A stretch of DNA of 64,000 nucleotides from assembly GCF_029542785.1 (NCBI RefSeq), contig NC_083371.1:1116001-1180000 (forward strand), in the 5' to 3' direction. A program made the position numbers and the translations under genes. The notes below the pieces were generated by a model that saw only the letters and a program-made list of their open reading frames with translations, made no database searches and had not been told where the DNA came from. Origin of the DNA: Malassezia japonica. Lineage: Eukaryota > Basidiomycota > Malasseziomycetes > Malasseziales > Malasseziaceae. Numbering within the stretch: position 1 is the first letter of the stretch; each line of letters starts with the position of its first letter. Shown one piece after another: positions 1 through 64,000 of this stretch.

Positions 1-134
1 CGGCGCCGGGCGTGCGGCTCCTGCACATCGTTATCGTGCGACTCGCTCTCGTCCCGCGTCCGCCGCAACGGCCGCTCGGGCGGCGGGGACCGGGACTCGC
101 GCTCGCGCGCGCTCCGCGAATGCGACGCACCCAT
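1..134 (-). CDS. N-terminus of unidentified protein, possible N-myristoylation signal (partial)
   Basis: An open frame starts at an ATG at 134 on the minus strand and stays open to the window edge, giving 44 codons. It begins MGASHSRS, which fits the Met-Gly-x-x-x-Ser pattern recognised by N-myristoyltransferase, so membrane anchoring is plausible. The rest of the visible segment is Arg/Ser/Glu-rich and low complexity, so the family cannot be named. It is divergent from BRO1 with 57 bp between the start codons. The start is chosen because it is the first ATG and matches the myristoylation consensus. An upstream ATG or an intron cannot be excluded. Confidence 0.45.
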   Translation of the reverse strand, partial: MGASHSRSARERESRSPPPERPLRRTRDESESHDNDVQEPHARR

Positions 135-162
135 CGTGTTTCGAGGAATCGCCACTCGAATA

Positions 163-170
163 TCACGTGA
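163..170. promoter_or_regulatory. TCACGTGA palindrome in divergent promoter
   Basis: A perfect 8-bp palindrome with the bHLH E-box core CACGTG lies in the 57-bp gap between the partial minus-strand gene and BRO1, 22 bp upstream of the BRO1 ATG. The same core recurs in many intergenic gaps of this window. Cbf1/USF-type bHLH factors bind it in other fungi; binding here is inferred. Confidence 0.4.
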
Positions 171-191
171 TAGCAGCTCGCATTGGCCACC

Positions 192-2819
192 ATGCAGTCG
201 CCGCTGATCGCCCTCCCGGTCAAGGAGTCGCAGGACGTGGAGCTGGCAAAGCCGCTGGGCGAGCTGATTCGGAACGTATATGAGCAGCATGTAGACACGT
301 TTTCGGATGATTTGCAGCGCGTGAACCGCACGCGCGAGGACGCAATTGCCAAGGCGAGCAACAACGAAACGGCGCGCGATGCCCTCTTTCGCTGGTTTCA
401 TATGCTCGAGATGCTCGAGCTGCGCTTTGCCGAGCTCCGTGCGCCATTCTCGTGGAACGACGCATTTACTGGCGTGGAAGTGACGCAGCAGGCGCTCGCA
501 TACGAGAAAGCAAGCGTGCTCTTTAACCTCGCCGCCCGCATCTCCGGCGCGGGGCTCGAGCACGACCGCCGCGACGTGCGGGGAGACGGGCTGAAGCGCA
601 GCTATGCGGCCTTTCGCCAGGCCGCCGGGCTCCTTGACTATATCCACTCCAACTTTTTGCATGCCCCGAGCGAGGATATGGGGGGGACCATGATCCAAGC
701 CCTGCGCTCGCTCATGCTCGTGCAAGCCGCCGAAATCTTTTTGGAAAAGAGCATTGCGGATTCCAAGGGTGCAGCGCTTATTGCAAAACTCGCGAGCCAC
801 GTCGCGAACACGTATACAAGCCTCGCAGAAGAGTGGCAAGACACGTCCAAGTTTGCCTCAATCCCACCGACGTGGCGCCAGCTCGTCTTGTACAAGAGCA
901 AGTACGCTTCGTCGGTGATGCAGTACTACCGCGCGCGCGCGGACGATGCGGCGGGGTCGCACGGTGCGGCGCTCGTCCGGTGGACGCTTGCAGAAAAGCT
1001 GGCCAAGGAAGCGGCACGCGCGGTGAGCAACTTGCACGGCTTCAACTACCCGTCGTTGGTCTTTACGACGACGCTTCCTGGCGACGCGGCGGCCGCGGCG
1101 GCCGCAGAAGTCAAGGCGCATACCGCACAGTGCGCCGAGGCACGCCGCCTCGCGGAAAAGGACAATGATTTGGTCTATCACGAGCTGCTCCCGAGCGAGG
1201 ACGCACTGCCGGCCGTCGACACGGCCAACGTCGCGACCGCGATTCCCATTCGCGAGATCTTTGCACAGAGCGACGTCCAGGGCGTGCTGGGCCCCGACGT
1301 CTTTCCGACGCTCGTGCCGCTGAGCGTGCACGAAAGCGCAAGCATGTACTCGGAGGAGCAGGCCAAGCTCATCCGCGCCGAGTCGGAGCGCGTGCAGACC
1401 GCCGACGAGGAGCTCGAGGCGGCGCTCGCCTCGATGAGCCTTCCGCAGGCACTCCAGGCGTACGCGGCACTGGAAGGCGGCGCACAGTCACTCGCCGAGC
1501 TGCCGCCACGCCTCGTGTCCGCTGCCGATGCACTGGCCGCAAGCGGGCGTCCGGTCGACGAGATCGACCGCCAGCTCGCACGGCTCACACAGCCGCAGGT
1601 CGCCGAGGAGCAGCTGCGCGATGCCCTGAGCGACCTCGACGAGGAGAACCGCGCATGCGAGCGGCTGCGTGTCGAGCACGGCGTAAGGTGGACGCAGGAG
1701 CCGATCGGTAGTGCCGCGCGCAGCCTGCGCCGCGACCTCGCAAGTAGCCGCGACGCGCTGCGCGACGCACAGGTCCACGATCAGGACCTCGCGTCGCTCT
1801 GGGCCTCGGCGCGCGACGACGTCGCATTGATGGCGCACGGCGCCGACGCGCTGCGTGCGCAGTGGCAGAGCGCCGCACGCGCCGCACGCTCGGGCGACGC
1901 GCCGAGCCTCCTGGACCTCTCGGACGAGGGGGAAGGAGATGCACACCGCGCCGAGGCTACCAAGCTATTGCAGCAGACGCGCGCATCGCTCGAGTCGCTG
2001 CGCCGCCTTCCCAGGGAGCGCGGGGAGCAGCTTGCGGAACTCAAGAAGCGTGTGCGCTCCGACGACATCTCGCGTGTGCTCCTGCTGAACCGGCGCATGC
2101 AGAACGTTGAGCCCAAGGTGTTTGCTGCGGAACTCGCCAAATTTACGCCGCTTCAGGCGCAGCTGGTCGAGAGCGCAGAGACGCAGCGTACGCGTCTCAA
2201 CGAGCTGAGCCGCAGCCTCGAGCGGCTCGGGACACACCCTGGGACGGAGCCTATCCGCAAGCAGCGGCGCGCGGGCGACGCCGCATGTGCACAGCTCGTT
2301 GCACGCTGGGACCGCGCGTACGAGGCATACACGGAAGTCTGCGCCGTGCTCGACAAGGCCACGTCGTTCTATGCGGAGATGAACGCGTCGGCCCAGCGGC
2401 TTGGTACAGCTACCACGCAGCTTCTTGCAGAGCGCCGCAGCGAGCGGCAGTCGCTTTTGCAGGCCTTGTCGTGGGACCGCCAAGGAGGCTACGCGCGGCA
2501 AGATTCAGGCTCGATTGCAGACGATCTGCGTGCGCTGAATATGGATGCACGGCCCCGCCAGGCGCCGGCTAATGGCTACGCGAGTCCGCATGGCTACGCG
2601 CCTTCCCCCCCGGGCCATGGGTACCCGTCGCCGCCCCCGGCAGGCTACACCCCTCCTTCCTCGGGCTACTCTTCCTACGCCCCTCCTTCCGGCACCGATG
2701 CATGGCCGGCGCCGCCGGCACCGTATTCGTCCAACTATGCAACAGGGACGCCTACGTACGGCCAGCGAAACGCGTCCGGCGACCGTCCTGCGCCGCCGCC
2801 GCGTCCGCCCCGTGTATAG
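192..2819 (+). CDS. BRO1: BRO1-domain vacuolar sorting protein (ALIX/Bro1 family)
   Basis: Single-exon gene of 875 aa. The start MQSPLIALPVK, in a perfect gccaccATG context, matches the conserved Bro1 N-terminus. A BRO1 domain covers roughly residues 4-390, including FLHAPS and a NDLVYHELLPS segment. A coiled V-domain-like region follows (about 400-720), and the last 100 residues are Pro/Tyr/Gly-rich with PPxGY and YPSPP stretches. Known role of the family: it binds the ESCRT-III subunit Snf7 on endosomes and recruits deubiquitination during multivesicular body sorting. The MQSP start and the FLHAPS segment favour Bro1 over the pH-response paralog Rim20/PalA. The stop codon lies one base from the convergent condensin stop. 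Confidence 0.88.
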   Translation: MQSPLIALPVKESQDVELAKPLGELIRNVYEQHVDTFSDDLQRVNRTREDAIAKASNNETARDALFRWFHMLEMLELRFAELRAPFSWNDAFTGVEVTQQALAYEKASVLFNLAARISGAGLEHDRRDVRGDGLKRSYAAFRQAAGLLDYIHSNFLHAPSEDMGGTMIQALRSLMLVQAAEIFLEKSIADSKGAALIAKLASHVANTYTSLAEEWQDTSKFASIPPTWRQLVLYKSKYASSVMQYYRARADDAAGSHGAALVRWTLAEKLAKEAARAVSNLHGFNYPSLVFTTTLPGDAAAAAAAEVKAHTAQCAEARRLAEKDNDLVYHELLPSEDALPAVDTANVATAIPIREIFAQSDVQGVLGPDVFPTLVPLSVHESASMYSEEQAKLIRAESERVQTADEELEAALASMSLPQALQAYAALEGGAQSLAELPPRLVSAADALAASGRPVDEIDRQLARLTQPQVAEEQLRDALSDLDEENRACERLRVEHGVRWTQEPIGSAARSLRRDLASSRDALRDAQVHDQDLASLWASARDDVALMAHGADALRAQWQSAARAARSGDAPSLLDLSDEGEGDAHRAEATKLLQQTRASLESLRRLPRERGEQLAELKKRVRSDDISRVLLLNRRMQNVEPKVFAAELAKFTPLQAQLVESAETQRTRLNELSRSLERLGTHPGTEPIRKQRRAGDAACAQLVARWDRAYEAYTEVCAVLDKATSFYAEMNASAQRLGTATTQLLAERRSERQSLLQALSWDRQGGYARQDSGSIADDLRALNMDARPRQAPANGYASPHGYAPSPPGHGYPSPPPAGYTPPSSGYSSYAPPSGTDAWPAPPAPYSSNYATGTPTYGQRNASGDRPAPPPRPPRV

Positions 2820-2820
2820 A

Positions 2821-5706
2821 CTAGATCTCGTCCTCGGAACTGGAGTCTTGCGCCTCTTCTTCGGATTGATCACTGTGTGAGTAAAGTGACGTACGTCTCT
2901 CTTCGTGCGCGTGCACGCGGCTTAGGCTTGGGTGGTGCGATGGTCACCTTGGGGAGCGCCGTGAGGAATTCTGAGAGGTCCGCAAACGGAGCCGATGCCA
3001 GTGTCCCATCTGCGTTTGCGAGCGCCGGCGCCCATGTCGCAAACTGCGCCGCGTACTTTTTCTCGAGGAGTGCCTCGAGACGTGTACACGCCGTACGCAG
3101 TGTCGCTTCGTCGGCGCGCTGCCGCAGGGTCATGGCGAGGATAGCAAGTCCCTTGGCGCGGCGCTCGTCGAGCGTATCCGGCAAAAACATTTTGCCGAGG
3201 AGCGATGCAAGTGCCTTGCGTTCATCGCCTGTGTCAGTAGCGCGACGTACCCTTGTCCATCGTGCACAAACGCTCGAGGATCGTATGCAGTAGGTCCGCG
3301 TGCACGGTCTCGTCCGGCGTCGAAAGCAAAAGCTTCTCGGGATTGCTCCAGTCTGCGAGCTGGAGTGCGATTTGCGCCGGGGCGATCATGCCCTGCTGCG
3401 CCTCGGTTTCCGCATAGACCTGCGTAAGGAGGTCCCAGACGTCCATAAAGATGCGCTGGATCATGCGCTGGTGCTTGGCGTGCGACGAGCAGTAGAGTGG
3501 CAGGAAGTAGCTGAGGCACTGCCGCAGCGGCTGGTTCGACGCGGTATCGGGCGAATAGTACGTGAGCACGAGGCTCTTGAGCACGTCGTCGTCCATGAGT
3601 GCGCCGGTAAGCAGGAGCTTGGACACCCCCTCGCACGCAGCCGTCTGCACCTCTGGCTCATCGTGCTCGAGGAGCGAGAGGAGGAAGCCGACCATTTGCT
3701 GCTGCGCAAAGAGCATGCCCTGCTCCTCGTCGCCGTCAAACTCGGCCTTGGCCGCGACTTCGGCGCTGCGTGCGCACAGTGCCGTCACGCCGTGCACAAC
3801 GACCAGGTCAAAGAGACACTGCACACACCGCACCTGGATTGTGCCGGATCCGCGCTGGATCTGATCGAGGAGCAGCGGAAAGGTATCGAGTGCCATCTTT
3901 TCGTCGAGGAGCGAGCAGAGGCCGAGGCACACGAGGCCCTCTTCGCGTACGATCGCATCCTTGCTGCGCACCGCCGGTACGATCAGCTGGGGAATCAGCC
4001 CGTGGAACGCCGAGTTGTCCTGCAGCGCGCACGAGACGCGCTCGAGCATCGTGCGCACGATGAGCAGGCGGCGTGCGTCAAGCGCAGCGCGGTGTGCGGC
4101 CGCTTCGGGGTCGTTCTCGATGCGTGCATGCCACGACAAAGCCTGCTGCACGGACTCTTCGCCGTCCTCTTCGGCCAGGTCCGCATCCAGCTCCTGGACG
4201 AGCTCGACGACCATCTGCACAAAGTCGCGCTGGCCGCTCGAGAGGCGCAGCAGCACGTCGAGGCACCGTGGAATGAGCGCTGACGGAAGCCATGCGTTCG
4301 ACAGCATTTCGCGTACAAGCATAAACATCTTGCGGCGCCCCAGCTCGTCGCCGTAGTCGCAGTGCATCGCCAGCGCCAGCATCTCGTTCACGACAAAGAT
4401 GCGCGCGAGCGACGAGTCGTCCTGGATCGCCGGCATCTCCTCTTCGTCCTCCTCGATCGCTTGCTGCTCGAGCAAGAGGTTCAGCGCCTCGTACTCGGCC
4501 TCGATGCGGTAGACGAGCGCGGTGACGAGCGGCAAGGACGCCTCGAGCAAACTCTCGCGCTGGTTGTGCTGGCAAAAGAGGATAAAGCAGCGGGCCAGCA
4601 AGGCGGATTCCGGTGTGACCGACGCCCAGTACGTGTCCTGGTCAGCGAGGAGGCGCGCGACAGACTGCACCACGTCCCCGTCCTCCTCGAGGAGCGCCAT
4701 CGTGACCGGCTCGCCGCTCTCGGTCCTCGCAACGTGCAGGTGGCTCAGCAGCGCGACAAGGTCGCCGTCCATCGCCTCGAGCCAGCGGCGCATGAGCTTG
4801 CGCGCAGCTTTCTGCACGCTCTCGTCGCGCTCGTGCAGGCCGATGCGCACGACTTCCGCAGTGGCGTTCTCGCTGAGGCCGACGCCGACGCTGTCTTCGG
4901 CGTCGCACAGCATCTTGAGCGAGCCGAGGTAGACGCACCGCCGATTCGTCGCATCGACGTCCTGCAAACGCTCGAGGATATACGGGAGCGTCGCAGCGCT
5001 CGGCGCAATGTTGAAAAGCGCCGCGCGCCGCACTTCGGCGCTGGGGTCGTGGCGGAGCAGGTGCAAGAGGAGGCGCGTGACACTCGTGTCCGACTCCTCG
5101 TCGCCGCCTTGGAGGCGCGCGAGTGCAACAGCCGCCTGTACGCGCACAGCGCTCTCGCGGTCGGTAATACGCTCTAGCAAAAAGCTCGAGAGCGCGTCGT
5201 ATAGTTCGTCGCTGCGTTAGCCTTCCAACATACTCGATGCTCTCGACGACATTCATGAGCAGCGCGACGCAGCTGCAGCACCGCAAGCGCACATTCTTGT
5301 CCTTTGCCTTGAATCCTTTCAGGAGATGCTTGAGCAGGATCGCCGTGAAACGCGTGCCGGGCGTGTCGTCGGGGCTGCGGCCAGCGGCCGATGCGCTCTT
5401 GGCAAACTGCTCGATCGCATAGGACGCATACGTCGCAACAAACTTGCACACGCGGTCCGCAGCCGCAACGCCTTTCTTGACCTCCAGCGCGCGGTTCACA
5501 CACCGAAAGAAGCCTTCGTTGAACGCTTTTTCGCCCACGAGACGCGTCCCGCGCGGCGTCTGCTCGGTGAGCTGTGCACACTGTGCGTGCAGTCTGTACA
5601 ATCCCACCGCATTCTTGCGGTGGTTCGCAAGAGAGTGCTGCGCGTCCTGAAAATGGCCAGGCAGCTGCGCCTGCACACTCGCCGCAAGCGCCCCCGCGTC
5701 GACCAT
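2821..5706 (-). CDS. YCG1: Condensin complex subunit 3 (CAP-G/Ycg1)
   Basis: HEAT-repeat protein of 939 aa. Exons are 5706-5234, 5211-3251, 3228-2895 and 2872-2821, separated by three introns of exactly 22 nt. The joins keep frame and give a Ser/Asp/Glu-rich acidic tail ending SEDEI. Diagnostic segments are LANHRKNAVGLYRLH near the N-terminus and ERITDRESAVRVQAAVALARLQ-like HEAT repeats, typical of CAP-G. It is the non-SMC HEAT subunit of condensin, acting in mitotic chromosome compaction. The ATG at 5706 is the mirror of the lipoate-ligase ATG at 5705 (shared CCATGG). Initiation about 14 codons further upstream would run into the neighbouring gene. The stop nearly touches that of BRO1. Confidence 0.88.
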
Positions 5707-6841
5707 GGAGCAACACAGAGCGACGCGTTTGTCACGTGCCGGCATGCTTCGCCGACCGAGCGTGTTCGTGTCGCGGTCGCTCGACGCGCACTTTAACCTT
5801 GCGTGGGAAGACTTTCTGCTACGAACGGCACCGAGCGAAGTGCCGGTGTGCTTCCTGTATCGCAATGCGCCGTGCGTTGTCGTGGGGCGCAACCAAAATA
5901 TATGGACCGAGCTCGACGCACGCGCGATGCACCGTGCGCATATTCCGGTCGTGCGGCGCCGCTCGGGGGGCGGAACGGTGTACCACGACGAGGGGAATGT
6001 AAACTTTTCGTTCCATGTGCCGCGCAATGCGTTTGCGCGGCATACGCACACGGAGCTCGTCGCACACTCGCTCGCACGGCCGCCGGTCGGCCTGCCGACG
6101 CGGTTTGGCGAGGCGCCAGTGCAGGTCAACGACCGCAATGACCTGTACGTCTACGCGCGCGACGCTGCAAACGCGGCGCCCGATGCACGGCGCAAGGTTT
6201 CGGGGAGCGCGTACAAAATCATTAGCCAGCGTGCCTACCATCACGGCACACTGCTCCTCGACGCAGACCTCGGGCGGATGCGCTTCCTCAAGCGCAGTGG
6301 GGGGGCGGCTATCACGTCCAAAGGCATTGATTCGGTCCCGTCGCCGGTCGCCAACCTCGCCGCGACGTTTCAAGAGCATGCGCACCGCTTGCATCCCGAA
6401 AATGTATACCAGGCAATCGCCGCTGCGTTTGCCGAGACGTACGGCGCAGGCGACACGCACGACGTCGACGAAGCGAACCTCGACGCCGAGGCACAGGTCG
6501 GCAAGGCCGTGCACAGCGCGCGGAAAAACTACGACGAGCTGCACACCTGGGACTGGGTCTATGGGTCGTCGCCCGACATGCAGGTCGACGTGACGACCGA
6601 CGCGACGCCATGGGACGGCACACAGCTCGCGCTGACGCTGCACACGCAGCGCGGCATCGTGAGCACAGTCGACGTGCGCCGCCTCGACCGCGAGGACCTG
6701 CGTCCGGCACTCGAGGGGCTCGTCGGCGCGCCGTACGACGCTTTGGCGCTGCCCCCTCCATCGGCGGCGCCGGCACAGACACTGCACAGCAAGGGGCCTG
6801 TGGAAGAGGCCCTGGCGCAGTGGTTGCGGAAAGCATTGTAG
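5705..6841 (+). CDS. AIM22: Lipoate-protein ligase A-like, probably mitochondrial
   Basis: Single exon of 378 aa, or 365 aa from a second in-frame ATG at 5744. The lipoate ligase signature RRRSGGGTVYHDEGN is at residues 84-98. A downstream KVSGSAYKI segment carries the expected binding-pocket lysine. The family attaches lipoate or octanoate to the E2 and H proteins of mitochondrial 2-oxoacid dehydrogenases and glycine cleavage. The shorter start (MLRRPSVFVSRSL) looks more like a mitochondrial presequence. It also leaves 37 bp of promoter containing CACGTG, so I favour 5744, but the longer frame is given here. The stop is 20 bp from the convergent chitin synthase stop. Confidence 0.88.
   Translation: MEQHRATRLSRAGMLRRPSVFVSRSLDAHFNLAWEDFLLRTAPSEVPVCFLYRNAPCVVVGRNQNIWTELDARAMHRAHIPVVRRRSGGGTVYHDEGNVNFSFHVPRNAFARHTHTELVAHSLARPPVGLPTRFGEAPVQVNDRNDLYVYARDAANAAPDARRKVSGSAYKIISQRAYHHGTLLLDADLGRMRFLKRSGGAAITSKGIDSVPSPVANLAATFQEHAHRLHPENVYQAIAAAFAETYGAGDTHDVDEANLDAEAQVGKAVHSARKNYDELHTWDWVYGSSPDMQVDVTTDATPWDGTQLALTLHTQRGIVSTVDVRRLDREDLRPALEGLVGAPYDALALPPPSAAPAQTLHSKGPVEEALAQWLRKAL
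5733..5738. promoter_or_regulatory. CACGTG between condensin and lipoate ligase starts
   Basis: An E-box core lies in the 37 bp between the condensin ATG (5706) and the second lipoate-ligase ATG (5744). Its placement supports 5744 as the real start, because the same core sits in many of the short divergent promoters here. If 5705 is used, this site is coding. Confidence 0.3.
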
Positions 6842-6861
6842 TATGAATACAGCATGTCTAT

Positions 6862-9800
6862 CTAACCCCCGGAAAGGAGCTCGTCGATCATCATGTTGAT
6901 CTTGGTGCGCCGCGAGGTCAAGTCGGCGTTCGGCATGGACGTGGCGAGCGCTTCACGGACGTCGCGCTTCGTCACGTTCATCAGGCTGGGCTGCGCGGCG
7001 AGGTACGAGCGGATGGCGGCGCGGAGCTGCTCATCGCTGGGGTCGTGCGTCGGGTCCTCGGGCAGGACACTGTGGCCCGAGGGATACGCGGCGCTCGCGC
7101 CCGACATGGGCCGCATGGTCGGTGTATTCCACGGCGGCATTCCGTACATGGGCGGGGGCATGCCCATCGGCGGCATGCCGTACATCGACATTGTCGGTGG
7201 CATGCCATACATCGACATCGTCGGAGGCATGCCGTACATCGACATGGGGTGCGGCGCGGTGTACATGCTCGGCGTCATCGAGTCGCGCGGCCCTTGCGAC
7301 GAAGCGAGCGACTGGCGCTGGCCCTTAGCCTTTTCCAGCAGGTTCGTGTGCTGGAAGTAGTCGGCGTACTCGGGGTCCGGCGTCATCATCCGCGCCTCGC
7401 GCGACGGCTCGTAGAGCAGGGTATCCCGCGGGGCATCGCCCGCAGCAAGGATCTCTTGCTGGTACTCGGTGAAGCGCTTGCGCGGGATCATCGAATCGTC
7501 ATACGGTTCGTCGTCCGTGCCGGCCACGACCTTTTTGTTGCCTTTCTCGCCGACAACGATACGTGTGTTGCCCCACGAGAAGTCGTCCATATGCCAGAAA
7601 GAGTAGATCGGAAGGAGGAAGGCGTACAGGGGGAACGCGATCATCTGTGTCAGCGACAAAACGTACGTAGATTACCATCCAGCCAATGTATTGCCACTGG
7701 CGCTTGAGCAAAAAGATGATCGCCTGCAAACCGTACACGGCAGCAATCATCACAATCGCAATGATGGGAATGGGGCCGTTGCCGGTTGCCACCGTCACAA
7801 TCAAATAGACCATGTACACGGCGGTCGCGGGCAGGATAATCGTACCGAGGAGATCAATAAACACGATAAAGCGCATCGAGAACTAGGTTAGTTGGACGGC
7901 GACGTACCAAACAGAAACCACACAGACCATCCATCATCATGAGCTCGGCCAGGTTGTGCACCGTCGAGTTGATCCAGCGACGGCGCTGCGACAGCAGCAC
8001 AGAGAACTTATCGGGCGCCGCAGTCATTGCCGACGCGTCCGCACGGAACTTGGTGCGGAACGCGGGGAAATGCTTCAGGAGGAGCGTCGTCAAGTAACGG
8101 TCCTCACCCAGCGACAACAGGTTCTTTTTGTGCAGCGTGTCCACACGGTTCTCCGAGTAATCGTCAATGATGCGGTTCGAGATAAAGAGGGGATGGCCCT
8201 TGTCTGCCGAGCGGATACGGTACATGGAGAAACATCCGGGCAGACACGTCACACTGCCAAACAGCGACTCGAACGCTTTCGCGAGGTTGTGCGAGATGTA
8301 GTACTCGTACACCTGCACCATGGTCCACCAGCTCTGGTCCGCATTCTCGAGGAGCGTCTCACCACACACGGCAATGATCGAGTGGTCGTTCACCGCGGCC
8401 GACACAAGTCGGTTCATACCGTCGGCCGCAATACCGGTATCGGCATCCACCATCAAGATGTACTCATAGAACGAGGGATCGATACCAATCACATTCTTCA
8501 TGTGGTGGTACAGCTCGAGCTCAAGCGGCGACATGGGCGAGTCAAAGTGCACACGGTTCAAGTAGCGCATCAGCAGCACCTGCGTGTCACGCTTACCGCG
8601 GTTACCGGGGCGCGACTGCTCGCTGGGACGGCCGACCTTGACGACAACCACGTAGGGAACGACGTTGCCTTCACACTCATAAAGGCCCGAGTACACCTTG
8701 CCGTAGTTCAGCTGCTTCGAGCCCTCGGCAACCGACTTGAACGGCAGCGGCTCGGGATCCACCTTGGCGTCCACGCCAAGAATGTCAAGCACAATACGCG
8801 GCGTGGGGCGGTCGTTGCCACTACCCGTAATCATACCGTCACAGACAATAAACAGTAGCTTGCGCTTGTTGTCGTACTCTTGCACCGCGAGCGAGTCGAT
8901 GGTCTTCCTCAGCGAGTCCTCGTCCTCTGTATAACAGGGAACATGGCAGATCACAAAGCGGTCCTGCTGCTCCGGCGTCGGTCGGCGCACGAGTTGCAGT
9001 GCACTGACAAACTTGGAAAAGATGGTCAAGAAAATGAGAATCGAGAAAGAAAGCAATAGGTAGTTTTGCACAACACACTTGGGCGTCACACGGAAGTCGC
9101 TCTTGCCAACGTAAAAGACGTTGTCAAAGCAGTTTTGTGTCTGCTTTCGGCGGTCCGGCGACATGCCTTGCAGCGTCTTTTTAAAGTCATCCGAAACGTC
9201 GCCGCCCGCCTGGGCGTCAAAGAGATCGACCATGTCATCGTCCAAGAAAGAGTACTTGTCATCGCCTTGATGCAGCTGTTGTGTATACAGGTAGTTGGTC
9301 AGGTCGTATACCTTCCCGTCGACCGTCGCCCACTTGCGCCACGAGCCGTCCGTGGAGATCTGCTTCGGGTCAAAGACAAAGTAGCCTTTGTAGTACTGCT
9401 TCATCTTGGGCAGGAATCGGTTAAAGTACCAAGTCGGGCTATCCAGCTTGGTGTTCTTGTACGGCTGCGCATCGCCCGAGATGTGCATCGCCTGGCCGAT
9501 ACTGCCCGTGAGGTTCTCCGATTGACTCAGCTGCAATGAGCCGTCGTCGACAAGCCCTTGGCAGCCTGCTGCAAGGGGCACCGGGAAGTACGGCGTGAGG
9601 TCCTGGCCGGCCAGCTCCATCATGACATCTTCCGTGACAGGCGTTGCAGGCAGATCGGAGTGGTCCATCTTGTAAAACTTGGTGATGTCGTACACACTGC
9701 CTTGCACTGCGACGTAGAACGACTTGCTTGTGCTGTGCTCGCCCAGCTGTCCTTCAGTCCATGCCTTGTTAAAGTCGGGGCATAGCAGGCGGCCGACACC

Positions 9801-12659
9801 AACAATGTAGAAAATCACGAGCGAGCACAGGAAAAAGATTAACGCACAAATCGTGATCTTCTCGCGCCACGCCATGCGCACGTCGGGACGCGTCATGCCG
9901 CCAACACTCGACAGGACTGAGTTGGGGATGAACCAGGTAAGCAGCCACGTCAGGCGCACCCACCAGCGGCGCAGAGGCGTCACCGGCACCTCTTCGACCT
10001 CGGTCGGCTGCAGCAGTGCGTCCTTCTCGAGCGGAGCATCGGCTGGCGCCCACGAGGTCAAAGGGATGGGATCGGGGGGGTAGTGCGCGTGGGCGTGGGG
10101 GTCGTCCGAGTACGGCGCCGTCTCGTTCTTGAGCAGCGAGACGTCCGACGCACTCGCCTGCATCATCGACGGCTCTTGGTACGCCGGCTCGACGAGGTGG
10201 CCGTGTGCATCGTAGTGCTGCGCTTGAGCGGCATAGGCGGGGTCGTAGCCTTGCGCCTGGCCGGCGTAGGCAGCATCGTAGCCCTGGTGCCCGTCGTAGC
10301 TCGCGCCGTAGTTTGTGGCCTCGCTCGAGTACGCCGAGTAGCGCGGCTGCGCGTCCTGGCGCGACGCACCGAGCGCCGCACGCCGCTTCTTGACGGGTTG
10401 AGCGACACTCTTTTCACCACGTACCGCACGCACGCCGTCCTCGAGCTCGTACCAGGCGTAGTACGACAAGCACACTTGCGAGCGGCCGAGCATCATTTCG
10501 CTTGGCTCCGCCCAGCCCTTGGCATATGCAAACTCGAGCAGGACGCCACGTGCATCGGCAGCGGCCATGACCGCCTCGCCGAGTGTCGCTTGGAGAAGGG
10601 GGTGGTAGCGTGCGCAGAACACCTCAAGCGACATCGGCTCAATGTAGCTGTGCTGCGCGTGCGCAAGGAGTTGTGGGATGGCAAGTGCCTTGACTTGCCG
10701 CGCGACGCGTTTCGTATCAAATGCGTTCGGCTGCGACAGGTCGTTGGAGCGGATACAGAGAACGCGCCACACGGTGTCGGTGCTGTGCACCATGCGTGCG
10801 AGCGCCAACAACGCAGCATCGAGCTGGTGTGAGACGCCTTGGACATGCGCATCGTCCCAGTGTGTGATGCGTGCCTGGAGCGGTGTCGGGCGGCGCAGGG
10901 GGCGCGAAGCGACCTGCGCACGCAGCACCACTTGGCGATCGGACAGATGCGACTCGATCGCCATGCCCGGTCCCGCAAAGAGGCGTGTAATAAAAGTGCT
11001 TTGCGACGTGCGCAGCAGCTGGTACTGCTGGGTGGGCAAGAGATCGAGCTCGGAGCGCTGGTGCTGCGCGACCGAATAAGCGCACGGTCCAAACGTATGA
11101 TTAATGTCGAACGAGAGCGTGCCACGGCGGGGATCGCTCGGCGAAAAAGCACGCTCGTCGCAGTGGCGGTCCATATCGGCGACCATTGCACGGTCGTCGC
11201 TCTCGCGGCGCGTCCCGTCGAGGACGTGGCGGAAGGCCCGCTCATAGTCGCCCAGCAGACCGTCCGGCGGTGGGGCGTCTGCGTCGAGCGGCACGTTGCC
11301 GCCGCGCAAGAGGCGCATGATATCCGTCCAGCGTGCAGTCGGCGGCACAGTCATGCCGTCGGCCGCCAGGGAAACGTTGCGTGGCGCGTCTGCGTCGAGG
11401 ACCGAGCGCAGGTCGACGTGGCGCAAAAGCTCCGCCATGTAGTTCTTCATGAGGTCGTCAAAGTGCGCTGGGTTTGGCTTGCCCGCGTCGGAACGCGCAA
11501 CAAAGCCCGGTGTATCGAGCTGGACGAGGTGCAGGGGCTGGGCGCCGTGGGGCGCGAGTTTTTGGTTCACAACTTCGACGACAAATGCAAAGAGCACCGC
11601 GTAGAGATTTTGGACCAGCGCATCACGCTGCCGGTTTGAGTTGCGCACATCTAACATCTTGGTCACACGTTCGTTGCCGATGTAGCGTGTGTCCATCACG
11701 AGGCTCTGCGCCAGATCGCCGACACGCACCTGGAGTACGTCGGCGGCCCGCTGCAGCGCGGGCTGCGTCGCGACGTGCGCGGCCTGGCCCTCCCCAGCCG
11801 GCTCCGAGAACTGGACGTCGGAAAGGTGCAAGAGCGCAGCAAGCACGCGAAAGATGCCTTGGACGTGTTTCTCCTTGAGACCCAGTGCGGCCAGCGCGCT
11901 GCGTGTCCAGTCGCACGCACGCGCATCCTCGCGCGACGGCGGTGCTCCCGGAGGAAGAAGGCGCGGCGACGGCGTTTCGTCGAGCTGGTACGCCGCGCGT
12001 TCGTCGCGTGTCGCACCTGCAAGCAGCTGGTAGAAAATGGCAAACACGCGCTCGCCCGGAGCGACGTCGTGTAGCCTATGTTTATCCAGGCCAAACGCAA
12101 GCACCTTGGCACCCGCAAGACGCCCCTCGCCGCTAAAGTGCAGCTCAAGATAGGTGGCGTGGCGCGAGGAGCGTTCCGAGTGGCTTGTCCGGGCTGTGCC
12201 GAACGCGCCGAGGACGTGCTGTGCGCACCGCACCTGGTCGGCGATGTGCGTCTCCTGGGGTGTATTGCTTGCAGCAAGCGCTAGGAGATGCTCGGTGATA
12301 AGCTGCATCGCATGCGACTTGCCCGAGTCGCTCATGCCATGGTACAGGATGGCCTGCGAGTGCTGCGTGCGCAGCATCTTGTGGTAGGCGCGTGCCGCAA
12401 GCGCACATGGGTGCGGCGCGATAGCCGCTAGGTCGTGATACACCGAGGCATGCTCTGCGGCCTCGGCATCCATCGCATCCTGCTCACGGAACGGGTTCGC
12501 GGCCACGAGGGTCGTCGCGGACGCCCAAGTATAGGGCATCGCGTTCCCGAGCCGCTCGCTAAGGACAGCTGCGACCGCAGCATCACTCACGGAACTATTT
12601 CCTGCTGCAAGCGCGAGCGCCGCGAGGTCCGCGGGCGTCTCGCTCTCACCTTGCGCCAT
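6862..12659 (-). CDS. Class V chitin synthase with myosin motor-like head
   Basis: Protein of 1916 aa. Exons are 12659-7908, 7882-7667 and 7644-6862, with introns of 25 and 22 nt. Order of domains: degenerate myosin head (residues 1 to about 700) with P-loop GMSDSGKS at 108-115 and a switch-II-like DTPGF; membrane segments; a cytochrome-b5-like region; the glycosyltransferase-2 chitin synthase core with [21 protein letters not shown] and the product-binding QRRRW near residue 1557; several C-terminal membrane helices; and a DEK C-terminal domain ([13 protein letters not shown]). It makes cell-wall chitin at the plasma membrane. The start is the first ATG after a non-ATG open stretch. The switch I region does not show the usual NxNSSRFGK. 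Confidence 0.93.
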
Positions 12660-12715
12660 GCTCGCAGGAAGCTGCACTGCCGCGGAAGGCCGAGTGTTGG
12701 TCTCTTATTTTGGGT

Positions 12716-13550
12716 CTATCGGCCGACGCCGGATTCGCCGATGTGGAGGTCAGTGCACCATGCGCGGAGCGCGTCGGCGAGCGAGCCGAGCGCCGCGTGC
12801 GACGCAAAAAAGTGGTCCTGCGGAAGCGAGACGAGGCGCAGGCCTTTGGACTCGTGCGTAGATGCGAGGGAGGTGGTCCATGTGGAGTATGACTGCGTGA
12901 GAGGGACGACGTACCGCGGCACTGGTAAACTGGTCGGCGGTCGTCGTGAGCACCAACGCAGCGACGTTGGGTTCGGTCGCCGCACGCTTGACTACGCGCT
13001 CGACAGCATTCTGGAAGTAGGTGCCGCTGAGGCACGTCAGGGCCCAGCGTACACCGAGGGGGTAGGCGAGCAGGACGTAGCGTACCTCGGCCGTTTCCCA
13101 GCCTTGCGGCGCTTCGGCCGTCGACGCTCTGGGTGAGTTTCGCAACGCACTGGATCGCACCCGCGCTGTATCCCTGCGTGAGAAGAGCGACATACACAAA
13201 GATACAGTTCCGGCGTGCCGTGCGTCTCGACACGTGCGGCCATCGCGTCGACCACCGCCTGGTAGTCGCGGCTCTCGGCGCGCATCGTCCATGTCATCTT
13301 TCCGCTGCTCGAGCCGACGCCGCGCGCATCGTACGTCGCGACATGCAGGCCCGCATCGCAAAAGAACGACACGAGCGCCTGGACGACATGGTTGTCCTGT
13401 GTCCCACCCACATACCCGTACGCTGCCTTAGCTATTGTACATACGATGCGCAACTACCGCAAGTCCCCGGCTCTGTCCGCGCGGCGCATAGAGACGCGCA
13501 TCGAGCGCTACGCCCGGCGCAGCGTCCACGACCACCTTTGACGTCGGCAT
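12716..13550 (-). CDS. Alpha/beta hydrolase with micro-exon nucleophile elbow
   Basis: Protein of 248 aa from five exons: 13550-13445, 13422-13196, 13173-13151, 13128-12915 and 12892-12716. All four introns are exactly 22 nt. Reading: HPYGYVGGTQDN followed by the YDARGVGSSSG turn, then GYSAGA, the Ser nucleophile elbow, then a final PQDHFF segment that probably holds the catalytic His. The GYSAG motif sits on the 23-nt third exon. The pattern fits small alpha/beta hydrolases of the COG2945 type; substrate unknown. It lies 19 bp downstream of the coiled-coil gene on the same strand, and its own stop is 56 bp upstream of the chitin synthase ATG. Confidence 0.8.
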
Positions 13551-13569
13551 ATCGTTCGTATTAGGTAAG

Positions 13570-15939
13570 CTACAGTCCGGGCTCGAGCGTGAGCGTCGCC
13601 GCGGTAATGACGCGGTCGAGCGGCGCGTCACGCTCGCCGTGTTCAAGAAAGGTACTGTGGATCGAAGAGTCGCTCATTCCCCGTGCACGGGGGCGGATCG
13701 AGCGCGTAGGATCAAATACTTCGCCGTAGCGCAGACTGACCTGGTCGTCGTCCATGACGCGCATCGAGCGGGTAAACTCGGGCCGATCGCGCGACGCGCC
13801 GCGTGCGAGCGCAGAGGAGCGGGGCACAAAGCCGCGCGCGCCTGGGAAGTGCGAGCCGGCGACAGTCGCCTGCGAACCGCAAGCCTGGACCGCGACCGAG
13901 GTCGGCTTGGCGGCCGAGGCGCGCGGTGTCATGTGAATCGGCACTGCGCCGTGCCTGCGACGTGGCATCGGCGCAGGCGACGCGGGGGGCGATGCTGTGG
14001 TGCCGAGCAGCCGCGAAAAGGTCGATTCGGCCGCCGGTGTGCTTGGCGCCGGCGACGGAGACGGCGGAGGAGCAGGCGCCTCGGCGGACGAGAGCGCGCC
14101 GCTGAGCATGCGTGCAATCCATGAGCCTTTTGGCGCATAGTCCATGCTTGCATCGAGCTGCTCGTGGAGAATGCGCGACGCGTTGCCCGGGTTGATATGT
14201 ACATCGTTGACCGCGCGCCGCAGTTTGGCGAGCTCGAGGAGGACTTCGCGCAAAAACTTGAGCATCGCGAAAAAGTCGCGGCGCGTCACCAGACTCGCAT
14301 CCGGCGTGTCGCGTGCTGCACGGTCGAGCGTGCGTGCTTCCCGCTCGAGTTGGCGCCGGAAGTGCTCGCGGATGCCTTCAATGTCGCGCACCGACGCCTG
14401 GACCGTCGTGCGGGCCAGGTGCGAAACGTCGCCGGCGAGCTTCTGCCGGTGCAGCCGCGCGGAGAGCGTATCGACGTCCGCCTGCTGGAGCTTCGCATAG
14501 GTGCGCTGCACAAACTCAAGCATCGTGCTGAGGAGCGCGGTGCGCGTGTCTGTAGCGCCGTGCGTCTCATAGTCGCGGTCCGAGCCAAATGTATGCATCG
14601 AGTGCGCATCGTTGCTCAACTTGTCGTCGTGGCGAGAGTGCACCGAGGCGGTGGTGACCGACGTCCCATCCCGGCTCTTTTCCGAGTAGGGCTCGCTGCG
14701 CGACGAGCCCGAGGCGACACGCGCCGCCTCGTTGCTCGCGACCGTCATCGAACTGCGCGCCGTGAGGAACTTGGACTCGGTCGCGGCGACCGTCGACTCG
14801 CTCGCATCGTCGCTCGGCAGCTCGAGCGGCGCCGGGGGGTTGCGGTGCATCTGCGCCTCGGGCAGCAGCTCGTGCTCGGTGCGCGCCGAGACGATTTTGT
14901 GCAGACGCGAGACTTCCGTGTTGGCGCCTTTGACCATGGCACGCAGCTTGGCATTCTCGTCGCGGAGCGCGGCGTGGTCGTCGACCAAGGTGCGGAGGTC
15001 TTTTTGCTCGTCCGGTGCCTGGAGGATCACGCGCTCGTACATGCCTTCGTACGAGCGCATGTCGCGGTCCGTGAGCCGCCTCGTCTCGTGCTCGAGGATA
15101 TCCGTCAGCTCGGTGCACCGCTTCACGAGCACTTGCTGGCTGCGTCCCTCGGCGGCACGCGCACGCTGTCGCTCGGTGTCGAGTTCGTGGCGCACGTCCT
15201 CGAGCTCCGACATGGCATAGTCGAGCTTTGTCTCGAGGTTTACAGCCTTGAGGCGGTGCTGCTTCAGCTGGCGCACCTGCTGGCGCACTTCCTCGAGCTC
15301 GGTGAGGAGAGCATGGTGGCTCTGGTCGGCCGCCTCGAGGTTAAAGTTGGATTGGGTCAGTTGGCGCTCCAGTGCCTGGTTCTCCTTGATGCTCTGCGTA
15401 AGCCGCGCGAGGATCTGGTCTCGCTGCTGCGCGTGGTCGTCCGACTCTTGCTGCGCCTTGTTGACGATCGTGTCCTGTCGCCGGAGGAGCGCCTGGCCAA
15501 TTTCCGCACTAAGCTGCAGATCCGACTCCAATTCGCGCATCTGCTGCATAAAGCGCTTCGACGAGTCGCACGCCGCCTGGCCGCAGCAGCAGGCGATGCG
15601 GTGCGAACTCGTGACCGACGCGTCGTCGTCCACGTTGCTGAGGCGGCTGAGGCTGCGCCCATCGTCGCTGCTTGCAAAGCTTTGGTGTGACCGGCGATGG
15701 TTAAGAGAGGTGCGTGATGCGTTGGCCATGCGCCGATTCGTGCTCAGCTCGCCCATGATCCGTGCAAATTCGTCGGCAGACGGCTTGCGCTGGATCTCGC
15801 TGATCGAGTCCTCGAGCTCGGCAAGTTCGTCTAGAGATACTGCGCTCGATGCGGCAGACGGACTGAACATTGTACTTGGACGCCGCCGGACGTGGCGCGG
15901 CGACGTCGCCCAGGTGCTCGGAGGACCACTCGCACTCAT
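13570..15939 (-). CDS. Coiled-coil protein with CC1-box-like motif
   Basis: Single exon, 789 aa. After a Ser-rich N-terminus and a CCCGQAAC cysteine cluster near residue 115, a long coiled coil starts with LQLSAEIGQALL. This resembles the xxAAxxG CC1 box of dynein adaptors (BICD, TRAK/HAP1, Spindly). Coiled coil runs to about residue 350, then a Ser/Thr-rich linker, a second helical region (DVDTLSARLHRQKLAGDVSH onward) and a disordered Ser/Pro tail. No catalytic motif is seen. A cargo or cytoskeletal adaptor role is inference from the coiled coil alone. The start ATG at 15939 is the first in the frame. No intron was detected. Confidence 0.7.
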   Translation of the reverse strand: MSASGPPSTWATSPRHVRRRPSTMFSPSAASSAVSLDELAELEDSISEIQRKPSADEFARIMGELSTNRRMANASRTSLNHRRSHQSFASSDDGRSLSRLSNVDDDASVTSSHRIACCCGQAACDSSKRFMQQMRELESDLQLSAEIGQALLRRQDTIVNKAQQESDDHAQQRDQILARLTQSIKENQALERQLTQSNFNLEAADQSHHALLTELEEVRQQVRQLKQHRLKAVNLETKLDYAMSELEDVRHELDTERQRARAAEGRSQQVLVKRCTELTDILEHETRRLTDRDMRSYEGMYERVILQAPDEQKDLRTLVDDHAALRDENAKLRAMVKGANTEVSRLHKIVSARTEHELLPEAQMHRNPPAPLELPSDDASESTVAATESKFLTARSSMTVASNEAARVASGSSRSEPYSEKSRDGTSVTTASVHSRHDDKLSNDAHSMHTFGSDRDYETHGATDTRTALLSTMLEFVQRTYAKLQQADVDTLSARLHRQKLAGDVSHLARTTVQASVRDIEGIREHFRRQLEREARTLDRAARDTPDASLVTRRDFFAMLKFLREVLLELAKLRRAVNDVHINPGNASRILHEQLDASMDYAPKGSWIARMLSGALSSAEAPAPPPSPSPAPSTPAAESTFSRLLGTTASPPASPAPMPRRRHGAVPIHMTPRASAAKPTSVAVQACGSQATVAGSHFPGARGFVPRSSALARGASRDRPEFTRSMRVMDDDQVSLRYGEVFDPTRSIRPRARGMSDSSIHSTFLEHGERDAPLDRVITAATLTLEPGL

Positions 15940-16068
15940 CGACGCGCCAAAAAATCAACGCGTCCTGGGTGTGCCATTGATGACTAAGCAGTAGGTACGC
16001 GGCGCGGTCCGCTGGGCGTAGCGTGAGGAGCGCAGGACAAAGGCGAGCGGATCACTAGGTATAACACA

Positions 16069-16795
16069 TTATGTAGCAGGGCGCAGAGCGCGCAGCCGCT
16101 GCGCGAGAGCCTCGTCGGGGTCCGCGCTGGCCTGTGCCTTTTGCTTCTCGGGCTGGCCAGTGGGCAGCTCGGCGACCTTGCCTTCGAGGCCCGCCTCGCC
16201 GAGCTGCTGGTGCATCTCGATGCCGTTCTGGTCGGCAACCTGCTGCATCAGCGTATCGACCTGGTCCTGGGGCATGCCGGACGCCGTCGTCGAGCCCATC
16301 GTCGACTCCATGTACGACGTCTGTACGTCCACGTCCTCAATCTGGTTCTCAAACTTGTCCATCACGGCGGAAATCTAGATGAGATAGACGACGTACCCGC
16401 TCGAGGTCCATGCTCTGCATCGCACGATCGAGCCCTTTGACGACCGACGACATATTGCCCGTGACCTGGCGCATGGCCACCGCCGTCTCCACGCGGCTAG
16501 CCACCGCATCGATGCGACTGCTGAGGCGCAGCAGGTTCAGCGACTCGTTCTTCTTGCGGATCGAGTTCGCAGCATAGATCCGCGCCCCTTCGACATTATC
16601 TTGCGCAAGCGCCTGCGTCAGCACAGGCACCTACCTTTTTGAGCTTCGCCTTCTCGCTCGTCTCGTCACGACTCGCCTTGTTGGCTTGCCGCTGCAGCGA
16701 CTTGGCCGTGAACTGCGTCAGCGTGCGCACTAGCTACCTTTAGCTGAAAGAGCGATTCTGTGTGAGCGCAACCACCTACTCTCGAGTCCACTCAT
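16069..16795 (-). CDS. DID2: ESCRT-III-associated protein Did2/CHMP1
   Basis: Protein of 211 aa rebuilt from five exons: 16795-16780 (16 nt), 16757-16738 (20 nt), 16712-16635, 16612-16397 and 16374-16069, with introns of 22, 25, 22 and 22 nt. The joined N-terminus MSGLEKSLFQLKFTAKSLQ is the canonical CHMP1/Did2 start. [28 protein letters not shown] and [19 protein letters not shown] follow. The C-terminal [12 protein letters not shown] is a MIM1 motif for the Vps4 MIT domain. Known role: it links ESCRT-III to Vps4 for disassembly on endosomes. It is divergent from the next gene with only 39 bp between starts. Confidence 0.93.
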
Positions 16796-16834
16796 TGTGG
16801 CGCACAAAAAACAAGTGGAGGTTGTCCGTTCGCG

Positions 16835-17364
16835 ATGGCCACCGAACCGATGCAAGCTGCGTTCCGCGCGCATGTCGAGCCGACGCTGAGTGCGCTGCGT
16901 GTACATGCCAAGGATTCTCGTCCTGCGTATGCACTGGCTGGGTTGTGTAAGTTGCAAGTCTGATGCAGGCGCGGCCGCGATGCCTTTTGGATTTGCGCAC
17001 GCGACATTGAATGCGCATGCAGCCAAGACGATTCCCCGGCTCGTGCCGCCCTTCTGGCAGATGCTGGGCTTTGGCGTGTTCTTTGGTGCAGGCGGCTATA
17101 TGATTGATCATGGCGACATACTGAATGGAAGCGGCGTCATCTCGGGTACGTCGCCTCGCTCACCTAGCATGGTCCTTGACCTACCTGTGCTTCAAGACGT
17201 TGCCGGTGCTGCCCTACCTGTGGCGCTCGCCTTTGTCGCTCGCGGTGAGCACCAGTGTGACTGGAATTGGCCTCGGCGTGTACGGAAACTACTACTTTGA
17301 CGAGGCGAGCTGGCGCGGCGCCATTCCGGGTCTGCTGCCCGAGCCGAAGCAGAAGGAGACATAG
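16835..17364 (+). CDS. Small membrane protein of unknown function
   Basis: Protein of 161 aa from exons 16835-16946, 16969-17145 and 17168-17364, with two 22-nt introns (GTAAGT and GTACGT donors). Hydrophobic stretches lie near residues 33-55, about 72-90, 97-115 and 120-140, including MLGFGVFFGAGGYMIDHGD and SPLSLAVSTSVTGIGLGVYG. The C-terminus is short and Lys/Glu-rich. I do not recognise the family. The membrane pattern and size resemble small mitochondrial or ER membrane proteins, but no targeting signal is clear. It shares a 39-bp promoter with DID2, and its stop is 16 bp from the convergent MDM31 stop. Confidence 0.7.
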
Positions 17365-17380
17365 AACGGGTATCTTTACA

Positions 17381-19779
17381 CTATGTAGGCAATTCAGGTG
17401 TAGGCATGACTCGCCCCATGGTATTGCGCAGGTTGCGCGCGAGACGGAGCATGCCTTGGGCCGCCAGGTCGAGTGACCAGAGACTTACGTTGCGCACGCG
17501 CTGTGTATTCGCCTGTTGCGACGCGACGTGGTTCGCCAGCGCCTCGTAAATCTTGCTCGAGACAAGCGGCAAGAGACCGGTCTGCGAGAGGTCCATCGAC
17601 CCATCGAATTCGCTCTGGGGTTAGGTTGGGCACATACCAGATCCATTACAATCCTGCAGTGCACAGGAATGAGTGTCTTGTGTGCGTTCATAAACGCCAC
17701 GACGGGGCGCGCAAGCGCGTAGGACGAGTAGCTCAGCTCGCGTGTGAAGATGGGCATCGACGCTTTGATGTCTTTTAGCCGCACATCCAGCTCGATCACG
17801 ACCGAGGGAGGGATCATTTGCGCCTCTTGGCCTTCTTCCAGTGAGAGGGAAAGCGGTGATTTCTGCCGCTGCGTGGGAGAGCTGCGGCGGCCGCGCCAGC
17901 GGGGGCCGCGCGTTTGCTCCTGGTCCTGCTCGTCGTGCTGCTGCTGCGCACGCTCCGCGACAGGGCCCACGGCCGCGACCGGGGCGAGAATCGCCGGTTC
18001 ACTCAGCGTCGGCTGGCCAGGAATACGGTCCTCGCCCTGGTTCCTCTGTGCGGGCTCCCGAGCAAAGGTCGCACTGAGGTTCTCGAGAATCTCGGAAATG
18101 ACCGTGTTGATGTCCACATCCTTGTCGTACTCGCGTGGGAATTTCACATCGGCCACCACTGCGGTTAGTTGGGCGACGTACAATCAAAGCGGCCCGAGTA
18201 GATCCACATCAAGGGGCCCGAAAGACCCGACATTTTTTGGATATGGTCAATGTTGACACCGTCCACACGGAGACGCGACTGGGTCAGTAGAGGAAACGTA
18301 CCCAGTTCTGGAGGTATGGGCCGTGGTGCTTGCCGTACAGATGGTTGGACGTGTATTGCACACTCTGCGGCTTGTGGAGACTGAACAAGCACCCGTCGAC
18401 CTGGCCCGTAATCGAGTCGGCATTCAACAGGTCGTAAAAGAGCCACTGCGTCCGCAGACGAGGGACGTTCATCTCAAAGATACTCATATTAAACGGACGG
18501 AAGTCACCGGGCTGGTACACTGTCACCAGGAAATCCTCGACGCGGAACGAATCGAGGTCAAAGTCGTTCGGGCGTCCCTTGCGACGCGCCTTGCGTGGAT
18601 CGTATGGCACATCCGGGTCCCAAAACACGTTGCGGCGGTCAATGATACCGCGTACGCCACGTAGCTCGGCCTTGTGGATGATGCCATGGCCGTCGAGCCA
18701 GCGCGAGAGACTCAGCTGCACGTCGACAGAGTCGATCCGCAGCTCAAACATGGAAAAGTTTTTGTCGTGCCGCTTTTCCTGCGCTTGTGTTGCGAGCTCC
18801 TCGTTGCTCATGGGCGACACCACCTCGCTTCCGGTGTCAAACGCAGGAATACCCTCCCACAAGGGCACATGCTCGGACGGGGACGAGGGGCGCAGAGGCG
18901 CTGCCTCTGTGTCAAGCGCCTGGCGCTCGTGCTGCAGCTTTTCCGGAGCGATCGGCTCCGCACGGCGCGTAATCACCACATCCTTGAAGCTAATGCGCCC
19001 TTCCTTCCACTTGGGCACAATCGCACTGCCGCACACGACGGTAAATCCAGTCTGCGACGAGATATAGTTGGCCAGCTTGAGAGCCATGTATTCTGCGTTA
19101 GAAGAACGACGCACCTTGCAGATTAAGCAGGTTCAGCGCTGCAAAGATAACGGAGACAAACGTTGTTCTGCGTCAGACCATACACGTACGTTCCCACAAT
19201 CACCCAGATCGCGGTGCCCAGTCCACCGAGCGTGAAAAAGGCACTGATCTCGTCGACGTTGAAGCGGCGGAAACCGCGGATGGTAAACCACTTAAACCTA
19301 ATACGCATACGCGTCCAGAATCCACGCGCGATACGCAGCAGGTCCTCCTGCGTCGGCTTGTTGCGTGCAGCGCCCGATCCGCGCGACGTACCGCTCGTGA
19401 CGGCGGACACGTCCTCGGCTCGTGCACGCGCAAAGCTGCGAGCCTTGAGCGCCAGGTCCCGAAGAGATCGGGGATAGTTTTGAAAGAGACTCTTGGAGGG
19501 CGTCTCGACAAGGTCATGCGCAGACGACTGCTTTTGCAGAAACATGTCCTGCTTTTCTGGCTCGTGAGGCGCGTCCTTAGCAGGCGGCTTTGTGTCCTCG
19601 TCCTTACTGCCATGAGCAGGATCAGCGTCTTTCGGCTTGTCTTTGGGTGCTTCGCATAGAGCCGCGCTCCAGTGCAAGGATCGGACGCCGAGGAGGTGCT
19701 CGGGCCCGCTAGCACGGGCCGTGCGAAGCAGGACGGGGAGTCCGAGGCTGGCGCACGCGGGGCGCGGCGCGCTCTTCAT
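17381..19779 (-). CDS. MDM31: Mitochondrial inner-membrane protein Mdm31
   Basis: Protein of 761 aa. Exons are 19779-19190, 19167-19115, 19092-18302, 18278-18182, 18158-17638 and 17614-17381, with introns of 22, 22, 23, 23 and 23 nt. Diagnostic family text: WFTIRGFRRFNVDEISAFF followed by a membrane helix, GFTVVCGSAIVPKWKEGRI, and SRLRVDGVNIDHIQ. Known role: mitochondrial distribution, morphology and nucleoid maintenance in the inner membrane. The start at 19779 (MKSAPRPACASLGL) gives an Arg/Ala-rich presequence. Three upstream in-frame ATGs (19860, 19896, 19962) would leave very little promoter before the divergent gene. Confidence 0.9.
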
Positions 19780-19963
19780 AGGCAAAATTCGTACATATGC
19801 CTGGGCTGGCGCCAAAAGATGGCGCAGCCCATACACCGGGTTACGTACCGGGGATACCATCCGGGCCCACACCCGATGTGGCATGCACGGAAGCATCCTA
19901 CGTCCGCCCGCCACTGAAAAATCCTCCACACGGGCACCACCTCCACCACGTGGAGCATGCACG

Positions 19964-20611
19964 ATGCAGGACGATGCGGCGCGTGAGGTAGGTGACCGCG
20001 CTCACGCAGGAGCAGCACCGGCTAGACGAGGCGATCCTAGCGACGCAGAGGAGTAAGTGGTATGTCTTACGCAGAACTTGCGGCGCTTCCGTCGCTCCCT
20101 GACGCGAGCGAGCACGCGGTGCTCGACCAGCAGCTGCACGCGAGCATTGCGCAGCACAGAGAGCTGCTCGTTGCGCTGCGCAATGACTTGGAAATGGAGC
20201 AGCGAAAGGTGCAAGAGTAAGTTCCTGAGCTGACTCAGTGAGCAGCTGCTCCTGCGCGAGCTCCGTGCCGTGGCCGACGCGCTGGTCGCACGTACCTCGA
20301 CGACGCCTCCCCCCACAGTGTCAGAAAAACAGCTGATGAGTGCGCTGGTCGCGATAACAAACCGGGCCTTCCCCGACAACGATCAGTGTATCCAGCTACG
20401 ATTTTTGCTCGAGACGATGCTCAATGCACTGTGGGAGCAGCCGGCACACCCCTATGTGCCGACCCAAAACTACGACCCCGACGTTGTGCGGTATGTGAAG
20501 GAGGCGGGCATTGTCGATCCCCATCCGGATGACGCCGAGTGCCTGCGCCTCATCGCCTTTCACGAGGCGCTGCCCGACGCGCACGCGGTGCGGCCTGCGG
20601 TCTATCGCTAA
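19964..20611 (+). CDS. CENP-K/Sim4/Mcm22-like kinetochore protein (tentative)
   Basis: Protein of 193 aa from exons 19964-19987 (24 nt), 20010-20052, 20075-20216 and 20239-20611, with three 22-nt introns. The N-terminal half is an amphipathic coiled coil. The C-terminal part has FLLETMLNALWEQPAHPYV and then VVRYVKEAGIVDPHPDDAE with LRLIAF. A hydrophobic helix followed by AGI-xx-HPDD-xx-LRLI-x-F resembles the end of CENP-K/Sim4 of the inner kinetochore (CCAN). The assignment rests on this motif only. An upstream ATG at 19957 is out of frame and stops after nine codons. CACGTG lies at 19947-19952. Confidence 0.55.
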
Positions 20612-20659
20612 GTATTTCTAGTTTACGTAGGTTGTCTGGGCAGCTATTGCGCGCTGCGC

Positions 20660-21683
20660 TTACTTTTTGCCAGACAGGGCAAGGAGCTGGCGGGTCCAGA
20701 TCTCGAAGTAGTCGCGGAAGTAGAACAGCAGGGCCTGCGACAAGACGGCCTTAGTGATCTGAGCCTGCATGCCCTGGTACCAACCCAGGATACCCTTCTC
20801 CTTAAAGATGCCGCCAAGGACCTCGAACGCGCTCTTGTACGGCGTGTTCTTGGCCTGCAGGCGAATCTTGGACAGGATGTAAGGGAAGGTAACGATCGTG
20901 GCGAGCGTCTTGGAGAGCGCGCCGACCAGGAATGACTTTCCGGGTGTCATTTTGCCGTCGGAAGCAGCAAGAATGATATTCTTGATACCTGGAGTTAGCC
21001 AAAACACGTACGCTCAAACACGCCGTAGGTGATCGCGGGGTTCACCGTCAGCACGAGACTAGGCTTGAGGCCGCGCCAGAAGCCAGTGATGCCGTCCTTC
21101 TCGTAGATGTCTTTGACGTGGCCAGCAACAGTCTCGTCTTCGCCGCTGTTCTCACCCGAGCCAATCTGCTGGCGCGTGGCAACCACACCCACTGGAGTCG
21201 TGAAAAGCTGCGCAAGCGCAGCCGACAGGGCACCGAGGATTAGCTCGGTAGCCGTGCTGAGCGCAGGCGCAAGCTCCTTCGACTGCAGGATGCGGCGGAT
21301 ATACAAAGAGCGGACGAGCGTGTACCAGTAGAAGTAGGCGAATTCTGCTTATCAGTCAGGAAACGTACGCTGAATGAACGAGTTCGCCATGTTGGCGGCG
21401 AACCCGCGGTACAGCGCGACGGGGCCCTCCTTGCTCTTGATGATGCTAATGAGGGTCTCGACAATGCCAAGCTGCTTCTTCACTTTGCCATCATCAGCGG
21501 TGTTCCGGTCGGCCTGGATACGCGTCTTGACACTGGGGTCAGCTCCGAGCCGGGACGTACGTGTCAAGCGGATATACGACGGCGTTGGAAAACACGCCTG
21601 GGGTCAGTGGGTCCAAGCGTATCATACATACCACCTAGCGCACCAGCGAGTGCATTCTCAAAAGGGGTCAAGGGCTTCGACAT
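20660..21683 (-). CDS. ANT1: Peroxisomal adenine nucleotide carrier (Ant1/PMP47, SLC25A17-like)
   Basis: Protein of 304 aa from exons 21683-21632, 21597-21561, 21532-21369, 21344-21012 and 20988-20660, with introns of 34, 28, 24 and 23 nt. It starts MSKPLTPFENALAGALGG. The mitochondrial-carrier signature PLDTVKTRIQ is recreated exactly across intron 2. Two further carrier repeats follow (TTPVGVVATRQQ and TFPYILSKIRLQ). The sequence pattern is that of PMP47/Ant1, which exchanges ATP for AMP across the peroxisomal membrane to support fatty-acid activation. That would suit a lipid-using yeast, but this is inference. Confidence 0.87.
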
Positions 21684-22005
21684 TTCTTAGGATCGATCGT
21701 GCAAAGCCGTCCAGGTCCCACTACTCCAAGCTGTCCGGAGAGTACCAGCCAAGCGTGGAGCAGGGACCAGACGGCGCAACGCCCCGCATAATTAGTAAAC
21801 CCCGGCAAACGCGCATGCATCCGGGCCGGGGTGAGAACATCTAGATCGGGCAGGGATCCCCGATCGCTAGGGTTTCATGCGCAGAGCCAAGAAGCGAGTC
21901 GGGAATATGTAGATCTAAGGAAGGTTTGCAGACAGAGCCTATCGACGCACGGCTGCAAAAAAAATAGCCGCATGCTTCCCTCATGGGCATCATACGCGGG
22001 TGTGT
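21684..22005. other. Intergenic region upstream of ANT1
   Basis: This 322-bp gap lies between the ANT1 ATG and the UGP1 stop, both minus strand. No ORF of interest or RNA gene is recognised. It holds two inverted repeats: ACCCCGG (21799-21805) with CCGGGGT (21826-21832), and GATCGGG (21844-21850) with CCCGATC (21859-21865). The first contains CGG-N15-CCG at 21803-21823, a spacing reminiscent of Zn2Cys6 factor sites. Confidence 0.4.
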
Positions 22006-23674
<1,669 letters not shown>

Positions 23675-24078
23675 ATTGCCGATCAAAGGGACAACGAAAT
23701 ATAGAGCACGGGAGTCGGAAAGCAACTCGTTGAGCTCGAGCTAATATGGAATGTCTACACGCGTCCAACGCGCCCTGAAACTCAAGACGCGCTGTCGTCC
23801 ATTCAGCCTCAGTTCCCGCATGATTATGTAATTTGTATCCAAGAAGGCAACGCCCCCTGGCTGTGCCTGTACGTGCATGCATCTCTGCCGCATTGGGGTC
23901 CCGGGTCCACGTGGAAATAAAGAAACGCACGGCTGTCGTTTGTTCTCAGCGCGGCAGAGGACATAAAAACTCCGCCCGTGCGCCGGGAATGCCAGGGACA
24001 TGCAGAACGTGGACACGGCGAAATAAGAGGCGGTGTGACACTATGGGTACGTGCGTTCCGACGCGCTCGCTAGTAAGG
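23675..24078. other. Intergenic region upstream of UGP1
   Basis: This 404-bp gap lies between the UGP1 ATG and the CAP2 stop, both minus strand. It must contain the UGP1 promoter and CAP2 3' UTR. CACGTG occurs at 23908-23913. No tRNA, snoRNA or conserved ORF was recognised by eye. A donor-like GTGCTC and an acceptor-like TATTAG near 23700-23750 leave open a 5' UTR exon of UGP1. Confidence 0.4.
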
Positions 24079-25067
24079 TCAACGCTGCCAGCCAGCAACC
24101 AGCTCCTCTTGCAGCTTTTTGGCATTACGGCTCGCCTCGAGGTCCTCGAGACTGCGCAGCTGGTCTACAACATCGCGCATCTTGCCAAAGTAGATTTCCT
24201 AGGCATTAGTTCATGGCCATAATACGCACCTGAAGCTGATTGCGGATCTTGCTCTCCACTTCTTCCACGATCCGGCCAAGGTTGACAACGTGCCCGGCTG
24301 CGTCGGAAACTTTCATAGTTTCCTCCGTCTCGGAGTCAGTAACAAGGTTACGTACCTGACGTGTAAGACTGCCGCTCAAATCAACGTTTCCAAGGGGGCC
24401 AACTCCACCCTCGCGGCGGTCGAGCGTCAGCATGACCGTACTCGATAGTTTATACTTGGCGCTCTGGACCGAGGTGGTGCCCTCTGTACCGGTCACCGTA
24501 GCAACTTCGAAGACATGGAGCGAGTCCCAGGTACCAAACGTGCCTTTGGCATCGGGGTCCGACGAGCTATCGAGGTCTGGGTAAGCTGATTCACATACCC
24601 TTCTTGAACAGGACAACTCCCGCAAAGTTTGCTGGGAGCTCGTTCGTAGCATCGCCACCTAGATCCCAGAGATAGGTGCTAGAATAGCCGGTTTCATAGT
24701 ACAGTTTGCGGTATGTTTCAAATGCATCGTTCGCCTGGAGCTCCAGCTCGCGCAGTTTGCCGGTCGGCACCACAGGCCCTTCTTCGTCGGCTGCATCTTC
24801 CAACGGGGGATTCCACGTGTTACTGATCCAGCTGCGCCAGCTCTCGCCGTCCCGGTTATAGTCGCAGCACAGAAACTCGCGCCCTGCACCAGCCTTCGAC
24901 TGGTCAATGCGCACGGTCAGCGGCTGGTCCACACCCGACGCCAGGTCGTCGGCGTGGTCCGGAAGCACTTTCATCAACTTTTCCACATTTCCTGTTACCT
25001 CCGCAGGTGGAAGCCGGCGAAGGACGTCCAGAGAAAGCGACAAAGGGTCGTCCGCGGCCGCACTCAT
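24079..25067 (-). CDS. CAP2: F-actin capping protein beta subunit
   Basis: Protein of about 302 aa. Exons are 25067-24599, 24576-24356, 24328-24230 and 24198-24079, with introns of 22, 27 and 31 nt. It has LRRLPP at the N-terminus, VDQPLTVR, CCDYNRDGESWRS, YLWDLGG and the last-exon EIYFGKMRDVVDQLRS. All are hallmarks of CapZ-beta, which caps actin barbed ends with the alpha subunit. The 27-nt intron (24329-24355) is inferred: it has a GTACGT donor and TTACTGAC branch, and its removal restores SLTRQTEE as in homologs. It ends in GAG and is a multiple of three, so retention would add nine residues without a stop. Confidence 0.88.
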
Positions 25068-25162
25068 CTCACGGTGTTCGGTGGGGACAACACACAAGGT
25101 GGAGGTCCCAGATGATTTCGCCACGTGGAGGTATTGTGAGCACCTGTTTCTCTCCAGGTCGA

Positions 25163-26382
25163 ATGGCTGCCCCGGAGAAGAAAGTGCAAGTCGTTGGGTT
25201 CCCGCCCGAGGTGCAGGGCCCCCCCAAGGAGGTGGAGACTGATTCTGAAAATGAGCAGGATCACAGAGAAGAGCCCGAGGTTACAGGCGACGAAGACGAG
25301 GTCGTGAACGTGCCCGATGAGCTCGACGAGGAGATCCAACAGATGCTCGGCTACCAGCATGAAAACGAACTCTACCTCGACATGTCGCACATGCGCATAA
25401 GCTCACTCAAGCAGCTTAATCTTGCCCGTTTCGGCGACACGCTGCAGCGTATTGATTTACGTCAAAACCAAATTAAGCATATGAGCGGGAAAGAGCTGAG
25501 CCATGTCCCTAACTTGAAGGAGCTTGACTTGTACGACAATTCGATTGAGCACATTAGTGGATTGGAAAACCTTTTGGAACTTGAGTATGTAACTACGCTA
25601 ACACGCAGATCGCTTGACCTGTCCTTCAACAACATTCGGCACATTTCGCGTATCTCGCACTTGCCCAAGCTCGAGACGGTTTATTTTGTCCAGAATAAGA
25701 TTGCGCGCGTGCGTCCTTTGGACTTCCAGCCGCCCCTGACGCACTGTCTCATCAATCTGGAGTTGGGCGGAAACCGCCTTCGTGTACGTCCGCGGTACTC
25801 ACGCAGTCTCTGGAGAACCTCAGCTCGCTAGTTAATCTCGAGCAGCTTTGGATTGGAAAGAACAAGCTCACCTCGCTCAAGGTACGTGATGATGCTCATG
25901 CCAGGGAATTGAAAACCTGCGGAAGCTGCGTATTATCTCTGCCCAGTCCAATCGTCTGACGAAGTTGGAGGGTCTGGAGACGTTGACGGAATTGGAGGAG
26001 CTTTATTTCTCCCACAATGCTGTGACGGAACTTTCTGGCCTTGAGAACAACCACAAACTCTCGGTGCTGGATTTGGCCGCGAATCAGGTGGAGTCGTTCG
26101 ACGGCGTGCAACACCTCAACCTGATGTCGCAGTTTTATGTATGTCGCCCTATGCTTACAACAGGCCAATGACAACAAAGTCAAGGATCTCTCCGTTCTGG
26201 ATAAGTACCTGAGTGTACAATGTATGCCCGAGCTCGAGACTTTGTACGTCGAAGGCAACCCCATCCAGCGTGAGCTCGGCACGGCATACCGGCGCAAGGT
26301 GCAGCTCATTCTTCCTCAAGTCCGCCAGTTGGATGCCACGTACGTCACCCTTCTCACTAACAACAGGCTCGTGCGTCGCTAA
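25163..26382 (+). CDS. SDS22: Protein phosphatase 1 regulator Sds22 (leucine-rich repeats)
   Basis: Protein of 365 aa from exons 25163-25584, 25609-25783, 25807-25881, 25905-26138, 26164-26339 and 26367-26382 (16 nt), with introns of 24, 23, 23, 25 and 27 nt. An acidic N-terminus is followed by about ten 22-residue SDS22-type leucine-rich repeats (for example LKELDLYDNSIEHISGLENL) and a C-terminal LETLYVEGNPIQRE cap ending QLDATLVRR. Known role: it binds PP1 and directs it in mitosis and PP1 biogenesis. The start at 25163 (MAAPEKK) follows a pyrimidine-rich CTCTCCAG, so a 5' UTR intron is possible. It is divergent from CAP2, with CACGTG at 25122 between them. Confidence 0.92.
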
Positions 26383-26433
26383 ATGCTAGTCATTTTTTAT
26401 ATTCTCTGTATGGTACATCGCGGCAAGATCCTT

Positions 26434-26883
26434 TTACGAGCGCTGCGGCTTAGAGAGCAGCATACGATCCACCAGACGCGAATAGAACGTGCCATTCATA
26501 CCCGACGATGGCATTTTGGGGGCACCCGGCTGTCCAGGCTCCGGACGCTCCGAGCCACCGTCCGACTCCTTGCCGATGTAGACGTAAGGCTTGAGCTTGG
26601 TATCGTTGAGACCGGGGGGCACCACAAAAGAGATGGTACGACCCTCGTCAATGCGGTGCGTACGCAGATTCCATGTCCGCTCACGGCCCTGCTCGTCATA
26701 GAGCTGGTTACCGCTGCGATCAGCCAGCGCAACACGCTTGCGCTGCATAATGTTGCCGGTCCTTGTGCCTGTCATTAGATCGCATCAAAAAAACGCACCC
26801 TTATAAAAGTCCTTGTTAGCCTTCTTCGAGTTCAGCGGAAGGCGGCTCGCCTTGGACGCGACGGACTGCGTCGCGCGAAACAT
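26434..26883 (-). CDS. MRPL27: Mitochondrial large-subunit ribosomal protein mL41
   Basis: Protein of 139 aa from exons 26883-26799 and 26768-26434, with a 30-nt intron. The joined KKANKDFYKGTRTGNIM matches the YKGTR-x-G segment of the mL41/Mrpl27 family, and NDTKLKPYVY matches its conserved FxLKPYV end. A basic, hydroxylated N-terminus (MFRATQSVASKASRLP) fits mitochondrial import. It is divergent from ARB1, with 189 bp of shared promoter, pairing a mitoribosomal protein with a cytosolic ribosome factor. Confidence 0.8.
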
Positions 26884-27072
26884 GACCAAGAGCTTCGCGT
26901 AGCGTGGCCGATCCGCTCGTGGAGTGGAAGAAACCGCACTGCAGGTCACATGATTTGTCAGTACGTCATAATCAGAAACAGAAAAAGGTTGCCCGGGCAA
27001 CACTTACCAGGGTCTTTTCGTCTGCTACCACGCAAAGAGCCTTCTTCGCGTGTACTAGATCTAAAAGTCAAA

Positions 27073-29009
27073 ATGCCCCCCGTTTCTGCCTCCAAAGCAA
27101 AGCGCCAAGCGTACGTACGATTGAGATTGAGATTGAGCATGTGCTAACTCGCTTTAGTGAAAAGGCCGCCAAGCAGGCTGCCAAGGCCGAGAAGAGTGGC
27201 TCTTCGGCTGCCACCGAGTCCACCGACGCCACGACGGCCACGACTTCCACCAAGGCCACTTCTGCCGATGAGGAGAGCGGTCCTATTACCGATATGAAGA
27301 AGCTCGCTCTCGCCACGGAGCGTAACGCCTCCGGTGTCATTGTCAGCGACAAGCAGAGCCGTGACATTCACATCGAGAGCTTCTCGATGTCGTTCCACGG
27401 TCGTCTTCTGATTGACAATGCTGTTGTCCAGCTTAACTACGGTCAGCGTTACGGTCTCCTGGGTGAGAACGGCTCGGGTAAGACCACTTTCCTGGAGGCG
27501 CTGGCGAACCGCGACGTGGAGATCCCTGAGCACATTGACATCTACCTCGTCCGTGGTGAGGCTGACCCGTCGAACGAGAACGCGCTTGACTACATCATCA
27601 AGTCGGCTCGTGAGAAGGTCGCCCGTCTCGAGAGGGAGATTGAGGACATGTCGGTTGCCGACGACATTGACGAGGTCGCTCTCGAGCTCAAGTACGAGGA
27701 GCTCGAGGAGCTCGACCCCAGCACCTTCGAGGCCAAGGCCAGTGCCATTCTTCACGGTCTCGGTTTCTCGCAGACGATGATGGCCAAGCCGACCCGTGAC
27801 CTGTCGGGTGGCTGGCGTATGCGTGTGTCGCTCGCCCGTGCCCTGTTCATCAAGCCCCACCTTCTGCTGCTTGACGAGCCGACGAACCACTTGGACCTGG
27901 AGGCCGTCGTGTGGCTGGAGGCTTACCTGTCGACCTACAACCACATTCTCGTCTTCACCTCGCACAGTGCCGACTTCATGGACAACGTCTGCACCAACAT
28001 TCTGGACCTGACGCTCCTGAAGCAGTTCCTTACCTACGGTGGTAACTACTCCACCTACGTGCGCACTAAGTCGGACAACGAGGTGAACCAGATGAAGGCG
28101 TACCACAAGCAGCAGGAGGAGATTCAGCACATCAAGAAGTTCATTGCCAGCGCTGGTACTTACGCCAACCTGGTGAAGCAGGCCAAGTCCAAGCAGAAGA
28201 TCATCGACAAGATGGAGGCTGCTGGTCTCATCGAGCCCGTGGTGCAGCCCAAGCCGCTGCGCTTCAACTTCGAGGACGTGCGCAAGCTCCCTCCCCCGAT
28301 CATTGCCTTCAACGATGTCGGTTTCAGCTACAGTGGCAAGAAGGAGGACTTCCTGTACCAGGACCTCAGCTTTGGTATTGATATGGACAGCCGTGTGGCC
28401 ATTGTGGGTCAGAACGGTACCGGCAAGTCGACGCTGCTCAACCTGATCACCGGCATGCTGATGCCCGTGGAGGGTAGTGTGCAGCGCCACGCTGGTCTTA
28501 AGCTCGGCAAGTACTCGCAGCACTCTGCCGACCAGCTGCCCTACGACAAGAGCCCGATCGAGTACATCGAGTCGAAGAACAAGGAGAAGTTCCCTGACAA
28601 GGATGTCCAGTTCTGGCGTGGCCAGCTCGGCCGCTTCGGTCTCTCGGGTCAGCACCAGACCTCGGCGATCCGTACGCTCTCGGACGGTCTGCGTAACCGT
28701 GTCGTGTTTGCCCAGCTTGCCATGGAGAACCCTCATATCCTGCTGCTTGACGAGCCCACCAACCATTTGGACATGGGCTCGATCGATGCGCTTGCATCGG
28801 CCATCAAGGAGTTCGAGGGTGGTGTGGTGATCGTCTCGCACGACTTCCGTCTCATTTCGCAGGTCGCCGAGGAGCTCTGGGAGGTCAAGGACCGCAAGAT
28901 TGTCAACCTGTCTAAGCAGGACATTGGCATTGCGGACTACAAGAAGATCCTCATGAAGAACAGTGCGGATGCGATCGAGCGCGCCAAGATGTCTGCCAAG
29001 ACCTTGTAA
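27073..29009 (+). CDS. ARB1: ABC-F ATPase Arb1/ABCF2, ribosome biogenesis
   Basis: Protein of 629 aa. Exon 1 (27073-27110) encodes MPPVSASKAKRQA; a 47-nt intron follows; exon 2 is 27158-29009. There are two ABC ATPase domains. The first has Walker A GENGSGKT, signature LSGGW and LLLLDEPTNHLD. The second has GQNGTGKS, signature LSDGL and LLLLDEPTNHLD. The linker between them is charged. No membrane segments are present, as expected for ABC-F. Arb1 works in 40S and 60S export and ribosome recycling. Codon use is more restricted (many GGT and C-ending codons) than in neighbours, consistent with high expression. Confidence 0.95.
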
Positions 29010-29290
29010 GCGCGAGCACGCCCGACCATCTACTATGCGCGGCGTTTTGCGTTCCGCGCTTTGTTAATGACCTCTCCCTGTCCTGTTGGCTCAGGGCTTT
29101 TTCTAAAATTAGCAACTATAGCCTCTGACACGTGGCCTTTTTCTATGCATGGCACTGCAGCCTAGCACGCGTGCATATTATGTGGCAAAACAGCCTCTCA
29201 TCGCCCAGGACTGCCCACTGTACCCCTTCCTCGATTGGCTGGCACCGTCGACGCCGTTGAGCATTGGGGATTGTGAGAGCGTTTAGGAAG
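29010..29290. other. Intergenic region ARB1-HAP3
   Basis: This 281-bp gap lies between tandem genes. It contains the ARB1 3' UTR, with AT-rich tracts after 29100, and the HAP3 promoter, with CACGTG at 29129-29134. No further gene was recognised. Confidence 0.4.
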
Positions 29291-29965
29291 ATGTCCAACA
29301 CGGAAGAGAGCAACACTGCCGTGGCTGATATCGCTGTTCCCGCCAGCGAACCCAAAGGTATTGAGCAGGCTGCGGACACTTCGGGCGCGACCGACGCGAC
29401 GTCGGTCGGGACGAACTGGCCAGCGGAAGGTCAAGGCGCGGGCGCTGATGGCGCAAAGCTGGCCGGCTCCGGCACGCCGGGTGCGTGGCCTTCGCACCTG
29501 CCGCCCCTCCCATCCCAATCTGCTGGTGCGGATCTCCCCATTGCCAACATTTCGCGCATCATGAAACGCGCGTTGCCCGACAATGGCAAGATTGCGAAAA
29601 ATGCGAAAGAGTGCATGCAAGAGTGTGTGAGCGAGCTGATTAGCTTCATCACCTCGGAAGCGAGTGACCGTTGTGGCAGCGAAAAGCGCAAGACGATCAA
29701 CGGCGATGATATCCTCTACTCTCTCCGTGTATTGGGCTTTGACAACTATGAGCAAGTCCTTAAAGTGTATTTGAGTCGCTACCGTCAGGCGCAAGAAGAG
29801 AACCCGCGGCAGCGCCGTCGGAGATCGACCAAGCGGCGCTCGTCTGCCCAGGACGGCTCCAATCCTGACGAAGCCACCCCGGGCGGTACCATGCAAGGGG
29901 GTGACGATGGCGACGAGGATGGCGACGATATTGAGAGCGACGAAGAGGCAGAGGAGGAGGAGTAA
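29291..29965 (+). CDS. HAP3: CCAAT-binding factor subunit HAP3/NF-YB
   Basis: Single exon of 224 aa. The histone-fold NF-YB core covers about residues 85-175: [20 protein letters not shown], then [34 protein letters not shown] and [17 protein letters not shown]. The N-terminus is Ala/Gly-rich and disordered. The C-terminus is basic ([11 protein letters not shown]) and then very acidic. It binds CCAAT with HAP2 and HAP5 and controls respiration and iron genes in other fungi. The start is the first ATG after a non-ATG open stretch. Confidence 0.95.
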
Positions 29966-30167
29966 ACTATCTCCTAACTCTGCTGATACTTTCTTTGCCA
30001 AAATAGTTGGCGCTCGATACATCAATATCGCGCTGTTGTTGTACCTAGTAATGTATTGAACACCTCCATGTAAGCACACTCCGTATACTACGCGGTGTCT
30101 ATCCTCTTATTATGTATATAGGCCGCTTTCCCTCCTATGGCCAATTTCGCGATCAAAGCAAGTCGAA

Positions 30168-30772
30168 TTACTCTGGTGGTTAGAGCGTCTCACGCGGAAG
30201 ACATACCAGAAACAAGCGCGAGAATCATACTGTGGTCAGCACGTGCATGCCCTTATACGTACCGGTAGAGATAGTAGAAGAAGGACAGGAGGTAGAAGCC
30301 CAACTTGATAAAGCTTTCCTTTTTGTGGCTCATGAGCGTGCGGAAGATCTCAGTAGCGTCCAGCAAATAGTTGTTGTTGATTACTCTGTCGTGTTAGTGC
30401 GAGCGCGTACTTGTTCGCGTTATAGGCCACCAAAGGAGCATTGATCACGAAAGCAATCCACTGGCCCGAGAGCAGGAAAAGCGTCGTGAGGAATGCGTGC
30501 GCACCCATTTCCGGGAGCGTAAACTGCGATTAGACCGCTCACGTACGTTGTTCAGCTTCGAGCACAGGTCGATCGGGTTAATGTAGTCCGATTCGAGGTC
30601 CGAGTACAGAATAACCTAGACGTGAGCACATTGCAGATACATACGTAGAACACCATCACGAACAGCAGGATGGCCGTCAGCAAGATGGCAAACAAAAAGA
30701 GCCAACCTGAGCCCGGTTAGTCTCTGCTCGCGCTTGACGCAGCCAGGCTGCTCACATACCGTCTCCAGGCAT
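30168..30772 (-). CDS. ERV14: Cornichon-type ER cargo receptor Erv14
   Basis: Protein of 135 aa from seven exons: 30772-30760 (13 nt), 30706-30645, 30615-30547, 30523-30411, 30385-30263, 30229-30207 (23 nt) and 30172-30168 (5 nt). Introns are 53, 29, 23, 25, 33 and 34 nt. The product starts [20 protein letters not shown] and contains [24 protein letters not shown] and [16 protein letters not shown]. It is a three-helix cornichon protein that packages membrane cargo into COPII vesicles. The last intron has GTATGT and CTAAC and leads to a 5-nt exon giving SE-stop. Reading through would end a few residues later (stop at 30190). A likely 43-nt 5' UTR intron (30776-30818) ends three bases before the ATG. 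Confidence 0.92.
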
Positions 30773-30931
30773 TTTCTGTGCGGTGTTAGTCTCGCGCTCA
30801 GAATAGGCGGTCACGTACGAGGAATTATCTAGTGAGGACGCGTGGATAAAGGCCGGATTATTTGCAGGAGCCGAAACACGGACGGAGCGATCAGTGCTTA
30901 TGTAAAAATCTAGGGACAGGCACGCCGCATG

Positions 30932-33900
30932 CTAGCCAGCGGCCGACGCCGCGGGCGCCGCGGCAGCGCTTGCGAGTCGTGCGCGCTTGGTCGCCACCAC
31001 ATCCGACACTGTGTGAGAGGCGCGACGTACATATGAGTTTCTCCGGTAGCCAGTCGCCGTTATTGATCAAGAGCACCTTCATTAGCTCGTGGTATCGTAA
31101 GCCCGAGAGGAGCTTGGGTGTAATCAAAAAGTACCTAGCGTGAGCGTTCCCAGCAACGTACTGTCCTGCCTCGGCGCGGCATGTGATCGCGACCATCTGG
31201 TCGTGCACCGCGCGCTCCGCACGCGGGTCCATGCCTTGATTAATTTCGTCGACAAGCGAGAAAGGCGAACGCGAGAGCTCTGTCAGGCTCAACAGGTAGA
31301 GAATTGTCGAAAGAGAGCGTTCCTGGGTGAGCAAAAATACGTACGCCTCCTGACTGTCGCTGTCCAGTAAGCAGCTGAAGCTGTTCCGTATCACGGAACT
31401 TGACCAGGATATCGATGCCCCACTTTTCATAGTCCTCGTCGCGCGCCAAGCGAATTTCGCCGGCACACCCAAGGCGCTGAAACGCAGCAGAAAAACGCTC
31501 GTTTACGTTGAAGATGAGCGTCTCGAGCGCAGGGAGCCACAAGTTCTCCACGCGCTGGATCGCCGCCTCAAACCGCGTCTGCTCGAGGCGCGTCGCTTCG
31601 ATCGTTTCTTTCAGCTGCGCGACCTTGGCCTTGCGCTGACGGAAGGCCTCGACGACGTTCGGCCCGACGCCCCACGGGATGTCGAGTGCGGCCTGAGCGC
31701 TGTTCAACTGCATCTCAAGCTGGTCGACGCTCTCTGTGTCGTCGGCATACTGCTCGCGGAAGGCCTCGCGCATCGCATCGTCGCACTCGTCCATCCGCTG
31801 CTCGTACAAACGCTTACACGCCAGTGTCTCTTCCTTGGCCTGCGTGAAAGCGACAAGCACCTGCTCAAGCGCATGGTGTGCCTCGCGCAGCGCCGACTGG
31901 CGCTCGCGTAGCGCATCGGTGCACTGGTTGAGCTGCGTGGTATAGTGCAGGCTGCTCAGTACCATTGCGTCACAGTCCGCACGCGCTTCCATCATCGATG
32001 TCAGCGTGCGCAGGAGACGCTCGGCGAGCTTTCCAAGCTCGACAGCAACCTTGCGGCGCTCCTCTTCGATGCGCCGGCGCTGAGCGGCAACCGGCGGCCG
32101 TGCCTCTTCGCGCGCGAGCTTCTGGCGCTCCGCCTGGAGGATCGCTTGGGCCTTGCGCCATTCGGCAACGACGCGCTGCGCGTCGCGCTGTTTCTCGGCG
32201 AGCTGGTCGCGCTGTGCAACGAGATCGCGGTAGCGGTCTTTGTGCTGTGTGTGCGTCGCGTGGAGTCGCTGTTTCCGCTCGTCCAGCGCAGCAAAGCGCT
32301 CGGCGAGTAGGCGCAGTTCGTTCTCGGCGTGCTCGCGCGCCTCGGACTGGCCCGAGTGTGCAAAGTTTCGCAGCGGCTTCAGGTCGTTGGAGCGCGTCAC
32401 CGGCAGGCGCTTGCCGTACTTGGACACGGTCGTGGAAAAGACGGTCGAGCCGATAATGTACCGCTGAAAGTAGCCGCTGCGTTCCACCTGCTCGGGCTGC
32501 GCATTGCCACGCACCGAGATGGGAATCAGGTGAAAGTGCGCCGAGTGGCACAGGAAACGCAGCACGTCTTCAGGCGCATCGACCATGTCCAACGCATAGT
32601 TGTCAAAGCCCATGCGGTGCAACTCTTCCGCAGGGATTGGAGGCTGATAGTCGCTTAGTGCGCGGCCGCCTTCGAGCTCGACGACGTTCAAGCGCCAGCC
32701 GCGCTTGTCGATCAGCTCACGCGTAAACAAATCATAGTCCGCACGGCACTGGCACACAAATGTCCGCTGAAAGTTCCAGTTGAGGCACGTCTCGACGGCG
32801 CGTGCTGCCTGCGGCTGCTTTACGTCGAGCAGGACAAGGATCGGATCGTAGACGTTCTTTTGGAAAATGTCGCGGTGGTTCGCGAGCCATTCGATCGCAT
32901 CGTAGGTATCTTTGTCACCCCGCGCCAGGATCTGCATGCGCTGGTGGCGCACGTTGTTGAGCCGCGCGAGTTTCTGCTCGGCCTGCTCTTTCCGCACGCG
33001 GTACTGGCGCTCCTCGGTCGCAAGATCCGTCTGCTGCGCCTCGACATCGCGCATGTCCTCTGCCGCAGCGCGCATCTCGGTCTTGACCGTGCGCAGCTGG
33101 GCGTCGACTTCCGCGGACGCGTGCTGCGGCTCGTTGGACGTCCGCTCCTCGAGCTCGGCGACGCCCCGCCGCAAGTCGGCAATGAGCTGCTGCCGGTTGG
33201 TCTCGGCGACCTCGAGCTGCTTCTCCTGCTCGTGCAAGGCCGTCATTTCAAAGTCGGCGCGTTCGCGGTCCTGTGCAATGCGTTTGACGGTCGCGTGCGT
33301 CGCATCCGCGTCACGGCGGCGATCGGTGAGACGCAGCTCGATCTTTTGGACCTTTTGCTGCACGCGTCTGTGTGAGAGTCGGTACGTACTCGCGTTCTTC
33401 TTGGAGGGGCTGCAATGCGCGCTCTGCCGCACGCACCGCCTCCTTCGCCTCCGCACGCTCTGCGTGCGCAATGTCGTAGCGCTGCTTTGCCTCGCGGTAT
33501 TGCGCGTAGGGAATGCGCGCTTGGAGCATCGTGACGCGTTTCTCGAGCTCGACACGCTCTTCATACCGTCGCACGTCGCGCTCAAGGACGAGATTGCGTT
33601 CCTCGAGGTGGTCGTGCTCTTGCACGTCGCGCTCGACGCGCGCCTTGACCTTGGCCAGCTCGTGTCCTTGGCTGATCAGCGAAGCGTGCCACTCGCTCAG
33701 CTCCGGGTGGCCGGCAGCATGCTGCGTCTCTTGTAAAAGGCGCGAGGGGGACATGCACGCAAAGTCCGCGACGCGGTCCTGCGGAAGAAACGCACAGAGA
33801 TTGCCGACCTCGATGTGAAAGGGCGACACGGCCTCGGTGATTTCCTTCGCACTGGCGTTGCGGCCGTTGAGCATCCAGTCGCTCGAGTTCGTCTCGCGGA

Positions 33901-34319
33901 AGAGGATGCGACGGACCGTCGTATTAACGTTGCCGGGATAGCCTTGCAGCTCGATTTCGACCCAGCCCTGCTCGTGCCCCAGCTTGACGTAGGACGCTAT
34001 GTCCTTGGCACGGCCCAGCACGCTCGGCTTCCAGCCGAGGCCGAGTGCGATCGCACACACCACTGTGCTCTTGCCCGTGCCGTTCGGTCCGATGATCATG
34101 TTCAGATAGGGCCCAGGGAAAAACTCGACCGCGTCGTACGTGACAAAGTTCTCGCAGGCAACCCGCACAATGGAGCCAGGCACAAAGCTGGGTGAGCTAC
34201 GCGACGTACCCCTTCTCGGTGCGCTCGCGGCCGCGCGAGACGGACGCAGTAGGCGCGGGCGGTCGCACATCCTCTGCGTCGCCCGGGTCGCTTTCGCTGC
34301 GCGAGCGCTTCGCACGCAT
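30932..34319 (-). CDS. SMC5: SMC5, structural maintenance of chromosomes protein 5
   Basis: Protein of 1090 aa from six exons: 34319-34210, 34187-33390, 33367-31345, 31322-31162, 31134-31031 and 31008-30932, with introns of 22, 22, 22, 27 and 22 nt. Walker A is GPNGTGKST, followed by the SMC5 family segment GNLCAFLPQDRVADFA. Long coiled coils flank a hinge near residues 420-600. The ABC signature QSGGERSLST is split by intron 3. Walker B is SLVDEINQGMD, then FLITPKLLSGLRYH. It forms the SMC5/6 complex for DNA repair and replication-stress tolerance. The start MRAKRSRSESD is basic and NLS-like. It is divergent from the CCDC97-like gene with 74 bp between. Confidence 0.94.
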
Positions 34320-34393
34320 CGTGCAAGCAACACGCGTGGAGCCAACGCGTCACACGCCCCCGATCTCGTTTTTGCCACGTGCATATCGGCGTC

Positions 34394-35155
34394 ATGGACG
34401 ACGTCCGTGGGGAGCGCGAGGTGGCAGCGTGGCTTGAGGACGTGCATCCGAGCGAAACACGCCGCGATGCGCGCTCTATCTTTGCGACCTACTTTGCGGA
34501 GCTGCCTGGCCCGCTTGCGCGCGTCGTCGGCGAGTGCCTGACGCCCGAGGAGCGGAGCAGCCACCCGCTCGTGCGCGAGCGGCGGCGGCGCTTTGCCGCG
34601 AGTGCGCCGGAAGAGCTGTCTGTGCGAGCGCAGCGTGCGCACGATCCTGCGCGCTGGCGGCGGACTGTCGGCACAGGGCAGGACGAAGAATTCGAGGATC
34701 TCGATCTCGAGACGGAGCTGCGGCACGATGCCCAAGTCGAGCGCCGCGACGAAGGGCACGGGCGGAGCGCGCCGCCCGACGGGGGCAGCGAGGTGCGTGC
34801 CGCGCAACATACGGACGGCGTCGAAGCGCCACGCCCGCCCTCTGAAGCGCCCGAGCGTGCGTCGGGAGCGCATGGGCCAGGAGCGGCCGCGCCACCCTCC
34901 GACGCGCCGCTCGCGACCGACGGCACCCTACGGAATCTGCACCAAAAGTACCTGGATGCGATCGATGATGACGCTGATGAGCCCGCCGACGCGGCGCTTC
35001 TTGCCGAGTTTGCGCAGGCGACGCTCGGCCGCTTTGTGCGTGGCCAGCTCCCCGTCTCGTACGCGTGTGACTACGACGAGCGTTGGGATGTGCGTGGTGC
35101 GCAGGATCATAGCAACGAGCGCCTGCGCGAGGATGCGTGGTTCGATGATGAGTAG
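34394..35155 (+). CDS. CCDC97-like acidic protein (tentative)
   Basis: Single exon of 253 aa. The N-terminal part is helical and charged, the middle is Ala/Pro-rich and disordered. The C-terminus reads FVRGQLPVSYACDYDERWD and ends RLREDAWFDDE. A glycine-turn, an aromatic and acidic Tyr-Asp segment and an Asp/Glu-rich terminal DAWFDDE resemble the CCD97/DUF2052 C-terminal domain, which in animals is linked to SF3b-associated proteins. This rests on the C-terminal pattern only. CACGTG lies at 34376-34381, just upstream of the ATG. The stop is 23 bp from the convergent uL13m stop. Confidence 0.55.
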   Translation: MDDVRGEREVAAWLEDVHPSETRRDARSIFATYFAELPGPLARVVGECLTPEERSSHPLVRERRRRFAASAPEELSVRAQRAHDPARWRRTVGTGQDEEFEDLDLETELRHDAQVERRDEGHGRSAPPDGGSEVRAAQHTDGVEAPRPPSEAPERASGAHGPGAAAPPSDAPLATDGTLRNLHQKYLDAIDDDADEPADAALLAEFAQATLGRFVRGQLPVSYACDYDERWDVRGAQDHSNERLREDAWFDDE

Positions 35156-35178
35156 AACGGGTATGGAACGCAGACGCG

Positions 35179-35670
35179 TCTATTGCATTTTGGTCGGCAC
35201 GTCGTAGCGCTTGACAATGCTGGGTTAGTCAAGAGACCTACTTTTCCTCATACGGGTGGGTACTGTCCGAAAAGATTTTGAGGCGCTCGAGCCGCCGCTC
35301 GCGCAGCTTGTTCTTGGGCAGCATGCCCGAAACAGCGCGGCGCAGGATCTCTTCCGGCTTCGACTGCAGCATCGCCTTGAACGGGATCTCCTTAAGACCA
35401 CCCGGGTACATCGTATGGTGCCTGTACACCTTTTGCTCCGCCTTTTTGCCGGTCACGGCGACGTGCGAGGCGTTGGTGACCACGACATAGTCGCCCGCGT
35501 CGACCGCGGGGTCGTACACCGGCTTGTGCTTGCCCATCAGCGTCACGGCAATCGAGCGGGCAAGGCGGCCCAGGACACGCTCACGCGCGTCCACATGGTG
35601 CCAGATGCGCGAGAAGGCGAGCGAGGTCTGGGTCAGTAGAGCAACCTACATTCCCCACGCGCTGCGACAT
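35179..35670 (-). CDS. MRPL23: Mitochondrial ribosomal protein uL13m
   Basis: Protein of 148 aa from exons 35670-35650 (21 nt), 35627-35242 and 35218-35179, with introns of 22 and 23 nt. It contains RIWHHVDARERVLGRLARSI, GKHKPVYDP and HHTMYPGGLKEIPF, all conserved in bacterial-type L13. The last exon replaces an in-frame TAG at the donor and gives HPYEENIVKRYDVPTKMQ, closer to the family C-terminus. Part of the mitochondrial large subunit. Divergent from clathrin light chain, with about 99 bp between starts. Confidence 0.9.
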
Positions 35671-35769
35671 GGAAGACAAGAAGCAGAATTTCCCTCCACG
35701 TCTTTCGGCCGGGAGGCCACGCGGGGGACATCGCGGCGCGCACCCGGGCGCTTGGTTGCGACGAGCATC

Positions 35770-36669
35770 ATGTCGTTTGATTTTGGGCAGTTTGGCAGTG
35801 CGGAACCTGCGGACCCTACGTCCGACTTCCTGCAGCGTGAGAAGGAGGCCGCCGGTGCGATCCTTGGCAATGACTCGGACCTGTTTGGCTCCGGGCAGCC
35901 CGCCGGTGCTCCCGAGCACGACTTTGAGCAGCGTGCGCAAGACTTCCCTGCGTTGGACGACGAGAACGAGTTCGAGGATGCGCTGAGCGGTGCGCCCGAG
36001 CAGCCGGTTGTGCCTGCGGCCAAGCTGGAGTCTGGGCCGATGCTGATGCGTGCCGACTCGCTCGCCGAGTTTGGCGAGCCGCCCGAGCCCGAGCCCGTGC
36101 CTGCGCCCGCGCCCGCGCCCGCGCCTGAGCCCGAGGCGCAGTTCGAGGCGAGCTTCCCCGAGACGGCGGACCTCGATGCTGGCGTCGTGCCTGCGCCGCT
36201 CCCCCAGGAGCGTGCGCCCGAGCCGGCCGAGACGATGCCGCTCGGCGACAAAAAGACGCCGTTCACCTACGACGAGCTGGACGAGGAGAGCGACGCGCTG
36301 CGTGCGTGGCGCGCCAAGCAGCAAGAAGAAATTGCGCGGCGCGACGCGCAATCCGAGCGCCAGCGCAGCGAGGCCGCGTCCAAGGCGGAGCAAGAGATCG
36401 ACCAGTTCTACGCGGACTACAACGCGCAGAAGGAGAAGAACATCCGCAAGAACAAGGAGGCCGAGGCGCGCTTCCACGAGCAAAAGCAGCAGGAACTTGC
36501 CGAAGGCACGACCTGGACGCGCATCACCAAGCTGCTCGACCTGCAAAACAGCCAGTCGAAGACCATCGCCAAGGTCAGCCCCGGCTCGAGCGACCTGGCC
36601 CGCATGAAGGAGCTCTACCTCTCCTTGCGGCGCGAGGGCGAGTCGGCGCCGGGTGCCGCGGGCTACTAA
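35770..36669 (+). CDS. CLC1: Clathrin light chain
   Basis: Single exon of 299 aa. The start MSFDFGQFGSAEPADPTSDFL is the light-chain N-terminus. A Pro/Ala/Glu low-complexity tract (EPVPAPAPAPAPEPE) lies in the middle. The heavy-chain-binding helix (ALRAWRAKQQEEIARRD through QFYADYNAQKEKNIRKNKE) follows, and the C-terminal TTWTRITKLLDLQNSQSK is highly diagnostic. It coats endocytic and Golgi vesicles with the clathrin heavy chain. The ATG at 35770 is preferred over longer non-homologous upstream reading. Confidence 0.93.
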   Translation: MSFDFGQFGSAEPADPTSDFLQREKEAAGAILGNDSDLFGSGQPAGAPEHDFEQRAQDFPALDDENEFEDALSGAPEQPVVPAAKLESGPMLMRADSLAEFGEPPEPEPVPAPAPAPAPEPEAQFEASFPETADLDAGVVPAPLPQERAPEPAETMPLGDKKTPFTYDELDEESDALRAWRAKQQEEIARRDAQSERQRSEAASKAEQEIDQFYADYNAQKEKNIRKNKEAEARFHEQKQQELAEGTTWTRITKLLDLQNSQSKTIAKVSPGSSDLARMKELYLSLRREGESAPGAAGY

Positions 36670-36714
36670 ACATGATAGATATACAGTGACGAGCGAATTC
36701 TACAGCATCCAGCA

Positions 36715-38316
36715 TCACGCCGCTTCCGCATAGCTGCCGAGGGGAGGCGACTTGGCCGGCCGGCGACCCGACGCCAGCATCTTGTATTCGTCGGGCGATG
36801 GCACGCGGCTCTCTAAAAGACTGAGGAGCTCGTCGAGCGTGCCTTGGAAATGGGCGGGGATGCGCTTGCGGAGCATGACGGTCCAGTGCTTCTTGACCAC
36901 ATACGTCGGCCATTGCCAGTCGTCGGACGCGAGCTTGTCAAACTCAATGTCCGCGGTACTGCTCTTGCGCTGTGCCCGGATGCGCTGCAGCAGGACATGG
37001 TCGTCGTGGGGGGCGTACCAGCGTGCATTTTGGTCCTCCAAATTGCGCCGCTCAGCACTGAGCATGCCGCGCCATTTGCGGGAGAGCACACTGATGCGCC
37101 GCGTCGAGGGGCCCAGCTGCTCGTGGATCAGCGTCCAGGGCAGATTAGGACCGTCGGGGGCACAGCCCACCTTCTCGCAGCAGTCGAGCACGACACGACG
37201 CAGCGCCGCCTCCTCCTCCGGCCGAAAGGCGCCTTGGGGGACCTGCGCCGCGTGGCTGCTCTGCATCTGCTCGCGCCAGTAGTGCTTGCAGACGTTGCCA
37301 GAGCGGCCCAGCCGCGCGCCAATTTTCTCCCACTGGTGGCCCAGTTCGGCCACGGCCGCGGTGAGCGCGTCGACGTCGGCTTGGGTCCAGTTGCCACCGC
37401 GTACCACGTCTTTGCGCATCGACTTGATGTGCATGCGCACCGCATAGTTGGGGCGCGTCCCGACAGAAAGGGCAATGTGCTTCCAGAGCTCCTCGTGCAT
37501 GTGCTTCTGCTCGGGCTTGCGGTGCCAGATGAGCTCGTCCAGCCCGGCAGAGGAGAGCTTGTAGTGCTTGCAAAACTTTTCCAGCGCAGCCGTCGCGAGC
37601 TCCTCTTCTTCTTGGCTCCAGCGCCCGGTCCGCCACGAGAGGCCATACGCTTCTTTGAGCCAGTACAGCCGGTCACTGGAGTAGGCTCGCTCCAGGACCA
37701 TCTGCTCGTATGTCTGCCCAGCGTGCGCAGCGACAAACGCGGCGCGCGTCTTTTCCTGCGCTGGCTTGAGCTGTTTCCGGGGCGCGTCCTCGCCCCGCGG
37801 CTGCAGGCGCCGCGGCACGCCGTCGGTCGGCGGCGATTGCATCGCTGCCGCCGCTGCGACGGCGGCCTCGGCGAGCCCGGTACGCGTCTCGGAATCGTAG
37901 CGCGACTCGAGGGGGAACGAGAGTGGGTCGTCCAGCACTAGCTGCGCGTCTTCAGAGGCGCCTTCGTGGTCGACAAACTGCGGATGCAGCTCGCGGATCG
38001 TGTCGAGCGCGTCGTGCGCATACGTGTCGCGCCGCTCGAGGACAGGGTCCAGCGATGGTCTCGCATCCTCACGCGCACGTTTCGCAGGCTCCTCGTCGCT
38101 CAGTGCACTCCGTTTGCGCTTCGCGTCGCCGTCCTCGGCACGCGTCGCGCTGACAGCGTCGGGACGCGGCGCACGTCCCGAGTCCGTGCCGTCGTACGGC
38201 AGGGGCGGAAGGTTGTCAGCGCCCCACACTCCCGGCCATGATGTACTTCCGACGCTCGAATCGCCGCTATTACCGGAAAGAAGCGCGTTCCGTGCGCGGT
38301 TCGCCCGCTGCTCCAT
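36715..38316 (-). CDS. Myb-domain DNA-binding protein, Reb1/TTF-I-like
   Basis: Single exon of 533 aa. Several SANT/Myb-type repeats lie between about residues 220 and 490: WRTGRWSQEEEELATAALEK, RGGNWTQADVDALTAAVAEL with HQWEKIGARLGRSGNVCKHY, then FRPEEEAALRRVV and a final WPTYVVKKHW segment. The LGRSGNVCKHYWRE pattern resembles Reb1, fission yeast Rtf1 and mammalian TTF-I, which bind rDNA terminators and block replication forks. The target site here is not known. The N-terminus contains a basic KRKRSALSDEEPAKRAR stretch, a likely NLS. CACGTG lies at 38358-38363 upstream. Confidence 0.75.
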   Translation of the reverse strand: MEQRANRARNALLSGNSGDSSVGSTSWPGVWGADNLPPLPYDGTDSGRAPRPDAVSATRAEDGDAKRKRSALSDEEPAKRAREDARPSLDPVLERRDTYAHDALDTIRELHPQFVDHEGASEDAQLVLDDPLSFPLESRYDSETRTGLAEAAVAAAAAMQSPPTDGVPRRLQPRGEDAPRKQLKPAQEKTRAAFVAAHAGQTYEQMVLERAYSSDRLYWLKEAYGLSWRTGRWSQEEEELATAALEKFCKHYKLSSAGLDELIWHRKPEQKHMHEELWKHIALSVGTRPNYAVRMHIKSMRKDVVRGGNWTQADVDALTAAVAELGHQWEKIGARLGRSGNVCKHYWREQMQSSHAAQVPQGAFRPEEEAALRRVVLDCCEKVGCAPDGPNLPWTLIHEQLGPSTRRISVLSRKWRGMLSAERRNLEDQNARWYAPHDDHVLLQRIRAQRKSSTADIEFDKLASDDWQWPTYVVKKHWTVMLRKRIPAHFQGTLDELLSLLESRVPSPDEYKMLASGRRPAKSPPLGSYAEAA

Positions 38317-38381
38317 CTCGCTCGCGGCGCGTTTGGGCGGCGGTGGGGGGAAGAAGTCACGTGTTTGGACCGTGCGCTATT

Positions 38382-39769
38382 CTACGGCTTCTTGATGCTG
38401 CGCTCGCTCGCCTCGCGGATGGCCCAGGTGAGGGCGTAGGACTTGACCGCGTCCTCGTAGGTCGACAGGATCGGTGCGGCGTTAGGGCCCTGCTCGATGC
38501 AGTCGATCAGGTTGGCGACCTCCGAGAAGAAGGGGTCGTCGTTCTGGTAGCGGATGATCTCCTCGTGGTCGTCGCCGGGGCGGCGGAAGTAGAGGATAGG
38601 CGCGTTGTAGGGATCGACCAGGCGAAGCATGTGGCCATCGGCATACACGTCGAGCTCGGTCGAGTAGTTGTGGCCCTGCAGGGCAACGCAGTGGGTGAGC
38701 GAGCCGACGGCGCCCGTGTCAAACTTCCACGTCGCGCACGTCACGCGGGGAATACGGTTTTCGGGCTTGATCAGCGACTCGTCCACCGGGAGCTTGCTGA
38801 GGTGGCCAGCAGGCTCAAAGTGCTCGACCGAGTGCGCCATCACCGTGTCCAGCTCGGCCTCACCGCCAAAGTAGCGGGCCAGGTCGCAGAAATGCGTGGC
38901 CTGCTCGACGATCGGGCCACAGTCGCGGCTCTTGTCCCACCAGTCGAGCTTGGCGGTGTGCTCGTAGGCCATGATGTAACGGGCGTTGATGGACATGACG
39001 TTGAGGTTGTTCTCCTCGATGACCTGCTTCATCTTCTGCACGACCTTGAGGTAGCGGAGCATGTAGCCGACAGACACAAGCGTGCCGGCCTTGTTGAGCA
39101 TGTCGGACACCTCAAAGGCCTGGTCGACAGGGCCCGTCGACACGGGCTTCTCGACAAAGAGGGGAACACCGGGCAGGCCCTCGTTCAGCACCTGCTCGAG
39201 GTTGCGGCCGGGGAGCAGCGTGCCACGGAACGCGGGGGGGGAGCCGACCCAGATCGCGTGGGGGCGCTCCTCGGGCTTGAGCGCCTTGATGTAGCTCTCG
39301 GCGTCGGGGTAGATGACCGTGTCCTTGTACGCGCTCACGACGAACGAGTCGCATTTGGTCTTGAGCACGCTCTTGGCACGCTCCACGCTGGGGTCGATCA
39401 GCGCAGTGACCTTCAGACGCGGACCGAGCTTGCTGTGGTTAGTCGAGGCACATACTGCTCGAGGCGGAACGAGTGGTTCCACGGGCCCTCGTCCGAGCCA
39501 AAGTTGATGTTGCCGGCACCCACAATCGCCACACGGAAGTCGGCACCAGGCGCAGGGGGCTTCTGCTTGTCCATGGCCGTCACCGCGTTGGGGTCAAAGT
39601 CGACCACCGGCGCGTCGTGGTGCGTCGAATAGGCGGCGGCTGCGAAGCGTTTCGGGAACGAACGCATTGCCACGCCGGTGCGTACCGGTGCGGCGATCGT
39701 GCTCAGCGACGCACGGCGCACAGAGGAAGACAGTGCGACGCGCACAGACTTGCTCGCAAGAAGACTCAT
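38382..39769 (-). CDS. Gfo/Idh/MocA-family oxidoreductase, copy 1
   Basis: Protein of 454 aa from exons 39769-39456 and 39432-38382, with one 23-nt intron (GTATGT, CTAAC). The N-terminal Rossmann motif is VAIVGAGNINFG. The family EKP motif is in LFVEKPVSTGP, followed by GYMLRYLKVVQKMKQV and EQATHFCDLARYFGG. Members are NAD(P)-dependent sugar or alcohol dehydrogenases; the substrate is unknown. About 50 extra N-terminal residues (MSLLASKSVRVALSSSVRR) look like a mitochondrial presequence and are missing from copy 2. It is paralogous to 40693-41975 with the same intron position and a 95-bp identical block. Confidence 0.88.
39437..39531. repeat. 95-bp block identical to 41775-41869
   Basis: This stretch covers most of the intron and the adjacent first-exon sequence of oxidoreductase copy 1. 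By eye it is identical, base for base, to 41775-41869 in copy 2. Identity continues with a single mismatch to about 39408. Outside the block the paralogs diverge clearly. Confidence 0.85.
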
Positions 39770-40144
39770 TGTAGGATCGGGGAAGCGACCCGCCAAAAAT
39801 CTGGCCATTAATATGCGCCACGTCAAATATTTTCATTTCCCTGTGCGTCTACCCAAAATCCCTCCACAGCCGGGGAAACGGCGGGGGCGTGCGTGACACT
39901 GGCCCCGCTGGAATAAATTCCGGGGACGCGCACGCACGTCACTGGATCGATTTTGAGGGGACGCCGATACGGCCGCGGATCCAGCCACGCGGCGCGTGCC
40001 GGGCAGGTCAGCGGACAGCCCCACGTCTCGCTGCACACAGGCCGGATGGCCGCTGGCGGATCCACACTATCAGGCTATGTGGATCCTTCTGCCGCAGCTG
40101 CATAGAAGAATATAGGCTATATGGGACGTAGTTCCTTTTCGTCG
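39770..40144. other. Intergenic region between oxidoreductase copy 1 and GMF
   Basis: This 375-bp gap contains the promoter of copy 1. There are several CCCT/AGGG stress-element-like pentamers (for example 39957). A short palindrome GGAAT-AA-ATTCC lies at 39910-39921, flanked by CCCC (39903-39906) and GGGG (39922-39925). No RNA gene or coding frame with support was seen. Confidence 0.35.
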
Positions 40145-40621
40145 TTAGCGGCGCGCACCGAGGCGCTCGTCGAGAATCGCATTGGACAGCGCGCCGTCGC
40201 GGATGTCGACAACCTTGCCGACGTCGGCGTGCGTCGAAAAGTTGGACAGCGCCGAGGCATAGAGCGTCGAAAGCTCCATACTGGCCGACACGGGGGCCCA
40301 GCTGGGTCAGTGGCATGCACGCACTAGATCAAGACAAGCGGCTGGGTCAGCAGGCTGTGGCTGCATACGTACATAGGATACGCGGCCATCCGAGTGGTGC
40401 AGCTCGTAGCTCAGAACGACAAAGCGCGGCGAGTGCTCCGGAAGCTCTTCGGCGAGCTCGTCCGGGGTGATCGGGTCCAGGATCTCATCTTCCTCGAGCA
40501 GGAGCTTCTTCTTGTCGATCTTGGCCACGAGCGCCGCGCCCTTGGACGATCGCTTCGACAGGCGGAACTTGCGCAGCTCGTCCAGGAGCTTGGGGTCGAT
40601 ATCGACAGTCGTCGCCGACAT
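40145..40621 (-). CDS. GMF1: Glia maturation factor (ADF-homology, Arp2/3 debranching)
   Basis: Protein of 140 aa from exons 40621-40373, 40341-40325 (17 nt) and 40301-40145, with introns of 31 and 23 nt. The joined text VDIDPKLLDELRKFRLSKR, ELPEHSPRFVVLSYELHHSDGRVSY, PLVLIYWAPVSASMELSTLY and FSTHADVGKVVDIRD is that of GMF. GMF binds Arp2/3 and prunes actin branches, and does not act like cofilin on filaments. The 17-nt middle exon enc odes PLVLI plus two bases of Tyr. It is nested between the two oxidoreductase paralogs on the same strand. Confidence 0.92.
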
Positions 40622-40692
40622 GGTCTACGCGAGGCGGCGCGGAGGCCTCCACATTCATAAAATCGGCCAAATTATGCTTCGCATCTATGTTC

Positions 40693-41975
40693 CTAGAGCT
40701 TGAGGTCCTTCTGCAGCTGGGCCACCTCGTCCAGGCGGTGCTCGCTGGCGAGGCGGATGGCCCACGTGAGTGCATAGGTGCGCACCGCGTCCTCGTAGCT
40801 CGAGAGGATCGGCGCGGCTTCCGGGCCCTGCTCGACGCAGTCAATCATGTTGGACACCTCCGAGAAGAAGGGGTCGTCGTCCTGGTACTTGAACACCTCC
40901 TCGTGGTCGTCGCCGGGGCGGCGCACGTACAGCGCCGGCGCGTTGTACGGGTCCACGAGACGCAGGTAGTAGCCATCGGCGAACACGTCGAGCTGCGTGA
41001 AAAAGTCCTGGCCGTGGAGAGCGACGCAGTGCATAAGCGAGCCGACGGCGCCCGACTCGTACTTCCACGTCGCGCTGGTCACGCGCGGGATGCGGTCCTC
41101 CGGCGGGACCTCGTCCTCGTTCACGGGCATCTTGCTGAGCTTGCCAGCAGCCTCGTTGTGCTCGAGCGAGTGCGCAAACACGGTGCTGAGGTCGACCTCG
41201 CCACCAAAGTAGCGCGCGAGGTCGCAAAAGTGCGTCGCCTGCTCGATGACCGGGCCGAGACTGTGCTTTTTGTCCCACCACCAGAGCTTGGCGAGGTACT
41301 CGTAAGCCATAATGTAGCGGCCGTTGACCGCCGTCACCGTCAGGTGGTTCTCGGCGATGATCTGCTTCATCTTTTGCACGACCTTGAGGTAGCGCAGCAT
41401 GTAGCCGACCGACACCACGTTGCCGCGCTCCTTGATGTGGCGCGCGACCGCCGCGACCTCGCTCACCGGGCCGGTGGTGACGGGCTTCTCGACAAACATG
41501 CCCGTCTTGGGCAGGCGGTCGCTGACCAGCACCTCGAGGTTGCGGCCGGCCTCCAGACGGCCACGGAACGCGGGCGGCGAGCCGACCCACATCGCGTGGG
41601 GCTCCGTCTCGGGAGTGACAGCCGCGAGGTACTCCTCGATCGAGCTGTAGATCACCGTGTCCTTGTAGGCGCTCAGCACGAACGAGTTGCGCTTCATCTC
41701 GAGCACCTCCTTGGCACGCTCCGCCGCGGGATCAATCAGCGCAACGACCTTCAGACGCGGACCGAGCTTGCTGCGGTTAGTCGAGGCACATACTGCTCGA
41801 GGCGGAACGAGTGGTTCCACGGGCCCTCGTCCGAGCCAAAGTTGATGTTGCCGGCACCCACAATCGCCAGGCGGAAGTCGGCGCCGGGCGCAGGGGGTTC
41901 CTGCTTGTACATCGCCGTAGGGATATTTTCAAAGTTCGGCACAGGGCCGTCCTGAGACGCGGGAGGCTGGGCCAT
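40693..41975 (-). CDS. Gfo/Idh/MocA-family oxidoreductase, copy 2
   Basis: Protein of 419 aa from exons 41975-41794 and 41770-40693, with a 23-nt intron at the same codon as copy 1. It has the LAIVGAGNINFG Rossmann motif, MFVEKPVTTGP, GYMLRYLKVVQKMKQI and THFCDLARYFGGE. There is no presequence, so it is probably cytosolic, unlike copy 1. The C-terminus is longer (HRLDEVAQLQKDLKL). Substrate unknown. CACGTG lies at 42048-42053 upstream. Confidence 0.88.
41775..41869. repeat. 95-bp block identical to 39437-39531
   Basis: Second copy of the identical block, covering most of the intron and adjacent first-exon sequence of oxidoreductase copy 2. Intron bases are not expected to be kept identical by selection on protein, which points to recent gene conversion between the paralogs. 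Confidence 0.85.
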
Positions 41976-42114
41976 GTTCGTTGGAAGAAGGCTGCAGCCG
42001 CATGTGCTGTCAAGTCCCCCACTTTTTTTGAAAATATCCGTACCCCTCACGTGGCGCTAATGAAATGGGCGCCGCGCCGCTCCGCGGAGCGCGCAGCACT
42101 CCGCAAAGCCTCCA

Positions 42115-43517
42115 CTACACCCACGCGTCTTCGTCCCAGGCGAGGAGCGCGAGGTGCGTGAGGGTGCACTGGTGCTGCAGGTGCTGCATCGAGGGTGGCG
42201 CATTTTGGACGGACGCAGGCGCACCGTCGTCAGGCACAATTCCGTAGCACGCACCCGACGTAGTTAGGACGTAGAGCGTCGTGTCCTGCCACACGAGCGA
42301 TGCGCGCTCTTGGCGAGGCGCGGTGCCTCGGCTCACGGCCGCGAGGCGTGCTGCGGTGCGTGCCCATGCCCCTTCCTGGACGTCGGTATCTGCGCCCTGC
42401 TCCCCGCCCGGAAACACTTGGAGCGGCAGGTAGAACTTGGCAGCGGAGCGCTCGGCGGCCGTGCGCGGCGGCGCGCTGGGATCGCACCGGAAAAAGTGCA
42501 CGGTGCCCTTGTCGCTTACTGAAGCCAGCCAAGCGGCGTCCGGTGCGAACGCGAGGCCGTGCGTATCCGCCGGATCCTGGCCGCGCCGCAGCTCGCGCAC
42601 GAGGTGCACCTGGATCGCGGTGCGTGGCGCGGCATGTGCCGCGTGTGGCGGCGAGTTCACGATACGCCAGACGCGCACGAGCGTCCCCCGCTCTGATGCG
42701 GTGGCGAGCAGGCCGCCGTGCCATAGCGCGAGCGCGGCGACGGGCGACTGCGACGCTATAAAGATGGTCGTCGCCGCGACGCTCGCGTCATCCAGCGGCA
42801 CCTGCGCGAGCTGGACGTGCCCCAGCGTGCGTCCCGGCACGGCGAGGAGCACGGCGTGGGCCGACGGACTGTACTGCAGTGCACAGACGTCTAGGTGAGC
42901 CGGGCGACGTACCTCGTGCCTCGCGCGCCGTATCGAGGCGCAGACGGCGCTTGACCGTCCATGTATCGTGCAACGTGAGCTCCAAGAGGAGCGCGTGTGT
43001 AGGCAGCACCACTGCGAGATAGATATGCGCCGCGTCTGGGGCAATTGCGTGCACGCCGCAGACCGGCGCGTGCATCTCGAGCTGGCACACGGGCATGCCT
43101 GGCGTCCCGTACGTTGCAGGCAGCGCCGGCGACGTGTGCACGCCGTCGTCATCGAGCGAAAAGAGCGTCGTGGCCGCCGGACGCGCCGGCGGCACGTACG
43201 CGTCGTCCCACAGCACCACCTGTGTCGGCGAAAAGAGCGGCGCCTCACCCCCACCAACCAGCGCGATAAGCGACGTATCCCCAAGAGGCACAGCGTGTGC
43301 AAGCCCGCACGGCGGCGCAAAGCCTAGGTCAGCTACGCGACCTACTCCTCCGGATCGCGACCTCGAGGGATGGCACGTGTACGACCGCGAATCCCTCGTC
43401 AGTCGCGCACCCCGCGACTACCCCTGCATCCTTCCCCTTGCCGACGTACGCAAAGCTCGCGCTCGCAAACGCCGGGCGCGGCGCGCGCGACGTGAGTGTA
43501 TGCCGCGGCAGCTGCAT
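42115..43517 (-). CDS. PROPPIN WD40 protein (Atg18/Hsv2/WIPI family)
   Basis: Protein of 452 aa from exons 43517-43346, 43323-42913 and 42890-42115, with two 22-nt introns. It is a seven-bladed propeller with the family text SLIALVGGGEAPLFSPTQVVLWDD and AVPGRTLGHVQL. The phosphoinositide-binding LRRG is in VRELRRGQDP, followed by LAFAPDAAWLASVSDKGTVHFF. PROPPINs bind PtdIns3P and PtdIns(3,5)P2 in autophagy and vacuole control. VAC14, a PtdIns(3,5)P2 scaffold, lies about 10 kb away. Which member it is (Atg18, Atg21 or Hsv2/WIPI3-4) is not settled. It is divergent from the MWFE gene, with CACGTG at 43546 between. Confidence 0.85.
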
Positions 43518-43597
43518 GAGTGGCCGTGCGCGCTACGCGGCGTGTCACGTGCTTTTCTCTCGTCGGGCGGCCCGTCGCGATTTGTCTCTCTGTCATC

Positions 43598-43897
43598 ATG
43601 CCGGTTCCGCTGCTGTCTGTGATCCCTATGGGCATCATCACCGCGCTCTTCGCGGTGACGGGTACCGGTTTCAGCGCGGTGTCGCGTCTTGCGAACGACG
43701 GCAAGGTACGTGGAGCTGCTAACCCAGCCGATGCGCCACAACCTCGACGACTGGGAGCGTATGATGATGCGCCGCGACTATCGCCTGACAGGAAGTACAC
43801 GCGGGCAAGCAGTACGTCTCTCTTCTAACTCCAGCATGATTCGCAAGCGCCGCCCGAGTTTGCGACGAATAGCTTCTGGAGTACGGAGCGCGTGTAG
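43598..43897 (+). CDS. NDUFA1: Complex I MWFE subunit (NDUFA1)
   Basis: Protein of 84 aa from exons 43598-43705, 43728-43811 and 43835-43897, with introns of 22 and 23 nt. It starts MPVPLLSVIPMGIITALFAV, a single membrane helix, then NDGKPMRHNLDDWERMMMRRDYRLTG and ends NSFWSTERV. This fits the MWFE/9.8-kDa supernumerary subunit of NADH:ubiquinone oxidoreductase, so the organism keeps complex I. Its stop lies 6 bp from the convergent NOB1 stop. Confidence 0.88.
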
Positions 43898-43903
43898 AGA
43901 AAA

Positions 43904-45327
43904 CTATTTCCGCCGCCGACGACGATCGTTGGGATTCTTACGTCCGATGCCGAGCGACGGAAGGTCGTGGCCTGCAGGCGTGTGCTTACCGGTGAGCAGA
44001 TCGGGGAGCCAGTCGGGGTCCGCATAGCGTGCCGACAGCGAGTCCTGGCCGCGGTCGAGCGACTTTTGCAGCGCCTTTTCCTCCTTCTGCTTGCGGATGC
44101 GCACCTGCGCGACGCCGCGCTGCCACTCGGTCTGGTCTTCCCGTAGAACCGGCACGCCGGTCTTGGCGTTCTTGCTCGAGCCGCTCGCCTTGCCGCCCGA
44201 CGCACTGCCGGCGCGGGGCAGCGGCAGCGAGTAGACCGTGCCGCGGTTGCGGTACTGAAAGTTGGGCTTGAGGTGGACCTGCATCCCCTCCCCACCCTCG
44301 CCAGGCGCACTCGAGGTGACCGACGTGCGCAGGAGAGTCGCGTTGCCGCACGACGGGCAAAACTTGCGCTCGGCATCCTTGCAGATCTTGTAGCAGGCGT
44401 GGCAGCGGAGTACCCAGCTCTTTACGCGCTCAATCCGCACGCCGTCGACGCTCACTAGGCGCAGGCCCATCTGCAGGAGCACGTTTTGCACCGCAAAGTC
44501 GCCCGTCATGCACGCAACGGACAGGTTGCCGCCTTTCTTCTTGTTGCGCCTGCGGCGGCCGCTCGGCTTGTCCTCGAGCTCGGGCTGCGACTCGTCGACG
44601 ACGAGACCCAGCGCCTTGTTCTTGTGCTGTGTAATGTTTTGCGGCGTGATCCACTCGCCGCCCACCGCCTCGTCGTCCTCCTCGTCGTCCTGGGGGGGCG
44701 ATGTCGCGCGGCGTTCCGGGCGCGGCGCATCCATGCGGAAGCCGTGCTGCTCGTCAACGACCGTAAAGCCGTCGTCTGCACGGCCGCTCTCGTCCTCCGT
44801 CTTGGGCGCGCTCTGCGGGGCGCTGGACGCGCCGCGGCGCTCGGCCTTGGGGGGCGCGGGCACCGCGTCTCCCTCCTGGGCCTTTTCCTCCAGGCGCCGC
44901 GCCTCGTGCAATTGCTGGCCGGTCTTTGTGAGTAGGACGACGTACCTTGCCGCCGAGGTGCTCGCGGATGCGCCACGTCCCATGCGTCTCGACCTCGATC
45001 GCATAGGTCAGCGCCAGGACGTGCATGTCCGGCGTCGAGAGCACGGCATAGTCACCCGTCTCTTTCGCAAAGTCGATCACTGGGTAAGAAGCGCGACGTA
45101 CCTTTGCGCATTGCCTCGGCGCCCGGCTCGCGCACCTCGAGCGCAATCTGTCCGGTAGTGTGCAGGTGCTCGAGGTACTCGCGTGCGCGCACGTCGCGCA
45201 GCTCTGCGAGCACAGTCGGCGAAATATAGTACTTTTCCGCAAGCCCTGCAATCTTGGCCTGCGTCAAGAGCGGTGCCGCATCCAGCACAAGCGCCTGGAT
45301 GCCCGGCGCGCGCCCCGCTGCTGCCAT
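43904..45327 (-). CDS. NOB1: 20S pre-rRNA endonuclease Nob1
   Basis: Protein of 459 aa from exons 45327-45102, 45079-44946 and 44923-43904, with two 22-nt introns. There is an N-terminal PIN domain (LVLDAAPLL, then DFAKETGDYAVLSTPDMHVLALTYAIEVE). A Lys/Arg-rich RRRRNKKKGG patch and SVACMTGDFAVQNVLLQMGL follow, then a zinc ribbon RCHACYKIC with FCPSCGN. The C-terminus ends NPNDRRRRRK. It cleaves 20S pre-rRNA to 18S in the cytoplasm. It is divergent from the J-protein gene with 38 bp between. One acceptor is AAAG rather than CAG. Confidence 0.94.
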
Positions 45328-45365
45328 CGTTGGGAAAAAAAAGTGGCGTTCCTCCTCCACCCATC

Positions 45366-46055
45366 ATGCGACGCAGCGGGCCGTGGCGGCCGGCGGCGGT
45401 GGTTGCGCCGCTGCGCGCGCGCGCATTCCATGCGAGCGCGGCGCGGTGCGAAGAGGATCTATACCAGGTGCTTGAGCTGCAGCGCGGTGCATCCAAGGCC
45501 CAGATCAAGAACCAGTTCTACAAGCTATCGAAGAAATACCATCCCGACGTGAGCAAGTCGGAGGAGGGCAAGCAGCTCTTTCAGCGCGTAAGCGAGGCGT
45601 ACGCGACGCTTGGAAACGACCGCAAGCGCCGCGAGTACGACCAGCAGCTCGCGGTGCGCAGCCACTCTGCCGGGGCGTCTGCATCCGCGCCGACGTATGA
45701 CCCCGGGGAGAATATGCGGCGGCGGGCCACGGCGAACTACGCGTGGGCTTACCGCCAGCGCACCGCCAAGACGCACACGTCCGACTATGCGCCCAAGCCG
45801 CCGCCGCAGTCGCCCGGCAACGCGTCGCACCTCTTTACCAAGATGGCTGAGCGCGAGTCGCGCCGTGAATTCGCGCGGCAGAAAGCAGGAACGAGTGGCG
45901 TGTACGGCAATCCCGATACCTTTCGCGTCTGGAGCCAAAAGCGCTGGAGCCAGGAAGAGCACCAAGCCGAGATGATGTCCCCGTTCCTGCGCTTTGTCCA
46001 AGTCGCGGCCGTGATGGGCGGCGCGGTGTGGCTCTCCAACAAATTGCTCTCGTAG
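45366..46055 (+). CDS. Mitochondrial-type J-domain protein
   Basis: Single exon of 229 aa. The first 27 residues (MRRSGPWRPAAVVAPLRARA) form an Arg/Ala-rich presequence. A J domain follows, with LYQVLELQRGASKAQIKNQF, HPD in KYHPDVSK and a closing DRKRREYDQQL. A C-terminal membrane helix (RFVQVAAVMGGAVWLSNKLL) ends the protein. There is no Gly/Phe or zinc region, so it is a class C J-protein, probably anchored in the inner mitochondrial membrane as an Hsp70 co-chaperone. The partner is unknown. Confidence 0.85.
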   Translation: MRRSGPWRPAAVVAPLRARAFHASAARCEEDLYQVLELQRGASKAQIKNQFYKLSKKYHPDVSKSEEGKQLFQRVSEAYATLGNDRKRREYDQQLAVRSHSAGASASAPTYDPGENMRRRATANYAWAYRQRTAKTHTSDYAPKPPPQSPGNASHLFTKMAERESRREFARQKAGTSGVYGNPDTFRVWSQKRWSQEEHQAEMMSPFLRFVQVAAVMGGAVWLSNKLLS

Positions 46056-46081
46056 CCTGTACGTACGTCGCATAAAATACA

Positions 46082-49000
46082 CTATCTACGTCCGTTGCCC
46101 GACAGGCTGCGCAGCACCCCCTCATCGGTCAGGCCACGCAGCACCGACTCGTCCTTCGCAGTGAGCTGGTCCTTGACCTCGCGGCCGTGCTCACGCTGCA
46201 TGCGCTGGCGGCTGCCCGGGCTCGGCGGGCGCGGCTTGAGGCGCTGCGCCTCCTCGAGCGAAATCGTCGGGTTGCTGTACGACGAGATGACGGGCTGCGA
46301 GTGGTCGCGGTCGATCGACGCCTTCATCATGCCCTTCATCCAGTTGCGCAGCATCACGGGGTCGTCCAAACTAAAGAAGTGGGGGCGATCAGACTCGTGC
46401 ACAATCTTGAAGCCGTAGCGGCCCAGGCTCGTGCTCTCGTCGGCCACCACCTTGTAGCCGCGCATGTTGATGTGACTCTTGACTTTTTCGGCCGCAGGGT
46501 CGCGCAGGATAATGAGGTCGCTGCCTTTGAGCGCAATGTAGCGCGAGTTCCACGTGTTGTAGCGCTCGCCTTTCTTCTTGATCCAGCCTTGCATCTCGAC
46601 CGGCGCAATCTTGTGCAGGACGAGGGTGGAGGCCTCCGAGCCCTTGGCGGGCACCGCGGGGGGGCCCGACGCCACCGGCATAATCGTCTGCGGCTCGGGC
46701 TTGTCGCTCGCCGCGCTCGCCGCGCCAGCGGCACCGGCACCGACGCCAGCACCGACACCGGCACCGACGCCGGCACCGACGGCGGGCGCCGAGTAGTTCG
46801 CATTGCTCGTCGGCAGCGAGATCTGCGCCTTGTTCGGCACAACGCTCGTACGGTGCGAACGTGCATCGTCCTCCGGCTCGCGCGGCGCTTTGCGGGGGCC
46901 AAAGATGCCCCGGCCGGGAAGGTGCAGACGCCGTGACGAGGTCGACGGCTCACGCGCAGGGCTCGGCGCAGAGACCGGCTCGGGCGCGGGCGGCTGCACC
47001 GGGCGGCGCTCGGGCGCGGGCGGCGCAGGCGCAGGGGGGTCGACAACGGCGCAGGCGCACGCTCGGCACGCGGCGCGCTCACCACCGGCACCGGCGCAAT
47101 GCTCGGCGAAGTGCTCGGCGCGGCGCTCGGCTCCACCGAGCGGATCGTCGCGGGGGGTTCGACAGGCTGCGCTTCGCGGTCCACCGCGGGTGCAAGGCCA
47201 GCAGGCGGCGCAAGACCGAACGACGAGCCCGCCCAGTACGCCGGCGCAGGCGAGATGGGCGTCTCGACCTTGCTCGGCACCTTGGGGCCGACCGGCGAGG
47301 CCGAGGCGGGGCCGCCGAGGCCAAAGACGCTCCACTCGGGCTGCGACGTGGGCGTGTCGCGCACCGACGTCGCGCCGGTCGCAAACGTAGACGGCGGGGG
47401 CGTCGAGAAGGGCGCCGAGGCAGGCGTCGAGAGCGGCGCCGAGAACGGCGGCGACTGCGTCGCAGGCGCGGCGGCAGGGGAAGCGGCAGGCGCGGCGGCG
47501 GGAGAAGCGGCAGGCGCGGCGACAGGCGCTGCAACTGGCACAGACACGCCGCTGCCGGCCTGCTCGCGCAGCTCCTTGATGCCGTTGGCCAGGTGGAAGC
47601 GGCGGCCAAAGGCCACAATATCGATTTCTTTCAAGAGGTTAATGTCCATGGCCAGCAGCGCATCGCCGCTGATCTCGTGCTCGGCGAGCTTCTCAATCGT
47701 GGGCTGGTCGTAGTTCTTTGAGCGCGCCCAGGCAAGGACCTCGTCGACACTCCACGTCTCCGGGTTCTTGGCCGAGGGCGTCGAGAGCGCCGGCGACGTC
47801 GGCGCCGTCTCGGAAATAAGGGGCGAGGTGGACTGCTCAGGCTGCGACGCGTGCAGCAGCTCGGGCTGCGTGGCCGATGGCGCCGCCTTGGCCTCGGGCT
47901 CGGGCGCGCTCGCCGGCGTCTGCCACGGGAGGCTGGTCGGCGCAGCCGGCGCCGACGGCACCGCAGGCACCGACCGCACGGCAGGCACCGACGGCGTCGG
48001 GACCGCGGCGACGGCGGGCACGACAGGCACCGACTCGGTCGGCGGCACCTCGGTGGCTGGGGCAAGCGTCTCGGTCGGCACAGGAGGCACCTCGCGCGTT
48101 GCGGCGGGCACATCGGCGGGCACGTCGGCGCTCGGCGCCTTGAGCGGCTCTGTGGCCGCGTCCGGCACCTGCTGCGGCGCCTCGGCGATCGGCGCCGCGG
48201 GCGCTTCGCGCATGCTCGGCTCCGAGACAAAGCCGCCCGGGAGGCTCAGTTCTTCCTCGGCCTGCATTACGGCGGGCGCTGCATGCTCCGGGGCACTGTA
48301 CGCCTCGGGCGCCGCCGGGCTCGTTTCCTTGGTGAGGCCGACTGCCGCGCCGACGGCGGCCGCGGGCACGGCGGCCGCGGCCGCGACCGAGCCCAGCACG
48401 CTCGGCGTGGTGGTGGCCGCCTGCGACTCGGTGGGCTTGGTCGCCTCGAGCTGCTGGAGCGCCTCGCGGCGGTGCGAGTCGTCGGCGGCGGCGGCGGGCT
48501 CTGCCGCGCCGCTTTCAGCGTCCTGCTCGTCCTCGCTCTCGTCGCTCATTTCGAGGTAAGCTAACGGCGTGACGCCCGGCGTCGTGCCGAGGCTGATGTG
48601 ACGCATGTTGAGGCTGTTGGCATTGGCGTCGCGCGAGAGGTCCGAGTCGCCGAGGCCGGCAGCAGCGGACCACGGCCCTGGCTGCTCCTGCTGTGCGGCG
48701 AGCGCGAGGCTCTTTTGTGCGTTCTTGGCGAGCGCCTCGCGTGCCGCGGCGCGTGCAGCAAAGTCGTGCTCGCCGTCCTCGTCCTCGTCGAGGTCTGCGT
48801 CGGTGGCCTGCGAGCCCGCGTCCGACTGCCGGCCCTCTTTGGTGTGGAGCTCCGTGATCGCATTATCAATATCCGCCATCGTCGATCGCATCACTCCCGG
48901 CTCGGCTTCTTTCGTCGGCGCAGCGCTGGCCGATGCGCCGCCGCCGAGCACGGCGGCGCCCGCGCTCGGCGCCTCCTGCTTCGGCTCGGCCGGCGCGGCA

Positions 49001-49242
49001 TTTTGCGCATTCGCGGCGCCGTCCAGCATGGTCTGCGCCGCGGCCTGGTCGTAGGTGGTGTAGGAAAAAGGAAAGAGGCCCGTCTCGCCGCGCACGTTGG
49101 TGCCCTGGAACCAGCCGTCGCCGTACGCGTCGTCTTTCTCCACGACGAGGACGCGCTCGCCTACCTTAAAGCTCACTTCATCGGGGTTCTCTGCATCGAA
49201 GTTGTACAATGCGTACACGTATTCCCCCGGATGCGTGCTCAT
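46082..49242 (-). CDS. BOI1: Boi1/Boi2-type SH3-SAM-PH polarity protein, frame break
   Basis: A protein of about 1050 aa in two frames. Domains in order: SH3 (YVYALYNFDAENPDEVSFKV, FPFSYT; residues 6-60), long Ala/Pro/Ser-rich linkers with VPxVPA repeats, SAM (WSVDEVLAWARSKNYDQP onward, about residue 495-560), then a C-terminal PH domain (VEMQGWIKKKGERYNTWNSR). This is the Boi1/Boi2/Pob1 layout, which organises Cdc42 and formin-driven polar growth. The frame shifts between SAM and PH at a G6 run (47034-47039 on the plus strand). One extra base would restore it. An assembly error is the simplest reading; an 89-nt intron would also fit but lacks a branch motif. Confidence 0.82.
46731..46780. 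repeat. Short tandem repeat coding Gly-Ala-Gly-Val
   Basis: Imperfect 12-bp units encode a VGAGVGAGVGAG run in the linker before the PH domain of the Boi-like protein. This is a likely length-variable minisatellite. Confidence 0.6.
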
Positions 49243-49351
49243 CGTAAGATCCGCGTCGTGTCCGCGGCGCAGGAGCGGCGGTCTTCTGTGCGCTGCGCTC
49301 CCGGTGACACGTGGCACAGGCAATCGGGCCAATAAAATAGCGAGCTACGTC

Positions 49352-50501
49352 TTAAATGACAAAGAGCAGGTTCATGTCGATGGGGTGCGACGCGCTCATC
49401 TGCGGCTTCTGCGAGTACTTCATCGCGAGAGCGTCGCTGGATTAGTGGGGATACGTACCGTGTAGCGTTCAGTAGCTGGAGGTACGAGAGCTGCGAGTAC
49501 TCGTTGAGCACCTTGATAAACGCCCAGCTCATCGCGCCGGTCGCACGGCCAGCCTCGGTCGCGTCCGCCGACGTCTGGCTGTCTTTGCAGCCGGAAAGCA
49601 TGATGACGTCTGCACCAGACGAGCGCGTCTGGCGCGTGTACTCGGCCGCGCCGCTGCCGGTCGTCGCCGACTTGAAGGTGGACATCAGGCCAGAGACCAC
49701 GCCGCCGATATCGCCGCGCGCATAATCCATCGCGGCGCCGAGGATGCCTTTGCCGACGTTCATCGAGATGTTGGTCTCTTTGATGTTGCCCGAGGTCGAG
49801 TAGACGTACGGCAGGTCGAGCGCAGTACCGGAATGGCACGAGTCAAAGAGCGCCGTCAGACGGCAGCCGATGGGGAGCGGGCGCACGAGGCGCGCGTGCA
49901 GCTCGTCGTCGGGCATCTGGCCAGTCATGTTGTAGTCAAGCGGGAGGATCGTCTCATTGTACCCGTCCTCCTCGTCGCCCTCGACCGCACGCTCCTGACC
50001 ACCATGGCCAGAGTAGTGGAAGAAGAGCGCGTCGCCTTGCTGCGCGCCGGCCACGAGCCACTGCATCGCCGCCACAATGTTGGCGCGCGTCGGCACCGAC
50101 TTGGGGTGCACGCCCGGCTCGTCCGTAAGGAGCACCATGTCGTCGTGCTTGTAGCCAGCGTAGCGGTGGATAAAGTCGGCCATGTTGTGCACGTCGTTCC
50201 AGCAGCCACGCAGCGCACTGTTCATACCGGCATAGTTAATACCAATCAGCAGCGCCTTACGCTTGCCTTGCATCGACGAGTACTCGTAGTGCATGTTGCC
50301 GTTCATCACACCACCCTGGGGGTTCGCGTGGACCATCATGTTGTTGTACTGGGGGGGGGCACCGCCGCCCGCCTGCATATGGTAGCTCGTGGGGGGGCCA
50401 CCATAGCCCTGAGGAGGACCGTAGCCTTGGGGGGCGTAGCCCTGAGGGGGTCCGTAGCCCTGGGGGGCATAGCCTTGCGGGGGGCCGTAGTTGTTGTACA
50501 T
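49352..50501 (-). CDS. MCA1: Metacaspase (MCA1/YCA1 type I)
   Basis: Protein of 375 aa from exons 50501-49459 and 49436-49352, with a 22-nt intron. The N-terminal 50 residues are Gln/Pro/Gly/Tyr-rich repeats (YGPPQGYAPQ). The caspase fold follows: KRKALLIGINY, catalytic His166 in YSGHGGQ and catalytic Cys222 in DSCHSGTALDLPY. The last exon restores the standard end (RDALAMKYSQKPQMSASHPI). It is an Arg/Lys-specific cysteine protease involved in stress, protein quality control and cell death. The ATG at 50501 is preferred, because the upstream frame starts with GTG. It is divergent from cofactor C with 39 bp between, containing CACGTG. Confidence 0.94.
50391..50489. repeat. Imperfect repeats coding YGPPQGYAPQ
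   Basis: Three imperfect units encode the prion-like N-terminus of the metacaspase, with long G runs on the plus strand. They are coding and not a CRISPR array. Confidence 0.7.
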
Positions 50502-50540
50502 GGCGCTGGTGCAAGCCGCATTGGCACGTGGCACTTGGTC

Positions 50541-51377
50541 ATGGCCAATGCGTCGGACGCCGCCGCGTTCTTTGCGCGGTTTCCCGCGCAGCTCGCACGT
50601 ACGTTATGTGGCTTATGTAGATGTGCACTCACTTGTAGAGGAGGCTGGGGGGGGCGGTCCGATGCGGCGGTCGACGCGCTGGGCGAGGCGCGCCGCGCGC
50701 TGCAGACAGCCGCGCCACGGTTGCCGCCGCACGACCTGCAAAAGTACGAGCAGGAGCTGCAGGCGATCCAGCGCGAGCTCGCCGAAAAGGGGCAGCGCGC
50801 GCGCGGGGCATTCCAGTTTCGTCGGAGGGCGCAGCGCGCGCCTGCCGCGGCCGCGGCGCCGGCCGCGGCCACGACGCCTTCCACGCCCCGCACGCGCGAC
50901 GCGTGGCTCGGTACGGCAGAGCTCGGCACGGGCGGCGTCGTGGCGGCGCACCTCGACGGGTGCATCGTCGACCTGCGCACGGCAGACGTCTCGGCGCTGC
51001 ACCTCCATCACGCACAGAATACCCTCGTGCTGCTCGGCGACGTGTCGAGCAGCATTCTCCTCGAGCACTGCACGCGTTGCATCGTCGTCGGCTCGGTGGG
51101 CCAGTGCCGTGTATTTGAAGTGCGTGCAAGCGCCCTCCTCGTCGACACGAGCTCGGTCGTGACGCTCGAGGCGTGCGATGCGATCCAGATCGGGGGGCGC
51201 GTCGCGCCCGCGCCCGCGCTGCGCGTACAAGACTTTGGCGACGCGTTTGGCGGCCATGCGCACTGGCGCGCCGTCGACCCCGCCGTGTACAGTGGGATGG
51301 CGCGCGCGCTCGCGGCGCTCAATCCACACGCGGACCCGCCGCACGTAGCGCCTTTTCACGCACTCTTTGCTCTCTAG
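50541..51377 (+). CDS. TBCC: Tubulin-folding cofactor C, frame break
   Basis: Exon 1 (50541-50598) encodes MANASDAAAFFARFPAQLA. A 22-nt intron (50599-50620) follows, then exon 2 to 51377. The N-terminal spectrin-like region includes LPPHDLQKYEQELQAIQREL. The C-terminal TBCC beta-helix has VSALHLHHAQNTLVLLGDV, SSSILLEHCTRC and VGQCRVFEV, where QCR fits the Q-x-R arginine-finger motif of the beta-tubulin GAP. The reading frame shifts at a G8 run (50647-50654). One extra G gives a continuous frame. An alternative 42-nt intron ending TAGAG would also fit without an error. Its stop codon directly abuts the stop of the ubiquitin protease. Confidence 0.72.
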   Translation: MANASDAAAFFARFPAQLARTLCGLCRCALTCRGGWGGRSDAAVDALGEARRALQTAAPRLPPHDLQKYEQELQAIQRELAEKGQRARGAFQFRRRAQRAPAAAAAPAAATTPSTPRTRDAWLGTAELGTGGVVAAHLDGCIVDLRTADVSALHLHHAQNTLVLLGDVSSSILLEHCTRCIVVGSVGQCRVFEVRASALLVDTSSVVTLEACDAIQIGGRVAPAPALRVQDFGDAFGGHAHWRAVDPAVYSGMARALAALNPHADPPHVAPFHALFAL

Positions 51378-53114
51378 CTATGTACGTGGCGCGAGTGCCA
51401 TTCGCCGCTTCTTGCGCTTCTTCAGCTCGCGCCGTGTCTTGGCCGAGTCGGCCGGCGGCAGCGCGGGCAGCTCCATGTCGACGCTCGCCTCGTCCGAGCT
51501 GTCGCTGGTCTGCGTTCGCCGGCTCTTGACGAGGCTTTCGTACGCGCCCCGCTCGAGCGGCTCGCCAATCGCGTCGTCGTCCAGCGACAGCGCACGCTCC
51601 TTGCGCTTCTTGCGCTTTTCTGGCGAGAGCACCTTGCGCTTCTCGGGCGAAGCCGAGAGGCGCGCGGCCTTTTCGGGCGACGCGAGCGGCGCGAGCGACG
51701 CGGTGACGACGTCCAGCGCGACCGGCTCGCGCACGTAAAAGAGAAGGTAGGCGCTCGGGTCGTCGACCGGGCAGTGCGACAGGCGCGTCACGTACGAGTC
51801 GTCCATGCGCATCCACTGGCCATCCGGCGCACGGACACTTGCGACATAGTGCCCCACGTTCGGCCCGCTGCCAAAGTGGTGCACGATCGCATAGAGGCGG
51901 TACTGCTGCGCGGCGCCAGCCGTGCTCAAAGACGCGTCGTCTGCGCCAAAGCCTTTCGTGCGCTCGCTCATGTACTTGCCGAGGTGCAGACGCTCACCGT
52001 ACGACACCGGGCGGTTGATCTTGTTGCCAAAGATGCCGAAACGCTTGAGGTGCACCGTGAGCGCCATCGGCGCGGCGTCGATGCTGAAGCGCTTCGTCGC
52101 GTCGACACGCTTCTTGCAGCTGTCGCACTTGTACTTTTCCGTGCCGCTCAGCGACTCGGGCGCAGTAAACGCGTCGAGCGCCTGCTTCACGCTGTTGATG
52201 CCTTTTCTCACGTCCAGGCTCAGATCCATGATCGGGTCAAAGGTGTCCGAGTTGTAGCGGCAGCTGTGGCAGCTCACGCGGCTGCGCAGGCGCCCGCCAA
52301 AGATGGACTGCACCAGCGTCGTGGCGAGCAGCGGATCGTCGTGACGCAGCTTCTCGGTCGCGAAGCAGGTGCTCGCCTGCTGCATCGCCTCGAGCAGCAG
52401 ACGCAGGTACTCGTGCGCGTCCTCCTGGCGCCCTGGCCGCAGCGGCTTGGCAAACTTGCGCAGGTGCTGGATAAACTGCGCCGGCGTGCAGCTTCCTCCT
52501 TGCCACGCGCGCTCAAAGAACTCTTTCAGGGCAGCGACTGTGTTGAACATGTTGGCAGCCTTGGTCGCCTGCTTGGACGTGTGCGGCACGCCAAAGCGCC
52601 CAAGGAGCGTCGGCAGGCTCTGGGTGAGCAGCGCCGAAGCGAGCGGCGGCGTGTGCAGCAGCGCCTGCATCACGCTGTTCAAATAGCAAGTGTTTCCGCG
52701 GTTGTGCAAGCCTGCGGCGCGCATCTGCGCGCGGGGAAAGCGTGCCACGAGACGCGGCGTGTAGAGGCTTTGCGCGCTCGACACTGGCGCCGCCTCTTTT
52801 TCCTCCTCCTCGGCCTCTTCGGTGTACGAGGCGCGGGGGCGGGCACGCTCGGTAGGCGCCAAATCATTCACGATCTCGTATCGCGCAGCACGCGCCGCCT
52901 CGAGGCTCATGCCCGCCTTGAGCTCCTCGCGCTGGGAGCCCACAAAGCGTACCGGGTCGTCCAGCAGCGTCTTGAGCAGCGCGCCGGGCTTGATCGCCTC
53001 CTCGACGCCACTATCGGATGAACGCTTCGCGGCACGGACCTGGGCGCGGACACTGGACGCGCGGCTTCCGCTCGCGGCCCCTTTCGCCCGCCCGTAGTGC
53101 ACCACTTGCGCCAT
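51378..53114 (-). CDS. Ubiquitin carboxyl-terminal hydrolase, USP36/Ubp10-like
   Basis: Single exon of 578 aa. The Cys box GLHNRGNTCYLNSVMQ has catalytic Cys143. Then QEDAHEYLRLLLEAMQ, zinc-type CxxC pairs (CHSCR and CDSCKKR), LTVHLKRF, and the His box FGSGPNVGHYVASVR with DDSYVT. The C-terminus is Lys/Arg-rich (KRKKRKERALSLD and a terminal KKRKKRR), suggesting nuclear or nucleolar location. Residue order resembles USP36 or USP17/42 and yeast Ubp10, which deubiquitinates histone H2B and nucleolar proteins. The exact orthology is not certain. Confidence 0.88.
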   Translation of the reverse strand: MAQVVHYGRAKGAASGSRASSVRAQVRAAKRSSDSGVEEAIKPGALLKTLLDDPVRFVGSQREELKAGMSLEAARAARYEIVNDLAPTERARPRASYTEEAEEEEKEAAPVSSAQSLYTPRLVARFPRAQMRAAGLHNRGNTCYLNSVMQALLHTPPLASALLTQSLPTLLGRFGVPHTSKQATKAANMFNTVAALKEFFERAWQGGSCTPAQFIQHLRKFAKPLRPGRQEDAHEYLRLLLEAMQQASTCFATEKLRHDDPLLATTLVQSIFGGRLRSRVSCHSCRYNSDTFDPIMDLSLDVRKGINSVKQALDAFTAPESLSGTEKYKCDSCKKRVDATKRFSIDAAPMALTVHLKRFGIFGNKINRPVSYGERLHLGKYMSERTKGFGADDASLSTAGAAQQYRLYAIVHHFGSGPNVGHYVASVRAPDGQWMRMDDSYVTRLSHCPVDDPSAYLLFYVREPVALDVVTASLAPLASPEKAARLSASPEKRKVLSPEKRKKRKERALSLDDDAIGEPLERGAYESLVKSRRTQTSDSSDEASVDMELPALPPADSAKTRRELKKRKKRRMALAPRT

Positions 53115-53189
53115 AAACGTTGGTTAAAAGAGTTTTTTTTCCCTCAGCCGCTGAGTCAGCGTCTCCCGCGCTTGGACCAGGACGTGAGG

Positions 53190-55852
53190 ATGGGTAGGTG
53201 ACGCGGCTGACGCAGAACCCTCGTTGCAGAAGGCGCTCTTTGATCGCGTGTATGATAAGCGAAAAGCGGCGGCGCTCGATCTGGAGCGGTACGTGACTAG
53301 GCTGACGCAGGCAAGTGCGCGATTGCGTGTCGCGGGGCGACCGTGCACGCGTCACACAGATTGTGCAGCAGCTCTGCACCTTTCTCACGCAACCGGCGCA
53401 ACAGAATGCCAACGCACGCAACGGCGGTCTGATTGGCCTCGCAGGAATTGGTATCGCGCTCGGACAAGAGATTGCCGCGTACCTCGACCAGTTTATCGAC
53501 CCGGTCCTGGCATGCTTCAGCGACCCGGACCCCAAGACGCGCTACTTTGCATGTGAGTCGTTCTACAACATCGCCAAGGTGTGCAAAGGCGAGATCCTCG
53601 TCTACTTCAACCAGGTATTTGTCGTCCTCGCGCGCCTCGCAGCCGACTCGGAGGTGTCGGTGAAGAACGGCGCGGAGCTGCTCGACCGCCTCTTCAAGGA
53701 TATCGTGTGCGAGGCCGCACCGCACTACGTGTCCGTTTACCAGGACGTGGCACGCGTGCGTGCAAAGCAGGACCAGTCAGCGGGGTATGCGGGAGGGAGC
53801 GACGAACTGAGCGTCGCGCGTGAAAAAGCCGAGCACCAGCGGTATATGCACGAGATCCACGAGCAACACGACGTGCGCAACACGACGATGAACAAGGCAT
53901 TTTCTTTGGCACGCCTCATGCCGCTGCTTGCCGAAAAGATGCAGGTCGTCTCGCCACTCACCCGCAACTATCTCGTGAGCTGGATCGCGGTGCTGGACTC
54001 GGTGCCGGACCTGCAGCTGGTCAGTTACCTCTCCGTCTTTCTCCCTTTTCTGTTCCAGTACCTTGCGGACCCGAACACGGACGTGCGCGTAGCCACCGCC
54101 GAGGTTCTCGCCAACTTTTTGCGCGAGATCCGCGAGGCGGCGCAGCACACTGACCAGACGCCAGCAAACGCACAGGGGGCGCCGGACGTCAAAGAGGAGA
54201 AGAGCAAGCAGGAGAAGGAGGACAAGCCCACTTCCGAAGACGACGACCTCATTTGGATCCACACGCACGGCGTGCGCATCGAGTACGATGCAATTTTTGA
54301 AATTCTTCTCGAGCAGATTGCGAGCAACGACGAAGAGATCCAGGCGACGATCTTTGAGTGGATCACCGAGTTTTTGCACGTCGTCCCTTCGATGGTGATC
54401 CCGTTTACGCCGCGCCTCATTTCGGCGATTCTCCCGTGCCTCGCACACCCCGCGCCTGCGATCCAGACTGCGGCGATCGAGACGAACAAGCAGCTCTTCC
54501 ACGCCATTGAAAAACTGCCGCCGCCGCCCTCGCACGACGACGAGCAGGCGAGCGCGGCACCGGCGCCGGCCGTGTACTCGGATGCAGTCAACTACTTCCA
54601 GACGGCCAACGCCTTGAAGCAGCACCTGCTCGATCAGAACGATAAGACGCGTCTGAACGCGCTCGAGTGGCTCATCATGCTCCACCGCAAGAGCCCGACA
54701 AAGCTCTTCTCGATGGAGGATGGGAGCTTCTCGTTCCTGCTAAAGGTGCTCTCGGACCCCAGCGAAGAGGTGATTCTGTGCGACCTGCGCCTGCTCACGC
54801 AGGTCTGCAGCAAGTCGGACTCGCGCCACTTTAAGCTGTTTATCAAGGATCTCTTGGAGCTCTTCCGCTCGGATCCCAAGCTGCTCGAGACGTGGGGCAG
54901 TCTGATTATCCGTCAGCTCTGCACGTCGCTCGAGACAGAGCGCGTGTTCTGCACGCTCGCCTCCTCGCTCGAATCGTACGACGACCTGGAGTTTGCGAGC
55001 GTCATGGTCCAGAACCTCAACATGATCCTGGTCGCCTCGCCAGAGCTTGCGGCCTTCCGCCGCCGGCTGCGCATGCTCGACCAGAAAGAGAACCAGTCGC
55101 TGTTTGTCGACCTGTACCACTGTTGGTGCCACAATGCCGTGTCGGTCTTTTGCCTGTGCCTCTTGACGCAGGCGTACGAGCACGCATATGATCTGCTGCG
55201 GATCTTTGCCGAGTACGAGGTCTCGCTTACGATGCTCATCCAAATCGACAAGCTCGTCCAGCTCCTCGAATCGCCCATTTTCACGGCGCTTCGCCTGCAG
55301 CTCCTCGAGCCGGAGACGAACCCGTACCTCTTCAAGTGCTTGTACGGTCTCATGATGCTCCTCCCGCAGAGCTCGGCCTTCTCGACGCTACGCAACCGCG
55401 TGCACGCGGTCAACGGCCTCGGTTTCCTCCCGCCGGCCGCACGCACCTCGGCGCCGCCCAACGCACCGGGCCGCAGCCGCGCGCCAAAGGCGGATATCCC
55501 GTGGGCCGATCTCCTAGCCCACTTCCGCAAGGTCCAGGGGCACCACGAGCAGGCGCGCGAACAGAACGCATCGCGCACCGACCCCGCACTCGCAGACGTC
55601 GCAAGCCGCGAGCTCCCGGCGCCCGCAGTGCCGTCAATAGACGCGCCTCCGCTCACGGGCCGCGTCCGCCGCCGCCCGAACGAGCCGGCGCTCTTTTCGG
55701 GCAGCCGCAGCGCCACGACGCCACTCAATACCTCGGCGCGCGGCACGCCGACCGACGAGCACGGGCCGGCGCATGGCCTGCGTGCGCCGTGGGGCGCCAG
55801 TGCATCGCACGAGCGCACATCGCGACCCAACAGCCGTGCGACTCGACAGTAG
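53190..55852 (+). CDS. VAC14: Vac14, scaffold of the PtdIns3P 5-kinase complex
   Basis: Protein of 872 aa from exons 53190-53193 (ATGG, 4 nt), 53216-53288 and 53311-55852, with two 22-nt introns. The joined start MEPSLQKALFDRVYDKRKAAAL and NARNGGLIGLAGIGIALG are diagnostic. HEAT repeats run through the protein, and the region HKSPTKLFSMEDGSFSFLLK to the Cys-rich WCHNAVSVFCLCLL is conserved in Vac14. It assembles Fab1 and Fig4 to make PtdIns(3,5)P2 on the vacuole. The C-terminal 130 residues are Pro/Ser-rich and variable. No other upstream ATG gives this frame. The stop directly abuts the CTNNBL1 stop. Confidence 0.92.
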
Positions 55853-57826
55853 CTATAGACCTTGTACATACGCAAGCAAGGCTTCGAGGATGTCTTGCGT
55901 GCGCATCCCTTCGCCGTCTGAGCCCGCAGCCACCATGGCATCGCCCACATTGTCGCGGTACTCGACCAAGGAGGCGACGAGGGCCGACAGCGGCACATTG
56001 GCGCGTTCGAGCAGCATGCGGATATGCGCTTGAGCCTAGGTCAGTCTCATTACGTACCCCATCGTCTTCCATTAGGAGCCAGGCAAGGAGGTAGTCAATC
56101 AGCTGTAGCGAGTACAGGCCCGATTCGAGGCGGCGCAGGTAGCCGAGCTCGGCGATCTCGTCGTCCTTGAGACCTTGCTCCTTGTACATTTTCAAGTCCT
56201 CGGCGAGGCTGCGCTCAGCGTGCTGGACGCGCGCAGCCATCGTCTCGCGCAGCTCCAGGAGCCGGTCGATCTTGCTAAAGTCTTGCTCGACAAACTTGGA
56301 CAAGACGCGAACGCGCTCGGCACTGTCCGAGGCAAGGTTGTGCAGGAGCGAGGCAATGAGGCCGAGCACATGCTCCATGTCCTGCGCCGTCGTCGCATGT
56401 GCACGTCCTTTCGCGCCGTGCTCGGTCGGGAGCATGAAAATCGCAAAGAGGCTCTTTAGGCCGAGTACCTCGACGAACCGCACGCACTGCGGGCCGCCGT
56501 ACGCTCCCGCGAGGGCGTGGTCCAGCACTTTGAGTGCACGCATACGCGACTGCTTCTTTTCTTTGAGCATGATGACCATCAGCTCGACACCCTCGTCGTT
56601 GAGGAAGCGCTTCTTGTTGGCATCCAGCAAGAGGCACGAGCACAGCGCGTCAAATACATTCTCCATAAACTCGGTCTCTTCCTCGTCCGCGGGGTCGCGC
56701 TTGCGATACGGCGCAAGGATCTTGAGCAGCACGTCGATTCCCCCCTTTTCGCCCAGTACCGCACGGTTCTTCTCGCTATCCTGCAAGAGAATCGCAAGCA
56801 GCTCGCCAGAATACGCGGTGTTCTGGTCGAAACGCGCCGCATACTGCATGCGGTCCAGCAGCCAGGTAAGGAGCGATGTCGAGGACACGAGCTCCTCCGC
56901 CGCGTTGGGCTCAAGTGACACGACATTTTCCAAGACGCTCAAAGTATGGTACACACCTTGAACGTCGCTGTCGTAGTTCTCCAGCGCCGCCGCGTCGTCG
57001 CTCGCCGGCGGCTTGTCGTTGAAGCGCGAGAGATTCGAGACGAGCAGCGCCAAGATCTGGCCTTCGCGCAGCGCCTCGACCAGGCCATGCATCGCCTCCA
57101 AGCCCGGCCGCTGCGCATCCTCACCGGGCTGCGCGTCCGAGTCGAGCACGTCGTCGTCCGTCAGCTCTTCCAACACCTGAATCACGGCCGAGGCAATGTC
57201 GGCGTTTTCGTGCGAAAGGAGCTCAATAAGCGCACTCGCGCCGCCGAGCCGCACAAACTCGGGATAGAGCAAGGCACAGTTGGTCGTCAGCACGACGAGC
57301 CCACGCAGTTCATCGTGCAGATCGGCTTCCGAGGCGATGAAGCGCTGGGGCTCCGTGGGGTATTTGAGGCGCATTGCCTGGTTCTGCTGCATCGCCTTTT
57401 CGAGCTGCAGCATCTGCTTGCGTGTGTCGGCCAGCATGCTTTCTGCCGTCTGGGTCAGGCGCGCAACATACCGCTTCTTCGACCTCGTCGGCACCGTCGC
57501 GGTTCATGATCTGGAGGATGTGCTTCTGCTCCTCGGTCAGGCCACCACCAAAGAAGCGCCCTCCCTCCTCGTCCTCGTCCACAAAGTAGTCTGCGTCGTT
57601 GCCAGGCGCAAAGTCCGCATCGTACTCCTCGTCCTCGCCCTCGTCCTCGACGCGTGCCCGTTTGGCCTGAGCCAATTCGGGCTCAGTGCGCTCTGCCTCT
57701 TCGTCGTCGGGCCGGAGCGACTGGCCAGCGGGCGCATCCCACTTGCGTTTGTTCACCGCGGAGGATGGCAGCGACGGGAGCTGCGTGAGCCAGCGCACCT
57801 ACCTTGAACAACTTTCCGACGTCCAT
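55853..57826 (-). CDS. CTNNBL1: Beta-catenin-like protein 1 (CTNNBL1), spliceosome-associated
   Basis: Protein of 635 aa from exons 57826-57803 (24 nt), 57780-57472, 57449-56058 and 56035-55853, with three 22-nt introns. It has the N-terminal MDVGKLFKLPSLP and a basic KRKW. Then come NCALLYPEFVRLGGASALIELL, LLTWLLDRMQ, QNTAYSGELLAILLQ and FMENVFDALCSCLLLDANKKRF. All match the armadillo-like CTNNBL1 family, which binds the Prp19/CDC5L complex. The acidic FVDEDEEGGRFFGGGLTEEQ segment is also typical. Many yeasts lack this gene; its presence fits an intron-rich genome. Confidence 0.92.
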
Positions 57827-57891
57827 CGTGCGCAACGCGACGAGCTGCATACATAATTCCCCATTTTGCGCACGGCTCGCCACGACCGACG

Positions 57892-58635
57892 ATGAGCGGT
57901 ACGAGCTACAATGCGATGGATCCCAACAGTGATCCCTACGCGCCCTTCTACTATTGGGACGCCCTGAAAGGCAAATGGGAGTTTGACTATGACGGCTACG
58001 CGCGCGCCAACGGCCCCATTGCCCAAACGAGCAGCTTTAATACCCATGTGAATACGAACGAGCTTGCGCAGCAGGAGCAACAAGCGTCAGTGTACGACTA
58101 CGACCCCCATCGCTCTGCGCGCCTTGCGGAGCCGCAGCAGATTGGACAGCTCAAGAAAGGCGAGAAGCGCACCACGGTCCTGCGGCGTGCGGCGGGCAAG
58201 CTGTGGGAGGACCAGACGCTGCTTGAATGGGACCCCGCGCACAAGCGCCTGTTTGTCGGCGACCTCGGCAACGACGTGCACGACGATATGCTCACGCAAG
58301 CCTTTGCAAAATACCCCTCGTTTGTCAAGGCACGCGTCGTGCGCAAGCGCGGCGACGGCAAGACGAAAGGCTATGGGTTTGTGGCTTTCTCGGACCCTGA
58401 GGACTTTCTCAAGGCCTGGAAGGAGATGGACGGCAAGTACATTGGCTCGCGGCCGTGCCGTCTGAAGAAGGCCAACGAGAATGTGGCTCCGGTTGAGATT
58501 GGCGCGCGCAAAGACCGCTTGCTGGCAGCCAATGCCAAGTACGACCACTATCTCTCCAAAGGCAAGATGGGCGGCACCGTCGGCCACAACCTGCGGCGAA
58601 ACGGAGGCATCGGCAAGCCGTACGCAAAAAAGTAG
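57892..58635 (+). CDS. RBM42: RBM42-like RRM protein
   Basis: Single exon of 247 aa. The segment RRAAGKLWEDQTLLEWDPAH directly precedes one RRM, with RNP2 LFVGDLGND and RNP1 KGYGFVAF (residues about 120-200). This arrangement is specific to RBM42, a U4/U6.U5 tri-snRNP-associated protein. The tail is Lys/Gly-rich. The N-terminus contains an aromatic FYYWDALKGKWEFDYDGY stretch. It is divergent from CTNNBL1 with 65 bp between, so two spliceosome-linked genes may share a promoter. Confidence 0.9.
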   Translation: MSGTSYNAMDPNSDPYAPFYYWDALKGKWEFDYDGYARANGPIAQTSSFNTHVNTNELAQQEQQASVYDYDPHRSARLAEPQQIGQLKKGEKRTTVLRRAAGKLWEDQTLLEWDPAHKRLFVGDLGNDVHDDMLTQAFAKYPSFVKARVVRKRGDGKTKGYGFVAFSDPEDFLKAWKEMDGKYIGSRPCRLKKANENVAPVEIGARKDRLLAANAKYDHYLSKGKMGGTVGHNLRRNGGIGKPYAKK

Positions 58636-58670
58636 CTGACCGAAATGCTGTCTATAGCGCTAGAAGATGC

Positions 58671-59243
58671 TTAGATCTTGGTCTCGTTCAGGCCGTCCTT
58701 CCAGAAGATCAGGAAGGGGGTGACACCGTCCTCGCGGTAGTTGAGGAGGGCGACCATGCCATCGGGGTCCATCGACTCGCCGGTGAAGAACTCGTAGTCC
58801 TTGAAGTTGGTGACGATCTTCTTGGCGAACTCGGCGGCCTTCTTCTCGAAGATGGGGACGCGCTCGGGGTTCGACTCCTGGAGCTTGGTCTTGATCGACT
58901 TCATGTAGCTCTTGAGGTAGGTGAGGTACGACTTCTTGTCGAACGAGGTCGACTGGAGACGGAACGAGTGGACAATGTCGATCACCTGCTCAGCACCGTT
59001 CTCGAGGGCCTCGGCCTGCTCCTCGGCGGAGGGGTTGCCACCAATGTCAACGTCACCCTCCTGGACGACGATCATCGAAGCGTCGACCTCGTAGACCACG
59101 TCGTCGACCTCCTTACTAAAGGTTAGCCTACTTCAACACGGCATACTTACAGCTTGAAGCCGTCGGAAACCATCTCATCGTTGCTGATCTTGTCAGTGTA
59201 GAGCTAAGGTCAGCATGCACCGCCATGGCGAACTCACCTTCAT
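58671..59243 (-). CDS. TMA19: Translationally controlled tumour protein (TCTP/Tma19)
   Basis: Protein of 167 aa from exons 59243-59238 (6 nt, Met-Lys), 59203-59151 and 59115-58671, with introns of 34 and 35 nt. The joined MKLYTDKISNDEMVSDGFKL and KEVDDVVYEVDASMIVVQ are the TCTP signatures. YLTYLKSYMKSIKTKLQE and FFTGESMDPDGMVALLNYRE follow. It is an abundant, ribosome-associated small GTPase-fold-like protein. Codons are strongly biased to C-ending forms, as expected for an abundant protein. Its introns are longer than the 22-nt class. Confidence 0.95.
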
Positions 59244-59371
59244 TTTGTCAAAGGGGTGTAGAGAAGGTTGAACCGCGCCGAAGCCGAATTTTTCTCGTGC
59301 GCGGTAGGCTCGGCCGGGGCATGGCACGTGGGCGTCAGACGGCGTCGGCGTCGTGCATTGGCCATTCCAAG

Positions 59372-60280
59372 ATGAGCGCCGGGGGGCTGCTGCCGGCCGC
59401 ACGCACGCGTGCTCTGCGCGATGCACTCGAGCAGTTTTCTCAGGGAATCCAGGATGCATCCAAAAGGCTTCGTGTAGTGTACTCGACGCGCCCAGATTGG
59501 GACGCATTGTCGGGCGAGCGGCACTATGCGGTGCTCGACGCGTCGTTTAACCCTCCCACACGCGCGCACCTCGCCCTCGCATCCATGCCACGCAGCGCGA
59601 CGGATTCCAAGGCGCTGTATGACGCGCATATACTCATTTTCTCTGTGCGCAACGCGGACAAGGGACGGGGCCGCCCGGGCGATGCGAGCCCGCTGCAGCG
59701 CCTCGAGATGATTGAACTACTTGCCAAGCAGCTCGAGAAGGACTTGCCGAAGCCCAATGTCGCCGTCGCACTCGTCGACGAGCCGCTCGTGTTTGCCAAG
59801 TCGACCTTGATTCACGAGACACTCGCCAAGGACGCACCGCTGCATCTCCACTACTTGATGGGCAGCGATACCATCACCCGTGTCTTTCAGCCCAAGTACT
59901 ACGCGTCCGAGGCGCACCTCGCGTCGTCGTGCACCAAGTTCTTTGAGGAGGAACAGTCGGTGATGGTCTGCGCCGAGCGCTCTGCCGAGTCAGTCACTGG
60001 GCATGCCGGGCACCCGGATTGGTCAGGCGACGAGGCACGCTCGGATGAGCTGCGCACGCTCCTCGCCAGTGCCGGGCCGGCACACGACTGGTACAAGCGC
60101 GGTGCGATCCAGCTGCGCCACCTCGATCCGGACGCGGCGCGGCACAGCTCGACGGCCGTGCGCCAATTCCTGCAGGAGGTGCCGACGGGTGACGCGGCGC
60201 GCACGGCCCTGTGTCAAATGGTGCCGGACACGTTGGTGGACTACCTACTCGCTCACAATACGTACAAAAAGTCGGAATGA
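59372..60280 (+). CDS. Nicotinamide-nucleotide adenylyltransferase-like protein
   Basis: Single exon of 302 aa from the ATG at 59372; an in-frame ATG at 59321 would add 17 residues. The nucleotidyltransferase motif is SFNPPTRAHLAL (family (G/S)xFxPxxxxH), with HYLMGSDTITRVF in the middle and SSTAVRQFL (ISSTxxR type) near the end. The pattern resembles the Pof1-type NMN adenylyltransferases of fungi, which make NAD from NMN and ATP. The shorter start is preferred because it has A at -3 and leaves CACGTG (59325-59330) in the promoter. Confidence 0.8.
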   Translation: MSAGGLLPAARTRALRDALEQFSQGIQDASKRLRVVYSTRPDWDALSGERHYAVLDASFNPPTRAHLALASMPRSATDSKALYDAHILIFSVRNADKGRGRPGDASPLQRLEMIELLAKQLEKDLPKPNVAVALVDEPLVFAKSTLIHETLAKDAPLHLHYLMGSDTITRVFQPKYYASEAHLASSCTKFFEEEQSVMVCAERSAESVTGHAGHPDWSGDEARSDELRTLLASAGPAHDWYKRGAIQLRHLDPDAARHSSTAVRQFLQEVPTGDAARTALCQMVPDTLVDYLLAHNTYKKSE

Positions 60281-60297
60281 TTGTTCTATAGTGTACA

Positions 60298-61143
60298 TTA
60301 TACAGTCGACGGCTCGCCCAAGTACTCGTTGCGCAGCGCCGCTTTTTTGGCACGCAGCAAGAAGGTCTCGATGTCTTTGCGTTCCGGGACATCGGGCATG
60401 CGCAGCTCGTTGGCATCGAGTGCATTCAGGTTCGGTGCGACCGTGTCGGGGGTATCATTTGCACGGGGCGCGTGCAGCGTGAGTTTTGTCGGGGGAGCGC
60501 GGGGAATAGCGGGGAGGTCGGTACCCTGAGGAAGCTCGAGCGCGGAAGCAATACGGGCCCAGCCCTGCTCCCAGCCATGGTTTTCCGAGGCGATTTCCTC
60601 GTCGAGCAAGACTCCATCGTCCTCGTCCTCGTTGCCAAAGTAGGCTCCAGTCTGGTTCTGGAAGCGGCGGAACTTTTGCGTACGGTACGACTCGAGCTCC
60701 TCTTCTTGCGCGGCTGTCCGATTAAACATTTCCTTCACACCCGGAAGGTCCTTGGCGCGACCAAAGTACTTGTATCCTCGCGTACCCGGCAGGAGACTGC
60801 CCTCGTCGTCCATGAGGCGCGCGGACGTGTTGATGTAGTTTGCACCACCCAGCGCCATGATGTGCTTCTCCCACATCATCTTTTGGCGGAAAAGCTGGTT
60901 GATGTCATCATTCAGGTCGCGGATCTCGTACTCGTTCAGACCGTAGTCCTGAATCTTGGACACTTTGCGCTCCAAGTCACTCATGACCGAGGCACGCCAC
61001 CTCTCACATTCGCGCAAACTCGTGATTCCATTGGCAACCGTCGGGCGCTTTCCTGGGGTGAATGGCTTCACACCCAGCTCGGCCGCCTGTGCCTGACGGA
61101 AGCGGTACAGCACAGCTTGGGCCTTCTCCTGATTCTGCGCCAT
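60298..61143 (-). CDS. ISY1: Pre-mRNA splicing factor Isy1
   Basis: Single exon of 281 aa. It starts MAQNQEKAQAVLYRFRQAQAAEL and has LRECERWRASVMSDLERKVS, YEIRDLNDDINQLFRQKMMWEKHI and LGGANY, all conserved in ISY1. ISY1 joins the NTC complex, sits close to the catalytic centre and affects first-step fidelity and branch/3' splice site positioning. It lies next to RPL10A, whose start codon is formed by splicing. TCACGTGA at 61186-61193 lies in the shared promoter. Confidence 0.95.
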   Translation of the reverse strand: MAQNQEKAQAVLYRFRQAQAAELGVKPFTPGKRPTVANGITSLRECERWRASVMSDLERKVSKIQDYGLNEYEIRDLNDDINQLFRQKMMWEKHIMALGGANYINTSARLMDDEGSLLPGTRGYKYFGRAKDLPGVKEMFNRTAAQEEELESYRTQKFRRFQNQTGAYFGNEDEDDGVLLDEEIASENHGWEQGWARIASALELPQGTDLPAIPRAPPTKLTLHAPRANDTPDTVAPNLNALDANELRMPDVPERKDIETFLLRAKKAALRNEYLGEPSTV

Positions 61144-61185
61144 GGTGTCGCGGACGGAGTGTGGAGGTGCGTGAGCCGCACATTG

Positions 61186-61193
61186 TCACGTGA
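61186..61193. promoter_or_regulatory. TCACGTGA between ISY1 and RPL10A
   Basis: Perfect palindrome with a CACGTG core in the divergent promoter of ISY1 and the ribosomal protein gene RPL10A, 43 bp from the ISY1 ATG. The same 8-mer occurs upstream of BRO1. A T-rich tract follows on the RPL10A side. Confidence 0.45.
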
Positions 61194-61266
61194 TTTTTTC
61201 TGCTGCGGCAACTACCAAAAAGCCCCTCTGCGACTCCTGCTTCTTTCCACCCGACTTTCTTGCAAA

Positions 61267-61962
61267 AGTGAGTAGCCTTGATTTTTTTTGGGACGAAGCT
61301 AACCATGAACAGTGTCCAAGATCCAAGTGTCAGGCGTGCGGTCCAGTGTCAAGGACCTTATGAAGGGTTCCGAGGAGAAGCGTCGCAACTTTGTTGAGAC
61401 CGTCGAGCTCCAGATCGGTCTCAAGAACTACGACCCCCAGCGTGACAAGCGTTTCAGCGGCACTGTTAAGCTGCCCAACATCCCGCGCCCCCGTATGTCG
61501 CTGTGCATTCTCGCTGATGCCGCCGACGTCGACCGCGCGAAGCTCATCTCGCTCGACTACATGACCGTCGAGGACTTGAAGAAGCTCAACAAGAACAAGA
61601 AGCTTGTCAAGAAGCTCGCCAAGAAGTACGATGCTTTCCTGGCTTCGGAGGCTCTCATCAAGCAGATTCCTCGTCTCCTGGGTCCCGGTCTCTCGAAGGC
61701 CGGCAAGTTCCCTGCCCCCGTCTCGCACGCTGACGATCTGGAGAAGAAGGTGAACGACGTCAAGTCGACCATCAAGTTCCAGCTCAAGAAGGTGCTGTGT
61801 CTCGGTGTGGCCGTCGGCCACGTTGAGATGGGCGAGGACCAGCTCGTTGCCAACATCATGCTGTCGGTCAACTTCCTCATCTCGCTGCTGAAGAAGAACT
61901 GGCAGAACGTCAAGTCGCTGCACATCAAGTCGACTATGGGCAAGCCCCAGCGTCTGTTCTAA
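61267..61962 (+). CDS. RPL10A: 60S ribosomal protein L10A (uL1), start codon split by intron
   Basis: Protein of 216 aa. The family start [17 protein letters not shown] has no genomic ATG. A 45-nt intron (61268-61312; GTGAGT, GCTAAC, CAG) separates the A at 61267 from TG at 61313, so splicing makes the AUG. Then [36 protein letters not shown] and the rest of uL1 follow without a break. Codon use is strongly biased, as in abundant ribosomal proteins. An unspliced ATG at 61304 lies inside the intron in another frame. The convergent neighbour is RPS11 after 511 bp. Confidence 0.94.
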
Positions 61963-62473
61963 GTGTATCGACACTTCAAAATTGCGGCTCTCATTTGTCT
62001 CGGAATAAACCATGGCAGATCGCACGCTTGTACCCAGCCTATGGGTAGGCTTTCTATAGCATAGGTGAGGGGAGCTCTGGACTGAAATGGAGTTGCATCT
62101 TTTTTTATATCTTGTTCGTCTACATAGAGGGGGCATTCGAGTAAGCACTCGCAAGACTGCATCGTGCGAGGCCAAAGAAGAGGTCAGAGAAGGGATCTTG
62201 GGGACGTAGGTCGCAAATGGAACCCCTTCCTGCCACCTCGGCAAGTCCGCCAGCAAGGCCCACCCCCACCCAAGGCACAAGCACTCACTATCCAAGTTCA
62301 CTAGGAGTATAAGTTTCGATTCTGGATTGGTATGGACTATCCTTTCATAGGCGCGGCCTGCGCCACAGACAGACAGGGAAGTATAATGTACCAACAGACC
62401 ACCGGAGCACGGCTCGGGTAATACAAGTCCGCCATCACAGAATCATCTTTTGGGGCCATGCACGTCAAGATAT
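61963..62473. other. Intergenic region between convergent RPL10A and RPS11
   Basis: At 511 bp this is the largest gap in the window. It lies between two ribosomal protein stop codons, so it should hold two 3' UTRs. It is more AT-rich than the neighbours, with a T8 run near 62098. I looked for tRNA T-loop and A/B-box patterns and for snoRNA boxes. I found only a partial TTCGATTC at about 62318, without a matching acceptor stem. No gene is called. Confidence 0.4.
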
Positions 62474-63053
62474 TTAGAAACGGTTGAACGCCTTGGCGCG
62501 CTCAGTGCTCTTGTTCTTGATCACCTTGAGGGTGTTGAAACGCACGGTCTTCGACAGGGGGCGGCACTGGCCTGAAGGTTAGCAAAAAAAGGAAAAGAGG
62601 AGTACGTACCAGCCACGATAATGTCACCGACCTCGACACGGAACGCGGGCGAAACGTGCACGGGAAGGTTCTTGTGGCGCCGCTCGTAACGGTTGTACTT
62701 GGGGACGTAGTGCAGGTACTCCCGGCGGATGATCACGGTGCGGGTCATCTTGGTCGAGACAACCTTGCCGCTCAGCAGACGGCCACGGATCGAGACGAGA
62801 CCAGTCCAGGGGCACTTCTTGTCTGCAACAGTGTTAGTACGCGTTCAAAGAAACAGAAACGGCGCAGTACGCCGTGAGGATACGTACCAATGTAAGTACC
62901 GTTGATGGCAGCGCCGGGGGTCTTGAAGCCCAGACCGACGTCCTTGTACCACCGGCGGGTACGGGTGGTCTTGCGAGCCGCCTTCGAGTTAAGGAAAAGG
63001 GGCTGCTTCTGGAAAGCCTTCTCCGTCTGCACACCGAGCTCCACGTTAGACAT
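62474..63053 (-). CDS. RPS11: 40S ribosomal protein S11 (uS17)
   Basis: Protein of 158 aa from exons 63053-62888, 62822-62610 and 62571-62474, with introns of 65 and 38 nt, among the longest here. It contains [74 protein letters not shown] and ends [17 protein letters not shown]. Both introns have GTACGT donors and CTAAC near the acceptor. Codon bias is strong. It is divergent from RPS12 with two GCACGTGAC elements in the 213-bp shared promoter. Confidence 0.96.
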
Positions 63054-63123
63054 TGTGAGTTGAGAGAACGACGAGCGCCGGCCCCGAAGAAGCAAACGCG
63101 CCGCCAGAAAACTATAGAAAATG

Positions 63124-63152
63124 CACGTGACAAAATAATTTGACGGCACGTG
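63124..63152. promoter_or_regulatory. Two GCACGTGAC elements in the RPS11/RPS12 promoter
   Basis: CACGTG occurs at 63124-63129 and 63147-63152, 23 bp apart and in the same orientation with an identical GCACGTGAC context. They sit in the divergent promoter of two 40S protein genes. A bHLH factor such as Cbf1 is the likely binder by analogy with other fungi. Confidence 0.5.
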
Positions 63153-63266
63153 ACGGACACCTTCTGGCCGGCGTCGGTCGCCTGGACTCTTCCTTACCCC
63201 TGAGCTGAGTCGGATCTGCCTTGCGGACCTTTCGAAGAAGCGCTCACTTAACTTTTAAAACTAATC

Positions 63267-63716
63267 ATGTCTGACGTTGAGGAAACCCCCGTGGATGTCC
63301 AGGTCGAGGAGACCGAGCAGGCCCCTGCTGCTGCCGCTGGCGGCCCCATGAGCATTGAGGATGCTCTCCAGCAGGTCCTCAAGAAGGCTCTCGTCCACGA
63401 CGGTCTTGCCCGCGGTCTCCGTGAGGCTGCCAAGGCCCTCGACCGCCGCCAGGCTCACCTGTGTGTGCTCGTCGAGACCTGCAACGAGGCCGAGTACATC
63501 AAGCTCATCGAGGCTCTCTGCAACAAGTACGACATCAACCTCCTCAAGGTGTCGGACCCCAAGACCCTCGGTACCTGGGCCGGTCTCTGCAAGATTGACC
63601 GTGAGGGCAACCCCCGGAAGGTCGTCGGCTGCTCGTGCGTTGTCGTCCGCGACTTCGGTGAGGACTCGGAGGGCCTGAACGTGCTCCTCGAGTACTTCAA
63701 GAGCCAGCGCGCCTAA
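63267..63716 (+). CDS. RPS12: 40S ribosomal protein S12 (eS12)
   Basis: Single exon of 149 aa. The N-terminus is acidic and Ala-rich ([18 protein letters not shown]). Then [61 protein letters not shown] and [20 protein letters not shown] follow, as in eS12. Codons are strongly biased. It has no intron, unlike the neighbouring RPS11. The start context is AACTAATCATG, with no nearby in-frame alternative. Confidence 0.96.
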
Positions 63717-63730
63717 TTCGGATAGGAGTG

Positions 63731-64000
63731 TCACATTCCAGCTGTCTCACTTCTACCTGCTGCGGTACTCGCAGTGCTCCAAAATTGCGACATTTGTGCT
63801 TCTCTATACATTTGAATAGTCAATGATGCTTTGTCGCTACCGAAAACCCACTCTGCCCTGGTCCACCCAATCAGATGATCATGACGGTTCGCGTTTGGGT
63901 TAGGGCGGACGCTCGTGCCATCGCCCTCCACTGCGACCGGCACGCTGGCGCGAATCAGGAGATCGTTCGCGCCTGCGTTCCCGAGGCTCGCTTGAACGTA
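63731..64000 (-). CDS. Possible C-terminal part of an unidentified gene
   Basis: A minus-strand frame is open from the window edge down to a stop at 63731, giving about 89 codons. The text (for example HDHLIGWTRAEWVFGSDKAS) is not low complexity. I do not recognise a family, and an unspliced intron or simple chance cannot be ruled out. The 14 bp to the RPS12 stop would fit the tight convergent spacing of this window. Confidence 0.3.
   Translation of the reverse strand, partial: YVQASLGNAGANDLLIRASVPVAVEGDGTSVRPNPNANRHDHLIGWTRAEWVFGSDKASLTIQMYREAQMSQFWSTASTAAGRSETAGM

Follow-up and report, generated by a model that had tools for sequence, protein, structure and literature searches.

How short can an intron become and still be removed by an ordinary spliceosome? 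The question is raised by a stretch of 64,000 nucleotides from the skin yeast Malassezia japonica (contig NC_083371.1, positions 1,116,001 to 1,180,000, hereafter the window), in which an earlier note had described a dominant class of coding introns of exactly 22 nt. In this class the donor fills positions 1–6 and is followed by a 7-nt spacer, the branch motif CTNAC at 14–18, a single base and C/TAG at 20–22. Judged by motif, the branch A is position 17, 16 nt past the first intron base and 5 before the last, as had been claimed, and the five examples named at the outset (5212–5233, 13174–13195, 16613–16634, 45080–45101 and 57781–57802, all on the minus strand) read as described. The strict pattern GTRNGT-N7-CTNAC-N-YAG matches 31 times in the window, versus 0.00 expected from 100 shuffles, and the count rises to 35 if T is also allowed as the final branch base, next to the 36 introns of this size first counted. 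Across the 8.43 Mb genome it matches 2576 times, versus 4 for a reversed control. At the level of sequence, the observation of fixed-size 22-nt introns in M. japonica is confirmed. With their GT-AG ends and consensus donors such as GTACGT, GTAGGT and GTATGT, we consider these very likely to be ordinary U2-type spliceosomal introns that have shrunk to a minimum while keeping a fixed layout.

Frame tests, decoys and homologous proteins support the proposal that the spliceosome does remove these segments and that their length has a sharp minimum. Excision of the 22-mer restores the frame in 34 of 35 assessable full-motif cases, and when 22-nt sites are defined by donor and acceptor alone the spliced reading fits in 36 of 45, compared to 1 of 36 for control lengths of 13–20 nt not divisible by three. 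A gene finder that had neither the branch motif nor a length preference placed 31 of 144 calls at 22 nt before learning donor and acceptor bases, whereas seven decoy dinucleotide pairs, run in the same unlearned state, gave 1–6 calls at 22 nt out of 126–145. After learning, 56 of 159 introns were of 22 nt and 23 of 23 nt. Every call of 22, 23, 24 or 25 nt (56, 23, 4 and 10, respectively) has a GTNNGT donor, and CTNAC/T is found in 116 of the 119 training introns, a set picked for GT at +5/+6. Open frames in the resulting models are no evidence, since the finder forbids stops. In the window it reports 76 introns, the same number as the earlier note, yet this match is a coincidence: 30 are of 22 nt and 9 of 23 nt, where 36 and 12 had been claimed, and none is shorter, the minimum having been set to 10 nt. 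Its longer calls are unreliable, because a 50-nt intron called at the start of CHMP1 proved wrong: sequence and homologues place two introns there, of 22 and 25 nt, separated by a 20-nt exon. Of the 35 motif matches in the window, six were either overlooked by the finder or given another size (those starting at 12893, 13174, 16758, 31009, 50599 and 56036), and several of its calls above 90 nt probably hide 22-nt introns.

In CHMP1/Did2, on the minus strand, the first intron (16758–16779, 22 nt, strict motif) is followed by the 20-nt exon (16738–16757), whose SLFQLK is present in the deposited M. japonica protein, and by the 25-nt intron (16713–16737), which that protein requires and which, although supported by homology, has the weak donor GTAGCT. 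Two further 22-nt introns, 16613–16634 (strict motif) and 16375–16396 (relaxed motif, branch CTCAT), were also called by the gene finder, and their junctions are ungapped against PDB 13gm. Spliced in this way, the window yields a protein identical to the deposited one, first intron included, at 211 of 211 residues, and this record, taken at face value, supports the junctions. At these sites, CHMP1 records of other Malassezia are longer by 8, 8 and 9 residues, which would correspond to introns of 24, 24 and 27 nt that had been translated. Mdm31, likewise on the minus strand, has gene-finder introns of 23 nt at 17615–17637, 18159–18181 and 18279–18301 and of 22 nt, with the strict motif, at 19093–19114 and 19168–19189, each junction being continuous in 12–13 of 14 relatives; at the last site, additional residues compatible with translation of such an intron are kept in the records of M. 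yamatoensis and M. psittaci.

In the remaining identified genes all 22-nt introns were found by motif and gene finder alike. Junctions lie within a Pfam match for an Aim19-family protein (plus strand; 16947–16968, relaxed motif with branch CTGAT, and 17146–17167, strict), for the complex I subunit MWFE (plus strand; 43706–43727, strict, the match aligning 51 residues to 51 positions) and for one CTNNBL1 intron (minus strand; 57450–57471, strict), and within the PIN match for Nob1 (minus strand; 45080–45101, strict). The metacaspase junction (minus strand; 49437–49458, relaxed, branch CTAAT) is ungapped against PDB 4f6o. The other CTNNBL1 junction (minus strand; 57781–57802, strict) falls outside the Pfam match, and those of ribosomal protein L13 (minus strand; 35220–35241 and 35628–35649, both strict) lie beyond the matched stretch.

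Elsewhere in the window, strict motif and gene finder coincide on the minus strand at 2873–2894, 3229–3250, 5212–5233 (GTATGT-N7-CTAAC-GCAG), 7645–7666, 13129–13150, 24577–24598, 31323–31344, 33368–33389, 34188–34209, 42891–42912 and 43324–43345, and on the plus strand at 19988–20009, 20053–20074, 20217–20238, 53194–53215 and 53289–53310. Two minus-strand motif candidates, 12893–12914 and 31009–31030, were merged by the gene finder into calls of 243 and 202 nt, while around the motif at 13174–13195 (minus strand) it chose a surrounding 40-nt intron of the same frame class. The candidate at 50599–50620 (plus strand, relaxed motif) is uncertain, the finder having preferred 42 nt; that at 13423–13444 (minus strand) was found by the gene finder only and has CTAAG in the branch place. 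The motif at 56036–56057 (minus strand) lies outside any gene model.

Where, then, is the lower limit? In a local set of 264 kb, consisting of the window and C1:1-200000, motif-defined introns number 93 at 22 nt, 25 at 23, 8 at 24, 12 at 25, 3 at 26, 8 at 27 and 5 at 28; none was found at 19–21 nt, and the two each at 18 and 15 nt are about what chance gives. The claim that no intron is shorter than 22 nt holds for the window and for these 264 kb, but not genome-wide, where a rare 21-nt class is present (40 matches versus 1 in the control), mostly ending in CTCAC-CAG; an in-frame stop and a homologue that aligns without gaps support one of its sites. The class thus has one dominant length and a sharp floor, with a minor 21-nt class beneath. 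The gap between donor hexamer and branch motif is 7 nt in 108 local cases and 4–6 nt in one. Hence, the hard limit first placed at 22 nt does exist as a sharp floor, but it seems to be the 7-nt donor-branch gap rather than the total length, and 22 nt itself is not absolute. Whatever the donor-branch gap, no case in the 264 kb has its acceptor immediately behind the branch motif, and this accounts for the shortage of 21-nt introns; the 21-nt matches suggest that the branch-to-acceptor step can occasionally shrink by one base.

Gaps of 0–6 nt behind GTACGT occur 110 times genome-wide versus 40 in the control. Among the first 100 places listed, most, as judged by eye, also have a branch motif at a gap of at least 7 nt, and ten are of 16–20 nt; all ten were inspected, and two have clear frames on both sides. 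A 16-nt candidate with a short gap was rejected as its segment is read through. A 20-nt candidate in a Snf7-like gene fits removal, but a normal 23-nt intron, ended by a CAG three bases further on, fits just as well.

We infer that a physical wall is the cause of the length floor. Donor and branch, held by U6 and U2, respectively, would both need to be seated before step one, which would limit how short the tether between them can be. Deletion pressure in a compact genome may have shortened introns until this tether could give no more, so that they accumulated at the donor-branch wall, while the distance from branch to acceptor would form a second, softer limit that occasionally gives one base, leading to 21 nt. 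The earlier note spoke of a physical limit of the spliceosome. As a universal wall this fails, because shorter introns, of 15–18 nt, are spliced in Stentor, Mikrocytos and the Bigelowiella nucleomorph; a putative limit specific to the spliceosome of this lineage is plausible.

The base preceding the branch A appears to be freer in the minimal class. Among the first 100 places listed for each motif, CTAAC is found 55 times at 22 nt and 28 times at 28 nt or more, and CTCAC 73 and 3 times (p 1.4e-6); the local gene-finder set shows the effect less strongly (34/82 versus 9/41, p 0.04). Distance from the donor may therefore help to pick the branch point. The 22-nt introns also have in common a bias towards G and C at +8/+9. 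Tentatively, and with somewhat more doubt than belief, we suggest a mode peculiar to Malassezia, in which the branch A of minimal introns would be set mainly by the 7-nt spacer, with the preceding base free and contacts at +8/+9 helping, whereas longer introns would need CTAAC or CTGAC, and a subset with CTCAC would drop the base before the acceptor to give 21 nt.

Selection on length class could also produce a pile-up at 22 nt, as failure to remove an intron of 3n+1 nt puts the message out of frame and makes it a target for decay. Such avoidance of multiples of three is described for Paramecium and other ciliates, in the part of that report available (PMC5014332), and it would fit the rarity of 21 nt (40 versus 2576 at 22) and the dip at 24 nt (8, between 25 at 23 nt and 12 at 25) in the 264 kb. 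However, there is no dip at 27 nt (8, between 3 at 26 nt and 5 at 28), introns of 19 and 20 nt would shift the frame as well and yet are absent from the 264 kb, and the missing acceptor directly behind the branch motif already explains the lack of 21 nt, so that we regard this explanation as unlikely. Even less probable is a recent spread of copies of an intron-making element. One length, a common layout and the common +8/+9 bias would be expected of it, identical spacer pairs are somewhat in excess (5, with column shuffles giving 1.5, sd 1.1), and pairwise spacer matches vary slightly more (variance 1.58 versus 1.49, sd 0.03). Nevertheless, 99 of 104 spacers are distinct, so that near-identical copies were not found among them apart from that small excess, pairs alike at 6 or more of 7 positions are as frequent as in shuffles (27 versus 25), and the CHMP1 sites of other Malassezia look like introns of different lengths. 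Both explanations are disfavoured relative to shrinkage against a donor-branch wall. The idea that the motif arises by chance, or serves coding or regulation without any splicing, deserves practically no credence and is already refuted for the genes tested by the restored frames (34/35), the identical deposited protein and the ungapped junctions.

That these introns come near the shortest on record is a fair description, although shorter ones are published, and the comparisons that follow hold for the portions of the cited sources that were available. Introns of 15–16 nt in Stentor coeruleus likewise have one dominant fixed length and a branch A at a fixed position, used genome-wide, but they are AU-rich, with the branch A at position 10 and no strong branch consensus, as opposed to position 17 within CTNAC in M. 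japonica, and the Cwc25 plug and Isy1 N-terminus have diverged, both being ordinary-looking in M. japonica (PMC9505925). Mikrocytos mackini shares the narrow length range (16–17 nt) and conserved sequence, yet it is a parasite with 224 introns and a much reduced spliceosome, compared to about 2600 strict matches and ordinary U2, U6, Cwc25 and Isy1 here (PMC10245619). Bigelowiella nucleomorph introns measure 18–21 nt. Trichomonas type B introns (about 25 nt, the shortest 23) also form a short uniform class beside a longer one, with the branch near the acceptor, but number 24, whereas the 22-nt class is dominant and occurs in thousands of places (PMC12316389). Short introns are shared with the genus, as are the stretches of 8–9 residues retained in records of other species: M. 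restricta introns have a mean of 37.2 and a median of 30 nt (PMC9241646), and a review mentions 'very short introns' (PMC7426719). The 22-nt spike, the spacer floor and the 21-nt class do not appear in what was available of these two accounts, nor was a 22-nt class found in the accessible Malassezia literature on introns, splicing or gene prediction, though it may have been noticed earlier.

The spliceosome parts of M. japonica look ordinary by their sequences. U2 snRNA carries GUGUAGUAUC, with a GUAGUA that can pair with the branch motif, and U6 has ACAGAGA. Cwc25 begins MGAGDLNMKKSW and Isy1 begins MAQNQEKAQ (MAQNQEKAQAVLYRFRQ), which we take to be the usual N-terminal forms; alterations of the Stentor type were not found at either N-terminus. 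The U2AF2 match scores 224 bits, short of the curated threshold of 310, probably owing to a search that takes no account of introns. Minimal introns have so far been a matter of ciliates, strongly reduced parasites and nucleomorphs, and a basidiomycete yeast with ordinary-looking U2, U6, Cwc25 and Isy1 now joins them. Its roughly 2600 natural examples of one geometry provide a direct gauge of the smallest distances between donor, branch and acceptor that a conventional spliceosome allows, and make the smallest workable intron testable by biochemists and structural biologists. Annotation is affected as well, since tiny introns seem to have been left in the protein records of several Malassezia species.

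The window lies at C2:1116001-1180000, on one of the nine contigs of the 8.43 Mb M. japonica genome, and holds 31 matches to GTRNGT-N7-CTNAC-N-YAG against 0.00 expected from shuffling; genome-wide the pattern occurs 2576 times and its backwards version four times. With free spacing, motif lengths in 264 kb (the window plus C1:1-200000) were 22 nt in 93 cases, 23 nt in 25, 24 nt in eight and 25 nt in 12, with two cases each at 18 and 15 nt. A gene finder given only coding composition and GT/AG ends, and weighting all lengths from 6 to 200 equally, called 144 introns, 31 of them 22 nt and 18 of them 23 nt long. Once its own calls had taught it which bases to prefer at donor and acceptor, it returned 159, with 56 at 22 nt, 23 at 23 nt and 30 at 60 nt or more; seven were shorter than 22 nt, and neither a branch motif nor a GTNNGT donor occurred in any of them. 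In the version that had not learned these preferences, each of seven decoy dinucleotide pairs yielded 126-145 calls, 1-6 of them at 22 nt; the fullest single length classes among the decoys were 19 nt (13 calls, GT...GA) and 10 nt (12 calls, GC...AG).

We then scored the coding frames either side of each match as fitting removal, retention or neither. Among 105 full-motif matches of 22 nt, 35 were assessable, and 34 fitted removal and one retention. For GTNNGT and YAG alone, removal fitted 36 of 45 assessable matches at 22 nt (eight retention, one neither) and 11 of 13 at 23 nt (two retention), as against 1/36 for lengths 13, 14, 16, 17, 19 and 20 nt pooled; the test is blind to multiples of three, for which motif counts were used.

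Homology agrees at the junctions. CHMP1/Did2 spliced from 16069-16795 equals the deposited M. japonica protein MJAP1_001721 over 211/211 residues and aligns ungapped to CHMP1A (PDB 13gm) across two 22-nt junctions; the identity includes a 20-nt exon (16738-16757) flanked by a 22-nt and a 25-nt intron, the latter with a weak donor, GTAGCT. The 22-nt metacaspase junction shows no gap against PDB 4f6o, and the Mdm31 introns (22, 22, 23, 23 and 23 nt) leave sequence continuous in 12, 12, 13, 13 and 12 of the 14 relatives aligned among 120 listed. All seven spliced window proteins scanned match a Pfam family above cut-off; the matched stretch takes in the junctions except those of the L13 gene and the first of CTNNBL1, which fall beyond it. 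Altogether, motif counts against shuffles and reversal, gene finder against decoys, frame restoration and homologous junctions support the 22-nt class proposed in the earlier note as real.

The exceptions in the Mdm31 alignment are telling: at the first junction, the proteins recorded for M. yamatoensis and M. psittaci retain TYVLNLTQ, which, judging from the protein sequences, is what a retained 22-nt intron of the same layout would encode; TYVxxLTQ occurs in 2 of 362 proteins compared, these same two. Extra residues also stand at the CHMP1 intron sites of M. furfur (P0244, eight), M. sympodialis (P0248, eight) and M. pachydermatis (P0258, nine); they are missing from a second record of M. 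sympodialis, P0246. It would thus seem that tiny introns are common across Malassezia, and they are often mis-annotated. Protein records seemingly retaining them or running across them are P0123, P0126, P0134, P0244, P0248 and P0258; in P0134 (M. brasiliensis Mdm31), GKSLFQLK follows a junction and resembles the exon seen in CHMP1, the adjacent gene.

The donor-branch gap in the 264 kb was 7 nt in 108 cases and 8 nt in 20; over all acceptor distances, gaps of 4-6 nt gave one case and gaps of 0-3 nt eight, where background amounts to roughly 1.2 cases for each gap size. At gap 7 the branch motif and YAG were most often one base apart (92/108), moving to 2-3 bases as the gap grew, and a distance of 0 bases was never found in this sequence. 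Ten candidates of 16-20 nt, GTACGT donors only, among 100 listed of 110 matches, were read individually, and none had clear support. The hard minimum of 22 nt claimed earlier stood in the 264 kb, where no motif intron of 19-21 nt occurred at free spacing, but fell genome-wide, where GTRNGT-N7-CTNAC-YAG (21 nt) matched 40 sites against one for the control.

These sites start with GTACGT in 39/40 and carry C before branch A in 36/40, versus 34/104 22-mers (p = 3.5e-10). The form is mostly GTACGT-N7-CTCAC-CAG, as at site L035 (C1:502053-502073). Among the first 21 of the 40, coding frame was continuous in 19, to which removal and retention fit equally (13/14 when a margin was required), and retention would bring an in-frame stop in 5/19. 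Spliced fragments were scanned with Pfam (nine) and PDB (four). The L035 sterylglucosidase fragment has a TAG inside the 21 nt, no further AG within the next 30 nt, and a junction ungapped against PDB 8exd. TsaD, PHD-finger and nucleotidase fragments lack a 7-residue insertion at the junction, the nucleotidase having a one-residue gap there and TsaD gaps elsewhere, and in polymerase X a stretch of 53 residues spanning the junction matches 53 profile positions. Rpb4 and ATG13 have seven more and eight fewer residues than profile positions, a net difference that makes these matches uninformative; the leucine-rich repeat match fell under cut-off, and 3/9 fragments had no Pfam match. Good support thus exists for at least one 21-nt intron, and the class itself is probably genuine but rare.

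Signals also differ between classes. Among the first 100 listed places each, GTACGT...CTAAC fell 55 times at 22 nt and 28 times at 28 nt or more, versus 73 and three for GTACGT...CTCAC (p = 1.4e-6); whole-genome counts were 865 (36 control) and 950 (51 control). In the gene-finder set, a pyrimidine preceded branch A in 34/82 introns of 22 nt versus 9/41 of 26-70 nt (p = 0.04, a weaker effect), after dropping those lacking a branch motif (1/83 and 12/53). G at +8 (56/104 22-mers versus 8/38 longer introns) and C at +9 (58/104 versus 10/38) were also enriched; several such comparisons were made, and the smaller effects call for an independent set. That the base before branch A is freer suggests a role for distance in choosing the branch point. 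Lengths of GTATGT...CTAACNNYAG genome-wide, in a pattern limited to 18-41 nt, looked two-peaked (23 nt, 15/45; 31-40 nt, 25/45; between, 5/45).

Most likely, deletion pressure brought intron length down until the RNA linking a donor seated on U6 to a branch seated on U2 had reached its limit; branch-to-acceptor reach would be a second, softer limit. We infer both limits from the length and spacing distributions.

U2 (123 bits) has a branch-binding GUGUAGUAUC of usual form and U6 (81 bits) an ACAGAGA box. Cwc25 begins MGAGDLNMKKSW and Isy1, encoded at 60298-61143, MAQNQEKAQAVLYRFRQ; we take both starts to be the usual forms. In Stentor the corresponding regions are altered, and the authors of that study conjecture a relieved clash with a tight lariat (PMC9505925). 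The M. japonica loop would be 17 nt, and a Stentor-type change is not evident.

Fixed classes shorter than 22 nt are already described in PMC9505925 and PMC10245619, so 22 nt is no length record; what appears new is the scale, together with the fixed geometry and the sharp lower limit of the spacer, in a basidiomycete yeast whose core parts are ordinary. Published work gives M. restricta introns a mean of 37.2 and a median of 30 nt, annotated with software minima of 20 and 15 (PMC9241646), M. globosa introns an average of 76 nt in one annotation and 79 nt in another, and 'very short introns' for Malassezia (PMC7426719).

Two spliceosome-linked genes lie inside the window, Isy1 and CTNNBL1 (56099-57850). 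Two 23-nt introns that differ at a single base, 39433-39455 and 41771-41793, belong to adjacent gene models with the same orientation and may reflect a gene duplicated in tandem with its intron kept.
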